From: Mesostigma viride
Lineage: Eukaryota; Streptophyta; Mesostigmatophyceae; Mesostigmatales; Mesostigmataceae
Assembly (NCBI GenBank): GCA_009746045.1
Contig: RPFO01000392.1
Location: forward strand, 1,722,464 to 1,786,463
Length of the DNA: 64,000 nucleotides
Direction of reading: 5' to 3'
Shown: positions 1 through 64,000 of the stretch, one piece after another
Layout of the letters: every line of letters begins with the position of its first letter
Numbering within the stretch: position 1 is the stretch's first letter
Notes under the pieces: generated by a model
What the model was told of the DNA's origin: nothing
Databases searched by the model: none
The model's input: the letters and a program-made list of their open reading frames with translations, nothing else
Made by a program: the position numbers and the translations under genes

Positions 1-2052
1 CCCAGAGCCTGAAAGTTTTTCAACGGCAAACCCACAACCCTCAAGGCCACTCAATGTCCAACGTAGAAACAAAGAATCATTAGGAAACCGGATCCTGGGA
101 TAACGAACACCAAAGAGCTGCATTACATGAGGTTGACTGGTAGCATACAGCTGACAAGCATCACGCAATCCAATTGGATTACGACATATTTCTAGAGAGA
201 CTCATCCAGTGCACTATGCATGAAACCAGAGAACAGTCAAGGCTGATAACAGAGCCTATCCTTCCTGACGCCCCACAGCCACACACAAAGTCAACATGGA
301 AGGCTGCTAGGAAACGGAGCAGAGCTCGCAACTCCACGTACATCCAGCGTTATAAACAGCGGGCTGTGAGCAGAATCCATGTCGCCACACGTGTCCTGTA
401 TGCCGCCAACCAGGCCGTCCGAGTCCAGCCAGGTCGGGCTGGGGGAATACGGCAGCGAGCTGGCGATACAGGTCCCTGCAGGGTTGACGCAACAGAAACA
501 GGCATGAGGTGTTAGATGAAATTGGGGCAATGTCATAAGCTTCAGCAACACATGGTAGCTTTGTGGGGGTGTTGGCAATGCACAAGGCCATCCTCATACA
601 GCTCGATGCTACTGTATGGAGTGTCACGAAACAGGCGCAAACGCCTACCAATTAATTCCTCTAATAACATGACCAACTGGCAGACCCGAGGGTTGGTTGC
701 AATTACAAGCCTGCCGTGAAAGTCATTGTTTAGCTGACGGGTGGGGCAGCAGTGCGAGTGCTCATCAGACACTCCCAAAACATGGGCCACTGCCTAGTGT
801 GCCCACAGTAGCTACCTACGCATGGGCCAGGATGACAAGATGACAGACAACAACAGCAAGCCCTGAAAAGGTGCCACATGGGAACTTGGACCCCAATGCA
901 CGAATGGGCTCTCCATTCACGTGCCTGCAACATCTTTCCTTTTCAACCCAACAGCATCGTGCATAGCGGATGCCCATGCCGGCTGCCACATTGTAAAACA
1001 CCACTTAAAACCAGCGCAACAGCTGTTTACTGAGTCACGTATCAGAACCGCGTCGGAGTGACTACGTGGGGAGCACTACTCACATTAATTAATTAAGTAA
1101 TTAATTAAACACGCGCTCCTGTTGGGGAGTCACGGAGCACAATAATACAACGTTTAAGTGCTTTTCATCCCTGAATGTTGCACACCTGTATGTCGCCTCG
1201 ATGAGTTGGCAGGAAGATCGAAACGGTGATTGAAAGCGTAAGTCCTCAACCCGGCATCATCCATTCCATCCCGTGTTCCCCTCCCACTGAAGACTTATGC
1301 TCACGTGACGCAGTCACGTATACATTAATACATTCATATTTATTAATTAATCCTGCACACTGGGAAGGGCAGAGACACCCGTCTTCCCTCATGCCCGGAG
1401 GCAAGCAGCAGCTGCAGTCGAAACTACTCACGGGGAGAGTCTGGCATAACTGTGGGTGCACTTATGCTGAAATGTGCGCGGGTGACATGGCGGGGGCATT
1501 GTCTGGCACCATGAAACTGTCGACTGAAGTGTGCGGGTAGACATGCGGGTGCATAGGCTGAACTAACTTAAGGTAGCCGGTAGACTGCTGAGCCATACAC
1601 CGTGCTGTGAAGGCCATGCAAGTGGCTAGGCCATACAGCAATACATCAACGTCACGCAACCCTAAATTTCGTTTCGGAGCGAGTTTGGGTACTCACATAG
1701 CCCCAGCGGAAAAAGTTTGGTTGAGATTCCAGAGGTATTTGTTAGCAGATTTCAGATTTAATAGCACCACTCTCCGATATAGAAAGGGTTTTTCTTCGCA
1801 GGTGGGCTACAGCAGCTTAGGCAGCCTTCAGATAAGATCCTTGATAGTTGCAAAATCTATGCCAGAGGAATCCTAAAGGTGCCGTATCCTGCTGCCCTAT
1901 TATGCTGGGCGCATGCGCTGGCTACATGGATTACTCAGAATGAGAACAACAATACGGGCTGTGACTAGTAAAACACAAGCTCGCCTGCAACCCTCTGCCT
2001 GCATTTGACCCATGGAGCCGCTTACGGAAGAAAGTACGCAGCACGTCCACAG
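1..2052. other. Spacer without recognisable gene
   Basis: Short open frames exist on both strands, but none has recognisable motifs, consistent codon use or convincing splice borders. The only structure I see is the AT-rich dispersed repeat at about 1057-1345, listed separately. Small exons could be hidden here; transcript evidence would be needed to find them. Confidence 0.5.
1057..1345. repeat. Dispersed AT-rich repeat, copy 1
   Basis: Contains TTAATTAAT runs (1083-1108 and about 1322-1348), a GGAGTCACGGAG block near 1126-1137 and ACTTATGCTCACGTGACGCA near 1292-1311. The same blocks recur at about 57500-57800: the TTAATTAAT runs, GGAGTCACGGAG at about 57784, and ACTTATGCTCACGTGATGCA at about 57501. 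This marks a dispersed repeat family of unknown type with an embedded CACGTG palindrome. No terminal inverted repeats or target duplications could be defined. Confidence 0.5.
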
Positions 2053-2090
2053 TCATGCATCACGTGTTTCAGGGCGGCTGCCAGGTGTAC

Positions 2091-2304
2091 CTGTCAGCGC
2101 GCCATCGCCGTTGAGGTCGCCGTCTGACGCGATCCATATTCCGATGTCCTGTCGTTCCTGGGCGCCCAGCACCACCTGAAACACGGCGCGGAATGTGACC
2201 GTGTCTCCAGGGATGCGGCAACCATCATCGAGCACCGTGATGTTATAGACGGATGCCAGTGTGACGTCATTGGCTGTGCAGCCCAGCGTGATTTTGGCCG
2301 CCTC
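2091..2304 (-). CDS. Putative internal exon, secreted-type domain with Asp-rich loop
   Basis: This minus-strand stretch of about 71 codons reads like real protein. It has a hydrophobic/polar alternation typical of a beta-sandwich, two cysteines, and an Asp/Asn/Gly loop near its end (IASDGDLNGDGALTG) resembling calcium-binding DxDxNGDG loops. Its 5' border is a pyrimidine-rich tract followed by CCACAG (about 2310-2305), a good splice acceptor. Its 3' border is ACAG|GTACAC at 2091/2090, a good donor that leaves a phase-1 exon. Similar patterns (GDTVTF ... DIG.....DG) occur in repeated extracellular domains of surface proteins, but I cannot name the family. Neighbouring exons were not found, so the gene may extend in both directions or be a remnant. 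Confidence 0.45.
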
Positions 2305-2419
2305 CTGTGGCACGCGCGGCAAATAAAGGGGGAGAGGGGGCATGTGAGGAAAGAAAGCACGGCACGCACTGGGCTTCCACGCAGCTCGCAAGGCGGGAGC
2401 GCCAATACAACCCCCCACA

Positions 2420-2660
2420 CACGTTTAAGATTCCCAGGTTCAAGATCTTGAGACCCTGGATTTTGGAATTTCAGGTTTAAGATCGCAGGGCTGGTTTTGG
2501 GCAAAAGATCTTAAAGTAGGTACAAATGGCTGGTCAGCGGTATGCGATATACATTATATACTCAGGTATACCGCATCAGGTTTAAGATCCTACCGCTCTC
2601 AACTTTAAGATCGTCAGCCCTGGATTTGATTTTAGGTTTAAGATCGCAGCCCTGGGTCGG
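2420..2660. repeat. Cluster of TTTAAGATC repeats
   Basis: About seven copies of TTTAAGATC or close variants lie in 240 bp. They include two palindromic AAGATCTT units (inverted at about 2451 and 2507). A longer direct repeat, AGGTTTAAGATCGCAG followed by a CCTGG-like block, appears near 2477 and 2632. The spacing is irregular, so this is not a simple tandem array. It could be a decayed transposon end or a set of binding sites; the sequence alone does not decide. Confidence 0.5.
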
Positions 2661-5600
2661 CCGGACCCCAATATTAAACGTGTGGCGGGGGGGGGGGTAA
2701 TACAAGCCGGATCAGCTCGTCAGGCAAGGGGGAATGGACCAAGGAAGCAAAATAGCCAACGATCAGTTTTTTCGGAACTGTACCATGACAGATCTTAGTT
2801 GATAAATTCCCATTTTTTTGTTTTTCCTAGGCTGCAGCACAGCCTAGATTAGATAGCTGGAAACGGTGTGATTGACCAACTGCCCAGCTCCTGCATGGCT
2901 GATATCCGAAATCCAAACACAGCGGTACAGCCACCAGTAGGCAGCCTGCCTGGCAGGCTTGGTAGGCACCGCACAGCGTGGGCACAGGTGACCAGTCTAA
3001 GAATTCGGATAGCTATGCAAAGAAGCAGTACAAACCTGACATTTTCCAGCATACTACACTGGCAACAATAGACTGGATTGCAGGCTGTATGTTCCGTAAG
3101 AGGCATTTATGCAAGGTGAGGAGGGGGCATCAAAGTAATCGATGGGACCCAAACGGTGACGAGCCCTATGCTACTGGAAATTGGTGGTAGCTAACATGTT
3201 ACTGACAAACATGGAGCAGTCAAGCTGCAGGTTAGGTGGGAGGGAGGGGGGGAGAGCTATATTTATGCCCGATTCTCAATAGCACACATTAACGAGCAGG
3301 GAAAAAGCTGAGTTGTAAGACTTGAGATGTATTTATGAACACAATTGTTCGTATTGTTCGTGTATCCCACCTGCATGCACGTTGTATTGTACACCGATGC
3401 CTGATGCGAGTTCCCAACAAAGCATGCAAGCAGCAACGCCAGCAGCAGGAAAGAGGGCCATGGGGATATCACCCTCTTCCACGAACCACTGCGGAAAAAC
3501 CACATTCACGAGCAGCAGTGCCAAAGCAAAAGAAGAAAACGTTAGTAAACGCGCCAGCCAGATTGAATATGCCATTGCCAAGCTTTCTGACAGGAAACTG
3601 GCACCAGGAGTACACAAAAAGGAAACAAGAGATGGAATTGCTGCTCATGGACAGACAATAGAGGCGCGTGGCCAACCTATGACGAAGTGGTAGGGTCCCC
3701 CTATCCTCCCCCCCCCCCACTTCCCTACTACAGGCCGGAACCATGGAATCAGCATGCTACAGCCACAATCATGGCATATGCGGGCCCTGATAGCCACTGT
3801 TCGGCCATGGCTTCAGGGACTTGCATGCAGTGCATCCAAGCATTGACATGGGAAGGATGGCTGGCCGCACCTGAAAGACGGGCGATGCATCATCATTTCC
3901 GGATGCATCGTGGCCGCCCGCCATCTTGGGTGAATGGCAGCATTCAAAATGTCAGCAACAGTGGCATCCACTGCACGCATGTGCAGATGAGACCAACAAC
4001 AAGCGTTCATAGGTTCCAACCAGGCAGCCAGCAACAGGTACTAGAGTTTCATCAAAGCCTTCATAACAAACACAAAAGGAAACCAGACGCAAAGGCCAAA
4101 AAATATTTACCTACAGAATCGAAGGCATAGCCTGTCTGTGGGAAAAAGCCATGCTCCCAGATAGTACATCTGCCAAAAGTCTTCGTTGCCTGTCTGCCCT
4201 CACGATTGCACTTTTGAAACAGTTGTCATAGGTACCTGACCATGCAATTAGATCGGATAAATTACATAATTAGGTTATTATTATCAATTCTATAAAGGAA
4301 AAAATATTTGGAAGTGTATCGGCTACATTCGCATGAGTGGGGCATGTTTCCTACGACATGCTTTGTTGCCAAAACGTCAGGTTGTATCAGCTTCAGAGAA
4401 CCAAATATTGTCCACGTGTAGACGGATGTTCTTATGACAGTAGAAGATCGCATAAACTACAACAGAAGTCAAAGACACAAAGACGCAACATAAAAGAGGT
4501 GTGGTAAAACCACCTCCGAATTCCCCGGTGTATTCTAACGTACCATTCCATGCTCCCCAGCCACTTTCCTGCGTGTAGACTCCAAACTGGCGACTTAATG
4601 ATTTATGTGGCCCAGCTAGTCCACTTTTTCTCGACGTCAGGCCAACTTTGCCAATTGATTCTTACGGCTCATGCGCACGAACCACCTTAGCTGCCCTAGG
4701 TTTCGGCCAGGCAATAAGCTTTTCTGTCATCAGACGACGGGCCAACGGCGTACGCTAAGCTGCCAGCGCACTAATCGCTTCGAGCTCCGATGTAAAACAT
4801 TCCAAATGCTTCGGAGCTGATTTAAGCTCCAATTCCATGAAAGCAGCAGGTGGTATTGATCCCGTTTAAGACTGCATTACGCCTGTACAGGCTTGAACAA
4901 GAGAACCAGCTGCTCCCTACAGCTAAACACCTCGGTTCCTGTTTATGTGATTAGGTTCACGGTTTGAAGCCGTCTCGCGTATAACCAATGTAAACTTAAC
5001 AGGAGCCATGCGCAAGTCGATGCGGCGGTCATGGTTAAAATATCTACAAGATCCTTGGCGAGTTTGGAAGAATGGCCAGGCTTCCTTCTGCAGTCTTTCT
5101 ATCCGCACAAGATACTGACCGCCTGTTTTTCACAGGTGCGAGCCGGCGGAACTATTCCTTACAACATACCATCAGAACTTAGTTCCATTACAGCGACGAA
5201 AAGTACTTTGGTGCATCCTTCCCATTTCCCAAACAAAGGCGTGTAAATAGTTGAACGTATTTACTTGCCTCCCAGGCAGCGGCCTCCCATGCCGTGGCAT
5301 ACAATGATGGGGGTTGAAGCCTTTCATTCCAGCTGCTGGAAATTCCAGCTGACATGCATGCCCGTGCCATCGAATATTGGTATCTCCGAAAACCTGTTCA
5401 ACAATCCATCAAATTCCAACAGCCGAGTTCCAGTGGGCGCAACCAACGGGACTGGCCAAGCGGGCAAGCGGAAAAAGCAGTGGGGAATTTTGTGAGCACA
5501 CGTCATAGGCTGTCGGGTGCGGACGTGCGATGTAACTCCGCCTCCCTAATAACGTTCGTATCTTGAAGTGGATCACGGCCTATCACAGCGATACAGTAAC

Positions 5601-5806
5601 GGTTGGCTGAACATGGGCGGAATCTCAAAGGGAACACTACTGTACGGAATTGAGTATTTGACACAGGCTGACACCTATGAAGAAAGGGCAGGTGCCCTGT
5701 ATGTGTTAACACTCCGTCTGTAATTCCAGGCAAATAGGTGTACGTTTATTCCAAATATAGCCAATAGTTAATCCCTGCTAAGCCTAGGGTATCAAGATGT
5801 CAGTGG
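2661..5806. other. Spacer without recognisable gene
   Basis: No frame here shows recognisable domains. Open frames up to 147 codons (3687-4130 plus; 3333-3617 minus) have no family motifs and overlap each other on opposite strands, as chance frames do. A G/C homopolymer at about 2684-2697, a purine-rich GGGAGGGAGG stretch near 3238-3253 and a C-run near 3710 are simple sequence. Confidence 0.5.
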
Positions 5807-6405
5807 CTAAAACGGAGCCTTACTAGACCACGGAAGCCACTGGACTTCTAATGGGTTGTCATTGGGCATGTGGGTAAAGATCCTGTTTTTGCCCATGAGG
5901 TCATGAAAGATCTCAAGTGGGCTGGGCTTATCCTGGTCCGCGCCAGCCAGGGTCCCAGATTTTGTTTTGTTCATTTGCAACCATCCAGTAGCGTCGCATG
6001 CCGGAGTTCCCGGCCATAGGTAAATGAAACGTGAGAGAACCCCAGCTTTGTCGAAAACTGTGCGCCTATTGAACACCACATCGTTTCGCACCGTCCAGAT
6101 TGTTGATATAACATGCATGTGCGGAGCCATATCCACGCTTGTTGTGAAAAGGTGAGCTCAAGGCCAGGGGTGCCAGTGATGCCAAAGATAATTGAGCGGG
6201 TAGACACCGGTATGATAGGCTCAGACGTCCAAGCTGCCCATAAACCAATCAACCAGGTCCAAACTCCCTGGAGGTTACACCATAAAAATCGGTGTTCCAC
6301 AGTTTCAGTGGGGTTGGTACATAAACATGTAGCAGGGTGTTGAAATCGCCGGTGGAGGTCCACTCCGTCTGTAATTACGGGCGTGGCCCGTAATACGGAT
6401 GTCAC
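5807..6405 (-). pseudogene. LINE ORF2 C-terminal fragment (zinc-binding region)
   Basis: Two overlapping minus-strand frames (5971-6405, then 5807-6136) carry the zinc-binding region found after the reverse transcriptase of plant-type L1 non-LTR retrotransposons: CLCTNPTETVEHRFLWC followed by VWTWL, i.e. closely spaced cysteines, then H-x4-C and a conserved VW. Nothing of the endonuclease or reverse transcriptase lies upstream, and no poly(A) tail is visible at the low-coordinate end. The copy is therefore truncated at both ends and frameshifted. The assignment rests on the cysteine/histidine pattern and its context. It is unrelated to the other LINE fragment at 57.9-59.3 kb, as far as can be judged. 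Confidence 0.6.
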
Positions 6406-6689
6406 CCGTAATGAAGGCCTGTCACAATATTATTGGTGGATACTAAATACCTTATAGTCAAATTTCAGATTTTATTGGATAGGATGAAAGCTAACTTCAA
6501 TGCCAACAAGAAAATCCTATTTTCACGGCCACCCCATGTCAGATGCGCCGTCAGTGGCCACCCCATGGCAACAGGAGCATTTCTGAGTACGGGTCACACC
6601 CGACAGAATTTTTCCGGGTAAATCAAGGGTAAATGGGTATTTTTTATTAACCAATAGGAATATCGTTAGGTTAAGAGGTACCACGTATC

Positions 6690-7273
6690 TGTTACGCCCT
6701 GGCTCTACTCTATCCCAAACACCTCGCCTAACCTTACCTAAACTAGTGAGGATGCACATACCTAGGAGTGAGGAGCTATATATTTGGCTATAAGACCTAG
6801 GACGCGACGACTCTGCTTCTCAATGCATTCCATTATAATACGCCATGTACCGAATAAAACCAGGGTACTACGAAGGAAACAATACTACACTGCCATGACC
6901 CTAGCTCATAATATGTGCTAATTCATCATTAACACACGCCGGGTGCCATTCACGAAGGACAACTGCTGCATAAATGATCGCCGACAGGCGTGTATGCTCG
7001 GGCCGACATCGACCCTCACCTATACAGGACCAACGCACGTCCACAAGGTTCACACGTAGGATAAAAGGACCACTACTAAAGTACGCAGCGCGGCGCGACT
7101 GCACCGAACCACCATACTGTACAATTGCCACGTCACAAGGCCCGGTACCGACCGGCCAAAAGGTCCTAACTACACGTAAGCCTAGGAAAGTCAGCGGACT
7201 GCTCCGGAATGGCTGAGGCAACAAAGGACCTAATTTACGTCCGTAACAACAACAAAAGTTACGCGACGCAACA
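6690..7273 (-). repeat. 3' LTR of decayed gypsy element G2
   Basis: Reverse-complement homologue of the 563-bp LTRs of G1 (38473-39035 and 45814-46376). On the plus strand it starts TGTTACGCCCTGG and ends CGACGCAACA, so it has TG...CA ends. It is 584 bp long, diverged from G1 by many substitutions and small indels. A polypurine tract (read on the minus strand) abuts its 7273 end, which identifies it as the 3' LTR of a minus-strand element. The 5 bp outside are GTATC. No matching 5' LTR was found in the window. Confidence 0.85.
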
Positions 7274-7684
7274 CCTCCCCCCCCCACAAAGGTAGGGAGC
7301 CCTCTCCCTACGTAGAGGGAGGAAACCAAAGGAGTAGGAATAACCTAACGCACCCAACACAAATCCAACACAATCGACAAGCCATCCAAGGTACAAAGCA
7401 CCAACAAGTTAACTCGGTTCCACCCCGAGTGGTGTAGGGTTAACCAGCACCAAGCCTGGTGGGAGGATCCCCTAACTGCCTGGCACGGAGGCCTTGCCGG
7501 GAGGGACGGCACTGGGCAGGACACACAGAGTGAACAATGTCAACACCAGGGACCAAGAACGACCAACCAACTGGCCAGAATATGAGGGCGACTCTATATA
7601 CCGGAGGGACAACACCCTCAGGTCGGGCCTAAGGCCCTCTATCTAGTTGCCATCAGTCTGGTAGGTACCACGCGAGGCCAGCAG
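7274..7684 (-). pseudogene. Gypsy G2, 3' internal end (outer side of E1 insertion)
   Basis: On the minus strand this stretch matches the region of G1 between the end of its coding sequence and its 3' LTR (about 45410-45813), including the G-rich polypurine tract. The last codons of the polyprotein (LASRGTYQT, then stop) can be read next to the E1 junction and correspond to LATRGTFQA in G1 at about 45411-45437. The E1 target duplication AGCAG is at 7680-7684. The rest of G2 continues at 18237. Confidence 0.8.
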
Positions 7685-8212
7685 AGTTATTCTAGGGCTT
7701 CAGGCCTAGACTATCAGTACACGTGGCGTTGTCCCCGTCTCCCAAGTGGGATACGGACATGGACGGTGGTGTAGTACACTGGACATATCTCTACTAGGGT
7801 TTAGATCCGCACGTGCCATATTGGGCACGTGGGTGCTAGATATTAGCACTGAGATATGTAGGGCACACGCATGCACGTGGGTACTCACGTGGTAGGGTTA
7901 TGAGCTGTGAGGCAGACCACAAGGTGGGCTGCAGTGCTAGTCCTGTACGGAGGTCCTAGGGGAGGTCCAGGACCATCCACGTAGTGCTGCTAGGCAGTCG
8001 TTGCCTAGCTGTGGGCATCGTATCAGTCCTAGCTGGAGTAGATCTAGCTGGACGGAGCCAGCACCTCATTGGTTAGCACTAGTGCAGGATAGCTAGGTTA
8101 CCCTAACCTACGTGCCCATGCAATCCAGCTTGGCAAGCTTGCATGGATTGATATATGCCAGCCATTGCATAATCCAACACACGTTCGCTTTCATCGCACA
8201 AGTGCATTAACT
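7685..8212 (+). repeat. E1 5' LTR
   Basis: Begins AGTTATTC and ends ATTAACT. It matches 17700-18231 throughout except for a few indels (for example near 7868-7903, 8009-8012 and 8160). Only 48 nt separate its end from the first ATG (8261), and that leader begins TGCATTATTAAA, with no TGG start of a standard tRNA primer-binding site. Confidence 0.9.
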
Positions 8213-8260
8213 TGCATTATTAAAAACTCTCAGTTTTTATACTCCACTATCTTCCTACAA

Positions 8261-8360
8261 TGTCGAACGTTTCTGATCACGAGGGCTCTTCCTCGTCGAG
8301 CCTCTCGCCGTCGTCCGAGGAGTTGGACTACCGTGCTGCCGTGAGGGGCAGGCAGGCGAG
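8261..8360 (+). pseudogene. E1 ORF0, N-terminal piece
   Basis: First ATG after the E1 5' LTR. It encodes a Ser/Glu-rich start (MSNVSDHEGSSSS...EELDYRAAV) of about 33 codons before the hAT-1 insertion at 8361. The position directly after the LTR parallels the ORF0 of E2 (ATG 24 nt inside its LTR). The 9-bp repeat GCAGGCGAG that flanks hAT-1 is at 8352-8360 and 9672-9680, so the coding sequence continues at 9681. No function can be assigned. Confidence 0.55.
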
Positions 8361-9671
8361 CCGGGTGGGCAAATACGGGTACGGGGTATAATACGCGGAC
8401 CTAAAATACGCGTATTATACGTGGGGGGTGTAAAATACGCGGCGGTAAAATACGCGACAGTTTTTGTGGTCCAATTGTCAGTCACCCAATTAGCACGCTC
8501 CTTGATGATGGTCATGCAGTTATTGCAACTGAAATTTGGTGTATATGCTTATTTATTAACATCTTCCATCAATTTATGCCCTGCAATCCTATCTGATTAT
8601 GATTTGTTAAATGCTGGGGGGAGCAGACTGCAACGGGAACTGTAAGGAATCAATTAATTAGTTAATTGTAAGGAAAGCCATCCACTATATAATGCATGAG
8701 AGGACATAAGACACAACTTCCGAGAAGGAGGGGTGACGTGCCCTCCTTTGTACTGGATCATGCCGGCCACCATCTGCTTGAAAGAGGCGCTCTCAGCCGC
8801 ATTGAAGGCAATGCCGTTCTCGATGAAAAATTCGGCAGCCAGCAGCTGGACACCTTTCTTGTCGACGGGAACCAGCCATTTGGTGATGCTCAGCTGGCCT
8901 TTGCTGGGAACCGACGACAAGTCAGCCGGCGCAGCCCCTCCCATCTCCGCCATTGCCCTGTTCAACTTGTGCTGCTTCTTGGCGTCTGACTTCTGCAACT
9001 TGTTGTTAGCAATCCTGAGAAACCTGCTCCGGAGTCCGGATATTCGGTGGAATTTTGTCGCAGGGTAACATCCCTTCCCCTGCGATTCCGGCAAAGTGTG
9101 CACGGACTCGGAATACGCTGATTGCCCCCGCCCCGTATGAGAACTTCTTGTTGCAAAATGAGCAGAACGTATTCGACACAAACTGCGTTTTGTTACTAAC
9201 AGCATCTCTGACTGCTTCTTTCTTCTCGAGAACCAAATCCCATTCAGGCCCTTTCTTCTTCATGGCTGCAAATCGAAAATGGCTGCACACTGTCGCACAG
9301 TCGCACTGGCCTCGTCGTCGCTATATTGCATTACACCGTCAGTACTCAGTAGCACAGCTGGCATTTGCTGGCATTATGCGTTATGTACCTAGTCCTAGCT
9401 GTCTCCTACCGGCCAAAGATTTTGCAAGGCTTGCGCTTTATGGAAAGTTCTGTACGCATCTACTTCTAGTAGTAAAAATCTCAAATGTGCAGTGAACGCG
9501 CCGCGCCCAGAACCTGGGCACCGCGCCAGTGCCCGCTGCCCGCTGGTACCAACGAAAAATTCCAAGTCCAAACAGCGTATTCTGAAGTAAAGTACGCGTA
9601 TATACGGCGGAGGCCTTCAGTGTACGTTTTCCCGTATTTTTGCGGCTCCGTACGGCGTACTGACCAACCCG
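8361..9671 (-). mobile_element. hAT-1, non-autonomous hAT-type DNA transposon
   Basis: Inserted in ORF0 of E1. A 9-bp direct repeat GCAGGCGAG flanks it (8352-8360, 9672-9680); hAT elements usually make 8 bp, so one border base is uncertain. The ends are imperfect inverted repeats (left CGGGTGGGCAAATACGGGTA; right, reversed, CGGGTTGGTCAGTACGCCGT). Subterminal ATAATACGCG/CGCGTATTAT motifs cluster near the left end. The interior holds the N-terminal part of a hAT transposase on the minus strand and lacks the catalytic core and dimerisation domain. Confidence 0.75.
8654..9290 (-). pseudogene. hAT transposase N-terminal fragment (BED finger)
   Basis: Two minus-strand frames (9290-9006, then 9205-8654) together show the N-terminal organisation of a hAT transposase. 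First comes a BED-type finger (CSFCNKKFSYGAG ... RVRAHFAGIAGEG ... CDK.P). Then a linker (QLSITKWLVPVDKK), and then the helical segment FFIENGIAFNAAES..FKQMVAGM ... PPSRKL that precedes the RNase H-like core. The catalytic DDE region and the C-terminal hATC dimerisation region are absent, and one frameshift separates finger and helices. Binding of DNA ends is the finger's known role in the family; this copy cannot transpose by itself. Confidence 0.75.
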
Positions 9672-10776
9672 GCAGGCGAGAGGAGACCACGCTGGCAGCG
9701 ATGCCGGCAGTGGTCGCTCGTCCTCGGACGAGGATCCGAGGTACATTGCCCCACTGGCGACGAGACCGCCAGTATATGTACAATGTCTGGCGACCCAGTG
9801 CGCCACCGGCAGCAGGGCAGCCCACGGCACCAGAGATGGTAACTGGGCCGGGGAGGGTGGTGCAACTCTTAGGGGACATCCCGTCGGATGGTTATGACGA
9901 GGATGAAGACTTCGTTGATCTCGAGCTTCCCGCGGACAAGGCGAAGCGAGAGGAGAAGCTACGCCGGGAGGCCGAACGCCTTCGGGAGGAGGCTCAGCTG
10001 CGCCGGGAGCTGGAGCAGCAGCGCGAGCTGGAAGCACAGCGCGAGGCGCAGCTGCGTGCTGAGAACGAGATGGACAGGATCGCCCGGGAGCTCGCGGAAA
10101 GGCAACGGGAGCGGGATCGGGTGGTTCGGGCAGGCTTGCGAGCGGGGGCGGCAGGTGCGCGCGAGGCGCCTCCTTACGTGCTGCGCAAGAAAAGAGAGCT
10201 CTTTACCTTTGCTCGCCGGCGCACCGCTCGTCACTTTCGGCGGATGGCAGGCGATGTATTGCAGGAAACGGACTCCTCGGTCGAGATGCTGGATGGGGAG
10301 CGAGGTGAGGATCTGGTGTTGATGGACCCGGCCATGGTTGAGGCGGAGAGACTGGCCAAGATCGACTATGCTTGCCACTGCCAGCGCAAGGCAAAGAGGG
10401 CGATGGCCCGGTCCATGGCGGAGAATAGCCAGGCACGGGAGCGTGCGGGCCGCCAGGGAGGCACAGCACCAGGAGCTCAGACGCCTGCGGGCGAAGGCGC
10501 ACGAGGCATCAGAGAAGACCAGGCGTCATCAGGCGCGCTTGGACGCAGCCATGAAGCGGTCGGAGGCGGCGATGGCGGCGATGGTGGGCCCGGTCAGGAG
10601 GGAGCAGGAGGCCCGGCTGGCGCGGAAGAGCCGGAGGAATGCACGCGCCCTGGACAGGCGCATGCGCAAGGAGGAGCGGGCACTCCGCCGGTACCAGGAG
10701 GCGGCCCAGATCTGGGCGCTGCAGGGCGAGTTTGGCGATGCCATCCGCTTTGAGCGCGGTCTGGCGCAGTGGCGCC
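9672..10776 (+). pseudogene. E1 ORF0, coiled-coil middle part
   Basis: Continuation of ORF0 between the two hAT insertions. One frame (to about 10450) carries an acidic segment (DEDEDFVDLELPAD) and then a long Glu/Arg/Lys/Gln-rich heptad region (REEKLRREAERLREEA...). The frame then shifts to another (10338-10776) with a second helical Arg/Ala/Glu-rich stretch ending FERGLAQW at the hAT-2 border. The heptads predict an extended coiled coil. I do not recognise the protein. Position before gag and separate from it suggests an accessory protein of the element. A host gene captured by the element is the alternative. GC content is clearly higher than in the flanking gypsy sequence. Confidence 0.5.
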
Positions 10777-12101
10777 CAGTGATGCGCCATACGCCGTATT
10801 ATACGCCGTATTTAGCGTATTATGCGCGATACGCAAGCGGCGCGTACGAAAATGGGGTACTTTTATACGCAACGCGTATTTTTGCGCATTTTTGCGTATT
10901 TTCGCGTATTTTTGGCGTGTTTTTGGCTTACGTGGTGGGTTTTGGCATCATTTTACAGCCCGCGTTGCTTGCCTAGACTGCGGCGCGCCGACCTGTAGTA
11001 GGAACAAATAATTGTGTGATGAGCTAGCTAGTGTATAATGCACTAAAGCTAAAAGCGCGTTCATTGTGACTTGTGAAGGCGGGAATGTGAAGGCGGGAAG
11101 GCTGAAGATTCATCATCAAGAAGGTGATAAGGTGTGCCAGCAACGTCGTGGTCGTCTGGCACCTATATTGTAGCATATCGACATCCAGGCATGGCTGACA
11201 CGAATGAGTCGATGGAACACGATGATGATGTGCGGCCCGATGAAGAAGACGCCACATCCGAAACTGTCTGGACATACATTAGCAAAGAGCGCATCCTCAA
11301 GAATGGGCAGCAGACAAATAACTACTACATGGATGATGGAGTACTCCGTTACAGGCTGCTGGTCGAGCAGGCGGAGAAGGAAAGCAATACCAGGAAGAGG
11401 AAGGCGACTAGTGACGCCAAGAAGCAGGCTGATGTGCGGGCGGCACTTAAAGACAGGCTTGCAGACGTTGTAGAAACCGACGCCTCTAACTGGGTGTCCG
11501 CTCATGCCAGCAACACCTCGGGGCGCGCTGCTGGGGCGGCTGGGCCAAGCGGATCATCAAAGGGCCAATCCACCGACGGTAATTTGCCCGCACCTTATGG
11601 GCTCAGCAAAGAGCAGCTGGACGAGGAGCTGTGCGAGGCATTCATTTGCGCCTTTCAATGCCATCGACGCCCTTCAATGTCATCGACACCTCGGGGCAAT
11701 GTATAGTGCATTCATATCTTGAGTTCTACAAATTTATTATCCTTTCAAGTGAGTTGTGAATTGATACGTACTGGTATTGATACTGAGTTGCATGTTGTCT
11801 CGATTTTGAAGAGAAACTATCAAGTTAGACCGTTAGAAACTATGCTTGTATTTCTAGGTAGTGCATGATGACAATGCCAAGGTCATGCTATATATGTCAT
11901 GTATAGCCAAAAGGTATGGCAAAATTAACACCAGCAGACCATGCTTGGTTGCTCAGAATGTTGAAAACCCCTCAAAACCATGCCAAAAAAGGGGTTTTCA
12001 ACAGTTAGCGTACGATTAGCGTATAATACATTATACACCGCGTATTATACATTATACACCTGGGGCCGCGTACGACGCGTATCGCGTATGGCGCATCACT
12101 G
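10777..12101. mobile_element. hAT-2, DNA transposon with CAGTG...CACTG ends
   Basis: An 18-bp perfect terminal inverted repeat, CAGTGATGCGCCATACGC at 10777-10794, has its mirror copy ending at 12101. The flanks are an 8-bp target duplication with one mismatch (GTGGCGCC at 10769-10776; CTGGCGCC at 12102-12109). The CAGTG end plus 8-bp target is diagnostic of the hAT superfamily. Both subterminal regions are crowded with GCGTAT/ATACGC hexamers (about 10788-10920 and 12008-12095), likely transposase-binding arrays. There is one plus-strand ORF inside, but no recognisable DDE core, so the element is probably non-autonomous. Confidence 0.8.
11191..11706 (+). CDS. Unknown ORF inside hAT-2 (171 aa)
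   Basis: ATG at 11191 begins a 171-codon frame: an acidic N-terminus (MADTNESMEHDDD), a segment ETVWTYISKERILKNGQQ that could be the start of a degenerate BED-like region, a Lys/Arg-rich helix (NTRKRKATSDAKKQA), then a Gly/Ser-rich tail. No zinc-ligand cysteines or transposase catalytic motifs are visible. It may be the first part of a hAT transposase whose remainder is deleted, or a sequence captured by the transposon. Confidence 0.4.
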   Translation: MADTNESMEHDDDVRPDEEDATSETVWTYISKERILKNGQQTNNYYMDDGVLRYRLLVEQAEKESNTRKRKATSDAKKQADVRAALKDRLADVVETDASNWVSAHASNTSGRAAGAAGPSGSSKGQSTDGNLPAPYGLSKEQLDEELCEAFICAFQCHRRPSMSSTPRGNV

Positions 12102-12109
12102 CTGGCGCC

Positions 12110-12295
12110 CCACGAGCCGGTGCCAGAAGACGCGGTCCTGGAGTTCATGCGTACACCGCAGCCAGACCGAGCAAGGCGAGGAGCGGCATTGCTGCAAGCG
12201 CGCCAGCGAGTAATCGCTGGTGCAGACACCCCTTACCCACCACCCCCCACACCCACACCCACTTTGCAGACCGACACGGACCTCGAGCTGCAGCC
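12110..12295 (+). pseudogene. E1 ORF0 tail / gag leader
   Basis: After the hAT-2 target duplication a plus-strand frame (PEDAVLEFMRTPQPDRARRG, then Pro/Thr-rich) runs into the gag start region. It looks protein-like but is not in frame with the ORF0 piece that ends at 10776, so at least one indel lies between. It may belong to ORF0 or to an N-terminal extension of gag. Confidence 0.35.
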
Positions 12296-13811
12296 ATGGA
12301 CCGCATTGCCGCACTGCTACACCAGGAGCTGGATGCAGCGGGGGCCAACCCGGCCAAGCGGGTGCGGGCAGCAGAAGCAGTAGAGCAACTTCTGAGGGCC
12401 GCCAAGAGGGTTCGTCAAGGAAAGTGGCAGGCGGGGTGTGGACCATCGTCTTCACACCAGCGGTCGCATCCAGAGGAGGATGGCGACGAGGGGAAGGACG
12501 GGGGAGCACCAGGGGGAGGGGCACCCTCAAGCACCGGGGGTATGGCGGGCGGCACCAACGCTGGAGCGACAACCCAGCAGCAGCAGCAGCCACAGCAACA
12601 GCAGCAGCAGCAGCAGCAGCAGCGGCAGCACCAGCAACAGCAACCGCAGCAGCAGCAGCAGCAGCAGCAACCCCAACCACAAGCGACTGTCGCTGTACCA
12701 CAGCGACCCAGGTTTGATGCATCACTTAGGGAGGATAGGATTACCTTCCCAGGTCTAGCTGAGGGGTTTGTGCAGGAGGATGCACTTGAGTTCCTTTTCA
12801 AAATAGAACATTCCTGGTCCCATGACAACATCCGTGATTGGTTTCCTGCTTTTAGGGTGTCTAACACGGTACACCAATCTGCACCTAGCATAAAGCAAAT
12901 GGTACAGATGTATGAGAGGAAAGCCAGCACACCTGGGGCAGAGGAGGTGCAAGTCTTCACAGAATTTATAGCAGACCTGAAAGGATTGTTGACTAAGGGG
13001 GAACACCTGCAGGCTATCAAGGGGTTCAACTACGTTGGCCTAACCATGGTTGGCATCGTACAAAGTCAATAAGTCTGACTACGTACGTGACAACAAACAG
13101 TATGTCCTGTACATAGACAGGGACGAGGAGTTGAAGAAATTAAACTCCAAGTACCTAGTCCATCAGTGGCTCACCAAAGCTGAGCTGGACAAGAACACCA
13201 ATGCAGTCCTGCTGGCTGGCCTTAAAGACAAGTGGGATGACTTTAGGGGGGCCATGTTGTTTATTCAGCAGAGCTTAGAACCCTTTTCCACTGTCAAGGA
13301 AGCCAAGGTCAACAAGGTGCAAGGGGGGGGAAATCAGGACGGTGCAGGTCCTAGCAGGAAGAAGTTAATCAAGGAGGTGGTGGCTCAGGTCAAGGCAGTG
13401 TTCAAGGGTCCCCAGCACGGTAAAAAGGCAGGGGGGTCATCCAAGCAGCAGGGTAAGTCAGACAAGGGGGGGAAGGGGAACCCAGGCAGTAAGGCAGGGT
13501 CCTCCCAGGGGCCTAGCCAGAAAGGTAAGCCTCATGACTCCACTTTGTACTGCACCAGATGCTCATGCAAGGGGCATGAAAGGGATGATTGCTGGAAGGG
13601 CAAACCCGAGCATGGATCTGATGTTGATGTGTGCCCAGGTTGCTGGGAGCCCCGCCACCCGTTACCTGCATGCAGGGGGACGCTGCAACAAGCCCAGGAA
13701 GGGAGCCACACGGGGCGCCCCTCAAGCAAGCCAGCACTCAGGACGACTGTAAGTCTCCTGTACCCTGGTTTCTCAATGGCCGTGTACCTTCAATTGCTCT
13801 GTGTTGCCTGA
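12296..13811 (+). pseudogene. E1 gag with poly-Gln tract and two zinc knuckles
   Basis: Starts at ATG 12296 (MDRIAALLHQELDAAGAN). Two overlapping frames (12296-13072, 13050-13811) need one shift near 13045. Content in order: an N-terminal helical segment; a Gly/Ser-rich stretch; a glutamine tract encoded by CAG/CAA repeats (about 12575-12680); a predicted helical capsid region (RITFPGLAEGFVQEDALEF ... KDKWDDFRGAMLF); a Lys/Gly-rich basic linker; and two CX2CX4HX4C zinc knuckles, CTRCSCKGHERDDC and CPGCWEPRHPLPAC. Gag packages element RNA in cytoplasmic virus-like particles, with knuckles binding RNA. A second shift near 13800 leads into the integrase frame. The poly-Gln expansion is not present in the E2 gag, which has Asn runs instead. 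Confidence 0.8.
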
Positions 13812-15114
13812 CAGTGAGGAAGTGGACTGGGACCTGGCTTATGACATGACGTTAGCACAGGTGGCCCAAGATCCCACTATAGCCTCCTTAGACGCAGCAG
13901 CAGATAAGGTTATATCCTATGCCAGGTTAGCCCAACAGCTACACAAGGCAATGGGGCATGAGGCAGTGGCAGAAAGGCTGGCCAACAAAATTGATGGCCG
14001 TGACCTGGAACAGATGTGCAGGCATGTCAGGAAGCACTGTGAAGCGTGCCAACTGCATGCACCTAAACCCAAGAGATGGCATGTGGCCACCCCACCACTG
14101 GCTAGAGGAAAGCTAGTAGGGGATGTGATACACGTGGTGAAGGACACGGTGTATTACTTGGTCCTAAAAGATGCCTGGTCTAGGTTTGTGGTGATAGAAC
14201 CCTTGCCAGGCATGGCCAATGAACAACTGCACAGAGCCCTGCTGATTGCACTAGCACGGTATCATCCTCAGGAAAAATTAATGCTGGATCAGCAGTTCAC
14301 GTGGATACAAGATTATCCTGATCTGCCCAAGATAGACATTGCTGGGGCTCAAGATCATGAACGCCAGGGGATGATTGAACGTACCATGCGTGCTATCAGG
14401 GACCTCATAAAGAAAAATGAGTCCAGGACAGCAGAGTCTGGGAGCTATGCTGATAGGACAGCGTGGGCAGCTGAGGTGTGCAGAACTCTGAACACCAAAC
14501 CCCTCATGTCTTCTCCTTTTGGTGAAATCACATCAATTGGCCTGCAATCAGGTAGCTACTCTCAGGAGGTACTAGACCACTACAACACGCAAAGGCAACA
14601 CTTGGCCAAGTTGCTGGCAAAAAAGGATAAAAGTAATGCCAGGCCTGTGTTTGAAGTGGGGGATCAGGTACTCTACTATAGGGAGGGGGAAGGGAACAAA
14701 GCCCACTCTGGTAGATGGCATGGTCCAGCTGAAATCATCAGGTTGTCAGAAACAGGTGACACGGTGACTATTCAGCATCACAGAGAGCGAATGGTTGGCA
14801 AGCATAGACTGAAGCTTTATTACCCTCCTTTGGCAGACGTGTCAGGGGTAGAATTCTTGGACATGGATTCAGAGCCTCAGTCTGGTGGGTTGGTCTCACC
14901 CAGTGAACTGGCCAGGGACATAGCTGATGCAAGCAACACAACCATAGACGCTCCTGTGTTCCTCAGTGGTGCAGCCCCACCACAGCCCAATGGTCCACTG
15001 GGCAGGAGGAACGTGCACTGGATGAGCAGCAGGTCGCTCCTCCCTCATCTCAGGAACAGCCACACGAAGCAGCAGATCCTGTTGTCCCCAGGAATAAATT
15101 TGCTGAGGCTCTAA
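13801..15114 (+). pseudogene. E1 integrase (HHCC, DD29E, SH3-like tail)
   Basis: The 437-codon frame directly follows gag, ahead of the protease. It has an HHCC zinc module (H48, H53, C80, C83 in frame numbering), then an RNase H-like core with D108 (GDVIHVV), D163 (LMLDQQF) and E193 (GMIERTMRAI). There are 29 residues between D163 and E193, against 35 in the copia element C1 of this window. After the core, FEVGDQVLYY ... RWHGPAEIIRL ... VGKHRLKLYYP resembles the SH3-like/GPY-F tail seen in gypsy integrases. Integrase joins the cDNA ends to target DNA. The frame runs off into unrelated codons after about 15040; the genuine frame continues toward the protease. Known copia polyproteins have protease before integrase. 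Confidence 0.85.
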
Positions 15115-15515
15115 AAGCTCTACATAGAGCACACACTGCCAAGGCACAAATGGCAGCAGGTGCAGCACAAGTCAATGCTGTGGGTGAATCTAACCAGGAT
15201 CCCAGTATTCTGGCAGTAGACACACAGGCACAGGTGAGCATCATCAGTGCACAAGCTGTATCTGGCCTAAGTCTGCAACGCTCGCCCTGGGCTAGAGTGT
15301 CAGATTTTTCAGGCAAAACAAAAATGGCAGTCAAAGGCCAAGTGCTAATTCCCATTCTGGGTGTGCCCACTCCCTTCCAGGTAGTAGAGGGCTACAAGGG
15401 GAATGCACTGCTGGGGGAACCATTTGTCTCATACCCTGGAGTAGTCATCTCAGCTGGGAGGTTGAGCGTGACTGGGTGGGGCAGGTCACCCTGGACCATT
15501 TCAAAATTCCTTTAA
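15110..15515 (+). pseudogene. E1 retropepsin-like domain, DTQA active site
   Basis: This frame reads through LAVDTQAQVSIIS, G-rich beta strands (VSDFSGKTKMAVKGQVLIPILG) and a LLGEPF motif. That is the layout of a retroviral-type aspartic protease: DTG loop, flap, then (I/L)LG. The catalytic Asp (about 15219) and Thr are present, but the Gly of DTG is replaced by Gln. The domain lies between integrase and reverse transcriptase, whereas the standard copia position is before integrase. The sister element E2 has DTNS at the same place, so the change is unlikely to be simple decay. Maturation of the gag-pol polyprotein would be its role if active. Confidence 0.75.
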
Positions 15516-15660
15516 CACAGATCAGTGATGGCTGGAAGCAGCCATCAATGCTGTCAACATAAAATACCTCCCAGGTCAGGAACCCTGTGTTGATTCCCTC
15601 ATTCATTCTCAGAAGCTACACCCCTCTGCGTTTGGGCTTGGTAGATGGGACATTGCGTCC

Positions 15661-17202
15661 ATGTCTCCCTTGTCCTATGATGATGTGGTCAAAGACTGTC
15701 AAACGCAGATTGGTTTTCTGAAATGGATGGAAGCCTTTAACAGGGCTAGAGAGGAATGGGTTTGTCCTGATCCACGTAGTAAGTCCCAGGTACCACCTGT
15801 AACACCGATTGAGGCACTGCCACAAGGGGCCAGAAAGCTCAGACTGAAGTTTGTCTGCAAGCATAAACCCCAGGCAGATGGGACACCTCCCATTTTTCAT
15901 GCCAGACCTTGTGTCACGGAGTTCAGGGGCTCCACTGAGCTAACAGAGGCTGAACTGTATACCCCTGGTATTCAGCAGACGTCTCTTAAGGTCCTGTTGG
16001 CCACTTTCCTTCACCATCTGAATGCTGGCAAGGACTACGTGTGTAAAGCCACTGACATTAAACGAGCCTTCCTTAAAGGCAACCCTGACATAGCCCAAAA
16101 GGTGTGGAGGGGTCAAGTCTATGTGGTAAACACTCCCAAAGTCTGGTCTGGGGACATCAAGGAACCTCACCTAAGGCCTAACTTGGGGGTAGAAGGGCTT
16201 CAGTCAGCACCTAAAATTTTTAGGCTGTCTGCCCAAGAGGTCTTCCTGAAGCTGGGGGCCCAGTATGATGATATTGACCCTTGTTTCTTCACCATCCCTC
16301 ATCCTGCTGGTATGATGATGTTTGTGTGGCATGGGGATGATCAGCTCATTACTGGTCCCAGGGCAGCCGTGGAGGATTTTATTGCTCAAGTGTCTGCTAG
16401 CTTTGAATTAGGCAAGCAGCTGGAGCTGGGGAAAGATCCTGTCAAGTTCTGTGGCATCATTCTGAACCTGTTTAAGGAGCAGAAGGAGTGGGTGTGTTCT
16501 CTCAAAGCATCCCCTGAATACGTCACGTCTTGCAAAGATGTTCTCCCCTCTGACATCACTCCTGCTCTCTGTCCCACTATTAGGGGTAAGCTAGGTTAGC
16601 TGTGTGCCACGTGTGCTCCTCATCTGGCAGTGGTCAGCAGAGTGGATGATGATGTCCTAATGGAGGTGGGGTCTAGGGCTATTAAACAGGTGTTGCATGA
16701 TGGCCCTCCCCTTATTCTTCATGCCTTGGATCTGTTCCAACCCATCCACATCACATGCATGATGGACAGCTCCATGGAGTCACGGGTAGTCACTAGGGTA
16801 CAAGCTAGAGAGGCAGGTCTCTTTATGTTGTCTAACCCCACTGGCAAGCAGTCTTTGGTTTCCTGGTTCAGCAGACTCCACAAACGCAAGGCAGTCAGCA
16901 GCAATGTAGCAGAATGCCGTGCTGTGGTCTCATCTGTGTTGCATGCCAGGTATTTGAACCATCTGCTGGTGTGGTTGCAGCATCAGGCTGGTAGTTATGC
17001 TGGTGTCAAATCCCATCTGCTGACTGACAGTCAATCCCTTCTCTCTTTCCTGGACAACCCCTTGGCTGTGCACACTGATTTGGACTGGATTGTCCTCAAG
17101 CAGGAGTGTACCTATCTGGAGTCCAAGACTCACATCAGAGACCCTGACAATGCAGCTGATGCACTCACAAAAGTGCCACAGGCCAAACTTTTTCCTAGCT
17201 AA
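15661..17202 (+). pseudogene. E1 reverse transcriptase and RNase H (HGDD)
   Basis: One frame is interrupted by an in-frame TAG at 16597-16599. The reverse transcriptase shows TDIKRAFLKGNPDIAQ (copia motif A, D132 of the frame) and FVWHGDDQLITGP in place of the usual YVDD box, with both Asp retained. RNase H follows with the four acidic residues in MMDSSMES, VAECRA, LLTDSQS and NAADALTK, all copia-like (SWFSRLHKRKAVSS corresponds to SW.SKKQ..VALSS). The N-terminal part of the reverse transcriptase lies in another frame upstream (about 15540-15660). The enzyme would copy element RNA into cDNA inside particles. The nonsense codon, plus the shifts upstream, makes this copy inactive. Confidence 0.88.
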
Positions 17203-17699
17203 CCCCATTTTCCTAGCTAACCCCATTTTAGGTCCCTTGGGGTCACGTCGCGAAGCGGTTGGCTGCAGGGCCTCAGTATAGAGTCCTATACACGCTGATG
17301 AACCCGTATAACGGCAGAGGGTGAAGTGCCTCAGCCTAGGGTTGTTAGCACCAGATAGGAGGGTGGTCATGGGGTGGCAGGGACTGAAGTGTCCAACCCG
17401 TAAGACTCTCTTTGCGTCATTAAAGATTGAGGTCAGAAGGGTCCTCCTTTATTGATGGCTTGTTCTTTGTCAATAAAATGTGTGGTTCTATTTTTCTGAC
17501 ATGGTTTTCCCAAATACAGGCATCCAACCAGTGTGGATGTTATATCCAACACGGAGGAGCTATGGGCGCTTTTAATAATGCATCTCTTTCAGTGTCCTGG
17601 TTGTCCCTGTGGGGAACCTTGTTTATAAGTCGTGGTTGGCATATGAGTGGGTTGTGGGAAGAGTCTTCCCCTCACTCCCCAAAGAAAAGTAATAATGGG
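17203..17699 (+). other. E1 3' non-coding region
   Basis: No coding sequence after the RNase H stop. It begins with a tandem duplication of TTCCTAGCTAACCCCATTTT (about 17190-17229) that also supplies the stop codon. A purine-rich stretch, AAAGAAAAGTAATAATGGG, directly precedes the 3' LTR and is the best polypurine-tract candidate. Confidence 0.6.
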
Positions 17700-18231
17700 A
17701 GTTATTCTAGGGCTTCAGGCCTAGACTATCAGTACACGTGGCGTTGTCCCCGTCTCCCAAGTGGGATACGGACATGGACGGTGGTGTAGTACACTGGACA
17801 TATCTCTACTAGGGTTTAGATCCGCACGTGCCATATTGGGCACGTGGGTGCTAGATATTAGCACTGAGATATGTAGGGCACACGCACGTGGGTACTCACG
17901 CACGTGGTAGGGTTAATTATGAGCTGTGAGGCAGACCACAAGGTGGGCTGCAGTGCTAGTCCTGTACGGAGGTCCTAGGGGAGGTCCAGGACCATCCACG
18001 TAGTGCTGCTAGGCAGTCGTTGCCTGTGGGCATCGTATCAGTCCTAGCTGGAGTAGATCTAGCTGGACGGAGCCAGCACCTCATTGGTTAGCACTAGTGC
18101 AGGATAGCTAGGTTACCCTAACCTACGTGCCCATGCAATCCAGCTTGGCAAGCTTGCATGGATTGATATATGCCAGCTAGCCATTGCATAATCCAACACA
18201 CGTTCGCTTTCATCGCACAAGTGCATTAACT
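17700..18231 (+). repeat. E1 3' LTR
   Basis: AGTTATTCTAGGG ... GCATTAACT, followed directly by the target duplication AGCAG (18232-18236). It differs from the 5' LTR by several short indels, for example an extra CTAG block near 18176-18179. Confidence 0.9.
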
Positions 18232-18236
18232 AGCAG

Positions 18237-20661
18237 GACATCCAAAAAGACCCAGGAAGGCTCAGTATTACGTATGCTGAGTTAGGACCACCTGGCCCCG
18301 AGCCCAGTCCAAGAAGCCACAGGCAAAGAGCCGAAGGAAAGGCTCTACCGCGATCAAACAGAGAGCCCGAAGGAGTAGGCGCTGATACCGGATCCGATGT
18401 CGCAGACCCGTCGGGAAGAACAGATCTAGCAGAGGCTCCACATTAGCCGGCCACAATCTGATGTGCCGGATCTCACGTGAGCGCCACCGACGAGCACACT
18501 GTCGCGACCCAAACGTCTCTAGATACTCACTAGCCCGAGGGGGAGGATGACCACGGGAGTCCAGGCCCTGGCCCGGAAGAGGCACTGGGCGGCGGGCCAA
18601 CAGCTAGGATGGGCTGCAGGTGCACCGCACCGTACGTACTAAGCACCGGGCGCGGCAGGGTACTCGACCGTAAGGGCATCGGAAGCCATGATGCCCAGAG
18701 GCGGAGGGTAAGCCCACTGGTAACCACCGTAGGTGTCTAAGTCGTTATGACGCCTCGCCCAGCGATAGAGGACGCGACGAACCAGGATCTCACCCTGGAA
18801 CAGAGGATCAGCTACAATAACCATGTCAAACGGAGGCCGATCAGTATCAATGGGTAGGTTACAGTCCCGTGGCGCCCGACACACCTGGGAAAACCCATAG
18901 GACATGGGTGAAATGGACAGCTCCGGAGCGACGCGCGGGAGGTCACACTGTCGGCACGCAAGCGCTGACATACCATATCCGGGAACGGGCGAATCTCGCG
19001 ACTCCAGCGTAAAATGCACCAGTGCGGAGGGGGCACGTTCCCGGTCGCCCTGGAACTGAACTCCCGTAGGGAGTCGGCAGCGCGGAGAGCGCGCTGATCA
19101 ACACCGCTGCATGGTCCTAACAACCGTAGCCAGCGAGCGAGCCGGGCCGAAGGGGCAGGATCGAACCGAAACAGGGGTAGGATCCTGCACAGGCGCAGAG
19201 GGAGCCGGCACCGCAGGAGGCCGGCCGCGACGGACCTGCAACCGCGGCTGACGGCATGGCCTCCGCTGGAGGCGCACCCTCGGGCCACATGTTGAAAATT
19301 GGGCCCGTAGGGACAGGCACCTTACCATAAAACTGACTGCCATCAAGACTCCAGTCCGGCACTGGAATCCTCTGAGGGGGACCCCCCTCCCAGAGCCTGG
19401 GCAGCCCACTCGTGTCGCCAAAGAAGCCCCGCAACGGCTGCGACGGAGCTTGTTGGGAAGGCCCGGAAGCAGCGACGGCGGGCGAAATCACCGCGGCAGG
19501 AGACTCACGCGGAGGCACAGGTAAGGCGACCCCAGGCGCGGAGGCAGCAGGAGGCGTAGGAGCCGCAGCAGCAAACAAAACCGCAGCGACCGAGGGCTCG
19601 CCCTGGGGCGCAGGCGAAGCCGCAGTCGCCGAGGCAACAGGAGGGGTAGGCGAAGCAGCAGCCACAGGCGCCACACCAGGCGCAACGGCAGCGGGCGACT
19701 GAGACGCCATGAATGCCCCGAATGCCGAGGCTAAGGACTGGATCTAGGCCTGCATTGCAGACACGGTAGCCGCAAGATTGGCAGACTCTGGACCCACGTA
19801 CGTCCGGAGGGATAGGAGACGGCTCCACCGACACGCGTCTCGTCGACGCCGACGATGACGGAACAGGGGGAGGCGCCGACACTAAGAAGGAGTGGTAGGC
19901 AGTACCAAAGGTGACCTTAGTACCGATAGCAGCAACGAACTGCTGCCAAAAATCTGAAGTAAATAACTTATCTTTGTCAGAAATAAACTGCCTACTCAAA
20001 CCATGGTATCTATAAACATTACATGGAGGTATAGGCGGGCACAATCGCGTGCGGTGAGGTCAAGGGGACAAGGCACGAGATGGCACATACGCGTAAAGCG
20101 ATCTACAAACACAAGGATCTGAGCATTACCCTTATCATTCTTTCTAAAAGGTCCTACAAAATGCATCATAAGGGAATCCCATGGCATGATGCCAGGATCA
20201 GGAAGGGTCCTAGGCTCGGCTATCTGCCCTATGTACGTTGCTAGGTTTCATTTCCTGACAGGATTGGCAGGTCCTAACATATTCATCTACATCCTTTAAG
20301 AGGGAGGGCCAGTAGTAGGAACGGGTTACCAAATCCCGTACCCGTTTACCGCCCTGGTGAGCAGCTAAATCATGCAACTCAAAAAGCAAGGAGGAGCGAC
20401 AGATAGGAGGGACATAAAGGCGCCATTGAGGGGGAGAATCTGTTAACTGCACATATAAAAACCCACCTACAAACTTACAGGGGTATATTTACCTAACTGT
20501 TGGGGATGGGAGGCAATAGCAGCTAAAGCTTCCGGCTCAGTGGCCGTAAATCTACTGATAAGGCGTTCGAGATCAGAGGTAGGCATCGCTCCACAAGTAT
20601 CTACATCAGGTTTAACCCCTAAATGGGCGGAAATGCTGCCGATAAATCGGCAGTAACTCAC
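18237..20661 (-). pseudogene. Gypsy G2: integrase and C-terminal region
   Basis: Minus-strand continuation of G2 beyond E1. From high to low coordinates: remnants of the integrase zinc region (20452-20210: LHDLAAHQGGKRVRDLVTRSYYWPSLLKDVDEYVRTC.SC, an HHCC module); integrase core start (20187-19996: MPWDSLMMHFVGPF, LVFVDRFTRM) and second Asp region (20044-19850: ISDKDKLFTSDFWQQF, FGTAYHS); then a long Ala/Pro/Ser-rich segment (about 19710-19300); and a C-terminal block (IRHIRLWPANVE ... FLDWARGQVVLT, about 18500-18270) conserved with G1. Several stops and shifts are present. Nothing of gag, protease or reverse transcriptase remains; the copy breaks off near 20661. Closest relatives in the window are G1 and G3. 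Confidence 0.85.
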
Positions 20662-23600
20662 CTATTTTGTAAACCAGCCCCTGTACAACCTAGCAATATC
20701 CAATGGCTGTCCTTGGGGGGCAAGCATGTCCATGAGTTGCCCTAAGCCGTGATATATCACAACCTCACATATATTCATCGTAGGCCATGTATAACTGCCG
20801 TCAAAGTCAGGTGGGTCAAGACGAGCGTTTTCATTTTTGGTAGAATGTGCATTTTGAATTATGTTGTAAGAGCTAGGCACCTACCACTTCAGGGATGATA
20901 AACAATTAGTTGCTGAACAGTTTGAGCCATTGGGGTCATCATTTGGGTGGGTATACCAGCAGTTACACCCAGTACAGCCCATAGTTGGTAAAAAGCAACC
21001 AAGGGGGTAGGAGTGGGCATACTACCTACTAATACCTACTAATATGGCCCCCAACCATGCCACACAATACATTTCCCTTCCACAATGATGGGGAAACATA
21101 ACTGCATCATCACACTGCCCTTACATGGCACCTATGTGCAGGTGCCACCTTGTCCATGCACGTAGGTAACGTGGTACGGATACCCTACGCAAGGCATGCA
21201 TTCTAGGAGGCAGCCACCAACAAACTAGTGATTTTAAGGGGACTCGCACGTCCAAAAGCCTGAAAAACTGACCTTAATGAATATCAGTTCCAATGCACTT
21301 GGGAACCATCTAGTGATAATTGAGTACCATAAATATGATGTTTGGACATTCACGCCACCACTTGTTGGGGGTACTACCCCCAACCACGCACCGGTGGCGA
21401 GCTAAAAATAGAAAAAGACGCTATTTATGAGATATTTTGCCCAAGACAAACCACTTATCCAAATGACCTGCCCATACATTCCTGCAAAGTTCCCCCACTT
21501 CTCAAAAATCTGGGCTATTCACATGGTCAAAATAATCACATTTGTTTGAGTTATTAATTTTCCCGCAAAATGGGTACTTTTTTGAGCCAAAAAAAATAAA
21601 TCAAATCATCAACACATCGAATGGGGTCATCCATACATGCGAAATTCCACTGAGTGGGGGGAAACACAACCCCAAAGTTTGAGCTCATTCTGACAAGCGT
21701 AGCTCAAGTTATTGATTTTTCTGTGATGCCACCTGGGTAGACGCTAAAAGAGAATTGAGCTAGTGCTGAGCCAAAATGACATCTGTTTTGCTACCCTAGA
21801 CACCCCAAAACATGCCCACTTTGATCACGCAGTGTGAGGAGGATGTCCGGAGCCTCATACGCCCCACCCCTCAATCGGCACAGCCAGCCTTGTGAGTCTA
21901 CCCTTAACAACAAGGCCGGTAGGACGACACGCCTGAGCAGCATATGTCATGCCTTTCTCAGGCTAATAATGTGTGATTTTGTGCCAACAACCAAGTTGTT
22001 TCACCCAACAACACATTAAAAACCCTCTTCCAAAATGCCCAACGAGCCGGACACGTGGAGGACCACACACGCAGTATATAAAGAGAAAATAAGCTGACTT
22101 CTTATCCAGCCAACCTGTGGCTAGCTGCTCTGGTTAGCATGACAAAGGCTATCATTTACTCAGTGGGAAAGGTGAAGAGACCATTGGAACAACCTACCTG
22201 ACGCATGTGCCACCAAAGCATTGTGTCCCGCAAAATGCAGACTGCCTCCTTTCTAACAAGCACGAGCCACTTTCTTTAGGAGACAGGTGCCAGCTCGTCA
22301 GTGTCTGGGGAAAATGATGCCGCTGCTTAGGAAGACCGCGTGAATTAATTCCTCGAACACAACTGTCTATAAAGCAAAAGAAATTTCAGAGAAGCATGGA
22401 AATAAAAGCATTACACCTTCCCGACAGGTTGCGGGCCACGCGCTGCAGAAAGCCAGCCATGTCACAGACGAACTTGCTAAAAGACATCCAGGAATCCAGC
22501 GATGCAGCGCCAGGACCCGCAACTTCCTGGCTGCATCTGGCCGGAAAGAAGGCAAAAAGCTTACGCTCAACGAGCTAAGAGAGCAGGAAAACGCTAGATC
22601 TATTAGGACGTTTAATACAAGAACGTACCATAACGGGCATATATTCGTGCCCAGACGCACAAGAAAGGCCACCCTTTCATGGAGAGGTTGGGCGCGCATC
22701 GCGCAGGCCTAATGTTATCTTACCGCAAAATGACGGGAAAGGTAAAGATAGCAGTGGGAATTTTTACGGCTTTAGAAACATCATTAAACTAGCTTTCCTT
22801 ACGACCATCAAAACTGGCAACAATCGACAATCACACCGGCAGGCATCCATTATACTTTATTCATCCCGACAGAAATTCAGGCCGGACCCCCCCTGCCGAT
22901 GGCAAAGAAAAAAAGTCCGCGACATCATAGATCGCAACCATCCCACCATAAATTAGAATCAGTAGCTAATTTTCTCCAACAATCGAGCATTTTTTCTGCT
23001 TTCCGCGAGCCAGATTTGTCACGTTTCGTCTAAAAGCAGTCGCCATGGCCACTTCCGCAAGGGGTGCGCGCACCGTGCACCCACTTTTCACGGTACGGAG
23101 GGTACCGCGGAATTTTTTTGGCGCGGAAAATATTCGCCGCGCCGAGTCCCCTTAAGCCTATTTCAGTTTGCCCCAGCAAGGATAAACTAGGCCTAAGCTG
23201 CTATAGCTTGCCAGGTGATGGCCAGCACACCTGGTGGCACATGCTGACAATGGGAAGCTTCTACTCACCGGTTACATGCTTGATGATGCCACAGAGACCA
23301 GCCAACTGCCTCACACTCATGCAATATGTGTGTGGGAAATGTATAACAAACATATATGGAGGTATTCAAACCCATATAGCCTCTAAAACTTATCACCATC
23401 ACACTGTGGCAGGTCAACTGACTGAGGGAAGCATCTAAGAAGGGTGTTTTAGAAAGGGGCCAGGCCAGGGTCAAGAAAGAGCATGAATAAAGCAAAAAGA
23501 ATGTGCTACACAAGCTAGAACGTATATATAAACGTTAAACATCGATAGGAAAACGATGCTTAAGCTTTACCAGGCATGGATGGCGTTACCTTGGCCCAGG

Positions 23601-24132
23601 CGGTGGCCGCAAAATGGCGCATTTCGGCACACCAAAGTTGTGCAGCATGGTCGCTGGATTCGGCGATTTCTGGCCACCCTTGCACGTTTACGACTACAAA
23701 TCATCATAAAAAGTACAAAGAAACCAATATGTCCTTTAAAATACGCCGGAAAGGTATTGCTGTCAACGTTTCTATCGTCCGGCCTGATCGCAGTTTTTTC
23801 CAGCAAGAACGCTGCCGACACCTATCAAATGGCATTCCCACGAACCAAAAATTGGCCTGTATGATCTTTAGGACGTATAAAATCAATATCCTAAGTTTGG
23901 CCAGAAAATTCTAACTCAAACGTAAATGCCATGCGTGGGCGCAAGCCGCCATGGCCAGGTCGTCGTTTTCCGGAATGCACGTTGTACGTGAAAAAGTACC
24001 CTGACCCCTTGTACTTTGACCGGCCAGAACACCTGTTAAACTTGGTCAAAATATAGCAAACCCTAGTATCATGTTCTGGAGAAACTTATAAACTTTCATT
24101 CTTCTCAGCTAAACGTTTCCTAATTCCCAATG
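20662..24132. other. Spacer without recognisable gene
   Basis: No domain-bearing frame was found. Noted structures: a perfect 10-bp inverted repeat, GTTGGGGGTACTACCCCCAAC, at 21364-21384; a TATATAAAG box at 22075-22083 with no convincing ORF directly downstream; and an open plus-strand stretch at 22425-22712 listed separately. The rest is moderately AT-rich single-copy-looking sequence that ends at the C1 target duplication GTATT (24133-24137). Confidence 0.5.
22425..22712 (+). CDS. Possible terminal exon, unknown protein
   Basis: An open frame of 95 codons without Met, preceded by TTACACCTTCCCGACAG, which could serve as a splice acceptor ending at 22427. It stops at TAA (22710-22712). The translation is rich in Arg/Lys and reads smoothly (LTLNELREQENARSIRTF, YHNGHIFVPRRTRKATLSW). 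No family is recognised. It may be chance; chance frames of this length are common in the region. Confidence 0.2.
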   Translation, partial: QVAGHALQKASHVTDELAKRHPGIQRCSARTRNFLAASGRKEGKKLTLNELREQENARSIRTFNTRTYHNGHIFVPRRTRKATLSWRGWARIAQA

Positions 24133-24137
24133 GTATT

Positions 24138-24569
24138 TGTCAGAAGTATCGACACACCTGCCTGAAACTAGTACTTATAGTTTAGTGCTAGCTCTGGACT
24201 ACATGGACGGGCATGTGCCGCATGTTTAAGTTCTGTTCCATAAGTGACCCAGTCATTCTGTGACTGACCTTGAACTTTGGTTGTGAATGGTTGGCTTGAG
24301 ATCACGTTATGATTGTAACTGCCACACAGTCAGAAAAGACCCAGTTTGGTGTGGCCACGTTGTAGGTAGATCATAACTGCTACCCAGTAGCTGAGCCTGG
24401 AATTGTTTAAAAGGCGAAGCTACGCACCTTGTTTGCTCTCTCAGTACCTCACACCTCACACACTCCTGTGGTGGAACTAGCAGCCGGCCAGCTGCCGACT
24501 GAGACTTATTTTTATCTGAGTGAAATAAAGTAAAACTTTGTGGCAAACATTGTTTTCTCACTCCTAACA
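24138..24569 (+). repeat. C1 5' LTR
   Basis: TGTCAGAAGTATCG ... CACTCCTAACA. Contains a GTTTAAAAGG possible TATA-like motif near 24405 and a GAAATAAAGT stretch near 24521. It matches 37899-38330 without a difference that I could see. Confidence 0.95.
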
Positions 24570-24586
24570 TGGCATCGGAGTGCGGT
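24570..24586 (+). promoter_or_regulatory. C1 primer-binding site
   Basis: TGGCATCGGAGTGCGG follows the 5' LTR without a gap. The TGG start pairs with the CCA end of a tRNA; which tRNA cannot be told without the host tRNA set. Confidence 0.7.
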
Positions 24587-24814
24587 TCGCACGCCTTTCG
24601 ACCTGCTTACCGCTGGTAAAAGTCGTTTCCGGAGGCTCTGCTCGCGGTTGACTTTACATTTGTGTATTTCGGCAAGATTTGCATGACGACAGCGTAGGCG
24701 GAGGTTTGATTCCCGTCTGGCGCGTAATACAAAAGGTGCTTGGTTCGATTCCTGGACGGAATCTCTTGGTCAACGTTACCTTTTTTTCAGAGTTTTCTGC
24801 TGTTTTTTGCTGGA

Positions 24815-25819
24815 ATGGCTTCCGGCACTCGTAGCCAGGTCGCTTCCGCGAGTCGCGCTGCTGGCAGTAACGATTTTGATGCCGACGACTCTGCCGGTCT
24901 GGCCGCTTTGACTGCAACTTCCGTAACTCTAACCGATTCGGGTCTCCCAGGCGAAGTATTTTTTGACGCAGCAGCTGGGCTGGCTGCCCTGGCTTTGCCC
25001 CGCCCGGTGGTGACGAGGACGCCGCCCTCGGTGCTCCCGATGGTGAGAATCGGGCCGTTAACGGTGGTGGTTTGAGCCGCGGTACGGCGGGGGGGGCCCC
25101 GCCCGAGCCTCCTTTGTGGCTTGCAAGGAGCTTTTGAAGGATGTTCGTGGGGTCAAGGTTTTTACCGGCTCAGATTGGACGCTGTGGATCCCTTTTAAGG
25201 ACCATTTTTTGGGCCTTGTTTCCCTTTATGCTGGCCTCCTTGGAGTGCTGGCAGGTGTTGTCCAGAACGTGCAACTGGATCGGCTCCTTTACGTTGCCTT
25301 GTTGGCCGTCGTCGATGGGCCTGCGCGTGCCTTGATGCAGACGCTCCCCCTGGATCGTCGCCTGGGCAGTCTGGCCATCACCAAGCTCATCCAGGTCTAT
25401 GAGCATGGCAAGCTCACCAAGTCCATGCGTCTGGACTTGTGGAAACAAATGGCCCAACTTCGTCAAACTGCTCGCGAGACTGTGGAGCCGTATGTGAACC
25501 GCTCGGAACTGCTGTACGCCAAGCTACAGGCTGCAGGCATTACGTTCCCAGTCGCTGCCTTCATTGCCAGCGTCCTCAGCGGTCTGCGCGCCGAGTACCG
25601 GCCCGCGCTAATCTCCCTCCGTCTTGACGAGGTCGAGACTGTTCCGGTCCTGCGGCAGCGCCTGATGGAAGTTGAAGATCTGCTGACGGGTGGCCTCCCG
25701 TCCCCTGCAGATTCTGGCTCTGCCTCCAACCACGCGTACCATACCCCTGGCCGGGGGCGTGGCCCACGGAATGGCGGTGCCCGCGGCAACGGCAACGGCA
25801 ACAGCAACGGCACCGGAAG

Positions 25820-25883
<64 letters not shown>

Positions 25884-28261
25884 CACGGCAACGGCCGCGC
25901 CCACGGCAATGGCCACGGCAACGGCCACGGCCATGGCGGTAGCAGCGGGGGGCGCGGCGGGCGCGGTGGTGGTCGCGGTGGTGGCGCAGGGGTCGGGCGT
26001 GGCCGCGGGCCGCCCTGCTCCGTCTGCGCCAAGCCTGGACATGACGCCGCCACCTGCTGGACTGCCCATCCCGCCCAGCGCCCTGCTCACCTCCGCGGTG
26101 ACGGCGCCGGGCACGCCCATCACACCGACGCAGGCCTGCCTCCCTTGGAGACGACGTACGCGTTCCACGTGGGTCGAGGCCCTTTGTGTGCTTCCCTGCG
26201 CGCCAACCCTTTGGGTGCTTCCCTGCGCGACGGTGTGCAGCCCCACGGGCAGGCCTCGCTTCGTCCCGTGCACGGCCTTGCGCCTTCCCCGTCCCGCTCG
26301 GGCAGTCGTCTCTCGGCACCCCGCCCCAGCACCTCCTCGGACTCGACGGCTGGTTCCTCAACCACCGCTCCTTCTGTGCTTCACACGGCCGCAACGGCCA
26401 CGGCTAGGTGTGCCCCGGAGTGGGTGGTTGACACGGGTGCCACGTACCACATGACGCCTCACCGGGTGGACTTTGGCGATGGATTTGATCCCGCCTTTCG
26501 GCTGCGCATCACCGGCTCGGGCGGCAATCTGCATGCGGGCGGCAGGGGCCCTCTGCTTCTCCGGCTCGGCACCCCGGACGTGCACCTCGGCCCAGCTTTG
26601 TATGTCCCAGGCCTTCAGGCCCGCCTACTCTCGGTGAGCCAGCTCTTTAAAGCCGGCCATGATGTGGACTTTAAGCACCTGCGCCTCACTTTGGGGACCC
26701 GCACGTTCCCCCTCGTGGAGTGTGACGGCATTTACTTGCTCCGCGGGGTGGCGCCCCATGCCCTCGCCACATCGGCCGCCCCCGTGGACCTAATGCAGTG
26801 GCACCTGCGCCTCGGACACGCTGGCGCGGATCGTATTGCTCGGCTAGCCGCCGACCCCGCCTCAAACATGGTGACCCACGGTCCCAAGGCTCCCACGTGT
26901 CCTTCCTGCCCTGCCGGACACTTGCGGCGGAGCAGCTTTCCCCCCAGCACGACGCCACGCTGCGCGACCCCTCGCCATCGCCTGCACTGCGACCTGCTAG
27001 GTCCCATGCGGACCCCTGCCGTGTTGGGGGACTGGCGGTATGTCCTGGGCATCACGGATGAAGCCACTCGTTTTCACTGGGTTTACTTCTTGAAGACGAA
27101 GGACGCTGCCGTTGGGAGCCTGCGTCACTTCCTGGCCACGGAGATCAAGCCGTTCCGGGCGTCCGCGGCCACGGCGCCTGTGGAGCTTCGCTCCGACCAA
27201 GACGCGGTTTTCACTGGCCAGGACTGGCGCGCCGTCTGCGCCGAGTATGGCGTGCGGCAAGAGTTCTCGTCCCCCTATACGCCGGAGCAGAACGGCGTGG
27301 CGGAGCGATTCTGGGGCGTCGCAGTTAGCATGACCAGGAGCATGCTGGCGCATGCTGGCCTCGGCAAGGAGTTCTGGGCTCTAGCCTTTGCATGCGCCAT
27401 CTACATCATCAACAGGCTGCCCTGCCGCAGCAACCCGGAGCACGCAACGCCCTACTTCCTCATGTATGGGCGCCCTGCGGATTTATCCGGCATGCGTGTG
27501 TTTGGCTGCCCCTCCCACGTCTTGGTTGAGGGGGCAGCCCGTGAGAAGTTTGATTCTCGCGCTGAGGATGGCCTCTTCGTGGGATACAAGCTTGACTCCC
27601 CGGCCTACCTCGTATGGGTGCCCGACAAGGCGACGGGCGGCGGGCGTGTCATCGAGCGCAAGCACGTGCAGTTCGACGAGACGTGGCGCAACCGGGCCCC
27701 GCAGGCTGCGCAGTGGCTCCCGGCGGCCCCCTTTGCGGAGGCCGACCTCTTTCCCGCCGACATGCTGACTCCTGCCCCTTTGCAGTTACCCTCTGCCTCT
27801 GCCGAGGACTCTGGGGGGCCGGCAACGCCCTCCACTGCCTTGCCCGCAGGCCGTGAGGACACCTATGTCAGCATCGGGGGGACTCCTGAGCGTTTCGTTC
27901 TCCCCCCGGCCGCCGCTGCGGCCATCCAGGCACTTGTGCGGAACGGCCATGCTCCGACGGCTCCGGCTCCTGCCTCGGCGCCGACATCTTACCTCACCGT
28001 GTCAGATGCTCGACAGCATGCCCCTCTGTTGCGCGGACAGGCCTCTGGCCACTCGCGTTCTGCGGCGTCATATGAACACGCCGGGGCGGGGATGCCTCCG
28101 CCGCATTTGAGTACCTCGGTTGACCTGGAGAGCACGGCTGACAGCACCGGCTATTCTCCTCCGGCGTCCCCTTGTGCCTCTGCAGGTCTCCTCCCCGTGT
28201 GGGGTTCCCGTGGTGCTGCCTTGTGTGGCGACCTTTCTCATGGCAGTAACACCCCCGCTCC
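24815..28261 (+). pseudogene. C1 gag-protease-integrase
   Basis: Translation probably begins at ATG 24815 (MASGTRSQVASASRAAG). The frame is lost near the G-run at 25088-25096 and resumes by 25116, from where it is open to the E2 insertion. In 25116-frame numbering: helical copia gag (1-190); a Gly/Asn/His repeat (223-290); CCHC knuckle CSVCAKPGHDAATC (301-314); protease WVVDTGATYHM (D439); HHCC (H563, H568, C595, C598); integrase core D626 (CDLLGP), D694 (LRSDQDAVF) and E730 (QNGVAERF), with the canonical 35 residues between the last two. The conserved region after the core (VFGCPSHVLVEG...DGLFVGYK) is present. This copy is a useful in-window standard against which E1 and E2 look aberrant. 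Confidence 0.92.
25789..25935 (+). repeat. GGCAAC hexanucleotide repeat within gag
   Basis: About two dozen near-perfect GGCAAC/GGCCAC units encode alternating Gly-Asn and Gly-His residues just before the zinc knuckle of C1 gag. The repeat keeps frame because the unit is 6 bp. It is followed by a Gly/Arg-rich (RGG-like) stretch, a common RNA-binding composition. Confidence 0.9.
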
Positions 28262-28878
28262 AGTTGTGAGGGTAAGAATGCCACGAATTCCGCCATGGTT
28301 CTTGCAGGAAGTTGCCTTTATTAACAATCAGGAAACACAGACGTAAGTCACGTCACTTCCAAGACTGCACGCAGCACAGACGACAGGGTCGCAGTGCCAA
28401 GAGAACGTGCACGCAAGAACTAGCGTCCCGGTGTGACCAAGTCACTCATATAGCTTACTAGGGACGCGTCCAAGTATTCAGCTGCACTGTCACAGCTGAA
28501 CTGTCAATCAATTGATTACACAGACTCTGGCACGCCTTTGGAGCGCAGATCTATCAATTGTCCATACGGCTAGTCCTGTGGACCTATCCGTACACTAGTC
28601 AGCATCAATTGTCTCATAGGTCCTGGCGCGCTACAGTGCGCCTACCTATCAATTGACCATCAAGTCCTGTACAAGTCCTGTCAACGTCCTGCGGACTATC
28701 AAAGTGACACTTGTACATCCTGTGTCCGTACGCGCCCACAGTGGCGCGCCGGGTACTGTCGGCACAGCCTAGGAAACGTCATAACTTTTACGTTCCTTAA
28801 CCAAATGAGGCGTTCAAGGTGCCGTTGGAAAGAGCGTAACAATCTCTATCCATCTAACGTAAATCCTTTACGTTAACT
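28262..28878 (-). repeat. E2 3' LTR
   Basis: Low-coordinate LTR; 3' in the sense of the element. Starts AGTTGTGAGGGTAAG and ends TTTACGTTAACT. It contains repeated ATCAATTG/CAATTGA blocks and a GTCCTGT motif repeated several times (about 28510-28690). The GCTCC target duplication precedes it. Confidence 0.95.
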
Positions 28879-29826
28879 CCAATCCCTTCTTTTCTTTAGG
28901 GTCACATCCCCTGCCAGGGACCCTTGAAGTAGCTTGAAATGTCCTTCACTCCAGCTTGAAGCTTGAACAGATGTCTTTAATGGCCAATGCCATTCCCCCA
29001 GCCCTTTCTTTTAAGGAACTGGAAAAGAAACAGATCTGCCACAGGGAAAACCATTTCATGAGAAATGGAGAAAACCTATGGAAGTGGCATTACAGAGTAC
29101 CACCAGATATTAGAAGCACACAAAATTAAATACATACAGGTTAATTCTATGAGGTCTTCTCCAGGAATTAATCCCATCACCTCGGTAGAGCCTCCAGTAC
29201 AATGACCTTCTGGCGGTGAGTTACATTAATCCCAGATACTAATCCCATAAAACCCAGTACATATTCAATATAAGTACAATAAATCCATGACAATTAAAAT
29301 ACCACTTGACAAAGTAAGGCGTATTACAATAGTTTGCCTGTCATTCTCTCAACAGGGGTCTATTGGCGCCCGTCTTACGGCGCCCGTCTACTTGCCAGAT
29401 GGTAAACTGCCACAGCAAACAAATGACAAAATGAAACACATAGGCAACAATTAAATCCTGCCCTGGGGAACTAGGGAAGTCTGAACAGGCAAACACCTGA
29501 ACAGGCCAGCTTGTAGAAACATAATACCAGGGAATCGAACCCCGCCCTATAAACCCCAGAATAAAGGTTCCCAGACCATTGTGAGAAGTATGTACAAATA
29601 TACATTTCTTTTAAAATAGAATACATGGTCTGTAATGGACCTGTCAACCTTGTGTAGTCAACAGCATGAACCCCAGCCAAAACCTGGCTGTATCCTGATT
29701 AAAATCAGAGTGAGTGTACCATGGTCCATGAGCCTTAGTACAGACTAAAATACAGGTATTATGCCAGTCACAATGCTGACACTACCACACAATCTGCTCT
29801 CCAATGCCCTATAACCATGCACCAGC
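28879..29826 (-). other. E2 3' non-coding region
   Basis: About 0.95 kb between the end of pol and the 3' LTR, with no recognisable coding sequence. It holds a B-box-like motif on the minus strand (GGTTCGATTCC at about 29529-29539) that is not part of a complete tRNA. The polypurine tract would lie next to 28879: on the minus strand the sequence there is AAAGAAAAGAAGGGATTGG, clearly purine-rich. Confidence 0.65.
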
Positions 29827-32800
29827 TTAGACAGCTTGCTGAGATGGGTCCATCAGAGACTGAAGAACCTTGTATTGCACTGCTGCCTTCTGCACTAGCT
29901 TGGTCAAAGCATCAGCAGGATTGTCAACCCCAGGGATATGCTCAATATTGGCCAAGGAGGACAACTCCTTAAGAAGGAGATAATCCAAGTCCCTACTTCT
30001 GGCCATCTGCCTGTGCACAAACTGCACCATCCCCATGGAGTCTGTTTTTAGAAGAGTGGTAACCTGAAGTGGCCAAGGAGTGTTAGAAGTCATCTGATGA
30101 AGCAACTCCTTCAGATAAAGGCTTGTGTGAATGCCTTCACAAATAGCCCTGCATTCTGCCACATCACTGCTGACAGCCACCCGTTTGTGCAGGCGACTAA
30201 ACCAGCTCACCAAACTCCCCAGGCCTTCCTGTCTGAGCACAAAGAGCCCTGCAGCCCTGCCCCTGACCTTGGAGACCTGCCTGCTGTCCATTGAGCTATC
30301 CACATACAGCTCCATGCAAATGGGTTGTGATAAATCCACTGCAGACAACAGAATGCCAGATGAAGCCCTGACCTGATCAGCCACCTTGGCAGACCCTAGC
30401 TCCACCAGCATGTCATCAGGCAACCTGGCTATGACCATAAGGTCTGGCCTGGAAATGCCTGCCACCCAAGCAACCATGCCCCTCACCATGGGACACAGTG
30501 CCTGTGTGATGGTTGGAGGAAGCTTGCTAATGAGGGTCTCTTGATAGTCATTGCCCCCCACCAGCAGCATACGCCACTCCCCTCCCTTCTTCACCAGTGT
30601 GGCCTCCATGCCCACAAACAGCAGAGGCTCATTCTCCACCTGCCATTGCTCCCTACCCAGAGGAAACTTGGACTTAATGATGGAGATCAGCTCCTTAAGC
30701 CACGACGTGGGAGCTATCAGATGTAGGTCATCCCCGTGCAGCGAAGCATACACTGGCAGGCCTTCCCATTGCCCCAGAAACAGACAGGGGTCTACAGGAG
30801 AGACCTTCAAGTTGCAATGCTCCTTCAGGAAACGGTTGAGAGTCTCCCTCCAGATTATTGGACTTGACCTCAGGCCCTCCAGGCCCTTGAGGATTTTAAG
30901 GAACTCCGTGTGGATGTCCCTTTTCCATACAGCAGGCACCCTAACATAGAAAGGCGTCTTGCCCTCCCACTTTTCCTGTGCCACATCTGCATCACCCTCC
31001 AGAAATGCCCTCTTGAAGTCTATCACCACTGAGCCATAGTCCAAGCCCTTGTTGAGAAGGCCTAGAAAGACACACAGCAGCAGCCTCCAAGTATCATGCA
31101 GCATGCCAGGGGTATACAACTCCTCAGCAGTGCACTCACCAGTACCCTTGAACTCATTCAGCACTGGCCTGACATGTGGTACCTTGACCCCGTCCACCTC
31201 CTTCATCTTGATGACAAACTTGAGCTTGAGTAGACGTCGTGCAGGAGGCAGGTCATTGACAGGTTCCACGCATTTCTTGGAGATCCAGTCCTCCCCAGAT
31301 TTAATCAGACCCAGTGTGACCTGGGGACACATAATGGGAGAGGACATGAGCTTCACCAGGCCTTGGTAGTTGATAGGGCTGTGTCCAGCAAGTGAGTGAG
31401 GACCAATGCCCAAACTGCTTGGATGACTAGCAGCTGGCAGTATGAGGTCATCAACCAAGGGCTCCTGCCCCTGGCACACTTGCACACGCTTAACCGTCCT
31501 GGTTACTGCACGTGATAGGTGAGTGGTCCTGAAATTAATCAGTGGGACCTGACCAGCCCCTTCCTTAGTCAGGAGAGAGGACGTGATCACTACCCCATCC
31601 TGGCATAGGAAATTCTGCCCCAGAAGAGCAGGTCCTTGATAGCCCTCCAAGACACAAAAAGCAGTGTCCTGTCCAAGGATAGGAATGAATACCTCACCCA
31701 GTACCTTCACGTGTACCCCGCCACTGAAGTCAGACACAAACTGATAGCTGGGTTCAGACATGCTGTACCCTGCTGCAGCCCTGGTCCCAATAATGGAGAC
31801 CTGAGAATTAGTGTCTACCTCTAAGGCAGTGTCCAGCCCCAGATTGCCATGCCACCTGAGCTTGGCTACCTTGGGCTGCTTCTTGGCCCTTTGTAGAGCC
31901 CCAATCAATCCAGCCAAACTTGTCCCCCTGGGCTTGGTTAGTGCCTTGGGCTTGACAGTTGACTCCCCAGCTGTTGACCTTGCAGCCTGTTCAACAAGTA
32001 CCTCTGCAACCTGGCCAGGGCTGACAGATTCCCCTGCAACAGATGTGGTCGTTGCGTCAGTGATGTCACCTGGGACCTGAAAATCCTGCAGATCCTGTGA
32101 GCCTTGTGCCTGACTGCCCTCATTCATCAGGTTAGGCTTGACATATGACCAACTCAGCCGGTGTACATGCTTTGGTTCGTCCTCCATGCTGACCAAGCAT
32201 GCGTGGCTAGCTTCATCAACCTGGGTAACCACCCCAGGACTCCAGCTACCACGTTTGCCATAAAGGCTAGGTTCCTTCCAAGCTAGGACCTTCTGACCCA
32301 CTTGTGGCTCCAGCATCTTCCAACCCCGGTCCTTCTCCCTCAGCTTGGCAAAGGTGACATGTGCAGCATGTTTCCAGCCCTCCAGCACATGTGGTGGGCA
32401 CAGGCCATGATATAGACCCATTGGGCTGACAGCAACTCCATCATAGTAGAAGTTAACCCTGCTGTTCAGCTGCTGCTCCACGTTCCTCAGCCATGCACTC
32501 CTGACAAGTGCAGGTGCAGACAAGGGTACCCAGTCTTCAGAGATGATCAATTTCTTGACCTCCTGGATTGCCCTCTCGATAGCACCCTGCTGCCCATGAG
32601 CCTCCCTAGGTGTAACCAGCAACTCAGGAAGGGTAGGATCACCCTTGAGATGCTGAAACTGCATGTCCACCTGGATCCTTGTGGTAGGAAACTTGGCTCT
32701 TACATTCTGCAGGGCAGCCAGCAAGTACCTGTTCTTCATAGAAGGTAAATGCTCCAGCACCTTGTATTTCGTGTACCTGTCCACGCACACCAACAGTTGC

Positions 32801-33453
32801 ATGCCCCTGATGTGTTGGATATCACACTGCAGATCACCAATGCTCTGAGGTAGAGCTTTGGCATGTGATTTCCTGGGCTTGTTGGAGGACAACTGGCACT
32901 TACACCGTGAGGCAGCTTGCTGACACGCCTTAAGAAGGGGTGCCCTGCCCATACGGAAGGCAAAGTTGTTTGACAGAGAAGTGGCATGCCCAAACATGTT
33001 GTGGATTCGGGCACCCAACTCCTGGTACACAGAGGAAGCAGTCCCTGGCACAGTCAGGACTGTGCTGTCAGGTTGTCCAGCATCACCATGCTGACTTCCA
33101 TCCTGTTCTGACTCAGAGCCTGAGTCACCCTGCTCATGCCCAACACCTGGACCGCCAGCAGGGACCACATGCATACCACCAGAGGCCTTCACACCCCTCT
33201 GTGGTTGTACATTGGTTTCTCTCAAAATGAGAGGTCCACCCTCGTGCCCAGCACGAGGATGCATAGGGTCAGACATACTTACAGCTGCATCAGCTGTCAA
33301 GGACGTCTTCATAGGAACCTGTACCTCTCCAGGTGACCTGGGGCCACACTGAACCTGGAGATCACCCTCTTGTTGCCCAGATATAAAATCTGCATTGGAG
33401 CACCTGGCCTCCCCCTTGGGTGAATTAAGGTGTGTAGGGGTTGCCTCAGACAG
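29827..33453 (-). CDS. E2 pol: integrase-protease-RT-RNase H polyprotein
   Basis: Open from the UGA at 33454-33456 to the stop at 29827; first Met at 33312 (numbering from it, 1161 aa). Order: acidic/Gly-rich start; HxxxxH (H104, H109) with a Cys pair (RCKC, 137-139); integrase core D160, D216 (IQVDMQF), E246 (GAIERAIQEV), 29 residues between the last two; SH3-like tail (VGQKVLAW...GSWSPGVV, 338-395); retropepsin-like domain with D500 in EVDTNSQVSIIG and ALLGQNF (562-568); copia-like reverse transcriptase with D765 (VIDFKRAFLEGD) and LHGDDLHLI (H859-D862); RNase H D1005, E1053, D1091, D1134. All catalytic acids are kept, so the protein may be functional. Integrase-before-protease and the HGDD, DTNS and DD29E variants are shared with E1. 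Expression probably needs readthrough of the UGA, or initiation at 33312. Confidence 0.93.
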   Translation of the reverse strand: MSEATPTHLNSPKGEARCSNADFISGQQEGDLQVQCGPRSPGEVQVPMKTSLTADAAVSMSDPMHPRAGHEGGPLILRETNVQPQRGVKASGGMHVVPAGGPGVGHEQGDSGSESEQDGSQHGDAGQPDSTVLTVPGTASSVYQELGARIHNMFGHATSLSNNFAFRMGRAPLLKACQQAASRCKCQLSSNKPRKSHAKALPQSIGDLQCDIQHIRGMQLLVCVDRYTKYKVLEHLPSMKNRYLLAALQNVRAKFPTTRIQVDMQFQHLKGDPTLPELLVTPREAHGQQGAIERAIQEVKKLIISEDWVPLSAPALVRSAWLRNVEQQLNSRVNFYYDGVAVSPMGLYHGLCPPHVLEGWKHAAHVTFAKLREKDRGWKMLEPQVGQKVLAWKEPSLYGKRGSWSPGVVTQVDEASHACLVSMEDEPKHVHRLSWSYVKPNLMNEGSQAQGSQDLQDFQVPGDITDATTTSVAGESVSPGQVAEVLVEQAARSTAGESTVKPKALTKPRGTSLAGLIGALQRAKKQPKVAKLRWHGNLGLDTALEVDTNSQVSIIGTRAAAGYSMSEPSYQFVSDFSGGVHVKVLGEVFIPILGQDTAFCVLEGYQGPALLGQNFLCQDGVVITSSLLTKEGAGQVPLINFRTTHLSRAVTRTVKRVQVCQGQEPLVDDLILPAASHPSSLGIGPHSLAGHSPINYQGLVKLMSSPIMCPQVTLGLIKSGEDWISKKCVEPVNDLPPARRLLKLKFVIKMKEVDGVKVPHVRPVLNEFKGTGECTAEELYTPGMLHDTWRLLLCVFLGLLNKGLDYGSVVIDFKRAFLEGDADVAQEKWEGKTPFYVRVPAVWKRDIHTEFLKILKGLEGLRSSPIIWRETLNRFLKEHCNLKVSPVDPCLFLGQWEGLPVYASLHGDDLHLIAPTSWLKELISIIKSKFPLGREQWQVENEPLLFVGMEATLVKKGGEWRMLLVGGNDYQETLISKLPPTITQALCPMVRGMVAWVAGISRPDLMVIARLPDDMLVELGSAKVADQVRASSGILLSAVDLSQPICMELYVDSSMDSRQVSKVRGRAAGLFVLRQEGLGSLVSWFSRLHKRVAVSSDVAECRAICEGIHTSLYLKELLHQMTSNTPWPLQVTTLLKTDSMGMVQFVHRQMARSRDLDYLLLKELSSLANIEHIPGVDNPADALTKLVQKAAVQYKVLQSLMDPSQQAV

Positions 33454-33456
33454 TCA
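33454..33456 (-). promoter_or_regulatory. Candidate readthrough stop (UGA-C) between gag and pol
   Basis: The zinc-knuckle frame of gag ends ...AAG GAG CAG TGA CTG TCT... and the pol frame continues in the same register with no other stop to 29827. UGA followed by C is the leakiest stop context known in eukaryotes. That an intact gag-pol is divided by exactly one stop suggests programmed readthrough; a recent nonsense mutation is the alternative. Confidence 0.55.
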
Positions 33457-34565
33457 CTGCTCCTTGTTGTCTTCTTGCTGACTGCCCTTTGAAGGCTGGC
33501 CTGCCTGGGACTTGTTGTTGTTCTTCTTGTTGTTGTTGTTATTCTTGTTGCTGCCCTGGCCCTGGGACTTCTTGAAGCTGGGACACTCCTTCTTGATGTG
33601 CCCCCACCCCTTGCACAGGTAGCATTGTATCTTGGACTTGCCCTGGCCACTGCCCCCATTGTCAGACGCGTTGCCCTGCTTGGGCTGACCACCCACCCGC
33701 CTGAACACCGACTTGGAGTGTGACCTCCTGTCAGAATCAGGTGAATGATCTCCCTTGCGCTTGTGATGGTTGCCCCTACGCCCTCCTTGGCTTCGGTCAG
33801 CCTCAGACGTCTTGGAGCCACCCTGGGTACGCCCGCCTGCCTGGGTAGCCTTCACTGCTGGCACTCCACCCTCAAACAGCTCCTCTGCCTCGAGTGCTTG
33901 TTTATGATGACCTTGTAGGCCTTCAGGGTAGAGTGTGGGGCACACATGACTTTTAAGGAGCCACGTGTCGCCTTATCCAGCCCAGAAACCTTGAGCCAGT
34001 TGGTTAGGGCTATGTTATCAGCGACATTAAAGCCGTGAGCCCTGCCCTCCTCAACCATCTTACAATAGTTGAGAAAGTTCTGGATCAGGTCCCCCTTGAC
34101 CTCCCACCCTTGGTACTTGTCCTGCCAATGGATGCCACTTCTTCTCTGGTCCTCCAGCAGCTCCTTCAGCTCAGCCACGTACAGTGCCCAGGCCTTATTG
34201 GCCTTTTTGCACTCCCTGGTTAGGTCCTTAATCTGGTCAGTACACTTGCCAAAAGTGCTACTGCCTATCCAGATTTGATAGTAATTTGTACCACCGTACA
34301 AGCTAGGGAACCCTTCCAATCCCTCCACAAACTCTTCAGCCTGCTTAGGCTTGGAGTCTGAGGTTACAGGCTGCAACTGATTGACAATTAAAAGACCCTG
34401 TGTGGTAAGATCAAAGCCATGAATAGCTTGTGCATTATTATTATTGTGAGGAAGGTTGGTAATCTCTCCGGTAAGCCCCACGTCATCTACGTGAGCGGTT
34501 CCACTACCAGCACCCCCATTATTATTCCCACTGGCTGGACCCTTGCTACGGCGTCCCTCAGCCAT
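33454..34565 (-). CDS. E2 gag with Asn-rich tail and CCHC knuckle
   Basis: Begins at ATG 34565 (MAEGRRSKGPASGNNNGG). The first frame runs to 33852. The second (33945-33454) carries KIQCYLCKGWGHIKKECPSF, one CX2CX4HX4C knuckle, then an Asn/Lys run. The two are offset by a -1 shift in the overlap 33855-33945; no convincing slippery heptamer is visible, so this is more likely a single-base indel than programmed shifting. The N-terminal half has the helical, Trp-containing look of a capsid (YYQIWIGSSTFGK, NLTRECKKANKAWALYV, LIQNFLNYCKMVEEGRAHGF). Gag would form the particle and bind RNA. Distance to ORF0 is about 170 nt. Confidence 0.85.
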
Positions 34566-34735
34566 CCTGCACTACCAGCTATTCAAAGAACACCTTAACA
34601 AAGCAGCAGAAAATATGTACAAAATTTTTGTGTCGCCTCTGCCGCCTGCGCCGGTGTCGCTGCCGCCCCCGCGAATTGCCGCCGAAATTCGACAAAAAAA
34701 ATGTCGACAAGTACTGCAGAAGAAAATTAGGCCGA

Positions 34736-35443
34736 CTAGTAGTCAAGGCCCCTGAAGTCGCAGTACGTGTATACGAACTCACGATCCTCCATATCCAGCT
34801 CCGGACCTGCACCGGTATGAATTAAAACCGGCGTGCTCCCCGCCGCGTAAGTTGCGACGCGCCGACGCGCGACGAGGCGCAGAGGATGTGTAAAGATCGT
34901 CAATAATTCCCACCCCGCGGGAATCCACTCTCGCACAGAGGCGAGAAATGCCACCAGGTTAATTAAAACCTGGCGCTCGCGACTGCGTACGCCGCGAGTG
35001 AGCAGCGATAACAGCGCGAGATCCTGAAACAAATTTGTCGACACCGCCGGCGCGCCCCCCGTGCGAAGCGATGCCCAGTTTTGCAGGTTTCTCTGGTAAC
35101 CGGTGAGTGAAGAGAGGACGTTGTCCAACTCCTCAATGGCAGTCGTGACTTCGGTCACCGACCGCAAACCTCCCCGCACCTGGACCGTAAATGTCGATAA
35201 AATGTTTCGAATCTGGTCCAACATGCGGATTGCCGGCACCAGTGCTGGCAAATCGGGGTCCTCGGGGTTATCCCCGAGCAATGCGTGAGCTGCACGCTGC
35301 TGACGATGAAGCTCGTCGAGCGAAACTGTAACTTCGTCGAGCAATTGTTGCCACGACGGCACAGTTGGTCTTGACGAAGAACCAGCCGGCGGAGCGGCTA
35401 TTTCCTCATCGTCCGGAATCCGAAATTCTTCCGAATTTGGCAT
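34736..35443 (-). CDS. E2 ORF0, unknown 235-aa protein before gag
   Basis: First ATG after the 5' LTR is at 35443, only 24 nt inside the LTR border, and opens a 235-codon frame to a TAG at 34736. The sequence starts acidic (MPNSEEFRIPDDEEIAAPP), then has long amphipathic helices (SWQQLLDEVTVSLDELHRQQ, VTTAIEELDNVLSSLTGYQ), a Leu/Arg-rich block (LALLSLLTRGVRSRERQVLI) and an aromatic/acidic tail (DREFVYTYCDF). No zinc knuckle, protease or envelope-type features, and no signal peptide or membrane anchor. It overlaps no other gene of the element. E1 also has a long ORF before gag, but its sequence is different (coiled coil). I cannot assign a function; a particle, nuclear-import or silencing-suppressor accessory role is speculation. 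Confidence 0.8.
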   Translation of the reverse strand: MPNSEEFRIPDDEEIAAPPAGSSSRPTVPSWQQLLDEVTVSLDELHRQQRAAHALLGDNPEDPDLPALVPAIRMLDQIRNILSTFTVQVRGGLRSVTEVTTAIEELDNVLSSLTGYQRNLQNWASLRTGGAPAVSTNLFQDLALLSLLTRGVRSRERQVLINLVAFLASVREWIPAGWELLTIFTHPLRLVARRRVATYAAGSTPVLIHTGAGPELDMEDREFVYTYCDFRGLDY

Positions 35444-35467
35444 CTTTTTGACAGAGCGTGTAATACG

Positions 35468-36084
35468 AGTTGTGAGGGTAAGAATGCCACGAATTCCGCC
35501 ATGGTTCTTGCAGGAAGTTGCCTTTATTAACAATCAGGAAACACAGACGTAAGTCACGTCACTTCCAAGACTGCACGCAGCACAGACGACAGGGTCGCAG
35601 TGCCAAGAGAACGTGCACGCAAGAACTAGCGTCCCGGTGTGACCAAGTCACTCATATAGCTTACTAGGGACGCGTCCAAGTATTCAGCTGCACTGTCACA
35701 GCTGAACTGTCAATCAATTGATTACACAGACTCTGGCACGCCTTTGGCGCGCAGATCTATCAATTGTCCATACGGCTAGTCCTGTGGACCTATCCGTACA
35801 CTAGTCAGCATCAATTGTCTCATAGGTCCTGGCGCGCTACAGTGCGCCTACCTATCAATTGACCATCAAGTCCTGTACAAGTCCTGTCAACGTCCTGCGG
35901 ACTATCAAAGTGACACTTGTACATCCTGTGTCCGTACGCGCCCACAGTGGCGCGCCGGGTACTGTCGGCACAGCCTAGGAAACGTCATAACTTTTACGTT
36001 CCTTAACCAAATGAGGCGTTCAAGGTGCCGTTGGAAAGAGCGTAACAATCTCTATCCATCTAACGTAAATCCTTTACGTTAACT
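35468..36084 (-). repeat. E2 5' LTR
   Basis: 5' in the sense of the element; on the minus strand it starts AGTTAACGTAAAGG and ends CCTCACAACT. The internal sequence after it begins CGTATTACACGCTCTG, with no TGG-type primer-binding site. The GCTCC target duplication follows at 36085-36089. Confidence 0.95.
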
Positions 36085-37748
36085 GCTCCCCCTGGTTTCG
36101 GGGGCGATGATGTATTGGATGACGCACTTTCTTCCTGGCCGGATCAACCTGTCACCAAGGCTGCACGGATCCACGCGCATCACTCACTTGTCGCTGACCT
36201 GTGCTTCGCTGCTGCTTTTCATAGCCAGCCTGCGTCCGTGCCCTCCTCTCCCGCTGCCGCCCTTGCCTTGCCGGAATGGCGCACGGCCATGGAGAGTGAG
36301 CTGGCCAGCCTCCAGGAGCACCAGGTTTACGAGCTTCTGCATATGCGTGATCTTCCGCGCGGTGCCAAGCTCCTACCCACCAAGTGGGTCTTCGCCCAGA
36401 AAGCTGATGGGCGGTGCAAGGCCCGGTTTGTGTGCAAGGGGTTTGCACAGCGCGAGGGCATTGATTTCGGTGAGACTTTTGCTCCCACCGTCCGTGCTGC
36501 CACCGTGCGCCTGGGCTTGGCTCGTGCTGGCACTGCTGGCCACCCCATCCGGCAGCTGGATGTCCGCACCGCGTTCCTCTATGCTGAGTTGGAGGAGGAC
36601 GTGTATGTCCTTCCCCCCAAGGGCTTTGAGGAGCGCGACCCTACTGGCCAAACGTACCTCTGGCGCCTCCGGCGGAGCCTCTATGGGCTCAAACAGGCGC
36701 CCCGGAACTGGCACCACACGCTCCGGGACTACCTCATCCATGAGACTGGCGCTGTCCAGAGCACCACGGACACGTGTCTGTTCCTGTATGTTGGTGGTTT
36801 TGCCTTCGTCCATGTCGACGATCTCCTGGTCTCCCACTCCTCGGCGGAGTGGCTATCGCAGTGGACCCAACGGGTGTCCCAGCGCTTCCAGATCACCGAG
36901 ACGGATGCCCCCTCCCTCTTTCTGGGGGTCTCCCTGGTCCTCGACCCGCCGGCGCGCACAGTTTTTCTGCACCAAGGCCCGTACCTGGAGGCCCTCGCTG
37001 AGCGCTTTGGGGTCTCCCCACGGGCGGTGAAGACGCCCATTGTCCCCAACACCCCCGTGGTGAGGGGGGGCTTCTCAACGCGGACGACACTCGCGTCTAC
37101 CAAGCGATCACCGGGGCACTCCTGTATGCGATGGGATGCACTCGGCCTGACCTGGCATTCGCAGTCAACCTGCTGACTCAGAATATGAAAAACCCTACTG
37201 TAAGCGACCTTGGGCTGGCACGCCGGGTGCTTCAGTACGCGGTACACACCAAGGACCTGGGTCTGTCCTACTCGGGGCAGGGGGGGCTGGTGGCCTACTC
37301 GGATGCCGACTGGGCAAACGATCCTGTGGACCGCAAGTCAATCACTGGCAATGTGGTCATGTACCGCGGTGCTGCGGTGGAGTGGACCAGTCGCAAGCAG
37401 CCCACTCCAGCCCTGTCCACCTGTGAGGCCGAGTACATGGCCCTGTGCGGTGTCACGCAGCACGTGGTTCCCCTTCTCACCATCACCAAGGAGTTGGGTG
37501 ACCCGGCCTCAGGGCCAATTCAGGTGTTTTGCGACAACACTGGTGCTGTGGCTCTGTCACGAGACCCTGTTCACCCTCGGCGTACCAAGCACATCGACGT
37601 CAAGTACCACTACATTCGCGCGAAGGTCGCGGATGGCACCGTTCAGGTGTCTCACCTTCCTGGGGCAGCGATGATCGCCGACATGCTCACCAAGGCACTA
37701 CCCGAGCCACGTTTTGTGGAGCTCAGACACAAGTTGTTGGGTATTTGA
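36085..37748 (+). pseudogene. C1 reverse transcriptase and RNase H
   Basis: Continuation of the C1 polyprotein after E2. The first frame (to 37070) begins with the acidic linker GDDVLDDALSSWPDQP and holds the copia reverse transcriptase: WRTAMESELASL, LPTKWVFAQKADG, RQLDVRTAFLYAELEEDVYV (motif A), SLYGLKQAPRNWH, and FVHVDDLLV (motif C, VDD). At a run of seven G (37064-37070) the frame shifts and resumes as LLNADDTRVYQ...YAMGCTRPDLAFAVN, then RNase H with YSDADWAND, STCEAEYMAL, FCDNTGAVAL and HIDVKYHYIR; stop TGA after KLLGI (37748). The G-run indel could be a real mutation or a sequencing/assembly error. If the latter, C1 was nearly intact when E2 landed in it. Confidence 0.93.
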
Positions 37749-37898
37749 GTTACTGGCAATTCGTGATGAGACAACATAACTGGACACACTTGCTAGCCTG
37801 TGACAGTGGTCCCATACTACAGTTCTTTTATTTAGTGAACATTTGTTCTGGCTTGCTTGAGTTTGTTTTCCGTCCGGCCTGTGTGCCGAGTAAGGGGG

Positions 37899-38330
37899 TG
37901 TCAGAAGTATCGACACACCTGCCTGAAACTAGTACTTATAGTTTAGTGCTAGCTCTGGACTACATGGACGGGCATGTGCCGCATGTTTAAGTTCTGTTCC
38001 ATAAGTGACCCAGTCATTCTGTGACTGACCTTGAACTTTGGTTGTGAATGGTTGGCTTGAGATCACGTTATGATTGTAACTGCCACACAGTCAGAAAAGA
38101 CCCAGTTTGGTGTGGCCACGTTGTAGGTAGATCATAACTGCTACCCAGTAGCTGAGCCTGGAATTGTTTAAAAGGCGAAGCTACGCACCTTGTTTGCTCT
38201 CTCAGTACCTCACACCTCACACACTCCTGTGGTGGAACTAGCAGCCGGCCAGCTGCCGACTGAGACTTATTTTTATCTGAGTGAAATAAAGTAAAACTTT
38301 GTGGCAAACATTGTTTTCTCACTCCTAACA
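37899..38330 (+). repeat. C1 3' LTR
   Basis: Identical by eye to 24138-24569. The polypurine tract AGTAAGGGGG (37889-37898) abuts it. The target duplication GTATT follows at 38331-38335. Confidence 0.95.
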
Positions 38331-38335
38331 GTATT

Positions 38336-38472
38336 CTCGCAAACTGGTCCCCCGAGTAGGTGCCGACAAATCGGCTGTAAGTCACTTTTTGGCGGAAAAT
38401 CGGCAGCAAGACCATTTAGGGGTTAATTAAAGAGGTCTCCTGCCGCCTTGCCAAAGAGAAGGGGAGGTCCTA
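38336..38472 (-). pseudogene. Gypsy G3 fragment left of the G1 insertion
   Basis: Read on the minus strand, the sequence next to the G1 border (PPLLFGKAAGDLF) continues in frame the G3 sequence on the far side of G1 (GKSYDNIVPLG, 46384-46420) once G1 and one TCCTA are removed. The same segment in G1 reads GKSFGNLVP..PPLFGKVVGDF (about 43697-43770). G3 decays beyond it and is cut off by C1. Confidence 0.75.
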
Positions 38473-39035
38473 TGTTACGTCGCGTAACTTTTGTTGTTGT
38501 TACGGACGTAAATTAGGTCCTTTGTTGCCTCAGCCATTCCGGAACAGTTCGCTCACTTTCCTAGGCTTACGTGTAGTTAGGACCTTTTGGCCGGTCGGTA
38601 CCGGGCCTTGTGACGTGGCAATTGTACAGTATGGTGGTTCGGTGCAGTCGCGCCGCGCTGCGTACTTTAGTAGTGGTCCTTTTATCCTGCGTGTGAACCT
38701 TGTGGACATGCGTTGGTCCTGTAGGCGAGGGTCGATGTCGGCCCGAGCATACACGCCTGTCGGCGATCATTTATGCAGCAGTTGTCCTTCGTGAATGGCA
38801 CCCGGCGTGTGTTATGAATTAACACATATTAGCTAGGGTCATGGCAGTGTAGTATTGTTTCCTTCGTAGTACCCTGGTTTTATTCGGTGTATGGCGTATA
38901 ATAATAGAATGCATTGAGAACAGAGTCGTCACGTCCCAGGTCTTTCCACAACATAGCTCCTCATCACTAGGTCCCTCACTAGTTTAGGTGAAGTCAGGCT
39001 AGGCGTTTGGAATAGAGAGGAGCCAGGGCGTAACA
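38473..39035 (+). repeat. G1 5' LTR
   Basis: TGTTACGTCGCGTAAC ... GGGCGTAACA. The sequence directly after it, ATGGTAGCGGAGATAG, contains TGGTAGCGGAG one base inside the border, a plausible tRNA primer-binding site. Confidence 0.95.
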
Positions 39036-39862
39036 ATGGTAGCGGAGATAGTTTAGGTGGACGCGACGATATTCCCTTGCACTCACCTTATACGCCAGAG
39101 ACCTTCCGCGGCCAGGGCACAGAAGAAGACAACCTCTTGACAGGTAATGGGCGGGTCGCCTGCAAGCTAGGGGGGTAGTGCTGCCCGATTCGGGACACGC
39201 CCTGCCTAGAAGTTAGACCTGCTCAAAGCGGATGAACTCCTCACGTAGCTAGTTCTTTTCCTTTTCCTTCTGTGTGTGCATTTCCTTGCTGGGTGCTGTT
39301 TGACGTTAGCTAGTGGGTTAGCCGGTTCAGTGGGTTAGCTCCTTTTCTTCCTGTGTATACACGCGCTTCCTTGGACGATTAGCTAGGATTGACGGTTCAA
39401 TAGGGCGTGATAGTGGGACGATTAGCGTCTCTTTAGACTACACCTCTTTTCCGTGCATGCTGCTGTGTTTCTTATGTGCTTTCTCGTGCAGAATCTGGAG
39501 CCGGATGTTTATTTACCAACGGGCGCTGGTTTCAGGCGTCCTCGGCATTTCGGTAACAATAAGCTACAATAATGCATGTGTGTTTTCCTTTGTTTCCTTT
39601 TTATTTGCTCCTTGATCAGATTTTAAATCATTCCTTCCTTTTCCTTGCTAAAGTGGTAGCCACTCCCCTTTGTTTTCTTGGTCATGCCCCTTTTGATCTG
39701 ATTTTATTTCCTGCTTGACCTGATTTTCTTTTATCCTTGATATGATTTTATTTTAGCCTTGGTCAGATTTTTATTTTGTCCTTGACCAGATTTTTATCTT
39801 ATCCTTGTTCAGCTTTTTAACCTTTCCTCGTCCAGTGTATTTCTTTCCTTTGCACCTCAACC
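39036..39862 (+). other. G1 untranslated leader
   Basis: About 0.8 kb, T-rich (TTTTATTT, CCTTGATCAGATTTT-like units repeated near 39610-39810) and without coding sequence. Repeats of CTTGACCAGATTTT and variants (39614, 39715, 39739, 39759, 39782) form a loose array upstream of the gag ATG at 39863. Confidence 0.7.
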
Positions 39863-41244
39863 ATGTCCTCTCAAACGTCTCTTGGTGGGGGTATGTCTCC
39901 CGTTAACCAACGTTCCTCAGGTGTTCCTCTTGGTGTTAAGTCTGGTACTCCTCAATTGGCTATGGGTAATAGACGTGATTCCTTGGACACTGTCCATCAC
40001 TTGACTCCTCCGTCTCAGAGTGTACGTTCTGACAGTACTACCTCTACTCCGTCCTTTCACCGTTCACCTATTATTCCTCCTCCTACGTTTGAGGCATGTG
40101 CTAGGTCTACTGCCCCAGCCTCTGCTATTCCTCCTGTTAATTCTGGGAATCCCTTTGTGTCTGTCCCCTCTCAGGCTCCTCAGGTGCCAGCCCCTCGTAT
40201 TGTACGTAGTCTCGCTCCTGTGGGCCCTACTGGGTATCCTACTGCCGTTCCTACACATCCTCCTGCTTCCTGGGCATACCCCGATACGGCCTATGAGGCA
40301 GCCCAAATCCCCTCACGTGTAGCAGAGCTAGAGATTAATCAGGATTTTAGCACCATGCCTCTCCATGATAAAAACTATGATCATCTTTCCTATTCCACAA
40401 TCAGAGAAGCCTATAGTGTTCCTCACACCTCTGGTCACCACCCTGACACTGTGGTGCCCTCACGTCCTCTTCCTTAGACCTATCCTGCTCCTCATAATTG
40501 GTTACTGCCTGAGTATGTGCCTGTGGAAAAGAGTGGGCCTATGGATAAAACTGATCCTTCTCGTGCATCTAAGCCCCCTCTCCTTCCCACGTTTGCTAGT
40601 GTGCCTAAGTTAGATACCAGTTCCACTCCTCAGCAGTTTTTCACCTTTCTTATGCTCCTCACTCAGCAGACGGCCTCTTGGGAACAGTATTATAGGTGGA
40701 AACTCCTTGATGCTGTTCTTGTCCCTCATTACTTTACCACGTGTGTGGCTCCTGCCCTTGCCACCCTTGTTCAATATGAGTCCCTCGTGTCCCATGCATA
40801 CCCTAACTCAGTAGCAGAATTGTTTAGGAGATTGGAAAATCATGTCGTGCCTCCAGACGCTGATTGGCAAGAGCGCCTTAACAGTTTTCTGCCTATCGTT
40901 TTCGTGACCTTCCTCTGGCTGCTGTTCGTACCCACCTCCTCCGTGTTGCTGATTTTATGTATGCTCCTGCTCCTGTCCGTACTAGGGTCCATAACCTTGT
41001 CCTCACTCCTGAAGAAGAAGAGGCATATGTAGAAGAATTAGATATTTGTGTTACAGATATATCTGCATTGGATGTGTCTCACGTCACGTGTTATCACTGT
41101 CGGGAGGTTGGCCATCTTAAGGGGGAGTGCCCCAAGTTTCTTTCTGGCCCCCCCCCCCCTCATCCCAATGCCCGCCCTCCGCGTACTCCTCAGTGGGCCT
41201 CTCCCCTTCGCCCACCCTCTGGTCGTTCCTCTTTTGCTCCTTAA
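39863..41244 (+). pseudogene. G1 gag
   Basis: ATG 39863 starts a Ser/Pro-rich N-terminus. The frame meets a TAG at 40475-40477 and continues in the same frame (40517-41032) through the capsid part (TPQQFFTFLMLLTQQTASWEQY, YPNSVAELFRRLENHVVPP). A shift then leads to the zinc knuckle CYHCREVGHLKGECP (about 41086-41130) and a Pro-rich tail. The G3 copy has Lys where G1 has little homology next to the stop. Gypsy gag makes the particle; this copy cannot give a full-length protein. Confidence 0.88.
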
Positions 41245-41481
41245 CCCTCTAGGTTAACCCATAAATGTTGTACAAAGGCTCCTTAGTGAATCCCCATTCT
41301 GATCAGGATGCCGTCCCCTCTCAATACCCTCGTGATTCTCCAGCAATGGCTTTCTCACCGGGGTTTCCTCCAGGGTTCGTTCCCTTGGATGATGTGGGGG
41401 GGGAGGGAAACAGTAGACCTGTCAGCAGGGGGTAGCCCGGCTGGTAAGGTCCTCAGCTAGTACCCCAAGCTCAGAAAATTT

Positions 41482-41817
41482 TTGTTTACCTGTTTTGTCA
41501 CTACTGTGGATGCTGCATCCTCTGCACCCCTGCGTGTTCGTCCTTTGATGTTTCTAAATGGTGGCCTTACCGCTCCTACTACCGTGGTAGACCCTTTTTT
41601 GCATCCTCATGATATCCTCAATGTTTCTGTCCTCGTAGATAGTGGGGCTGCCAGCTCCTTTGTGAGCGAGGCCCTTGTTAGGAGACTAGGATTACATAGT
41701 AGCTATCCCTCATTCCTCTCAGGTGACTGTGCACTATATATCCTGATGGTCACACTTGTCACTCTCATGGGACTGTATCCTTACCACTCCTCATTCAGGG
41801 TCGCCATATTAAATTAG
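41482..41817 (+). pseudogene. G1 protease remnant
   Basis: VSVLVDSGAASSFVSEALVRRLGL shows the retropepsin DSGA loop of gypsy proteases. Homology ends in a frame change about 30 codons later; the flap and ILG region reappear in another frame as TIGPITIVDILLGLDWH (about 41823-41873). Confidence 0.85.
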
Positions 41818-41896
41818 TGGCGACCATAGGCCCTATAACGATTGTTGATATTTTGTTGGGCTTAGATTGGCATCAAGGCCATAAAATCACTATTAA

Positions 41897-42960
41897 TTAT
41901 GACACTATGGTCCTAGGTTCGATTCCTTGCTGGTAGCTTCTAGGCTTTCTTACTTTCAGTGTTCTGCGGAATCTCAGATTTGGGCAACTAGCGTTTTCAC
42001 ATTTGTTGCCTTCTGACGAGAACATGACACCAAGGTTATAGTAAGCCTCGGGCCAGAGGCTAGCTGTTACCTGGTTCCTTGATAGCACCTATTAGTTGCC
42101 GGAAGGACACACGAAGGTCGAGAATTTATCCTTAGTAGAAGTAACCCCTATTGAGCTACCCGGTGATCCTCCTCTATGACCTATGGCTGGTCATTAATGA
42201 CCAACAATGACAATATATGTTTTATTGCGCATGTTCCTCCGTGTCTTACCAATAAAGTCCGTTACATGTCTATTATAGATTCCTCTCGGGTCTTTGAAGA
42301 AAAGACTCCCTCATACCCTCCTCCTCGGGTGGTTTTCTCCGATGTATCGTATGGGCCCCTCCGAATTATAAGAGTTATAACAAATACTTGTGTCGTTATT
42401 AGAAGCAGATCTAAGGGATCTTAGTAATTCCCCATATTCTACTAGTGTTTTGCTAGTCCCTCTGCCCAATGGCAAATTTATCCTAGTTACAGGCTATTGA
42501 AAAGTTGATTATGATAATAGCCGTGCAAAATACTACGCAGACATCACTTCCTCATGGTCTAGTATTTTCCTTTCTTGGGCTGATGCACGTATTGTGATTA
42601 ATAGCCCCTCCGTTTACGTGATTAGGTATAAGAAGTTTCACCTCTTTGAAGAAGCACAGCAGTTCTGTCTTTGGTATCAAAGAGACATTCATCAGCAGTT
42701 CATGTCTTTGGTATTAATGGTATAGTCAAACCGACATAGGAATATGTACATCCTCGTCCTGCAGGTCCTCCTACAATTCGTACAGAAGCTGTTCCTTCTC
42801 CATTTCATATCCCTGACAGATTTCTTACTCCTTTACCTTCTCCAACCCACGAACGGGGTTTTCTTCCTCCTATATTGAGACCCCTCTTACTGTGGAATTT
42901 GGTCCCTTATCAATCACGGTGACTAGGAAGGAGTGAGCTAAATAGTCCTTTCCTTTCTGC
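41897..42960 (+). pseudogene. G1 reverse transcriptase, mostly deleted
   Basis: Short pieces of the N-terminal reverse-transcriptase region survive (MSIIDSSRVFEEKTPSYPPP at about 42265-42325; SNSPYSTSVLLVPLPNG at about 42422-42472). The catalytic palm with its DD box is missing, and the sequence 42500-42900 has no recognisable reverse-transcriptase motif. G3 and G4 show what is lost. A B-box-like GGTTCGATTCC occurs at about 41915 in sequence that does not belong to the polyprotein. Confidence 0.75.
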
Positions 42961-43440
42961 GTGGTTGAAGTTTTTGTTGTCAGCAGACTCCGACCGGCGA
43001 TCCTCGTCTTGCCAGATACCTCGAAACTGTTTGTATTAGCTACTGACACTAGTAAGGTAGCCATTGGGGGTGTTCTCCTCCAAGACCAAGGTCATGGTTT
43101 GCAACCCATCGAATACATCTCTAGGACTATGTTACCTGCTGAGCGCAAGTACCCTGTTCACCAACAAGAGTATTGGCTGTGGTATATTGCTGTCATGCAT
43201 GGCAACATTTCCTTAAAGGTGCCCAATTCGATGTCTGTATGTGTGAGCCTTGTGATGCTGACCCTTACCTGTTGGTTATTCAAACCGACCATCGTCCTCT
43301 GATTCACCTTCTGTCACAACCCAACCTCACTCCTCGGCAAGCGCGGTGGATGGAATTCCGTGCGCAATTTGCCCCTGCAATACGTCAAGGGTGTCAATGA
43401 TATTGTCTTTGATGCTTTATCCCGACGTCCTGACTTAGTA
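42961..43440 (+). pseudogene. G1 RNase H
   Basis: ILVLPDTSKLFVLATDTSKVAIGGVLLQ (thumb/RNase H border), QPIEYISRTMLPAERKYPVHQ, then in shifted frames VIQTDHRPLIHLLSQPNLTPRQARWMEF and DALSRRPDL. This is the Ty3/gypsy RNase H signature, broken by at least three frame changes. Confidence 0.85.
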
Positions 43441-44555
43441 TTCCTTTTTCGAGGATCTAGATGTCCTCACTACCACCCTCGTTCCTACTCCTCTTGGTGT
43501 TTTCCCCTATGGTGACATCCCTCATGACGGGCAGTATACAAGACTACCTTTTCCATACCTGTGTTCGTTTTCCTGATCTCCTCTCTCATGTGGGCCTTTC
43601 TCTTCGGTGTGAGGGCACACCTGTCACCTCGGTGGGGTGGGAGGATACTAATAAAATTATTTCTTTTCCCCTCCGTCATGTGTCCACTCGGGCTGGGAAG
43701 TCGTTTGGTAATCTTGTTCCTTCTAGTCCACCCCTCTTTTTGGTAAAGTTGTGGGTGACTTCCTGTAGAACCTTCTGTAGATGCCTCGGTAGCCAGTCCT
43801 ACGTCAGATTTAGAGCGTCTTATCAGTGTTTACGGCCACTGAGCTGGAAGCCTTAGTCGCAATATCATCACACCCTCGAAAATTCGGGAAGTACCCGTGC
43901 AAGTTTGTGGGTAGCTTCTTGTATGTGCTGTTAAAGGATGATCCTCTGCAATGACGTTTGTATTTTCCCCTTTATTTGCCGCTCGTCCTTGTTGTTTGAG
44001 TTACATGATTTAGCTGCTCACCAGCTAGGGCGGGAAGCGTGTGCGGGATTTGGTAACCCGTTCATACTTCTGGCCCTCCCTCCTCAGCACTTGATGTGGA
44101 TGAATATGTTGGTAGGACATGCCAATCATGCCAGGAGATGAAACCTAGTAATGTGGGTCAGATAGCAGATCGAGCCTCGTACCCTCCATGATCCTATTAT
44201 AATGCCTTGGGATTCCATTATGACGGATTTTGGGGGGGGCCAAAATAGAATGCCAAAGGCAATTGATGCGCAGATCCTCGTGTTTGTAGACCGCCTTACT
44301 AGACGTTGTCACCTTGTCCCTTGTCCCTTGGAGCTTACTGCTCGAGTGACTGTGCAGCTGTACCTTCTAAACGTTTATCGTTACCATGGGTTGAGCAGGC
44401 AGTTTATCTCCGATAAGGACAAGCTGTTTACCTCGGACTTTTGGACAGAGTTCTTTGCTGCTATTGGTACTAAAGTGACGTTTGGCACTGCGTACCATTC
44501 CTCCTCCTCACACCTAGTAGAGCGATTAAATAGAGTGGTGGAAGAAGCCCTATGA
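43441..44555 (+). pseudogene. G1 integrase
   Basis: In several frames: a spacer (DLLSHVGLSL), the zinc module (SSLLFELHDLAAHQ, CQSCQEMKPSN), then 44202-44555 as one frame with MPWDSIMTDFGG, AQILVFVDRLTRRCHLVPCP (core, first Asp region), FISDKDKLFTSDFW (second Asp) and HLVERLNRVVEEAL (catalytic Glu). A homopolymer of seven G at 44232-44238 lies in the core. Broken but unmistakable gypsy integrase. Confidence 0.88.
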
Positions 44556-44610
44556 CATTGTAAATGGACCCGTCTGGTAGTGACTGGGAAGATTACCTAT
44601 GTTTGGTTGA

Positions 44611-45445
44611 GTGAAAACCTGCGCAACCTCTAGTTGTTTTTCTTCCTTGCCTTATGTTATTTCCTGGGGCTGTGGGTCGGTTGGTTGTCCCCCGCCCTCC
44701 GCAGCCATCATGTCAGACGACGCCTGCTCAGCCAGCCGCTATCGCTCCGTCCGTGGCTCCCTCCGTCGCGCATGCTCAGCCGGCCGCTGTCGCTCCGTCC
44801 GTGGCTCCCTCCGTCGCGCCTGCTCGGCCGGTCGAGCCTCAGCGTCATCCAGATTTGGGCAAGGCGTCGACGGGCAAGTGGGTGTTTGACACTATACCGA
44901 GGATACGTATGATTCGGCCATGGGTGATTGGACCTCTAGCTGCCCGACCGGCCACGACGTCTTCCCCTGTCGCCGCTCCTGCCGCCACCGCTTCTTCCGT
45001 CGCGCCCGCCTCCGGCCGCCGTCATCCACCAACCGCGCATTGCTCATGTTGGGAAGTCCTCAGCTTCGGTAACGCGTGTTAGCGAGAGTTGTGAGATCCG
45101 GCACGTGCGTCTGTGGCCCGACAACGTGGAGCGTTTCCTGGACTTGTTTTTCACCTCCGTTGCTCGTGGTGAGCTGTTCTTCTATCGATTCCTCCTACGC
45201 GCCCTCCTTCTACCGTCGGCAGAGCCCTTCGTGCGCTAGTTTCAGTGCGGGTTCCTTGACTGGGCCCGTGGACAGGTGGTCCTGACACATCATCAATACT
45301 ATTGGGCTTTCCTCGGCATGTATCTTGATGGCGTTTGGGAGGATGTGTTCCTCCCTGTAGACAGGCATGACAACCCTCTTGATGTTGCTCATCACCGGGG
45401 GTTGTTTTTGGCCACCCGTGGTACTTTTCAGGCTACTGGAGTGTA
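44611..45445 (+). pseudogene. G1 C-terminal region: Ala/Pro/Ser repeats and unknown conserved block
   Basis: 44654-45082 encodes an Ala/Pro/Ser/Val-rich stretch with a tandem 48-bp unit (APSVAPSVA-type, about 44735-44830). It is followed by a block readable at 45085-45445 with one in-frame TAG (45238-45240): IRHVRLWPDNVERFLDLFF, RFLLRALLLPSAEPFVR, CGFLDWARGQVVLT, YYWAFLGMYLDGVWEDVFLP, RGLFLATRGTFQ. The same block occurs in G2 (18270-18560 and 7650-7684). It takes the place where many gypsy elements carry a chromodomain, but I cannot recognise chromodomain aromatic-cage residues. Function unknown. Confidence 0.65.
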
Positions 45446-45813
45446 GACAGAGGGCTCTAGGCCCGACCTGAGGGTGTTGTCCCTCCTGTATATAGAGTCG
45501 CCCTCTGGGCTTGGCCAGTTGGTTGGCCGTTCTCTGTCCTCAGTGTGAACATTGTTTCCTACGCGTGTCCTGCCTAGTGCCGTCCCTCCCGGCAAGCCTC
45601 CGTGCAAGGCAGTTAGGGGAGCCTCACACCCGGCGTGGTGCTGGTGATCCCTACACCGTTTGGGGTGGACCCGAGGTTAACATGTTTTTGCTTTGGGCCT
45701 TGGATGGTTAGTCGATTGTGTTAGGCTTTTGTTGGGTGCGTTAGGTTATTCCTACCCCTTTGGTCTCCTCCCTGTACGTAGGGAGAGGGCTCCCTACCTT
45801 TGTGGGGGGGAGG

Positions 45814-46376
45814 TGTTACGTCGCGTAACTTTTGTTGTTGTTACGGACGTAAATTAGGTCCTTTGTTGCCTCAGCCATTCCGGAACAGTTCGCTCACTTT
45901 CCTAGGCTTACGTGTAGTTAGGACCTTTTGGCCGGTCGGTACCGGGCCTTGTGACGTGGCAATTGTACAGTATGGTGGTTCGGTGCAGTCGCGCCGCGCT
46001 GCGTACTTTAGTAGTGGTCCTTTTATCCTGCGTGTGAACCTTGTGGACATGCGTTGGTCCTGTAGGCGAGGGTCGATGTCGGCCCGAGCATACACGCCTG
46101 TCGGCGATCATTTATGCAGCAGTTGTCCTTCGTGAATGGCACCCGGCGTGTGTTATGAATTAACACATATTAGCTAGGGTCATGGCAGTGTAGTATTGTT
46201 TCCTTCGTAGTACCCTGGTTTTATTCGGTGTATGGCGTATAATAATAGAATGCATTGAGAACAGAGTCGTCACGTCCCAGGTCTTTCCACAACATAGCTC
46301 CTCATCACTAGGTCCCTCACTAGTTTAGGTGAAGTCAGGCTAGGCGTTTGGAATAGAGAGGAGCCAGGGCGTAACA
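45814..46376 (+). repeat. G1 3' LTR
   Basis: Identical by eye to 38473-39035. Polypurine tract at 45804-45813; target duplication TCCTA at 46377-46381. Confidence 0.95.
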
Positions 46377-46383
46377 TCCTAGA

Positions 46384-46904
46384 GGGACTATATTATCATA
46401 GGACTTTCCTGACCTAGTCGCTATATGGCTAAGCGGTATAGAAATTTTATTTTTCCCCTCCCCCCCCACAGAGACCACAAGAAGGGCCTCACACGGGAGA
46501 GAGAGTCCTACGTGAGAAAGGAGGTCAGGCATGCGAACAGCAGTATGAAAGAGGTAGGCATAATGTTCATCATCCGGTAGTTCACCCGGTGATAAGGGGT
46601 TACACCAAGGGTGGTAGGAACTAGAGTAGTATTGAGAACATCTAAGTCAGGACTCGAAAAAGGAATAATCTGCGCGGCGGGAGAGGGCATCAGGCACTAT
46701 GTTATCTACACCTTTAACATACTGAAGTTTAAAATTAAGGGGAAAACTGTGCTAAAAACTCCATCCAGCGCGCTTGACGAGGGGTAAGGTTGGGTTGGGA
46801 GAGAAAATGGGTAAGGGGACGATGGTCCGTTTGTATAACTAATCTATAAGGATCTATCTCACTGGGTTCATTCAGGCAAACATCAAATTGGGCACCAGCT
46901 TGAA
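46384..46904 (-). pseudogene. G3 RNase H end and integrase spacer
   Basis: On the minus strand, from the piggyBac-like border downward: homologues of VIQTDHRPL..FLSQPNLTPRQARWMEF (about 46840-46760, frameshifted), DALSRRPD, SSPDLDVLNTTLVPTTLG (46690-46508) and PDLLSHVGLSLPCE, GKSYDNIVPLG (46532-46384). They match G1 at 43260-43720. Confidence 0.8.
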
Positions 46905-48620
46905 CCCTTAAATCGTCACGGGTCCGTTATAATGGTCCCAGTCGAACTGGGACCATTTAAACGGACCGAGTTTGTGGCAGAACTGGGCGCCGCGCCACTT
47001 TGAATTTAACGGTCAACTCGACGGATCCTGAAAGCTGGCCACGTGGCCTATCCGCAGCACTTCTCAGACCGTCCATCGGACACTTGGCCAGGGTGCTACG
47101 CGCTTGCAAGTCCAGGGGGGTACCATGGTCGAACGAAGACGACGTGCATAAAAATAATTTTGTCGTGCATGCAATATTCCGGCTATGGCGAAGCAAAAGA
47201 TGATTGGGGCAGGAGCACGGATGATCAGATTGCGCTGAAATTTTGTGGAAATATTATTTATGTCATAAACATGCTGCATACCTAGCTGCGGAACAGATAG
47301 AAATGCGAATGTAGGCTTCGGAGCAATTTTTCCTTGCGGCAGCTCGTTAGGGCGGCCAGGCGATGAGCATGCCAGGGCTACGTCATTAATCGCAGCGAAA
47401 GTCCATTTGTTTGCGCACTGATGCAATATATAAATTGTTTTTAGCATTTGTGGTTAGTGGCGTGTTGAAAAAAGCCGCGGTGGATACATCTACAATGTGG
47501 GGGTGCTGGCTCCCGCAAGCAAGGTAACGTCCGGTCTCCAGCTGGTACGTATTTGAGCGCTGGCGTCTTGTAAGAACCCAGTATATATAGTTTAACGTTT
47601 GGCACTTGTTCGTAGGCTTGTACTAGAAGGTTTGTAATCGTTTTTTTGTGGTTTGCTGCTTCTTTGCACAGGCTTGTCAATTGGTTGGTGTACGCCAATG
47701 TCGGGCAGATTTTAGCCCATATTCACTTCCGTTCAGCCAATATTAGCCTCATGGTGGTGAGAACACGGTCGGGGTCGTTCATGGATAAGATATATGTAAT
47801 ACCAAGGTGATTATCCCTCGCTCATGCAGGTCGAAAGTAGTGTTTCCATGGCAAGCTTTCTGCACCACTTCATGTCTTGCTAGCTTCTTGTTGTGTGCTC
47901 CTTGCAAGCTAGAAACATGACCCTGCTGGCATGGCAGCATGTCCAGCTTAAACCATTTGTTTTTCTCATCATTGACAACACTTTAGGGGTGCTTTTTTAT
48001 ACCTTTGCTGCACTAGTAATCTCCACCTTGCTATGCCTCCTCCTTGCGACCGTCCGTGTGCGTATGGTTGATTGCACAAGCTTTATACCCAATGCATAGA
48101 ATGGCAGTAGCTCTGTATGCTGGGGCTGTGCATTTGGATGCATTTGTGGTTGTCTCTTTGATGTTGGCCAGGTTGCCACAAAGAAACTATACGGTAGTGC
48201 TAGCGAAACACACCCTAAAAACTGGGGCCGTTATAACGGACTGAGTTATTTTGGGCATTTTGCTAGCTGTGGTAGGCAGCTCTCTGCCATTTCATGATGT
48301 GAGTGCATCTATGCCATGCCTGTGAGTATAGCAAACTACCTTTGAAGGGCCAAGCCCAACTGATTTGTATAAATGGTTTATATTGCATGGTATAGGTCTC
48401 ATACCCTTTTTTTTTGGTACCCCCTTGGGGGGCATGCTATTTATAGCACCCTTGGAGCATGGAAATGTGACCAACAACATGACCCCATCAAAACTTGATA
48501 TAAAAGCATGCTTGGATACAAGGGTGGGCCAGAAAATGTTATTGGGCTTGATACTAGCGTGTTTGCAAAGATAGGTCAACTCAGTCCGTTCTCGTGGTCC
48601 CAGTCAAGACGGTTTAAGGG
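46905..48620. mobile_element. piggyBac-like non-autonomous element (TTAA target)
   Basis: A 1.7-kb insertion in the RNase H of G3. Ends are inverted repeats CCCTTAAATCGTC (left) and GACGGTTTAAGGG (right). The right flank is TTAA (48621-48624); the left flank is TTGAA (46900-46904), a TTAA with one extra base. CCC-starting ends and TTAA targets are the piggyBac signature. Subterminal AACGGACYGAGTT-type motifs occur at both ends (46962; 48233 and 48580 in inverse). A 45-bp near-perfect hairpin lies at 46922-46966. No transposase domain is readable in any frame, so it must be mobilised in trans. Confidence 0.7.
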
Positions 48621-49030
48621 TTAAGAAAGTGCTGCCACGCGTGGCAACAATACACCACAGCTAATAGTTCGTGCTGGTGTACAGGATAGTTACGCTCCGC
48701 GGGGAGCATTGTCCTAGAGATATACTCAATTGGCTGTAAGCCCTGACCCTGATCCTGGAGAAGGACCCCCCCTATAGCTACCTTACTAGCGTCTGTAGCT
48801 ACCACAAAGGGTTTGGTAGTATCGGGTAGGATGAGTATGGGAGGAGAAAGGAGTAGGGATTTTAAACACTGAAAAGCAGATTGACACTCGCTACTCCAGA
48901 GAAAGGGGATATCTTTCTTTAATAAATGATTAATAGGGGCTGCTATAGTTGCAAAACGAGGGATAAAACGCCTATAGTAAGAGGCAATCCCTAAGAAACT
49001 ACGTACACTTCGTCGGTAGGGGTAGGCCAA
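48621..49030 (-). pseudogene. G3 reverse transcriptase thumb / RNase H start
   Basis: Minus-strand frame with VRSFLGIASYYRRFIPRFATIAAPINHLLKKD, ILILPDTTKPFVVATDASKVAIGGVLLQDQ (RNase H first Asp), YISRTMLPAERNYPVHQHELLAVVYCCHAWQHFL, ending at the piggyBac-like insertion. It is the same domain set as G4 at 55270-55640. Confidence 0.9.
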
Positions 49031-49182
49031 TCCTGAATTGACTTAGTTTTATCCGGGTCGGTAGCGACACCGGCATCTGACAAAACATGTCCTAAAAATG
49101 GTACACTCCTACCCGAACGAACTTTAGCACGGCGAGCCCACAAAGAATTTTCAGACATTATTTCTAAGACTTTCTTTAAAAT

Positions 49183-50051
49183 TTAAATCACGTACGTTTC
49201 AAAATCTGGGGAGTAAATAAGGATGTCATCTACGTAAGCCTGAGTACAAGAACGATCGTGCTCGGCTAAGGAAGCAGAGGAGAAGGAAGGATCTTTTAAA
49301 TCAGAGGACACTTTGGGAAGGTGAGAATTACCCATAACAGGCCTAAGCACTTCATTCATCAACATTTGAAAAGAGGCAGGAGAATTACAGAGTCCCATAG
49401 CCGCTACTCTAAACTGATAATGACCAAAAAGGGGTAGCAAAGGCGGTTTTATGACAATCCTCGGGCGCTATTCGCAGTTGCCAAAAACCATCTGCACATT
49501 GAATCCAGTACAGTGAAACAGGTAGAACCTTTAACCTTATTAAATATATCATCAATACGAGGTAGAGGGTATTTAGACTTCACAGTGATATCATTTAACT
49601 TCCTATAATCAGTAACTAAACGAAACTTGCCATTTGGCTTAGGGACTAACAGGACACCAGGTGAGTAGGGGGAGTTACTAGGTTCTATCAATCCTGCTTC
49701 TAATGTTGACACTAAAATCTGTTTTAGTTCCTTTAACTCGGTAGGGCCCATTCTATACATCGGAGAGTGCGTAGGAACTGCACCGTCCTTAATAACTACA
49801 CGGTGTAAAACAGAACGAGGAGGAGGATAAGAAGGAGTCTTTTCTTCAAAAACTTTGGAGGAATCTATCACAGCCATGTATCTTACTATTTCGTTTTCAG
49901 TAAATCCCACCCCTATTGTATCCACTGTGTTCACATCTATATTCACACTATTATTAGGGATAGGTATCTCCTGTACTTCTAACTGAAGGATCAACATACA
50001 TAATAAATATCCATATTCCTTTAGTTCAGATCGCAATTCATCCTTGGACAT
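49183..50051 (-). pseudogene. G3 reverse transcriptase fingers and palm
   Basis: The 50051-49449 frame has IDSSKVFEEKTPSYPPPRS, MGPTELKELKQILVSTLEAGLIEPSNSPY, LLVPKPNGKFRLVTDYRKLNDITVKSKYPLPRIDDIFNKV and TVLDSMCRWF (motif A with its Asp). After a shift near 49445 the second frame gives FGHYQFRVAAMGLCNSPASFQMLMNEV (motif B region) and TQAYVDDILIYSPDF (catalytic YVDD). The palm is essentially complete apart from one frameshift and a small change after motif A. Confidence 0.92.
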
Positions 50052-50240
50052 TAATACTTCAGGTATAGGTCTTACAGGAGGATCAACAGGTGTAGTCGAG
50101 GGGTAATATCTACCAAGGATAAATTTTCCGCTCTATAATGACGTTCCGGTACCCAGTAAGAGCTATCTGGAAACCAGATGACCATGGTATCATAATTAAT
50201 AGTAATCTTATTATCCTGCATGGTGCCAATCTAATCCTAG

Positions 50241-50561
50241 TCATAATACATCAGCGGTAGTGATAGGGCCTATAGTGGCCGTCAGGTTGACAGTACGTCC
50301 TTGTATGACCAGGGGAAGGGACACCGTACCCGGGGAATGACTGGTGCGACCGTCAGCATAATGGACAGTGACAGGCTTGGTGTGAGGGATAGGGACTAGT
50401 CCTAAACGCCTAACTAGGGCCTCGCTCACAAAGGAGCTAGCCGCACCGCTATCCACTAACACAGAGACATTCAAAAGTTCATCAGCATGCAAGAAGGGGT
50501 CTACAGCAGTGTGAGGGACGGTTAAGCCACCATTCAAAAACATAAGAGGACGAACACGCAA
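50241..50561 (-). pseudogene. G3 protease
   Basis: LLNVSVLVDSGAASSFVSEALVRRLGLVPIPHT, HYADGRTSHSPGTVSLPLVIQGRTVNLTATIGPITTADVL: DSGA loop, flap region and approach to the second psi-loop of a gypsy retropepsin. The homologous ILG.DW motif lies in shifted frame below 50241. Confidence 0.9.
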
Positions 50562-50824
50562 CCTTGGGTAGGGATGATTCAGCTCCTACAGAAGTTATGA
50601 AAACAGGCAGGCAAAAATTATTATCTGGGGTACTATCTAAGGACCTGTCCAGGTTACCCCCGGCTGACAGGCCTACTGTTCCCCCTCCCCCCCCACATCC
50701 ACGGAGACTAACCCCGAAGAAGACCCTGGCGAAAAAGCCACTGCTGGAGGGTCACGAGGGAGCGAAGAGGGTGCAGGAGCCTGATTATCATAGGGGAACC
50801 CTGAGGGTCCTGTCTGCACCGCAT

Positions 50825-52385
50825 TCAGCCTACTAGGGGTATAGCTGAGGGAATGCGTCCTGAAGTGGGACGAATAGGAGCACGCTGAGGGGTACGAGGA
50901 GGGCGAGCGTCGGGATGAGGGGGATCACCAGAAAGGAACTTGGGGCACTCCCCCTTAAGATGGCCCACCTCATGACAGTGATAACACGAGATGTGAGACA
51001 CATCCAATGCAGATATATCTGTAACACAAATATCTAATTCTTCTACATATGCCTATTCTTCTTCAGGAGTGAGGACAAGGTTATGAACCCTAGTACACAA
51101 AGGAGCATGAGCATACATCATGCAATCAGCAACACGGAGGAGATGGGTAGGAAGAGGAGTGGTAAAGAAATCTGCTACTCTTAATAGACGCTGTCGCACA
51201 TGCTTGAGGGGCAGATCAGTGAAACGGTAGGCAGAGAACTGGCGTTTTACCTCACCTAATAAGGGTCTACTGAGGCCTTGAAGGAAACGAGCACGTACTT
51301 CTGCGCCCGACAAATCCCTATAATTCGCACCACCTGTGCATCAAATTCTTTCATATACTACTCCTTAAACGGTTTAGTACCTTGCTGCAAAGTACCAAAG
51401 GCTAATCTATCCTGCAATCTGCATCAGGAGGAACTAAATGGCTCTCTAACCGCTTAAACAATTCTGCTACTGAGTTAGGGTAGGCATGAGAGGCCAAGGA
51501 TTCACACTGGATGAGGTTGGCAAGCTCAGGGGTAATACAGGTAGTAAGATAGTGAGGGACTAACACAGCATCAGGGAGACGCCATCTATTATGATTTTGC
51601 CACGACTCTGTGTTCTGGGTAAGCAGCATAATAAAAGTGAAAAACTGTTGAGGGGTAGACTTGACATCCAACGTGGGAAGGTTAGCAAAGAGGGGAAGAG
51701 CAGGAGGCTTAGGAGGATGGGAAGGATCAGATTTACCCATAGGACCACTGTCTTCAACTGCTACATAAGAGGGATAGAACGAAGGAAGAGAAAAGGTTTT
51801 GGATAGGGGTCTAGAAGGGGCCACCGTTTCAGGATGGTCCCCATAGGAGAAGGGAACAGTATATTGTTCACGAAGGGAGGAGTAGGCAAAATGATCATAA
51901 TTTCTGTCATCTAGAGGCATGGTGCTGAAATCACTAGTATTAACTTCTAACTCTCCTACGCGGGAAGGAACCTGGGCAGCCTCGTAGGCCGTGTCAGGGT
52001 AGGACCAAGAAGCAGGAGGAGGAAAGGGAACTGCGCTAGGGCGACCAGAAGGGCCTTCAGGGGCAGGGTTACGACCCAATGATGTTATAAGCAGGGATAG
52101 AAGGAACAGGATGAGGTTGAGGCCTATAGCAGCATTATCAGGAAGTGAGGACCTAATTGAGGGGTGAGCCAAGTTTGCAGGAGGGGCAGGGGCCTGGTTC
52201 ATGGTGAAAGAAGGGTCTTCACTAAATCTAACATGCATACGTTGTTCAAAGGTAGGAGCGGTGACAAAGGGACGACGATTGTTATTATTATTATTATTAT
52301 TATTGGCATTATTAGAATCATAAGTGGTAGGTATAGGTGACATCTCTCCACCCACTAGATCCATGTTCAGTTTGAGGAAAAACAA
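50825..52385 (-). pseudogene. G3 gag
   Basis: 52385-51402 is one 327-codon frame from an ATG used by the tool at 52385; the in-frame ATG at 52363 (MDLVGGEMSPIPTTYDSN) is the likelier start. It has an Asn run from an ATT/ATA microsatellite (52280-52306), a Pro-rich part, and capsid (STPQQFFTFIMLLTQNTESWQNH, YPNSVAELFKRLESHLVPPDAD). A shifted frame (51313-51053) continues the capsid, and another (51007-50825) has the knuckle CYHCHEVGHLKGECP. Compared with G1, no stop interrupts the first 320 codons. Confidence 0.88.
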
Positions 52386-53289
52386 TTAAGGTTGCAATAA
52401 GGAAAAGGACAAAGCCCTAATTTAAAGCAAGGAAAGCAAAAAGGAAAAACTTTTAATGTCCTAAGAAAGGAAAACAAGTAAAATCAATCCTTTTTAACAA
52501 CAGTAATGGATAGGGAGCCAAACTCTAAGGTGAGAGGAGTATCTACACTAGAGGAGGATGACACCGTAGGACGAGGGGGAGATGGAGGTGGTGTAACCAA
52601 AACAAGGCTATCTACCGAAGGGCGAGCAAGAGGAGGAGGACGAGAATGGAGGCCCACATCTGATTCACTATGATCGTTAAAAGGTAGGTCTGAGCTTCTT
52701 CAAAGGACATAAACTTCTTATATTTGGGGACAGTACATGTACGCGACTAAACGAACTTCCTAGCATCGGCCCACGATAAGAAAATAGATGCCCATTGAGG
52801 GGTAATAACTACGTAGTACTTATTTTGCTAAGCTATTATTACTAGTCGAATGAGAAGGAAAAGAACGTCTTGGGGGTACAGCACCAGAGGTAGGGGCTGC
52901 AGGCAGGGTAGAAGTATAGTGATAGGGGGAGGACGGACGTATTGGCTCACTGGCCCGTTGCTGGGCAGCCCTAACCTTAGGGGTATCAGTAGGGTTACCT
53001 TGTACATTGAAGGCAGGGCCGGGTAGGGGAAGACCGATCAGGTTTCATACGCAATAGGAGGCACTGATATGGGAGTCGTTAAAAGATGGCGCCCGAATGG
53101 TCGTCGATGACCAACGCCGTAGCCGAGGAACTCCTGCTGTGGGGTACAACACCAACCACAAGGGTCTAAACGTAGGCATATACATCCAAGCGTAAAAGAG
53201 AGTGGAAGGCGATGAACAACGTTCTAGCATCGGCGACTAGTAGCCGAATCTATTCCTAGGCACTTTCCTATTCTAGCCGAATCTATTCC
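52386..53289 (-). pseudogene. G3 leader and Pro/Ser-rich gypsy-like remnant
   Basis: The part next to 52386 (52386-52500) is the A-rich reverse complement of a T-rich leader like that of G1. Beyond it two Pro/Ser-rich open stretches are readable on the minus strand (about 52690-52495: HSESDVGLHSRPPPLARPSV; about 53040-52825: LPLPGPAFNVQGNPTDTPKV). They look like N-terminal gag sequence of another gypsy copy. A duplicated TAGCCGAATCTATTCCTA lies at about 53231 and 53275. No LTR was identified. Confidence 0.35.
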
Positions 53290-53781
53290 TATAGGCCCCG
53301 CTTGTGCAACGCAACAACTTCCAAGCGGCCTCCCCGCAAATGGCCTCGAGGCCACCACCGGCGCGAAATATGCGCACAGCTCCCAGTGCGGGTGAGCGTG
53401 CCCGACGCTTGCAACAAGCGCGCCAACAGCCCCGGCTGTACCAACAACCCAAGGCGCCCCCAAGCGCCTACCAGCAAGCTGGGCATGCCCTCAACCAACT
53501 CAGTGGATGCCGCAGACGCGGCCGAGCCTGATGATGGCTCTTCCGCGGCCGCATCCGGCCACCTGCGAGGCACACCGGTGGACGAGGGGCCTGCAGGAGA
53601 GGCGTTGGACTGAGAGGCCGGGAGGGCACTCCGGGGGACACCTTACCCGGCCATGAACAAGTCGCCCAAGTTTTGTTACCATGTAATGTGGTGACAGAGA
53701 CCCAGGAATGGCAAGTGGAGCCTAGCGAAGGCCCGCGGCAACTACTCCTCTTCACTGGAAGCCTACCAGACCCCCAGGGCT

Positions 53782-54426
53782 CTCGGCGTTGTTTGGAGGG
53801 CATCAAGGTCCTCATTGACAGTGGTGCGGCTACCACCTTCGATCGTCAGTGAGGCCATAGTGCAGCGCCTGGGAGTAACCCCGACTCCCCATACCATTGC
53901 TCGGCGCGTACGATACTCGGATGGCTACACTCAGCCATCCCCCGGCTATGTGGACTTGGCCCCTATCGTACAAGGCACCAGCGTGCCCATTCGCGCCACG
54001 GTCATTCCCTTACAAGCGGCTGATATCATCCTAGGGATTGACTGGCTGCACATCTCCAAGGTGACCGTCTCTTTTGGTACCATGGTTACCCACTTCCCAG
54101 ATGGGTCATTCTGGTTACCTGCTGAGCGGCAGTATGCGGCCAACGGCATGACCATCACCGATGACACGCCTGCCCTCAAGAGTGACCGTCGTCGCCTTGC
54201 GGACATTCTCATGTCCAAAAGGGAGTTCAAGCGCGGGATGATGAGAGCTCGGCAGCCTCCTCCCGTTTACTCCATTCGTCTGGACGCCCTTGCCCACGCG
54301 CGCGGGCCCAGCGCCCAGCATGCACAGGCCGGAGTTTCGTTAAACTCGCTTGGCATGCATGGACTTGTCGGAAGACGAGGTGAAACGACTCAACGCAGTG
54401 CTCGATCAGTATTCAGCCGTGTTTGA
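53782..54426 (+). pseudogene. G4 protease
   Basis: GIKVLIDSGAATTF (53793-53835) gives the DSGA active-site loop, followed by a frame change. The rest (SIVSEAIVQRLGV ... YSDGYTQPSPGYVDLAPIVQG, IPLQAADIILGIDWL) runs in the 53815-54426 frame. ILG.DWL is the second conserved protease motif of gypsy elements. The frame continues into the linker before the reverse transcriptase. Confidence 0.88.
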
Positions 54427-55929
54427 GGAGAAAACACCTACGTTTCCCCCGGCCAGACCGGTGCTCCACCGCATTCATTTGCAGGAGGGGCACCCACCTA
54501 CCACCTCACCCATTTTTCGCATGGGGCCCGTGGAGTTGGCAGAGCTCAAGAAGATCTTGGTCGGCTTGTTGGAGGCCGGCTTGATTGAGCCCAGCAATAG
54601 CCCTTACAGCGCGGGCGTGTTGCTGGTGCCCAAACCCAATGGGAAGTGGCGTCTGGTTACGGATTATCGCAAACTCAATGCGATCACCGTGAAGTCCAAG
54701 TATCCCCTCCCCCGCATCGATGATATATTTAATAAGGTGGAGGGCGCCAAGTACTTTACGGTGCTCGATTGTGCAGACGGTTTTTGGCAACTTCGGATCG
54801 CCCCCGAAGATTGCCATAAAACAGCCTTTGCCACGCCTTTTGGCCATTACCAATTCCGCGTGGCGGCCATGGGCTTGTGTAACAGCCCTGCCTCTTTTCA
54901 GATGCTCATGAACCACCTCTTTAGGTCGGTGATGGGCACTAGTCGGCTGCCCCAGGTCTCGGCAGACCTGCGCGACCCGACTATCCCGTGCATGGGACCC
55001 GGGGACGCAGCCGTACAAACGCACCTGCGTGGCCATCTACTTGGATGACATCCTCATTTTCTCTCGCACGTTCGAGGAGCACTTGGAGGATGTTGCCGCG
55101 GTTTTGCAGATCATGGCGGATAATAAACTGTCCGCCCGCCGCAGCAAGGTAGAATCAGGCCGCAGCGTCCCCTTTTTAGGCCACATTCTCTCGGACAAGG
55201 GCGTGTCCACGGACCCCGATAAGGTCGCCGCCGTCCAACAGTGGCCTGTTCCCGCGAATGTTCGCGCCTTGCGCAGCTTCTTGGGCTTGGTATCGTATTA
55301 TCGCCGCTTCATCCCGCGTTTCGCGACCATTGCGGCCCCGCTTACTCACCTCCTCAAGAAGGACGTACCGTGGGAATGGTCAGACCTGTGTCAACAGGCC
55401 TTTGACCTGCTGAAGGCCAGGCTCGCCACTGCGCCTGTCCTCATCCTTCCGGATCCCACCAAGCCATTCGTGGTCAATAGCGATTCTAGCAAGGTTGCTA
55501 TTGGCGGTGTGCTGAGAACTCCAAGACCATGGTCTCGGTCTCCAACCGGTCGAGTATATCTCCCGGACGATGATCCCGGCCGAAAGAAATTACCCGGTCC
55601 ATCAGCAAGAGTTGTTGGCCGTGGTGTACTGTTGCCATACTTGGCGGCACCATCTCCTGGGTGCTCAGTTCAACGTGGCCATGGCCGAACCCGACCCTGC
55701 GGACCCGTACCGCTTGATCATCCAGACCGACCATCGGCCCCTCACGCACTTGTTGACGCAGCCCACGCTTACGCCACGCCAAGCCCGTTGGCTTGAATAT
55801 TTGGCACAGTTCGGTCCGTTCAAGATCGAATATGTCAAGGGCCTTGACAACACGGTCCCTGACGCCCTGTCGCGTCGCCCCGACTATATTGGTTTTATGA
55901 GGATCTTGACGTTTTGGCCACGACGTTGA
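54350..55929 (+). pseudogene. G4 reverse transcriptase and RNase H
   Basis: Frame 54350-55010: VFEEKTPTFPPARPVLHRI, LLVPKPNGKWRLVTDYRKLNAITVKS, FTVLDCADGFWQL (motif A), FGHYQFRVAAMGLCNSPASFQ. After a shift, 55029-55510: CVAIYLDDILIFSRTFEEHL (YLDD), FLGHILSDKGV, RSFLGLVSYYRRFIPRFA, PTKPFVVNSDSSKVAIGGVL (RNase H). After another shift, 55570-55929: YPVHQQELLAVVYCCHTWRHHL, IQTDHRPLTHLLTQPTLTPRQARWLE, YVKGLDNTVPDALSRRPD. All catalytic motifs are visible, but two frameshifts separate them. No integrase follows. Confidence 0.92.
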
Positions 55930-56701
55930 TCCCCTCCCATGGTCCCGTCGCCCCCTTTGGCGACCGCTTAAGCGACCCGATGAGCCCCTTCCTCTTCTGT
56001 GGCGCCACAACCGCGGAGGTTGACACTGTTGACCATTCCGTGCGCCTCGCCGGCAGCACCCCTGCACGTGAGGGCACGTGCGCAGCCGCAGGGGGGGGAA
56101 GGACTTCGGCCCCGAACAGCCATGTGGTGCCGGTTGCGGAGCGCCGCCGCATCGTGGCCCCAACCCACGTGATCGCGACGGGATCATGTACGATCTCGCG
56201 GGGGACGTACCCCGGGCGGCGCCCATGCAGGTGCTGCTCATCCGCGGTTTCACGCGGATCAGCCGGTGGATTTTATCGGCATTCGGCACGTGCTCCCGCC
56301 AGAGATGTTCTCCGCCGTACAGTTCACGGACCCATGGGGCGCTGCGGGATGTCAACCTGGCCAAACGCCATGATGCACGCGCCGGCGAGCGGCAACTCAC
56401 CTTCCAGCACGCCCTAGTCCAGGCCAATGGCCTGCCTCTTCCCGAGCCGGCTGAGGCCGCGCCGCGGCTGAGCGTGTCCACCGGCGTCAACGCCCGGCCG
56501 TACCTCTGCGCGGGCATGGCCGTGGGGGCTCCGCTCGTGGGGGTCACCGCCCGAGCCCTTACCGCCCGGCGCCGTAACTGAACCATCGCCAACGGACGGT
56601 GACAATTCGCACGATCGATGCGTGCCCTGGAAGGGAACAGTGACTATGTATACAGTCATTTATAAGCCCCGGCTACAGGTCGAGTAGCCGCCTCTTTTGT
56701 T
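55930..56701 (+). pseudogene. G4 C-terminal remnant
   Basis: Begins with a spacer similar to that after RNase H in G1 and G3 (DLDVLATTLIPSHGPV), then reads in several frames a Pro/Ala/Arg-rich sequence ending ...HDARAGERQLTFQHALVQANGLPLPEP. No integrase residues can be aligned. Weak, composition-driven homology only. Confidence 0.5.
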
Positions 56702-56713
56702 GGGGGGGGGAGG

Positions 56714-57500
56714 TGTGTTGCACGGATGCAACATGCCATTTGTGGTATTAAATTATCCGTCCCGGTCGATCGGCGCCGACCGTAATCCGGCGCCAGTGCC
56801 GAGGCCATAGTATAGTTGGCAGCCGAGGCAATCCGTGTGGAAGTAAGTGTAGAAGTTTTGCTGACGAACTTGGCCTTTGCGCCGTAGGCGGACCTAGCGC
56901 CTGAACGGGAGTTACGGGACAGCCAAGTGGCACTGCACATGCGTTATGATGGTACCTACGGACATTTGGATATTTTTCAGGAGAGGCCTCTAGCCGTACT
57001 AGTCTTTAATGTGTTCTAGACGGTTCGAGAAGCCCGTCCCCGCGGACCTCACGTCATGCCTGGTTGGCAGCGCCAGGCGCAGCCGCCAACGGGGACGAAG
57101 GGATGTCCAAAATAGGCAAGGCACGAGCTATGCCAGCAGTCCGGACCTTGTATCGTAATTTACCACGTTGCTCTACAGATTATTTACCATCGCTTAATCC
57201 TGGAGTGTAAATCTCCTGTGGGCTCGAGTGTGAATCCCTCGCCTACTGGGTGTAAGTCTTCCCGCATTGAGTGTTTTAATCTGTGTGGTAACATTGTAAT
57301 ATACGAAACCGGTTTTCCGGGTTTGAGCTTATTCGTATTGTGTGACAAGTATTCTTAAGCCACCATCGTGCGCTGTGACGCATAGGAAGTCAAAGGTCTT
57401 TCGCATTCATTCTCAATTATTAAGGCGCTATTTTAAATAGCCATACGTGTTAAACTCCATCCCCGGCCCATATTCCCATCCCATTTGCATTTCCCTGAGG
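56714..57500 (+). repeat. Start of G4 3' LTR; far border undefined
   Basis: The sequence after the polypurine tract starts TGTGTTGCACGGATGCAACA, with a TGTTGCA/TGCAACA inverted repeat at 56716-56733. No second copy exists in the window, so the LTR end cannot be fixed. The remaining sequence to about 57.5 kb has no coding content. Confidence 0.5.
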
Positions 57501-57800
57501 ACTTATGCTCACGTGATGCAGATACGTGTAAATTAATTAATTAATTAGTTAATTAACTATAATGAATAAATTAATGAACTAATGAATTAATGAATGAGAT
57601 TAGGATAGTACCTATAATATACACTCCGGCTGTGGCATGTCCATGCACATGCGCACGCAATTAAGTACTTTTTACATTTGCCGCATTCGAAAATAGAGAT
57701 TTGGGCTCGCGAGGTGCCCACTTGTCAAGCCTGCATGCAATTGGAATTGATTAATTAATTAATTAGAGTCGTGCTCCCGTTGCGGAGTCACGGAGAATTA
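57500..57800. repeat. Dispersed AT-rich repeat, copy 2
   Basis: Shares ACTTATGCTCACGTGAYGCA, TTAATTAAT runs (57532-57560, 57750-57765) and GTTGSGGAGTCACGGAG (about 57779-57795) with the repeat at 1057-1345. The order of blocks differs between the two places, so they may be parts of a longer family. A GATG tandem stretch lies at 57805-57820 and ATCTATCTAC-type repeats at 57846-57890. Confidence 0.5.
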
Positions 57801-57908
57801 ACCCCGATGGATGGATGGATGGGTGCAATTACAGTCCTACCGGTCTGATCTATCTACAACAGCTATCTACAACATCTATCTAATCTATCAACATCAACTC
57901 TACCGGCC

Positions 57909-59340
57909 CTAGGGGACCTGTCTAGCATGCCTCCCGTGTGTTTGTACACGCGGGCGCTTCCCCACGGGAGGGGGCTCGTTGTCCTCTATGACCTGGGCCC
58001 ACTTGGCCTTGTCCATCATCTTTTTCCAAATCACGGAGAGGCCTAGGCCCCCCATGTCCTCTACTAGCTGTTCTTTGAAGGTGCGGGCCTTGCGGCGTCT
58101 AGCATTGATCACGGGGCCTGGCCCACGTAAGGAGGTGGTGGCCAGGCTGAGCTGGGCGCAGTCCCGCGGGGGGGCCACGTGAGGTGTCTACCTGATTGGT
58201 GCGAGCTAAGTGCGCCCTACTAGCTGCAGGCGCCGCTGCTTAATAACGGTGCTGGTGATATATATGTCATGCCGAGGTACAGGTCCTCGTTGCGACATGA
58301 GCAGCATATCCTACTCTGAAAATGGATCGCAGCATGTTGGTGACCGCGCCGCCCAGCTTTCGGGCCAGGTCGGCGGTGAGGGTCCACGTCTCGGCCCCAT
58401 ACGCGAGAACAGGAAGGACGTGGACCTTAAACAGGTCCTGTTTCTCGATCTTACCCAGGGGCTTTCGCCACAGGGCCCGATATTGGCGTAACGCGTGCCA
58501 GGCGAGGGAGATGCGGTGGTCCACATCAGCATCGCAGCTGGGCAGGAGGATGGCCAGCAGCTTGACACGGTCCCGGTACAGGACTCGAGAGCCATCAAGG
58601 AGAAAGAGGGCGGGCGGTGGGTGAGTGAGCCAAATCGCCAGAGCCTCGGTCTTCTTGCTGACCTCAAGCCCCACTGCGCGGGCCGGCCTCGATAGCTAGG
58701 CAATCAAGCCACGTCTGCACGTGCCCAGTGTCCTCGAAGAGGATGGTGTCGTCTGCATAGATGATGTCCGCCAGCCGAATCTCCGTGTCGATCCGCCCCG
58801 CCATGCCAGAAACGGTTGTCAACCTGCACCCCTGGTTCCCTACTCACGATGCGGGCAAACCACTTGCGCGCCTGAATCATTACGTATTCGACCACAATAA
58901 TGAACTGTCAGGTATATAGGGTATAGGGCGACAGCACGCAGCCCTGCCACACACCCTTCTGTGAAGGGCATGGTGGCGTGGTCCCGTAGGAAGTGCGCAC
59001 CGAAGTGGTGGACCCTTCATATACAGGTTGCGGATGACAGCAATAAGGGGGCGGGGGATCCGGAACAGAGCGAGGATGTCCCATAGCGCAGGCCAGAAAA
59101 CCGAATCGAAGGCTTTGATGAAGTCCACCAGCACAAGGTGCAGAGGGGACTCACCAGGCTGAAGGCATTGCAGTTCTTCCACAAGGCGGCGAGTAGCGAA
59201 GAGCGCCTGTACTGTGTTGCGACCTGAACGGAAGCCGCGCTGAGTCTCACTGAGGTGTCCGTCAGTCCAGGGCCGTGCGCAGGCGGTTCAGGATGAGCCG
59301 CATGAGAAGCTTGAGGGGGGCAATTTGGATGCACACCCCT
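57909..59340 (-). pseudogene. LINE reverse transcriptase fragment (YADD)
   Basis: Minus-strand non-LTR reverse transcriptase in several frames. From high to low coordinates: GVCIQIAPLKLLMRLILNRL (about 59330); RGFRSGRNTVQALFATRRLVEE; LVLVDFIKAFDSVFWPALWDIL (motif A, about 59120); GVWQGCVLSP (motif B, about 58960); LADIIYADDTILFED (motif C, about 58770-58730); GLEVSKKTEALAIW; RISLAWHALRQY; VLPVLAYGAETWTLT (about 58400); and a C-terminal block IWKKMMDKAKWAQVIED (about 58030). This order is typical of CR1/RTE-like LINE ORF2 proteins. Endonuclease and 5' part are missing and at least four frameshifts exist. No tail or target duplication was recognised. Confidence 0.85.
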
Positions 59341-59432
59341 CTGTAGTTACCCCATGCAACTAGAAGCTAGATAGATTGATCAATCCAATTTCATTACCAT
59401 CCCCCGGTGATCGAGGACTTTATACCTTCACG

Positions 59433-60074
59433 TAATAAGAGAATGAAAGGTGCGGTCCTGTATGGCACCGCCACCTTCATGACAGGCAATCCGGCCCAAC
59501 CAGCCGATTCTTGAGACCATGCTTTATCATCAAAGCAACCAAAAGACCTTTCAATTCCAATGAGATACATGACGAATTACAAAGAGTGTCGAGTTGTAAT
59601 GTTGTAGTTATAAGAGCAGCTGTGAGGTCCCTTGGTTGACGCGGCCACTGCACCACTTTAGACATCAGCCAATCATAACATTGTCTAACTTCCGACAAGC
59701 TAAACTTCAAGCTTTATCTGTCAAGCGAACACAAATATACAAGGGCAAATCTATCGGCTATGCCAGGCACCGCCTGGGGCTTCCTTGCATTTGTGTCTGG
59801 TGTCCCACGTTGAAATCCTGAAATTGCACATCTGCTCAGCGCCTCGCCGGCTTGCTGTGTACCAGCATTCGGCAAACTGCCCTTGTGACGAATGTCAGTG
59901 AAATTCAGGTCCGCCCAAAAGTTCCGTCAGCAAATTCAGCGGACTTGGCGCGTGAGTACAACTGAGATCCGCGGCGTCAGTACCGGGCCGCGGTATAGCA
60001 ACCTGCACAAGGCTGCGGACGTCAGAATTACGCTAAAATCTGAATTGCGGACGTGATAGATCACGGACGCGACA
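59433..60074. repeat. 640-bp direct duplication, copy 1
   Basis: TAATAAGAGAATGAAAGG ... GGACGCGACA. Repeated at 60518-61156 with one 3-bp indel (GCG/CCA region near 59640) and one substitution seen (C/T near 59689). A minus-strand frame (59710-59477) of about 77 codons is kept in both copies (YDWLMSKVVQW, CISLELKGLLVALMIKHG); I do not recognise it. Confidence 0.9.
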
Positions 60075-60517
60075 GCTGTCGCGTTTGCGTGCCCGCATAT
60101 CATCCTGGACTGGTCATTACCGCTACTTGGAATGCATCCACTATCAGCAGTAATCATGTGTGAGATATGCCACCTCCCCCCCCACTATTTAGCTCACAAC
60201 AACGTGAGAGCAAAAAGTGAAAGAAAGGCAGCTCACACAAAAGAAGGAAGCCCAAAGAGGGCGTCATTCCAGGCAGCAGCAAAAAGGGAAAAATCCAGCT
60301 GCTCAAAGATGCTTTTCCAGGATCAGCAACAACCTTAACATGCATGCTTTTAAAGGCTTAGCAATAACCCCTTCAATGGCTTTGTACAGGGAAAAGCCTA
60401 ACCTCTTCAGATGCTTTTGAAGGCTAAGCAATAACCTCTTCCTTGTGCTTCCCTGGGTGAAGCAGGAGGAACATCCAGGCTGGCCGGACTGAACCCATCA
60501 TAGGTTGTTCGTCCGTT
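60075..60517. other. Spacer between the direct duplicates
   Basis: 443 bp with an internal near-repeat: TGCTTTTAAAGGCTTAGCAA (about 60343) and TGCTTTTGAAGGCTAAGCAA (about 60410). A poly-C run lies at 60174-60182. No coding sequence is recognised. Confidence 0.5.
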
Positions 60518-61156
60518 TAATAAGAGAATGAAAGGTGCGGTCCTGTATGGCACCGCCACCTTCATGACAGGCAATCCGGCCCAACCAGCCGATTCTTGAG
60601 ACCATGCTTTATCATCAAAGCAACCAAAAGACCTTTCAATTCCAATGAGATACATGACGAATTACAAAGAGTGTCGAGTTGTAATGTTGTAGTTATAAGA
60701 GCAGCTGTGAGGTCCCTTGGTTGACGCCACTGCACCACTTTAGACATCAGCCAATCATAACATTGTCTAATTTCCGACAAGCTAAACTTCAAGCTTTATC
60801 TGTCAAGCGAACACAAATATACAAGGGCAAATCTATCGGCTATGCCAGGCACCGCCTGGGGCTTCCTTGCATTTGTGTCTGGTGTCCCACGTTGAAATCC
60901 TGAAATTGCACATCTGCTCAGCGCCTCGCCGGCTTGCTGTGTACCAGCATTCGGCAAACTGCCCTTGTGACGAATGTCAGTGAAATTCAGGTCCGCCCAA
61001 AAGTTCCGTCAGCAAATTCAGCGGACTTGGCGCGTGAGTACAACTGAGATCCGCGGCGTCAGTACCGGGCCGCGGTATAGCAACCTGCACAAGGCTGCGG
61101 ACGTCAGAATTACGCTAAAATCTGAATTGCGGACGTGATAGATCACGGACGCGACA
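60518..61156. repeat. 640-bp direct duplication, copy 2
   Basis: Second copy of 59433-60074. The lack of TG...CA or other matching short termini, and of a clear target duplication, argues against a small LTR element. Unequal crossover or a local copy event is more likely. The near-identity points to recent origin or to an assembly artefact. Confidence 0.9.
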
Positions 61157-62061
61157 ACGCTGTCTATAGGTGCATCTTAACGATGATGGGCAAGACAATC
61201 TTATAAAGGATGCCAGACAATGCCATTGCAAAGCAGCTTTATTACAATATAAGACATAAAATCAAAATTTTTATGGCAGTCAACAGATGGAACAAAAAGC
61301 TCTCTAGAGGTACATCGATTGAGCACTGTAGGCACATTGATACAAGTACACTGTTAGAAATACACAGCACCTCAAGCACATTCAGAGCCATCCACTGTTG
61401 TCATATTGATCTGGCCACCCATAAGGCAGCAATGCCTTTGCTACAGCCCTTGAAAGTAGGGTGTGATCTTGGCATGCGCCACTATGTGTTGGTGGCCTGC
61501 ACGGCGCAGCACTGTTAAACAAAAAGCAATTGGAAAAAGAGAAGAAAATACAATCTGAGAGCCAAAGGCCCCTAGATCACATTAAACATTCTCTCCCACT
61601 AGTTAGAAATCCAGCCACACTATAGGGCAAGCTAGATTTCGGATAGCATTGCAAGTTCCTACTAGTGTACAAGCAATTCAACACAGTCCACAATTAACTG
61701 GTAGACACACCGGAAATCCGGTGTGGAGTAAGGGCAAGCTACTGGGGAGCAAGAGAAGTACAAATAGGTTACCTTCAGGAGAAAGTGGGAGAATGAGACC
61801 CTATCGAGCAAGGTTAAGATAGCATTGGAGAAACGGGGAGGAAAATCTTTCCCGGGGTCTCTTGCTTTCCTCACATGCTGCATCCAGTAGCCTCCCCGTG
61901 CTTCCACAGTCTCCGAATTCCCTCCTGTAATAGGAAATGTTTTGGGAAAGAAAAATTTCCTATTACATCTGGGAAAGAAAATCTTCTTTCTTTTATCTGC
62001 CCCATTCCTCAATCACGCTCCAATCTTCCAGTGAATACATCCGCTGCATCCCCATGTCTTG
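61157..62061. other. Spacer / 3' region of the flanking gene
   Basis: No domain-bearing frame. The part next to 62061 is the probable 3' untranslated region of the minus-strand gene ending there. A hairpin with TGTAA signals on both strands is listed separately. Confidence 0.5.
61926..61967. terminator. Hairpin with TGTAA signals on both strands
   Basis: A perfect 13-bp inverted repeat, TGTAATAGGAAAT / ATTTCCTATTACA, with a 16-bp loop. Each arm begins, on its own strand, with TGTAA, the polyadenylation signal typical of green algae. The minus-strand TGTAA is about 95 nt downstream of the stop codon at 62062, a suitable distance for the 3' end of that gene. Confidence 0.45.
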
Positions 62062-64000
62062 TTAATCCAGGCTACTCTTGTCACCGTCCGCCCAAGCAGC
62101 CTGCACCTTCGGTTTGGGCGCCTTGGTACCCTCTAGGCTCGCCCGCGGGTTGCTGCGTCCTTGATCTGCCCCATCCGCTGGAGCCCCCGAGATGCTTGAC
62201 CGCCGCTTGTGCGCGTCCAGCAGCGCCACCATCCGGTTTTTCATGGACGGCCGCCCCGACTGGGGCCTTTGTGCCACTGCACCAGGCATCCCCACCGCCG
62301 GCGCCATGTAACTACGGGAAGGTCCCGCGGGCGATGTGGGAGATGAGGGGGCAGGTACCATGGCCGTCAACTGCTGCCGCGAGGGGGTCCGGGATAGCCC
62401 AGCTTTCGGGGACAACACCTGGACGGACCTGGACGTTGTCTTGGTAGGAGAGGGCATGATGTGTGGTGACACTTGACCATTGGCCATGAATGAGTTCTCG
62501 TCCATGTGACTACTACTCCGCCGAGATGGAGGGGAGGAATTTTCCACTTCTGTTAAGTCGTGTGGCTGGTTGGGCAGCGCGTGGCCGGCAGGGTTGTCCT
62601 CCGTAATCTTCTCCTCTTCTTCATCCTCAAAGAGTGACGGCCGCTTCTGGGGCACCTGGTTCGCCTCGCCAGCTGGCGCTTGGTCGGGGGAATTCGGCCC
62701 ACTCTGTTCACCCTGCCTGCGAGGCACATCAGGTCCATGCACAGGGGAAGCTGCGACCTCCATGGGCCAATTTTGCAGCTGAAGGCTCTGAGACTTTGGT
62801 GTAGTCGCTGCCTTCCCAGGACGCTTGGGGGATAGTGCCTCCTGGTCCGCCCCGCTGTCCCTGTTCTGCATGCTGGGGATGTCCACCGTGGACGGCCGGG
62901 CTTTCTCGGAGCCCCCCGGCTCGGCACCGTCCATGAAACCAGCGCCGCTGCTGCCAGAACTGCTCATATCTGCCGAGTAGGGCCGGGGGCCGCCGCCATG
63001 AGCCTGCGAAGGTGACTTGGCTGCATCTTCAACAGGGCTGCCTGGGATGTTCAGTTGGGCGGGACGGCGGCCGGCCTTGCTTGCTCCTGGCTTGTTCGCA
63101 CCAGGCGCTGTGGGTCCTGAGGGAGAGGCCTGGGAGGATGACACCTGCTGGATGCCCCAACCAGCTGATGAGGCAAAGGATCCCTCGGGTGCCGCGCGCT
63201 GCTGGAAAATGCCTTCAGATGCTGGCGGCGTTCTGGAAACCTGAAGTCCCTGTTTCCCTGGTGCTTGGGCGCTGCTGGCTGCGGCCACCTTGGGACTGCT
63301 TGGGGGTTCAGATGAGATCGAAGATGAGACCTGTGGCTGGCCTTGCGCCGGTGGTGGCGTGCCGGTGGCGGCGGCCGCCTGCTCCCGCAGACGACGGAAA
63401 GCGCTCACGGACGGCCGGTGGCCTGGCGGGGGGCTCTTGGGTGGATGGGGAGATGGCATGCCCTCGGCCTCTGTCTCACCACCCGTTGCTGGCTTTCCAA
63501 TCTTGCCCAGCTTCGGCGCCTTCTTGAAGTCCGACCCACCGCGGGCGTTGGGTGACACGGGGGGTAGCTCGTACCCTGGCTTCTTGGGGGAGGCGGGCGC
63601 GGGAGGGGGCGTGACGTCCCTCTTGCCGGATGCCGGACGCCCCAGCGTGGGCCGCTCCTTTGCGGCCACGGACGGCCGACCCACCGCCGGCCGGTCCTTG
63701 GCACCGGAGGATGGCCGGCCTCGGGGCGAGCTGTTCCCTGTGCTATCTGAGGGCCGTGATGGGGAGGGTTTCCCCGGTTTGCCCGACGCGGGGCGTGATG
63801 CGGGTGGGGTGGAGGACTTGCCGGAGTTGGGTTTGGCGCCCTTCTTCTTCGTCGTCTTTGCTTCTGCATTCTTCAACTTCTTCGCCTTCTTCTTCTTCTT
63901 CTTCGGCCCAGACGGCCGGTCTGCAGCGGAAGCACTTTCCAAGCCAACGGCATCCTCAACCTCTGGTGAGGCCACATCCCCACCCTGCACGCCCCCACTC
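62062..64000 (-). CDS. Disordered Pro/Ser/Lys-rich protein, C-terminal part
   Basis: Minus-strand frame open from the right window edge to a stop at 62062. The real start lies outside or in an upstream exon, since no ATG occurs near the edge. Over 640 residues are low-complexity and predicted disordered. There is a run of Lys (KKKKKKAKKLKNAEAKTTKKK) near the start of what is visible, resembling a nuclear-localisation or RNA-binding tract, then Pro/Ser-rich repeats of the form RPS.G..RP (SRPASGKPGKPSPSRPSD, KDRPAVGRPSVAAKERP), many SP sites, an acidic patch (FEDEEEEKITED) and a conserved-looking C-terminal basic segment (SMKNRMVALLDAHKRRSSISG). No enzyme domain. Candidate roles (scaffold, nuclear or cytoskeletal) are guesses. 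This is the best host coding region of the window, with no stop over about 1.9 kb and strong GC bias. Confidence 0.8.
   Translation of the reverse strand, partial: SGGVQGGDVASPEVEDAVGLESASAADRPSGPKKKKKKAKKLKNAEAKTTKKKGAKPNSGKSSTPPASRPASGKPGKPSPSRPSDSTGNSSPRGRPSSGAKDRPAVGRPSVAAKERPTLGRPASGKRDVTPPPAPASPKKPGYELPPVSPNARGGSDFKKAPKLGKIGKPATGGETEAEGMPSPHPPKSPPPGHRPSVSAFRRLREQAAAATGTPPPAQGQPQVSSSISSEPPSSPKVAAASSAQAPGKQGLQVSRTPPASEGIFQQRAAPEGSFASSAGWGIQQVSSSQASPSGPTAPGANKPGASKAGRRPAQLNIPGSPVEDAAKSPSQAHGGGPRPYSADMSSSGSSGAGFMDGAEPGGSEKARPSTVDIPSMQNRDSGADQEALSPKRPGKAATTPKSQSLQLQNWPMEVAASPVHGPDVPRRQGEQSGPNSPDQAPAGEANQVPQKRPSLFEDEEEEKITEDNPAGHALPNQPHDLTEVENSSPPSRRSSSHMDENSFMANGQVSPHIMPSPTKTTSRSVQVLSPKAGLSRTPSRQQLTAMVPAPSSPTSPAGPSRSYMAPAVGMPGAVAQRPQSGRPSMKNRMVALLDAHKRRSSISGAPADGADQGRSNPRASLEGTKAPKPKVQAAWADGDKSSLD

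Follow-up and report, generated by a model that had tools for sequence, protein, structure and literature searches.

We have found in Mesostigma viride a lineage of LTR retroelements whose pol encodes integrase (IN), protease (PR), reverse transcriptase (RT) and RNase H (RH) in that order. The order is read in both E1 and E2, two LTR elements of the window, by which we mean the whole 64,000-nucleotide stretch of DNA analyzed here (Table 1). The lineage comprises several families in M. viride and has relatives in at least one further source. We hold with a probability of about 0.9 that the order, the lineage and its mobility are real; we are less sure that the protease would be active and by which route the order would have arisen. 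Read directly from the DNA are the domain order, RT and RH of Ty1/copia type, LTRs, a purine-rich tract, 5-bp target duplications and many young copies, and the lineage presumably replicates as other LTR retrotransposons do. Domain order is one of the characters by which superfamilies of LTR retroelements are defined. A high-copy lineage with IN before PR shows that pol order is freer than believed.

Table 1. Features of E2 and E1 (window coordinates)
Feature	Position	Strand	Remarks
E2, complete LTR element	28262..36084	-	LTR pair 99.8%, AGTT...AACT ends, 5-bp duplication
E2 5' LTR	35468..36084	-	617 bp
E2 3' LTR	28262..28878	-	617 bp
E2 ORF0	34736..35443	-	235 aa from first Met; no convincing Pfam match
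E2 gag	33454..34571	-	two frames: 33852-34571 and 33454-33972
Single UGA stop between E2 gag and pol	33454..33456	-	CAG UGA CUG; gag and pol in same frame
E2 pol	29827..33453	-	open, 1208 codons
E2 integrase	32119..33021	-	HHCC finger, D,D-x29-E core, SH3-type tail
E2 retropepsin-like protease	31534..31845	-	D-T-N-S-Q-V-S ... A-L-L-G-Q
E2 reverse transcriptase	30499..31356	-	copia type
E2 RNase H	29839..30498	-	copia type
E1, older broken element of E2's lineage	7685..18231	+	LTR pair 96%, AGTT...AACT ends
E1 integrase	13870..14870	+	
E1 protease	15210..15512	+	D-T-Q-A-Q-V-S
E1 reverse transcriptase	15574..16566	+	
E1 RNase H	16567..17181	+	

The order in E1 and E2, proposed in a first-pass annotation of this DNA, is confirmed by domain homology, a shuffle control and Pfam. 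Used as queries, the E2 domains pair one-to-one with four pieces of E1 and keep their order: IN with 13870-14685 (8e-24), PR with 15210-15491 (1e-23), RT with 15574-16566 (1e-53) and RH with 16567-17181 (4e-44). Thirty shuffled queries each for IN and PR scored at most 25.8 and 24.6 bits, against 94 and 87 bits for the real ones. In E1, where IN and RT share one frame and PR lies alone in another, Pfam finds rve (9e-5), gag-asp_proteas (0.011) and RVT_2 (7e-9); it supports the order in both elements and names PR in E1 only. The majority of Pfam matches fall under the curated cut-offs. Two further lineage proteins, P0001 and P0002, align to E2 from IN through RH and also read IN-PR-RT-RH, so that the Ty1/copia order PR-IN-RT-RH occurs in none of these four, and one P0009-family copy has a 700-aa stretch reading IN-PR directly ahead of RT. 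Neither Pfam nor a motif search found a second protease ahead of IN, which the first-pass annotation had named as a finding that would tell against it.

E2 lies nested inside a Ty1/copia element (24138-38330) and is flanked by the duplication GCTCC (+ strand; 28257-28261 and 36085-36089), as E1 is by AGCAG (7680-7684 and 18232-18236). E2 had been described as an element with an open pol; it is open, and this understates the case, for a genome search places it among at least 38 identical pols (38/38 scored places 100% identical, without stops), although these copies were picked by pol identity and their sameness in pol overstates the uniformity of the family. Both LTRs are present in 14 of 21 E2 sequences (window copy counted); the LTRs within a copy are 99.35-100% alike (100% in 6/14), and the 5-bp duplications match in 12 of the 14. 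Beyond E1 and E2 the genome holds five more groups of pol copies. P0002, a protein from Mesostigma, has 45 matches, of which 10 are full-length at 100% and one group lies at 74-84%; P0009 has 126, of which 85 are exact and 12 lie at 87%. For P0001, a relative from ENA, top identity to scored genome copies is 63-64%; all 38 scored P0001-like places lie in this range, with open frames of 1196 codons. LTR ends of AGTT...AACT, fixed by the 5-bp duplications, take the place of TG...CA in the three families examined (E2, E1 and the P0002 family), and both P0002-family copies checked carry duplications (ACCAA and TCCTG). A purine-rich tract, AAAGAAGGGATTGG, stands just ahead (sense) of the E2 3' LTR; the primer-binding sites of E2 (CGTATTACACGC) and of the P0002 family (CGTACTCAAAAG) both lack a TGG start. 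Judged from such copies, several families of the lineage are abundant and recently mobile in M. viride.

That the order marks a lineage and not one rearranged copy, as had been claimed, is thus upheld by several diverged families at dozens of loci. A rearranged or misassembled single family, or a gene-prediction chimera, is hardly credible as its source, even if at least one large survey, of plants, excluded elements of unexpected order as likely mispredictions (PMC6317226, available excerpt): the order is common to several diverged families, within one unbroken frame and at dozens of loci, and the differing, matched 5-bp duplications of 12 E2 copies argue against misassembly or chimera. Chance and single-copy rearrangement are rejected in view of the many identical copies, the further families and the E1-E2 domain match.

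RT and RH are of Ty1/copia type, as the first-pass annotation had recognized. In hhalign the RT profile reached 99.2% (E 4e-19) against copia RT and the RH profile 98.9% (E 2e-17), versus 0.2% for lineage RT against two gypsy RT pieces of the window; lineage proteins have no RVT_1 match in Pfam, and neither a Ty3/gypsy RT nor the order PR-RT-RH-IN was seen. In a tree, eight lineage rows part from five copia rows with support of 100/100. RVT_2 scores are 36 bits in E1, over the cut-off of 31.6, and under it 27 bits in E2 and 15-22 bits in P0001, P0002, P0005, P0007 and P0009; P0011, which covers RT in part, has no RVT_2 match. Standard profile libraries hardly detect the lineage, its seven matching proteins scoring 15-36 bits with RVT_2 against 150 bits for the window's copia. 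Pfam also gave the lineage proteins no match to Pol_BBD, gag_pre-integrs or SH3_retrovirus. We give even odds to a broader reading, in which these elements form a separate, superfamily-level lineage that belongs to early streptophyte algae and is either the sister group of Ty1/copia or nested deep inside it. Its marks would be its own IN-PR-RT-RH order, AGTT...AACT ends, a DDE integrase with short spacing and a retropepsin that works with a D-T-(N/Q) triad.

By sequence and predicted structure, IN is a retroviral-type integrase with an HHCC finger, a D,D,E core and a tail modeled as a five-strand SH3-type barrel; the VIA-align rows span core and tail (model 80-324), with the finger outside. 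The usual spacing of retroviral-type integrases is D-x35-E; here it is 29 residues in E2, E1, P0001 and P0002 and 31 in one P0009-family copy. This D-x29-31-E spacing and the D-T-(N/Q) triad of PR are lineage traits beyond those in the first-pass annotation. The tail had been called gypsy-like, which is not established because the window's own copia integrase likewise has an SH3 tail (PF25597). The IN profile reached 39% (E 3e-4) against copia IN, 0.1% against a single copia IN and 1.9% against gypsy IN, the last being one 129-aa fragment without a tail, so that lineage IN appears weakly nearer to copia. These comparisons bear on whether the lineage is, as the first-pass annotation had suggested as possible, a recombinant that joined a copia-type RT-RH to an IN, perhaps also a PR, of gypsy or retroviral descent. 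The predicted retroviral-type fold with its SH3-type tail would fit such a union, as would the W-(H/N)-G-P-A motifs of E1 and P0002, which we take to resemble the GPY/F module, and the gag-asp_proteas matches shared by the PR of E1 and P0001 and the window's gypsy PR, together with the missing match to PF22936 (Pol_BBD), which the window's copia has. The nearer copia IN profile and the SH3 tail of copia IN speak against it, and we consider recombination somewhat unlikely.

The domain behind IN models as a retropepsin, as had been anticipated, in a predicted structure of moderate confidence, and fold matches were obtained for both PR and IN; the alignments underlying the two models had four rows each. 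Foldseek with the PR model gave no match better than E 0.001. For PR, a sequence search of the PDB returned three weak hits, including two tethered retroviral proteases (E 3.8 and 5.7), and IN and RT-RH had none; an NCBIfam search gave one chance-level row. Against copia and gypsy PR samples the PR profile reached 0.6% and 0.7%, a comparison without discriminating power, since the copia-gypsy PR control failed as well (0.16%). In place of D-T/S-G, the triad reads D-T-N or D-T-Q in all six sequences that cover it (E2, E1, P0001, P0002, P0005 and one P0009-family copy), and the three full pols have no DTG or DSG save one DSG at E2 residue 110, which has no partner motif. To our knowledge the glycine at this position is near-invariant among retropepsins; since it is missing, protease activity is not assured. 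The six are mostly 32-51% identical, and all retain the D and T, an E-G-Y-x-G loop and an (L/I)LG(Q/E) end; Q-V-S follows the triad in five, and P0005 has A-R-T-S. The lost glycine in 6/6 members favors a domain that is a dead relic or structural, with another protease or no processing and an IN-PR order that is accidental and of minor importance for function. We find this rather improbable, a shade more so than recombination: motifs conserved across diverged members with many young copies would argue for a function that has been kept, and searches of gag, ORF0 and pol turned up no alternative protease. The lineage would supply a retropepsin without the triad glycine.

ORF0, which had been listed as a trait of the lineage, is not lineage-wide: the gag ATG of the P0002 family stands 24 bases past the 5' LTR, which leaves no space for it. 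Within the E2 family the full-length end of ORF0 is present in 11 of 21 sequences, and gag is a single open frame to the same stop in 11 of the 20 copies with anchors; the second E2 gag frame encodes a CCHC zinc knuckle. The 24 bases at the gag-pol stop are identical in 20/20 copies with both anchors, and this one stop in young copies hints weakly at readthrough of the UGA. In the mechanism that we propose, RNA driven by the LTR would yield Gag, and Gag-Pol would be made past the in-frame UGA (E2 family) or through an overlapping frame (P0002 family). The retropepsin between IN and RT would dimerize and cut free its neighbors, IN at its N-terminal flank and RT-RH at its C-terminal flank. RT-RH would then make the cDNA, and IN, with its retroviral-type HHCC/DDE/SH3 architecture, would insert the AGTT...AACT ends with a 5-bp stagger. 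Most likely the order arose a single time, before the observed families diverged, through relocation or replacement of the protease of a copia-type element. The lineage lets one test, in natural elements, what effect the place of the protease has on polyprotein processing.

No description of the IN-PR-RT-RH order was found in searches of the open-licence papers in PMC. The lineage resembles Ty1/copia in RT and RH profiles, LTRs, CCHC gag and 5-bp duplications, and differs in placing IN ahead of PR, whereas copia has PR first, and in LTR ends of AG..CT instead of TG..CA. Gmr1 is said to be a gypsy element with the order PR-IN-RT-RH. Available excerpts credit Gmr1-type Ty3/gypsy elements with copia-like order to Goodwin and Poulter 2002 (as cited in PMC2774666 and PMC3601003), and give the copia order as GAG-PROT-INT-RT-RH (PMC6317226). 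Gmr1 is a precedent for altered pol order within one superfamily, but the Mesostigma lineage puts IN first and its RT is copia-type. Zam elements, which are gypsy-type and animal, share AGTT-type LTR ends in place of TG..CA, with an order and RT unlike those of the Mesostigma lineage. Their ends are given as AGTTAYRK...TAAYT, not TG..CA (PMC3601003, Table 3, excerpt). Troyka and the Kuafuorterviruses are recently proposed additional lineages of LTR elements; in the portions of their descriptions available, IN comes last in Troyka, whose order is that of gypsy and BEL, and the Kuafuorterviruses are listed with protease, RT, RNase H, integrase. The present lineage widens the known ways of building such elements.

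Spread into dinoflagellates, suggested by proteins labeled Prorocentrum lima and Alexandrium andersonii, was rejected. P0009 is 100% identical across 314/315 aa at 85 places in the Mesostigma genome, and for P0010 the identity to E2 is 100% across 219 aa, which makes Mesostigma contamination of those datasets the simpler reading. No relatives were found in IMG/VR or prokaryote contigs, and a protein collection searched with words from the first 500 residues of E2 pol gave no match. In the available excerpt of PMC6947507, where the base of the percentage is not clear, LTR content is put at 27.9% for Mesostigma, and the lineage may make up part of this.

The pol order integrase, retropepsin-like protease, reverse transcriptase and RNase H (IN-PR-RT-RH) is real and is common to diverged families of the lineage to which the LTR elements E1 and E2 belong. 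E2 pol is a single open frame of 1208 codons (the first-pass annotation had called the pol of one copy fully open), and its four domains, used as separate queries against the window, matched E1 in E2's order (see table). In a shuffle control of 30 queries each, the maxima were 25.8 bits for IN and 24.6 bits for PR, versus 94 and 87 bits for the real queries. E1 itself is broken: its RT-RH contains a stop, and its PR is read in a different frame from the one shared by IN and RT. Beyond the window, two lineage proteins from protein collections, P0001 and P0002, align to E2 from IN through RNase H, and the IN-PR stretch was read directly in one copy of the P0009 family. The order that had been proposed for E1 and E2 is therefore upheld by the domain-by-domain matches, and it is not a rearrangement of one copy.

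In the Pfam search that had been suggested earlier, the lineage proteins displayed the same order weakly, as rve, gag-asp_proteas and RVT_2, and most of these matches scored under the curated thresholds; gag-asp_proteas was limited to E1 and P0001 and did not extend to E2. The odd PR of the lineage is a putative protease. The Ty1/copia element that holds the E2 insertion served as a positive control for the domain calls and has the textbook order: its matches to Pol_BBD, gag_pre-integrs, rve and SH3_retrovirus precede the E2 insertion and that to RVT_2 (150 bits) follows it.

Features in and around the two elements (window positions)
Feature	Positions	E value	Remarks
E1 IN match	13870-14685	8e-24	E2 IN query
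E1 PR match	15210-15491	1e-23	E2 PR query
E1 RT match	15574-16566	1e-53	E2 RT query
E1 RH match	16567-17181	4e-44	E2 RH query
Stretch ahead of E1 gag	8216-12020		~3.8 kb
Young Ty1/copia element	24138-38330		432-bp LTRs 100% identical; textbook order; interrupted by E2
RT of that copia element	36064-37176		
Gypsy-type element	38473-46376		identical 563-bp LTRs; the gypsy-type frames within are broken (CCHC gag, DSG protease, rve)
Inverted stretch	50180-52020		
LTR-like stretch	6690-7645		90% identical to end of 38473-46376 element, inverted; close beside E1
Direct repeat, ~650 bp	59433-61164		two copies, 99% identical, ~1.08 kb apart

Profile comparisons using hhalign bore out the copia-like nature of RT (99.15%, E 4e-19) and RNase H (98.9%, E 2e-17), with only 0.2% for RT against gypsy RT. 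The IN profile reached 39% against copia IN (E 3e-4 over 196 columns), 0.1% against the single copia IN of the window and 1.9% against gypsy IN, the gypsy sample being one fragment. PR gave 0.6% against copia and 0.7% against gypsy, in a comparison where the copia-gypsy PR control itself gave 0.16%, so these values favour neither side. In a maximum-likelihood tree of 13 rows, a sample far too small to place the lineage inside versus beside copia, 8 lineage rows were split from 5 copia rows with support of 100/100. The branch between them was drawn as 2.29 + 0.57 changes per column; the program's warnings concerned a very long copia row, a short one and another of unusual composition, and the E1 row consisted of two joined pieces. 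The usual RT catalytic motif is Y-x-D-D; the RT of the window's copia has H-V-D-D, and lineage RTs likewise have H-x-D-D.

As far as our literature search reached, a mobile lineage with this order is new. Within the open-licence literature we found no description of the IN-PR-RT-RH order or of Mesostigma retrotransposons displaying it; such elements may be listed in Repbase or in subscription journals as 'unclassified copia'. Troyka elements keep the gypsy/BEL order (PMC12440569) and Kuafuorterviruses have protease, RT, RNase H and integrase (PMC11673190), both unlike the lineage.

Copies were counted in the assembly of this streptophyte green alga (439.9 Mb, 2243 contigs) by scoring the best candidates, and all counts are lower bounds. 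All 38 places scored for E2 pol (the best 38 of 10,086 candidates) were free of stops and matched its 1208 aa at 100% identity. P0002 (EukProt, jgi/Mesvir1; full length 1157 aa) had at least 10 full-length places at 100% identity, one further place over residues 1-1150 and a group at 74-84%, among 45 matches. Of 126 matches to P0009, at least 85 were exact and 12 were 87% identical. P0001, from a 6.2 kb ENA contig, found only 63-64% identity at its 38 scored places (the best 38 of 10,011 candidates; open frames of 1196 codons) and therefore seems foreign to this assembly. P0008, in a JGI record, is a 98% relative of E2, and P0006 comes from a source named lgn. The EukProt entries P0009, P0010 and P0011, labelled Prorocentrum lima or Alexandrium andersonii, seem to contain sequence from Mesostigma, in the case of P0011 judged only from its similarity to P0007 and P0009. 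These three entries presumably derive from transcriptomes, which would mean that pols of this type are transcribed, whatever the contamination path.

Elements of the lineage have moved recently. We compared 20 of the 38 scored E2 places, all with E2's pol protein, together with the window copy. Both LTRs lay whole within the compared sequence in 14 of these 21 and 99.35-100% alike within a copy (100% in six), and matching 5-bp flanks bordered 12 of the 14. The two exceptions, L021 and L022, have a 3' flank resembling element-internal sequence and are possibly tandem or recombined copies. Complete E2-family LTRs start with AGTT and end with AACT, as do E1 (duplication AGCAG) and the 501-bp LTRs of the P0002 family (two copies checked, duplications ACCAA and TCCTG); a purine-rich tract ending in TGG directly precedes the 3' LTR in E2 and the P0002 family. 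LTR ends of this non-TG kind are shared with Zam elements (PMC3601003, Table 3). Pol DNA was identical in 19 of 20 E2 copies, the remaining one differing at three third positions, whereas gag, ORF0 and the LTRs varied; because pol was the criterion for choosing the copies, selection explains at least part of this contrast.

In the E2 family, the gag frame is followed by an in-frame UGA-CUG and then pol, and the 24 bases around this UGA are the same in 20/20 copies; the P0002 family has gag and pol in different frames, with a 40-base overlap. In 11 of 20 copies the E2-family gag runs uninterrupted to its end, at 373 codons in ten of them and 367 in the other. It is frame-shifted in the window's E2 copy, which is therefore probably not self-sufficient although its pol is open. 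The inclusion of ORF0 in the lineage plan held for E2 but not for the P0002 family, which leaves no room for it. Ahead of the E1 gag are several long open stretches, and the three tested gave no convincing match to Pfam. Elsewhere in the window, the inverted stretch listed in the table is related to the gypsy-type element.
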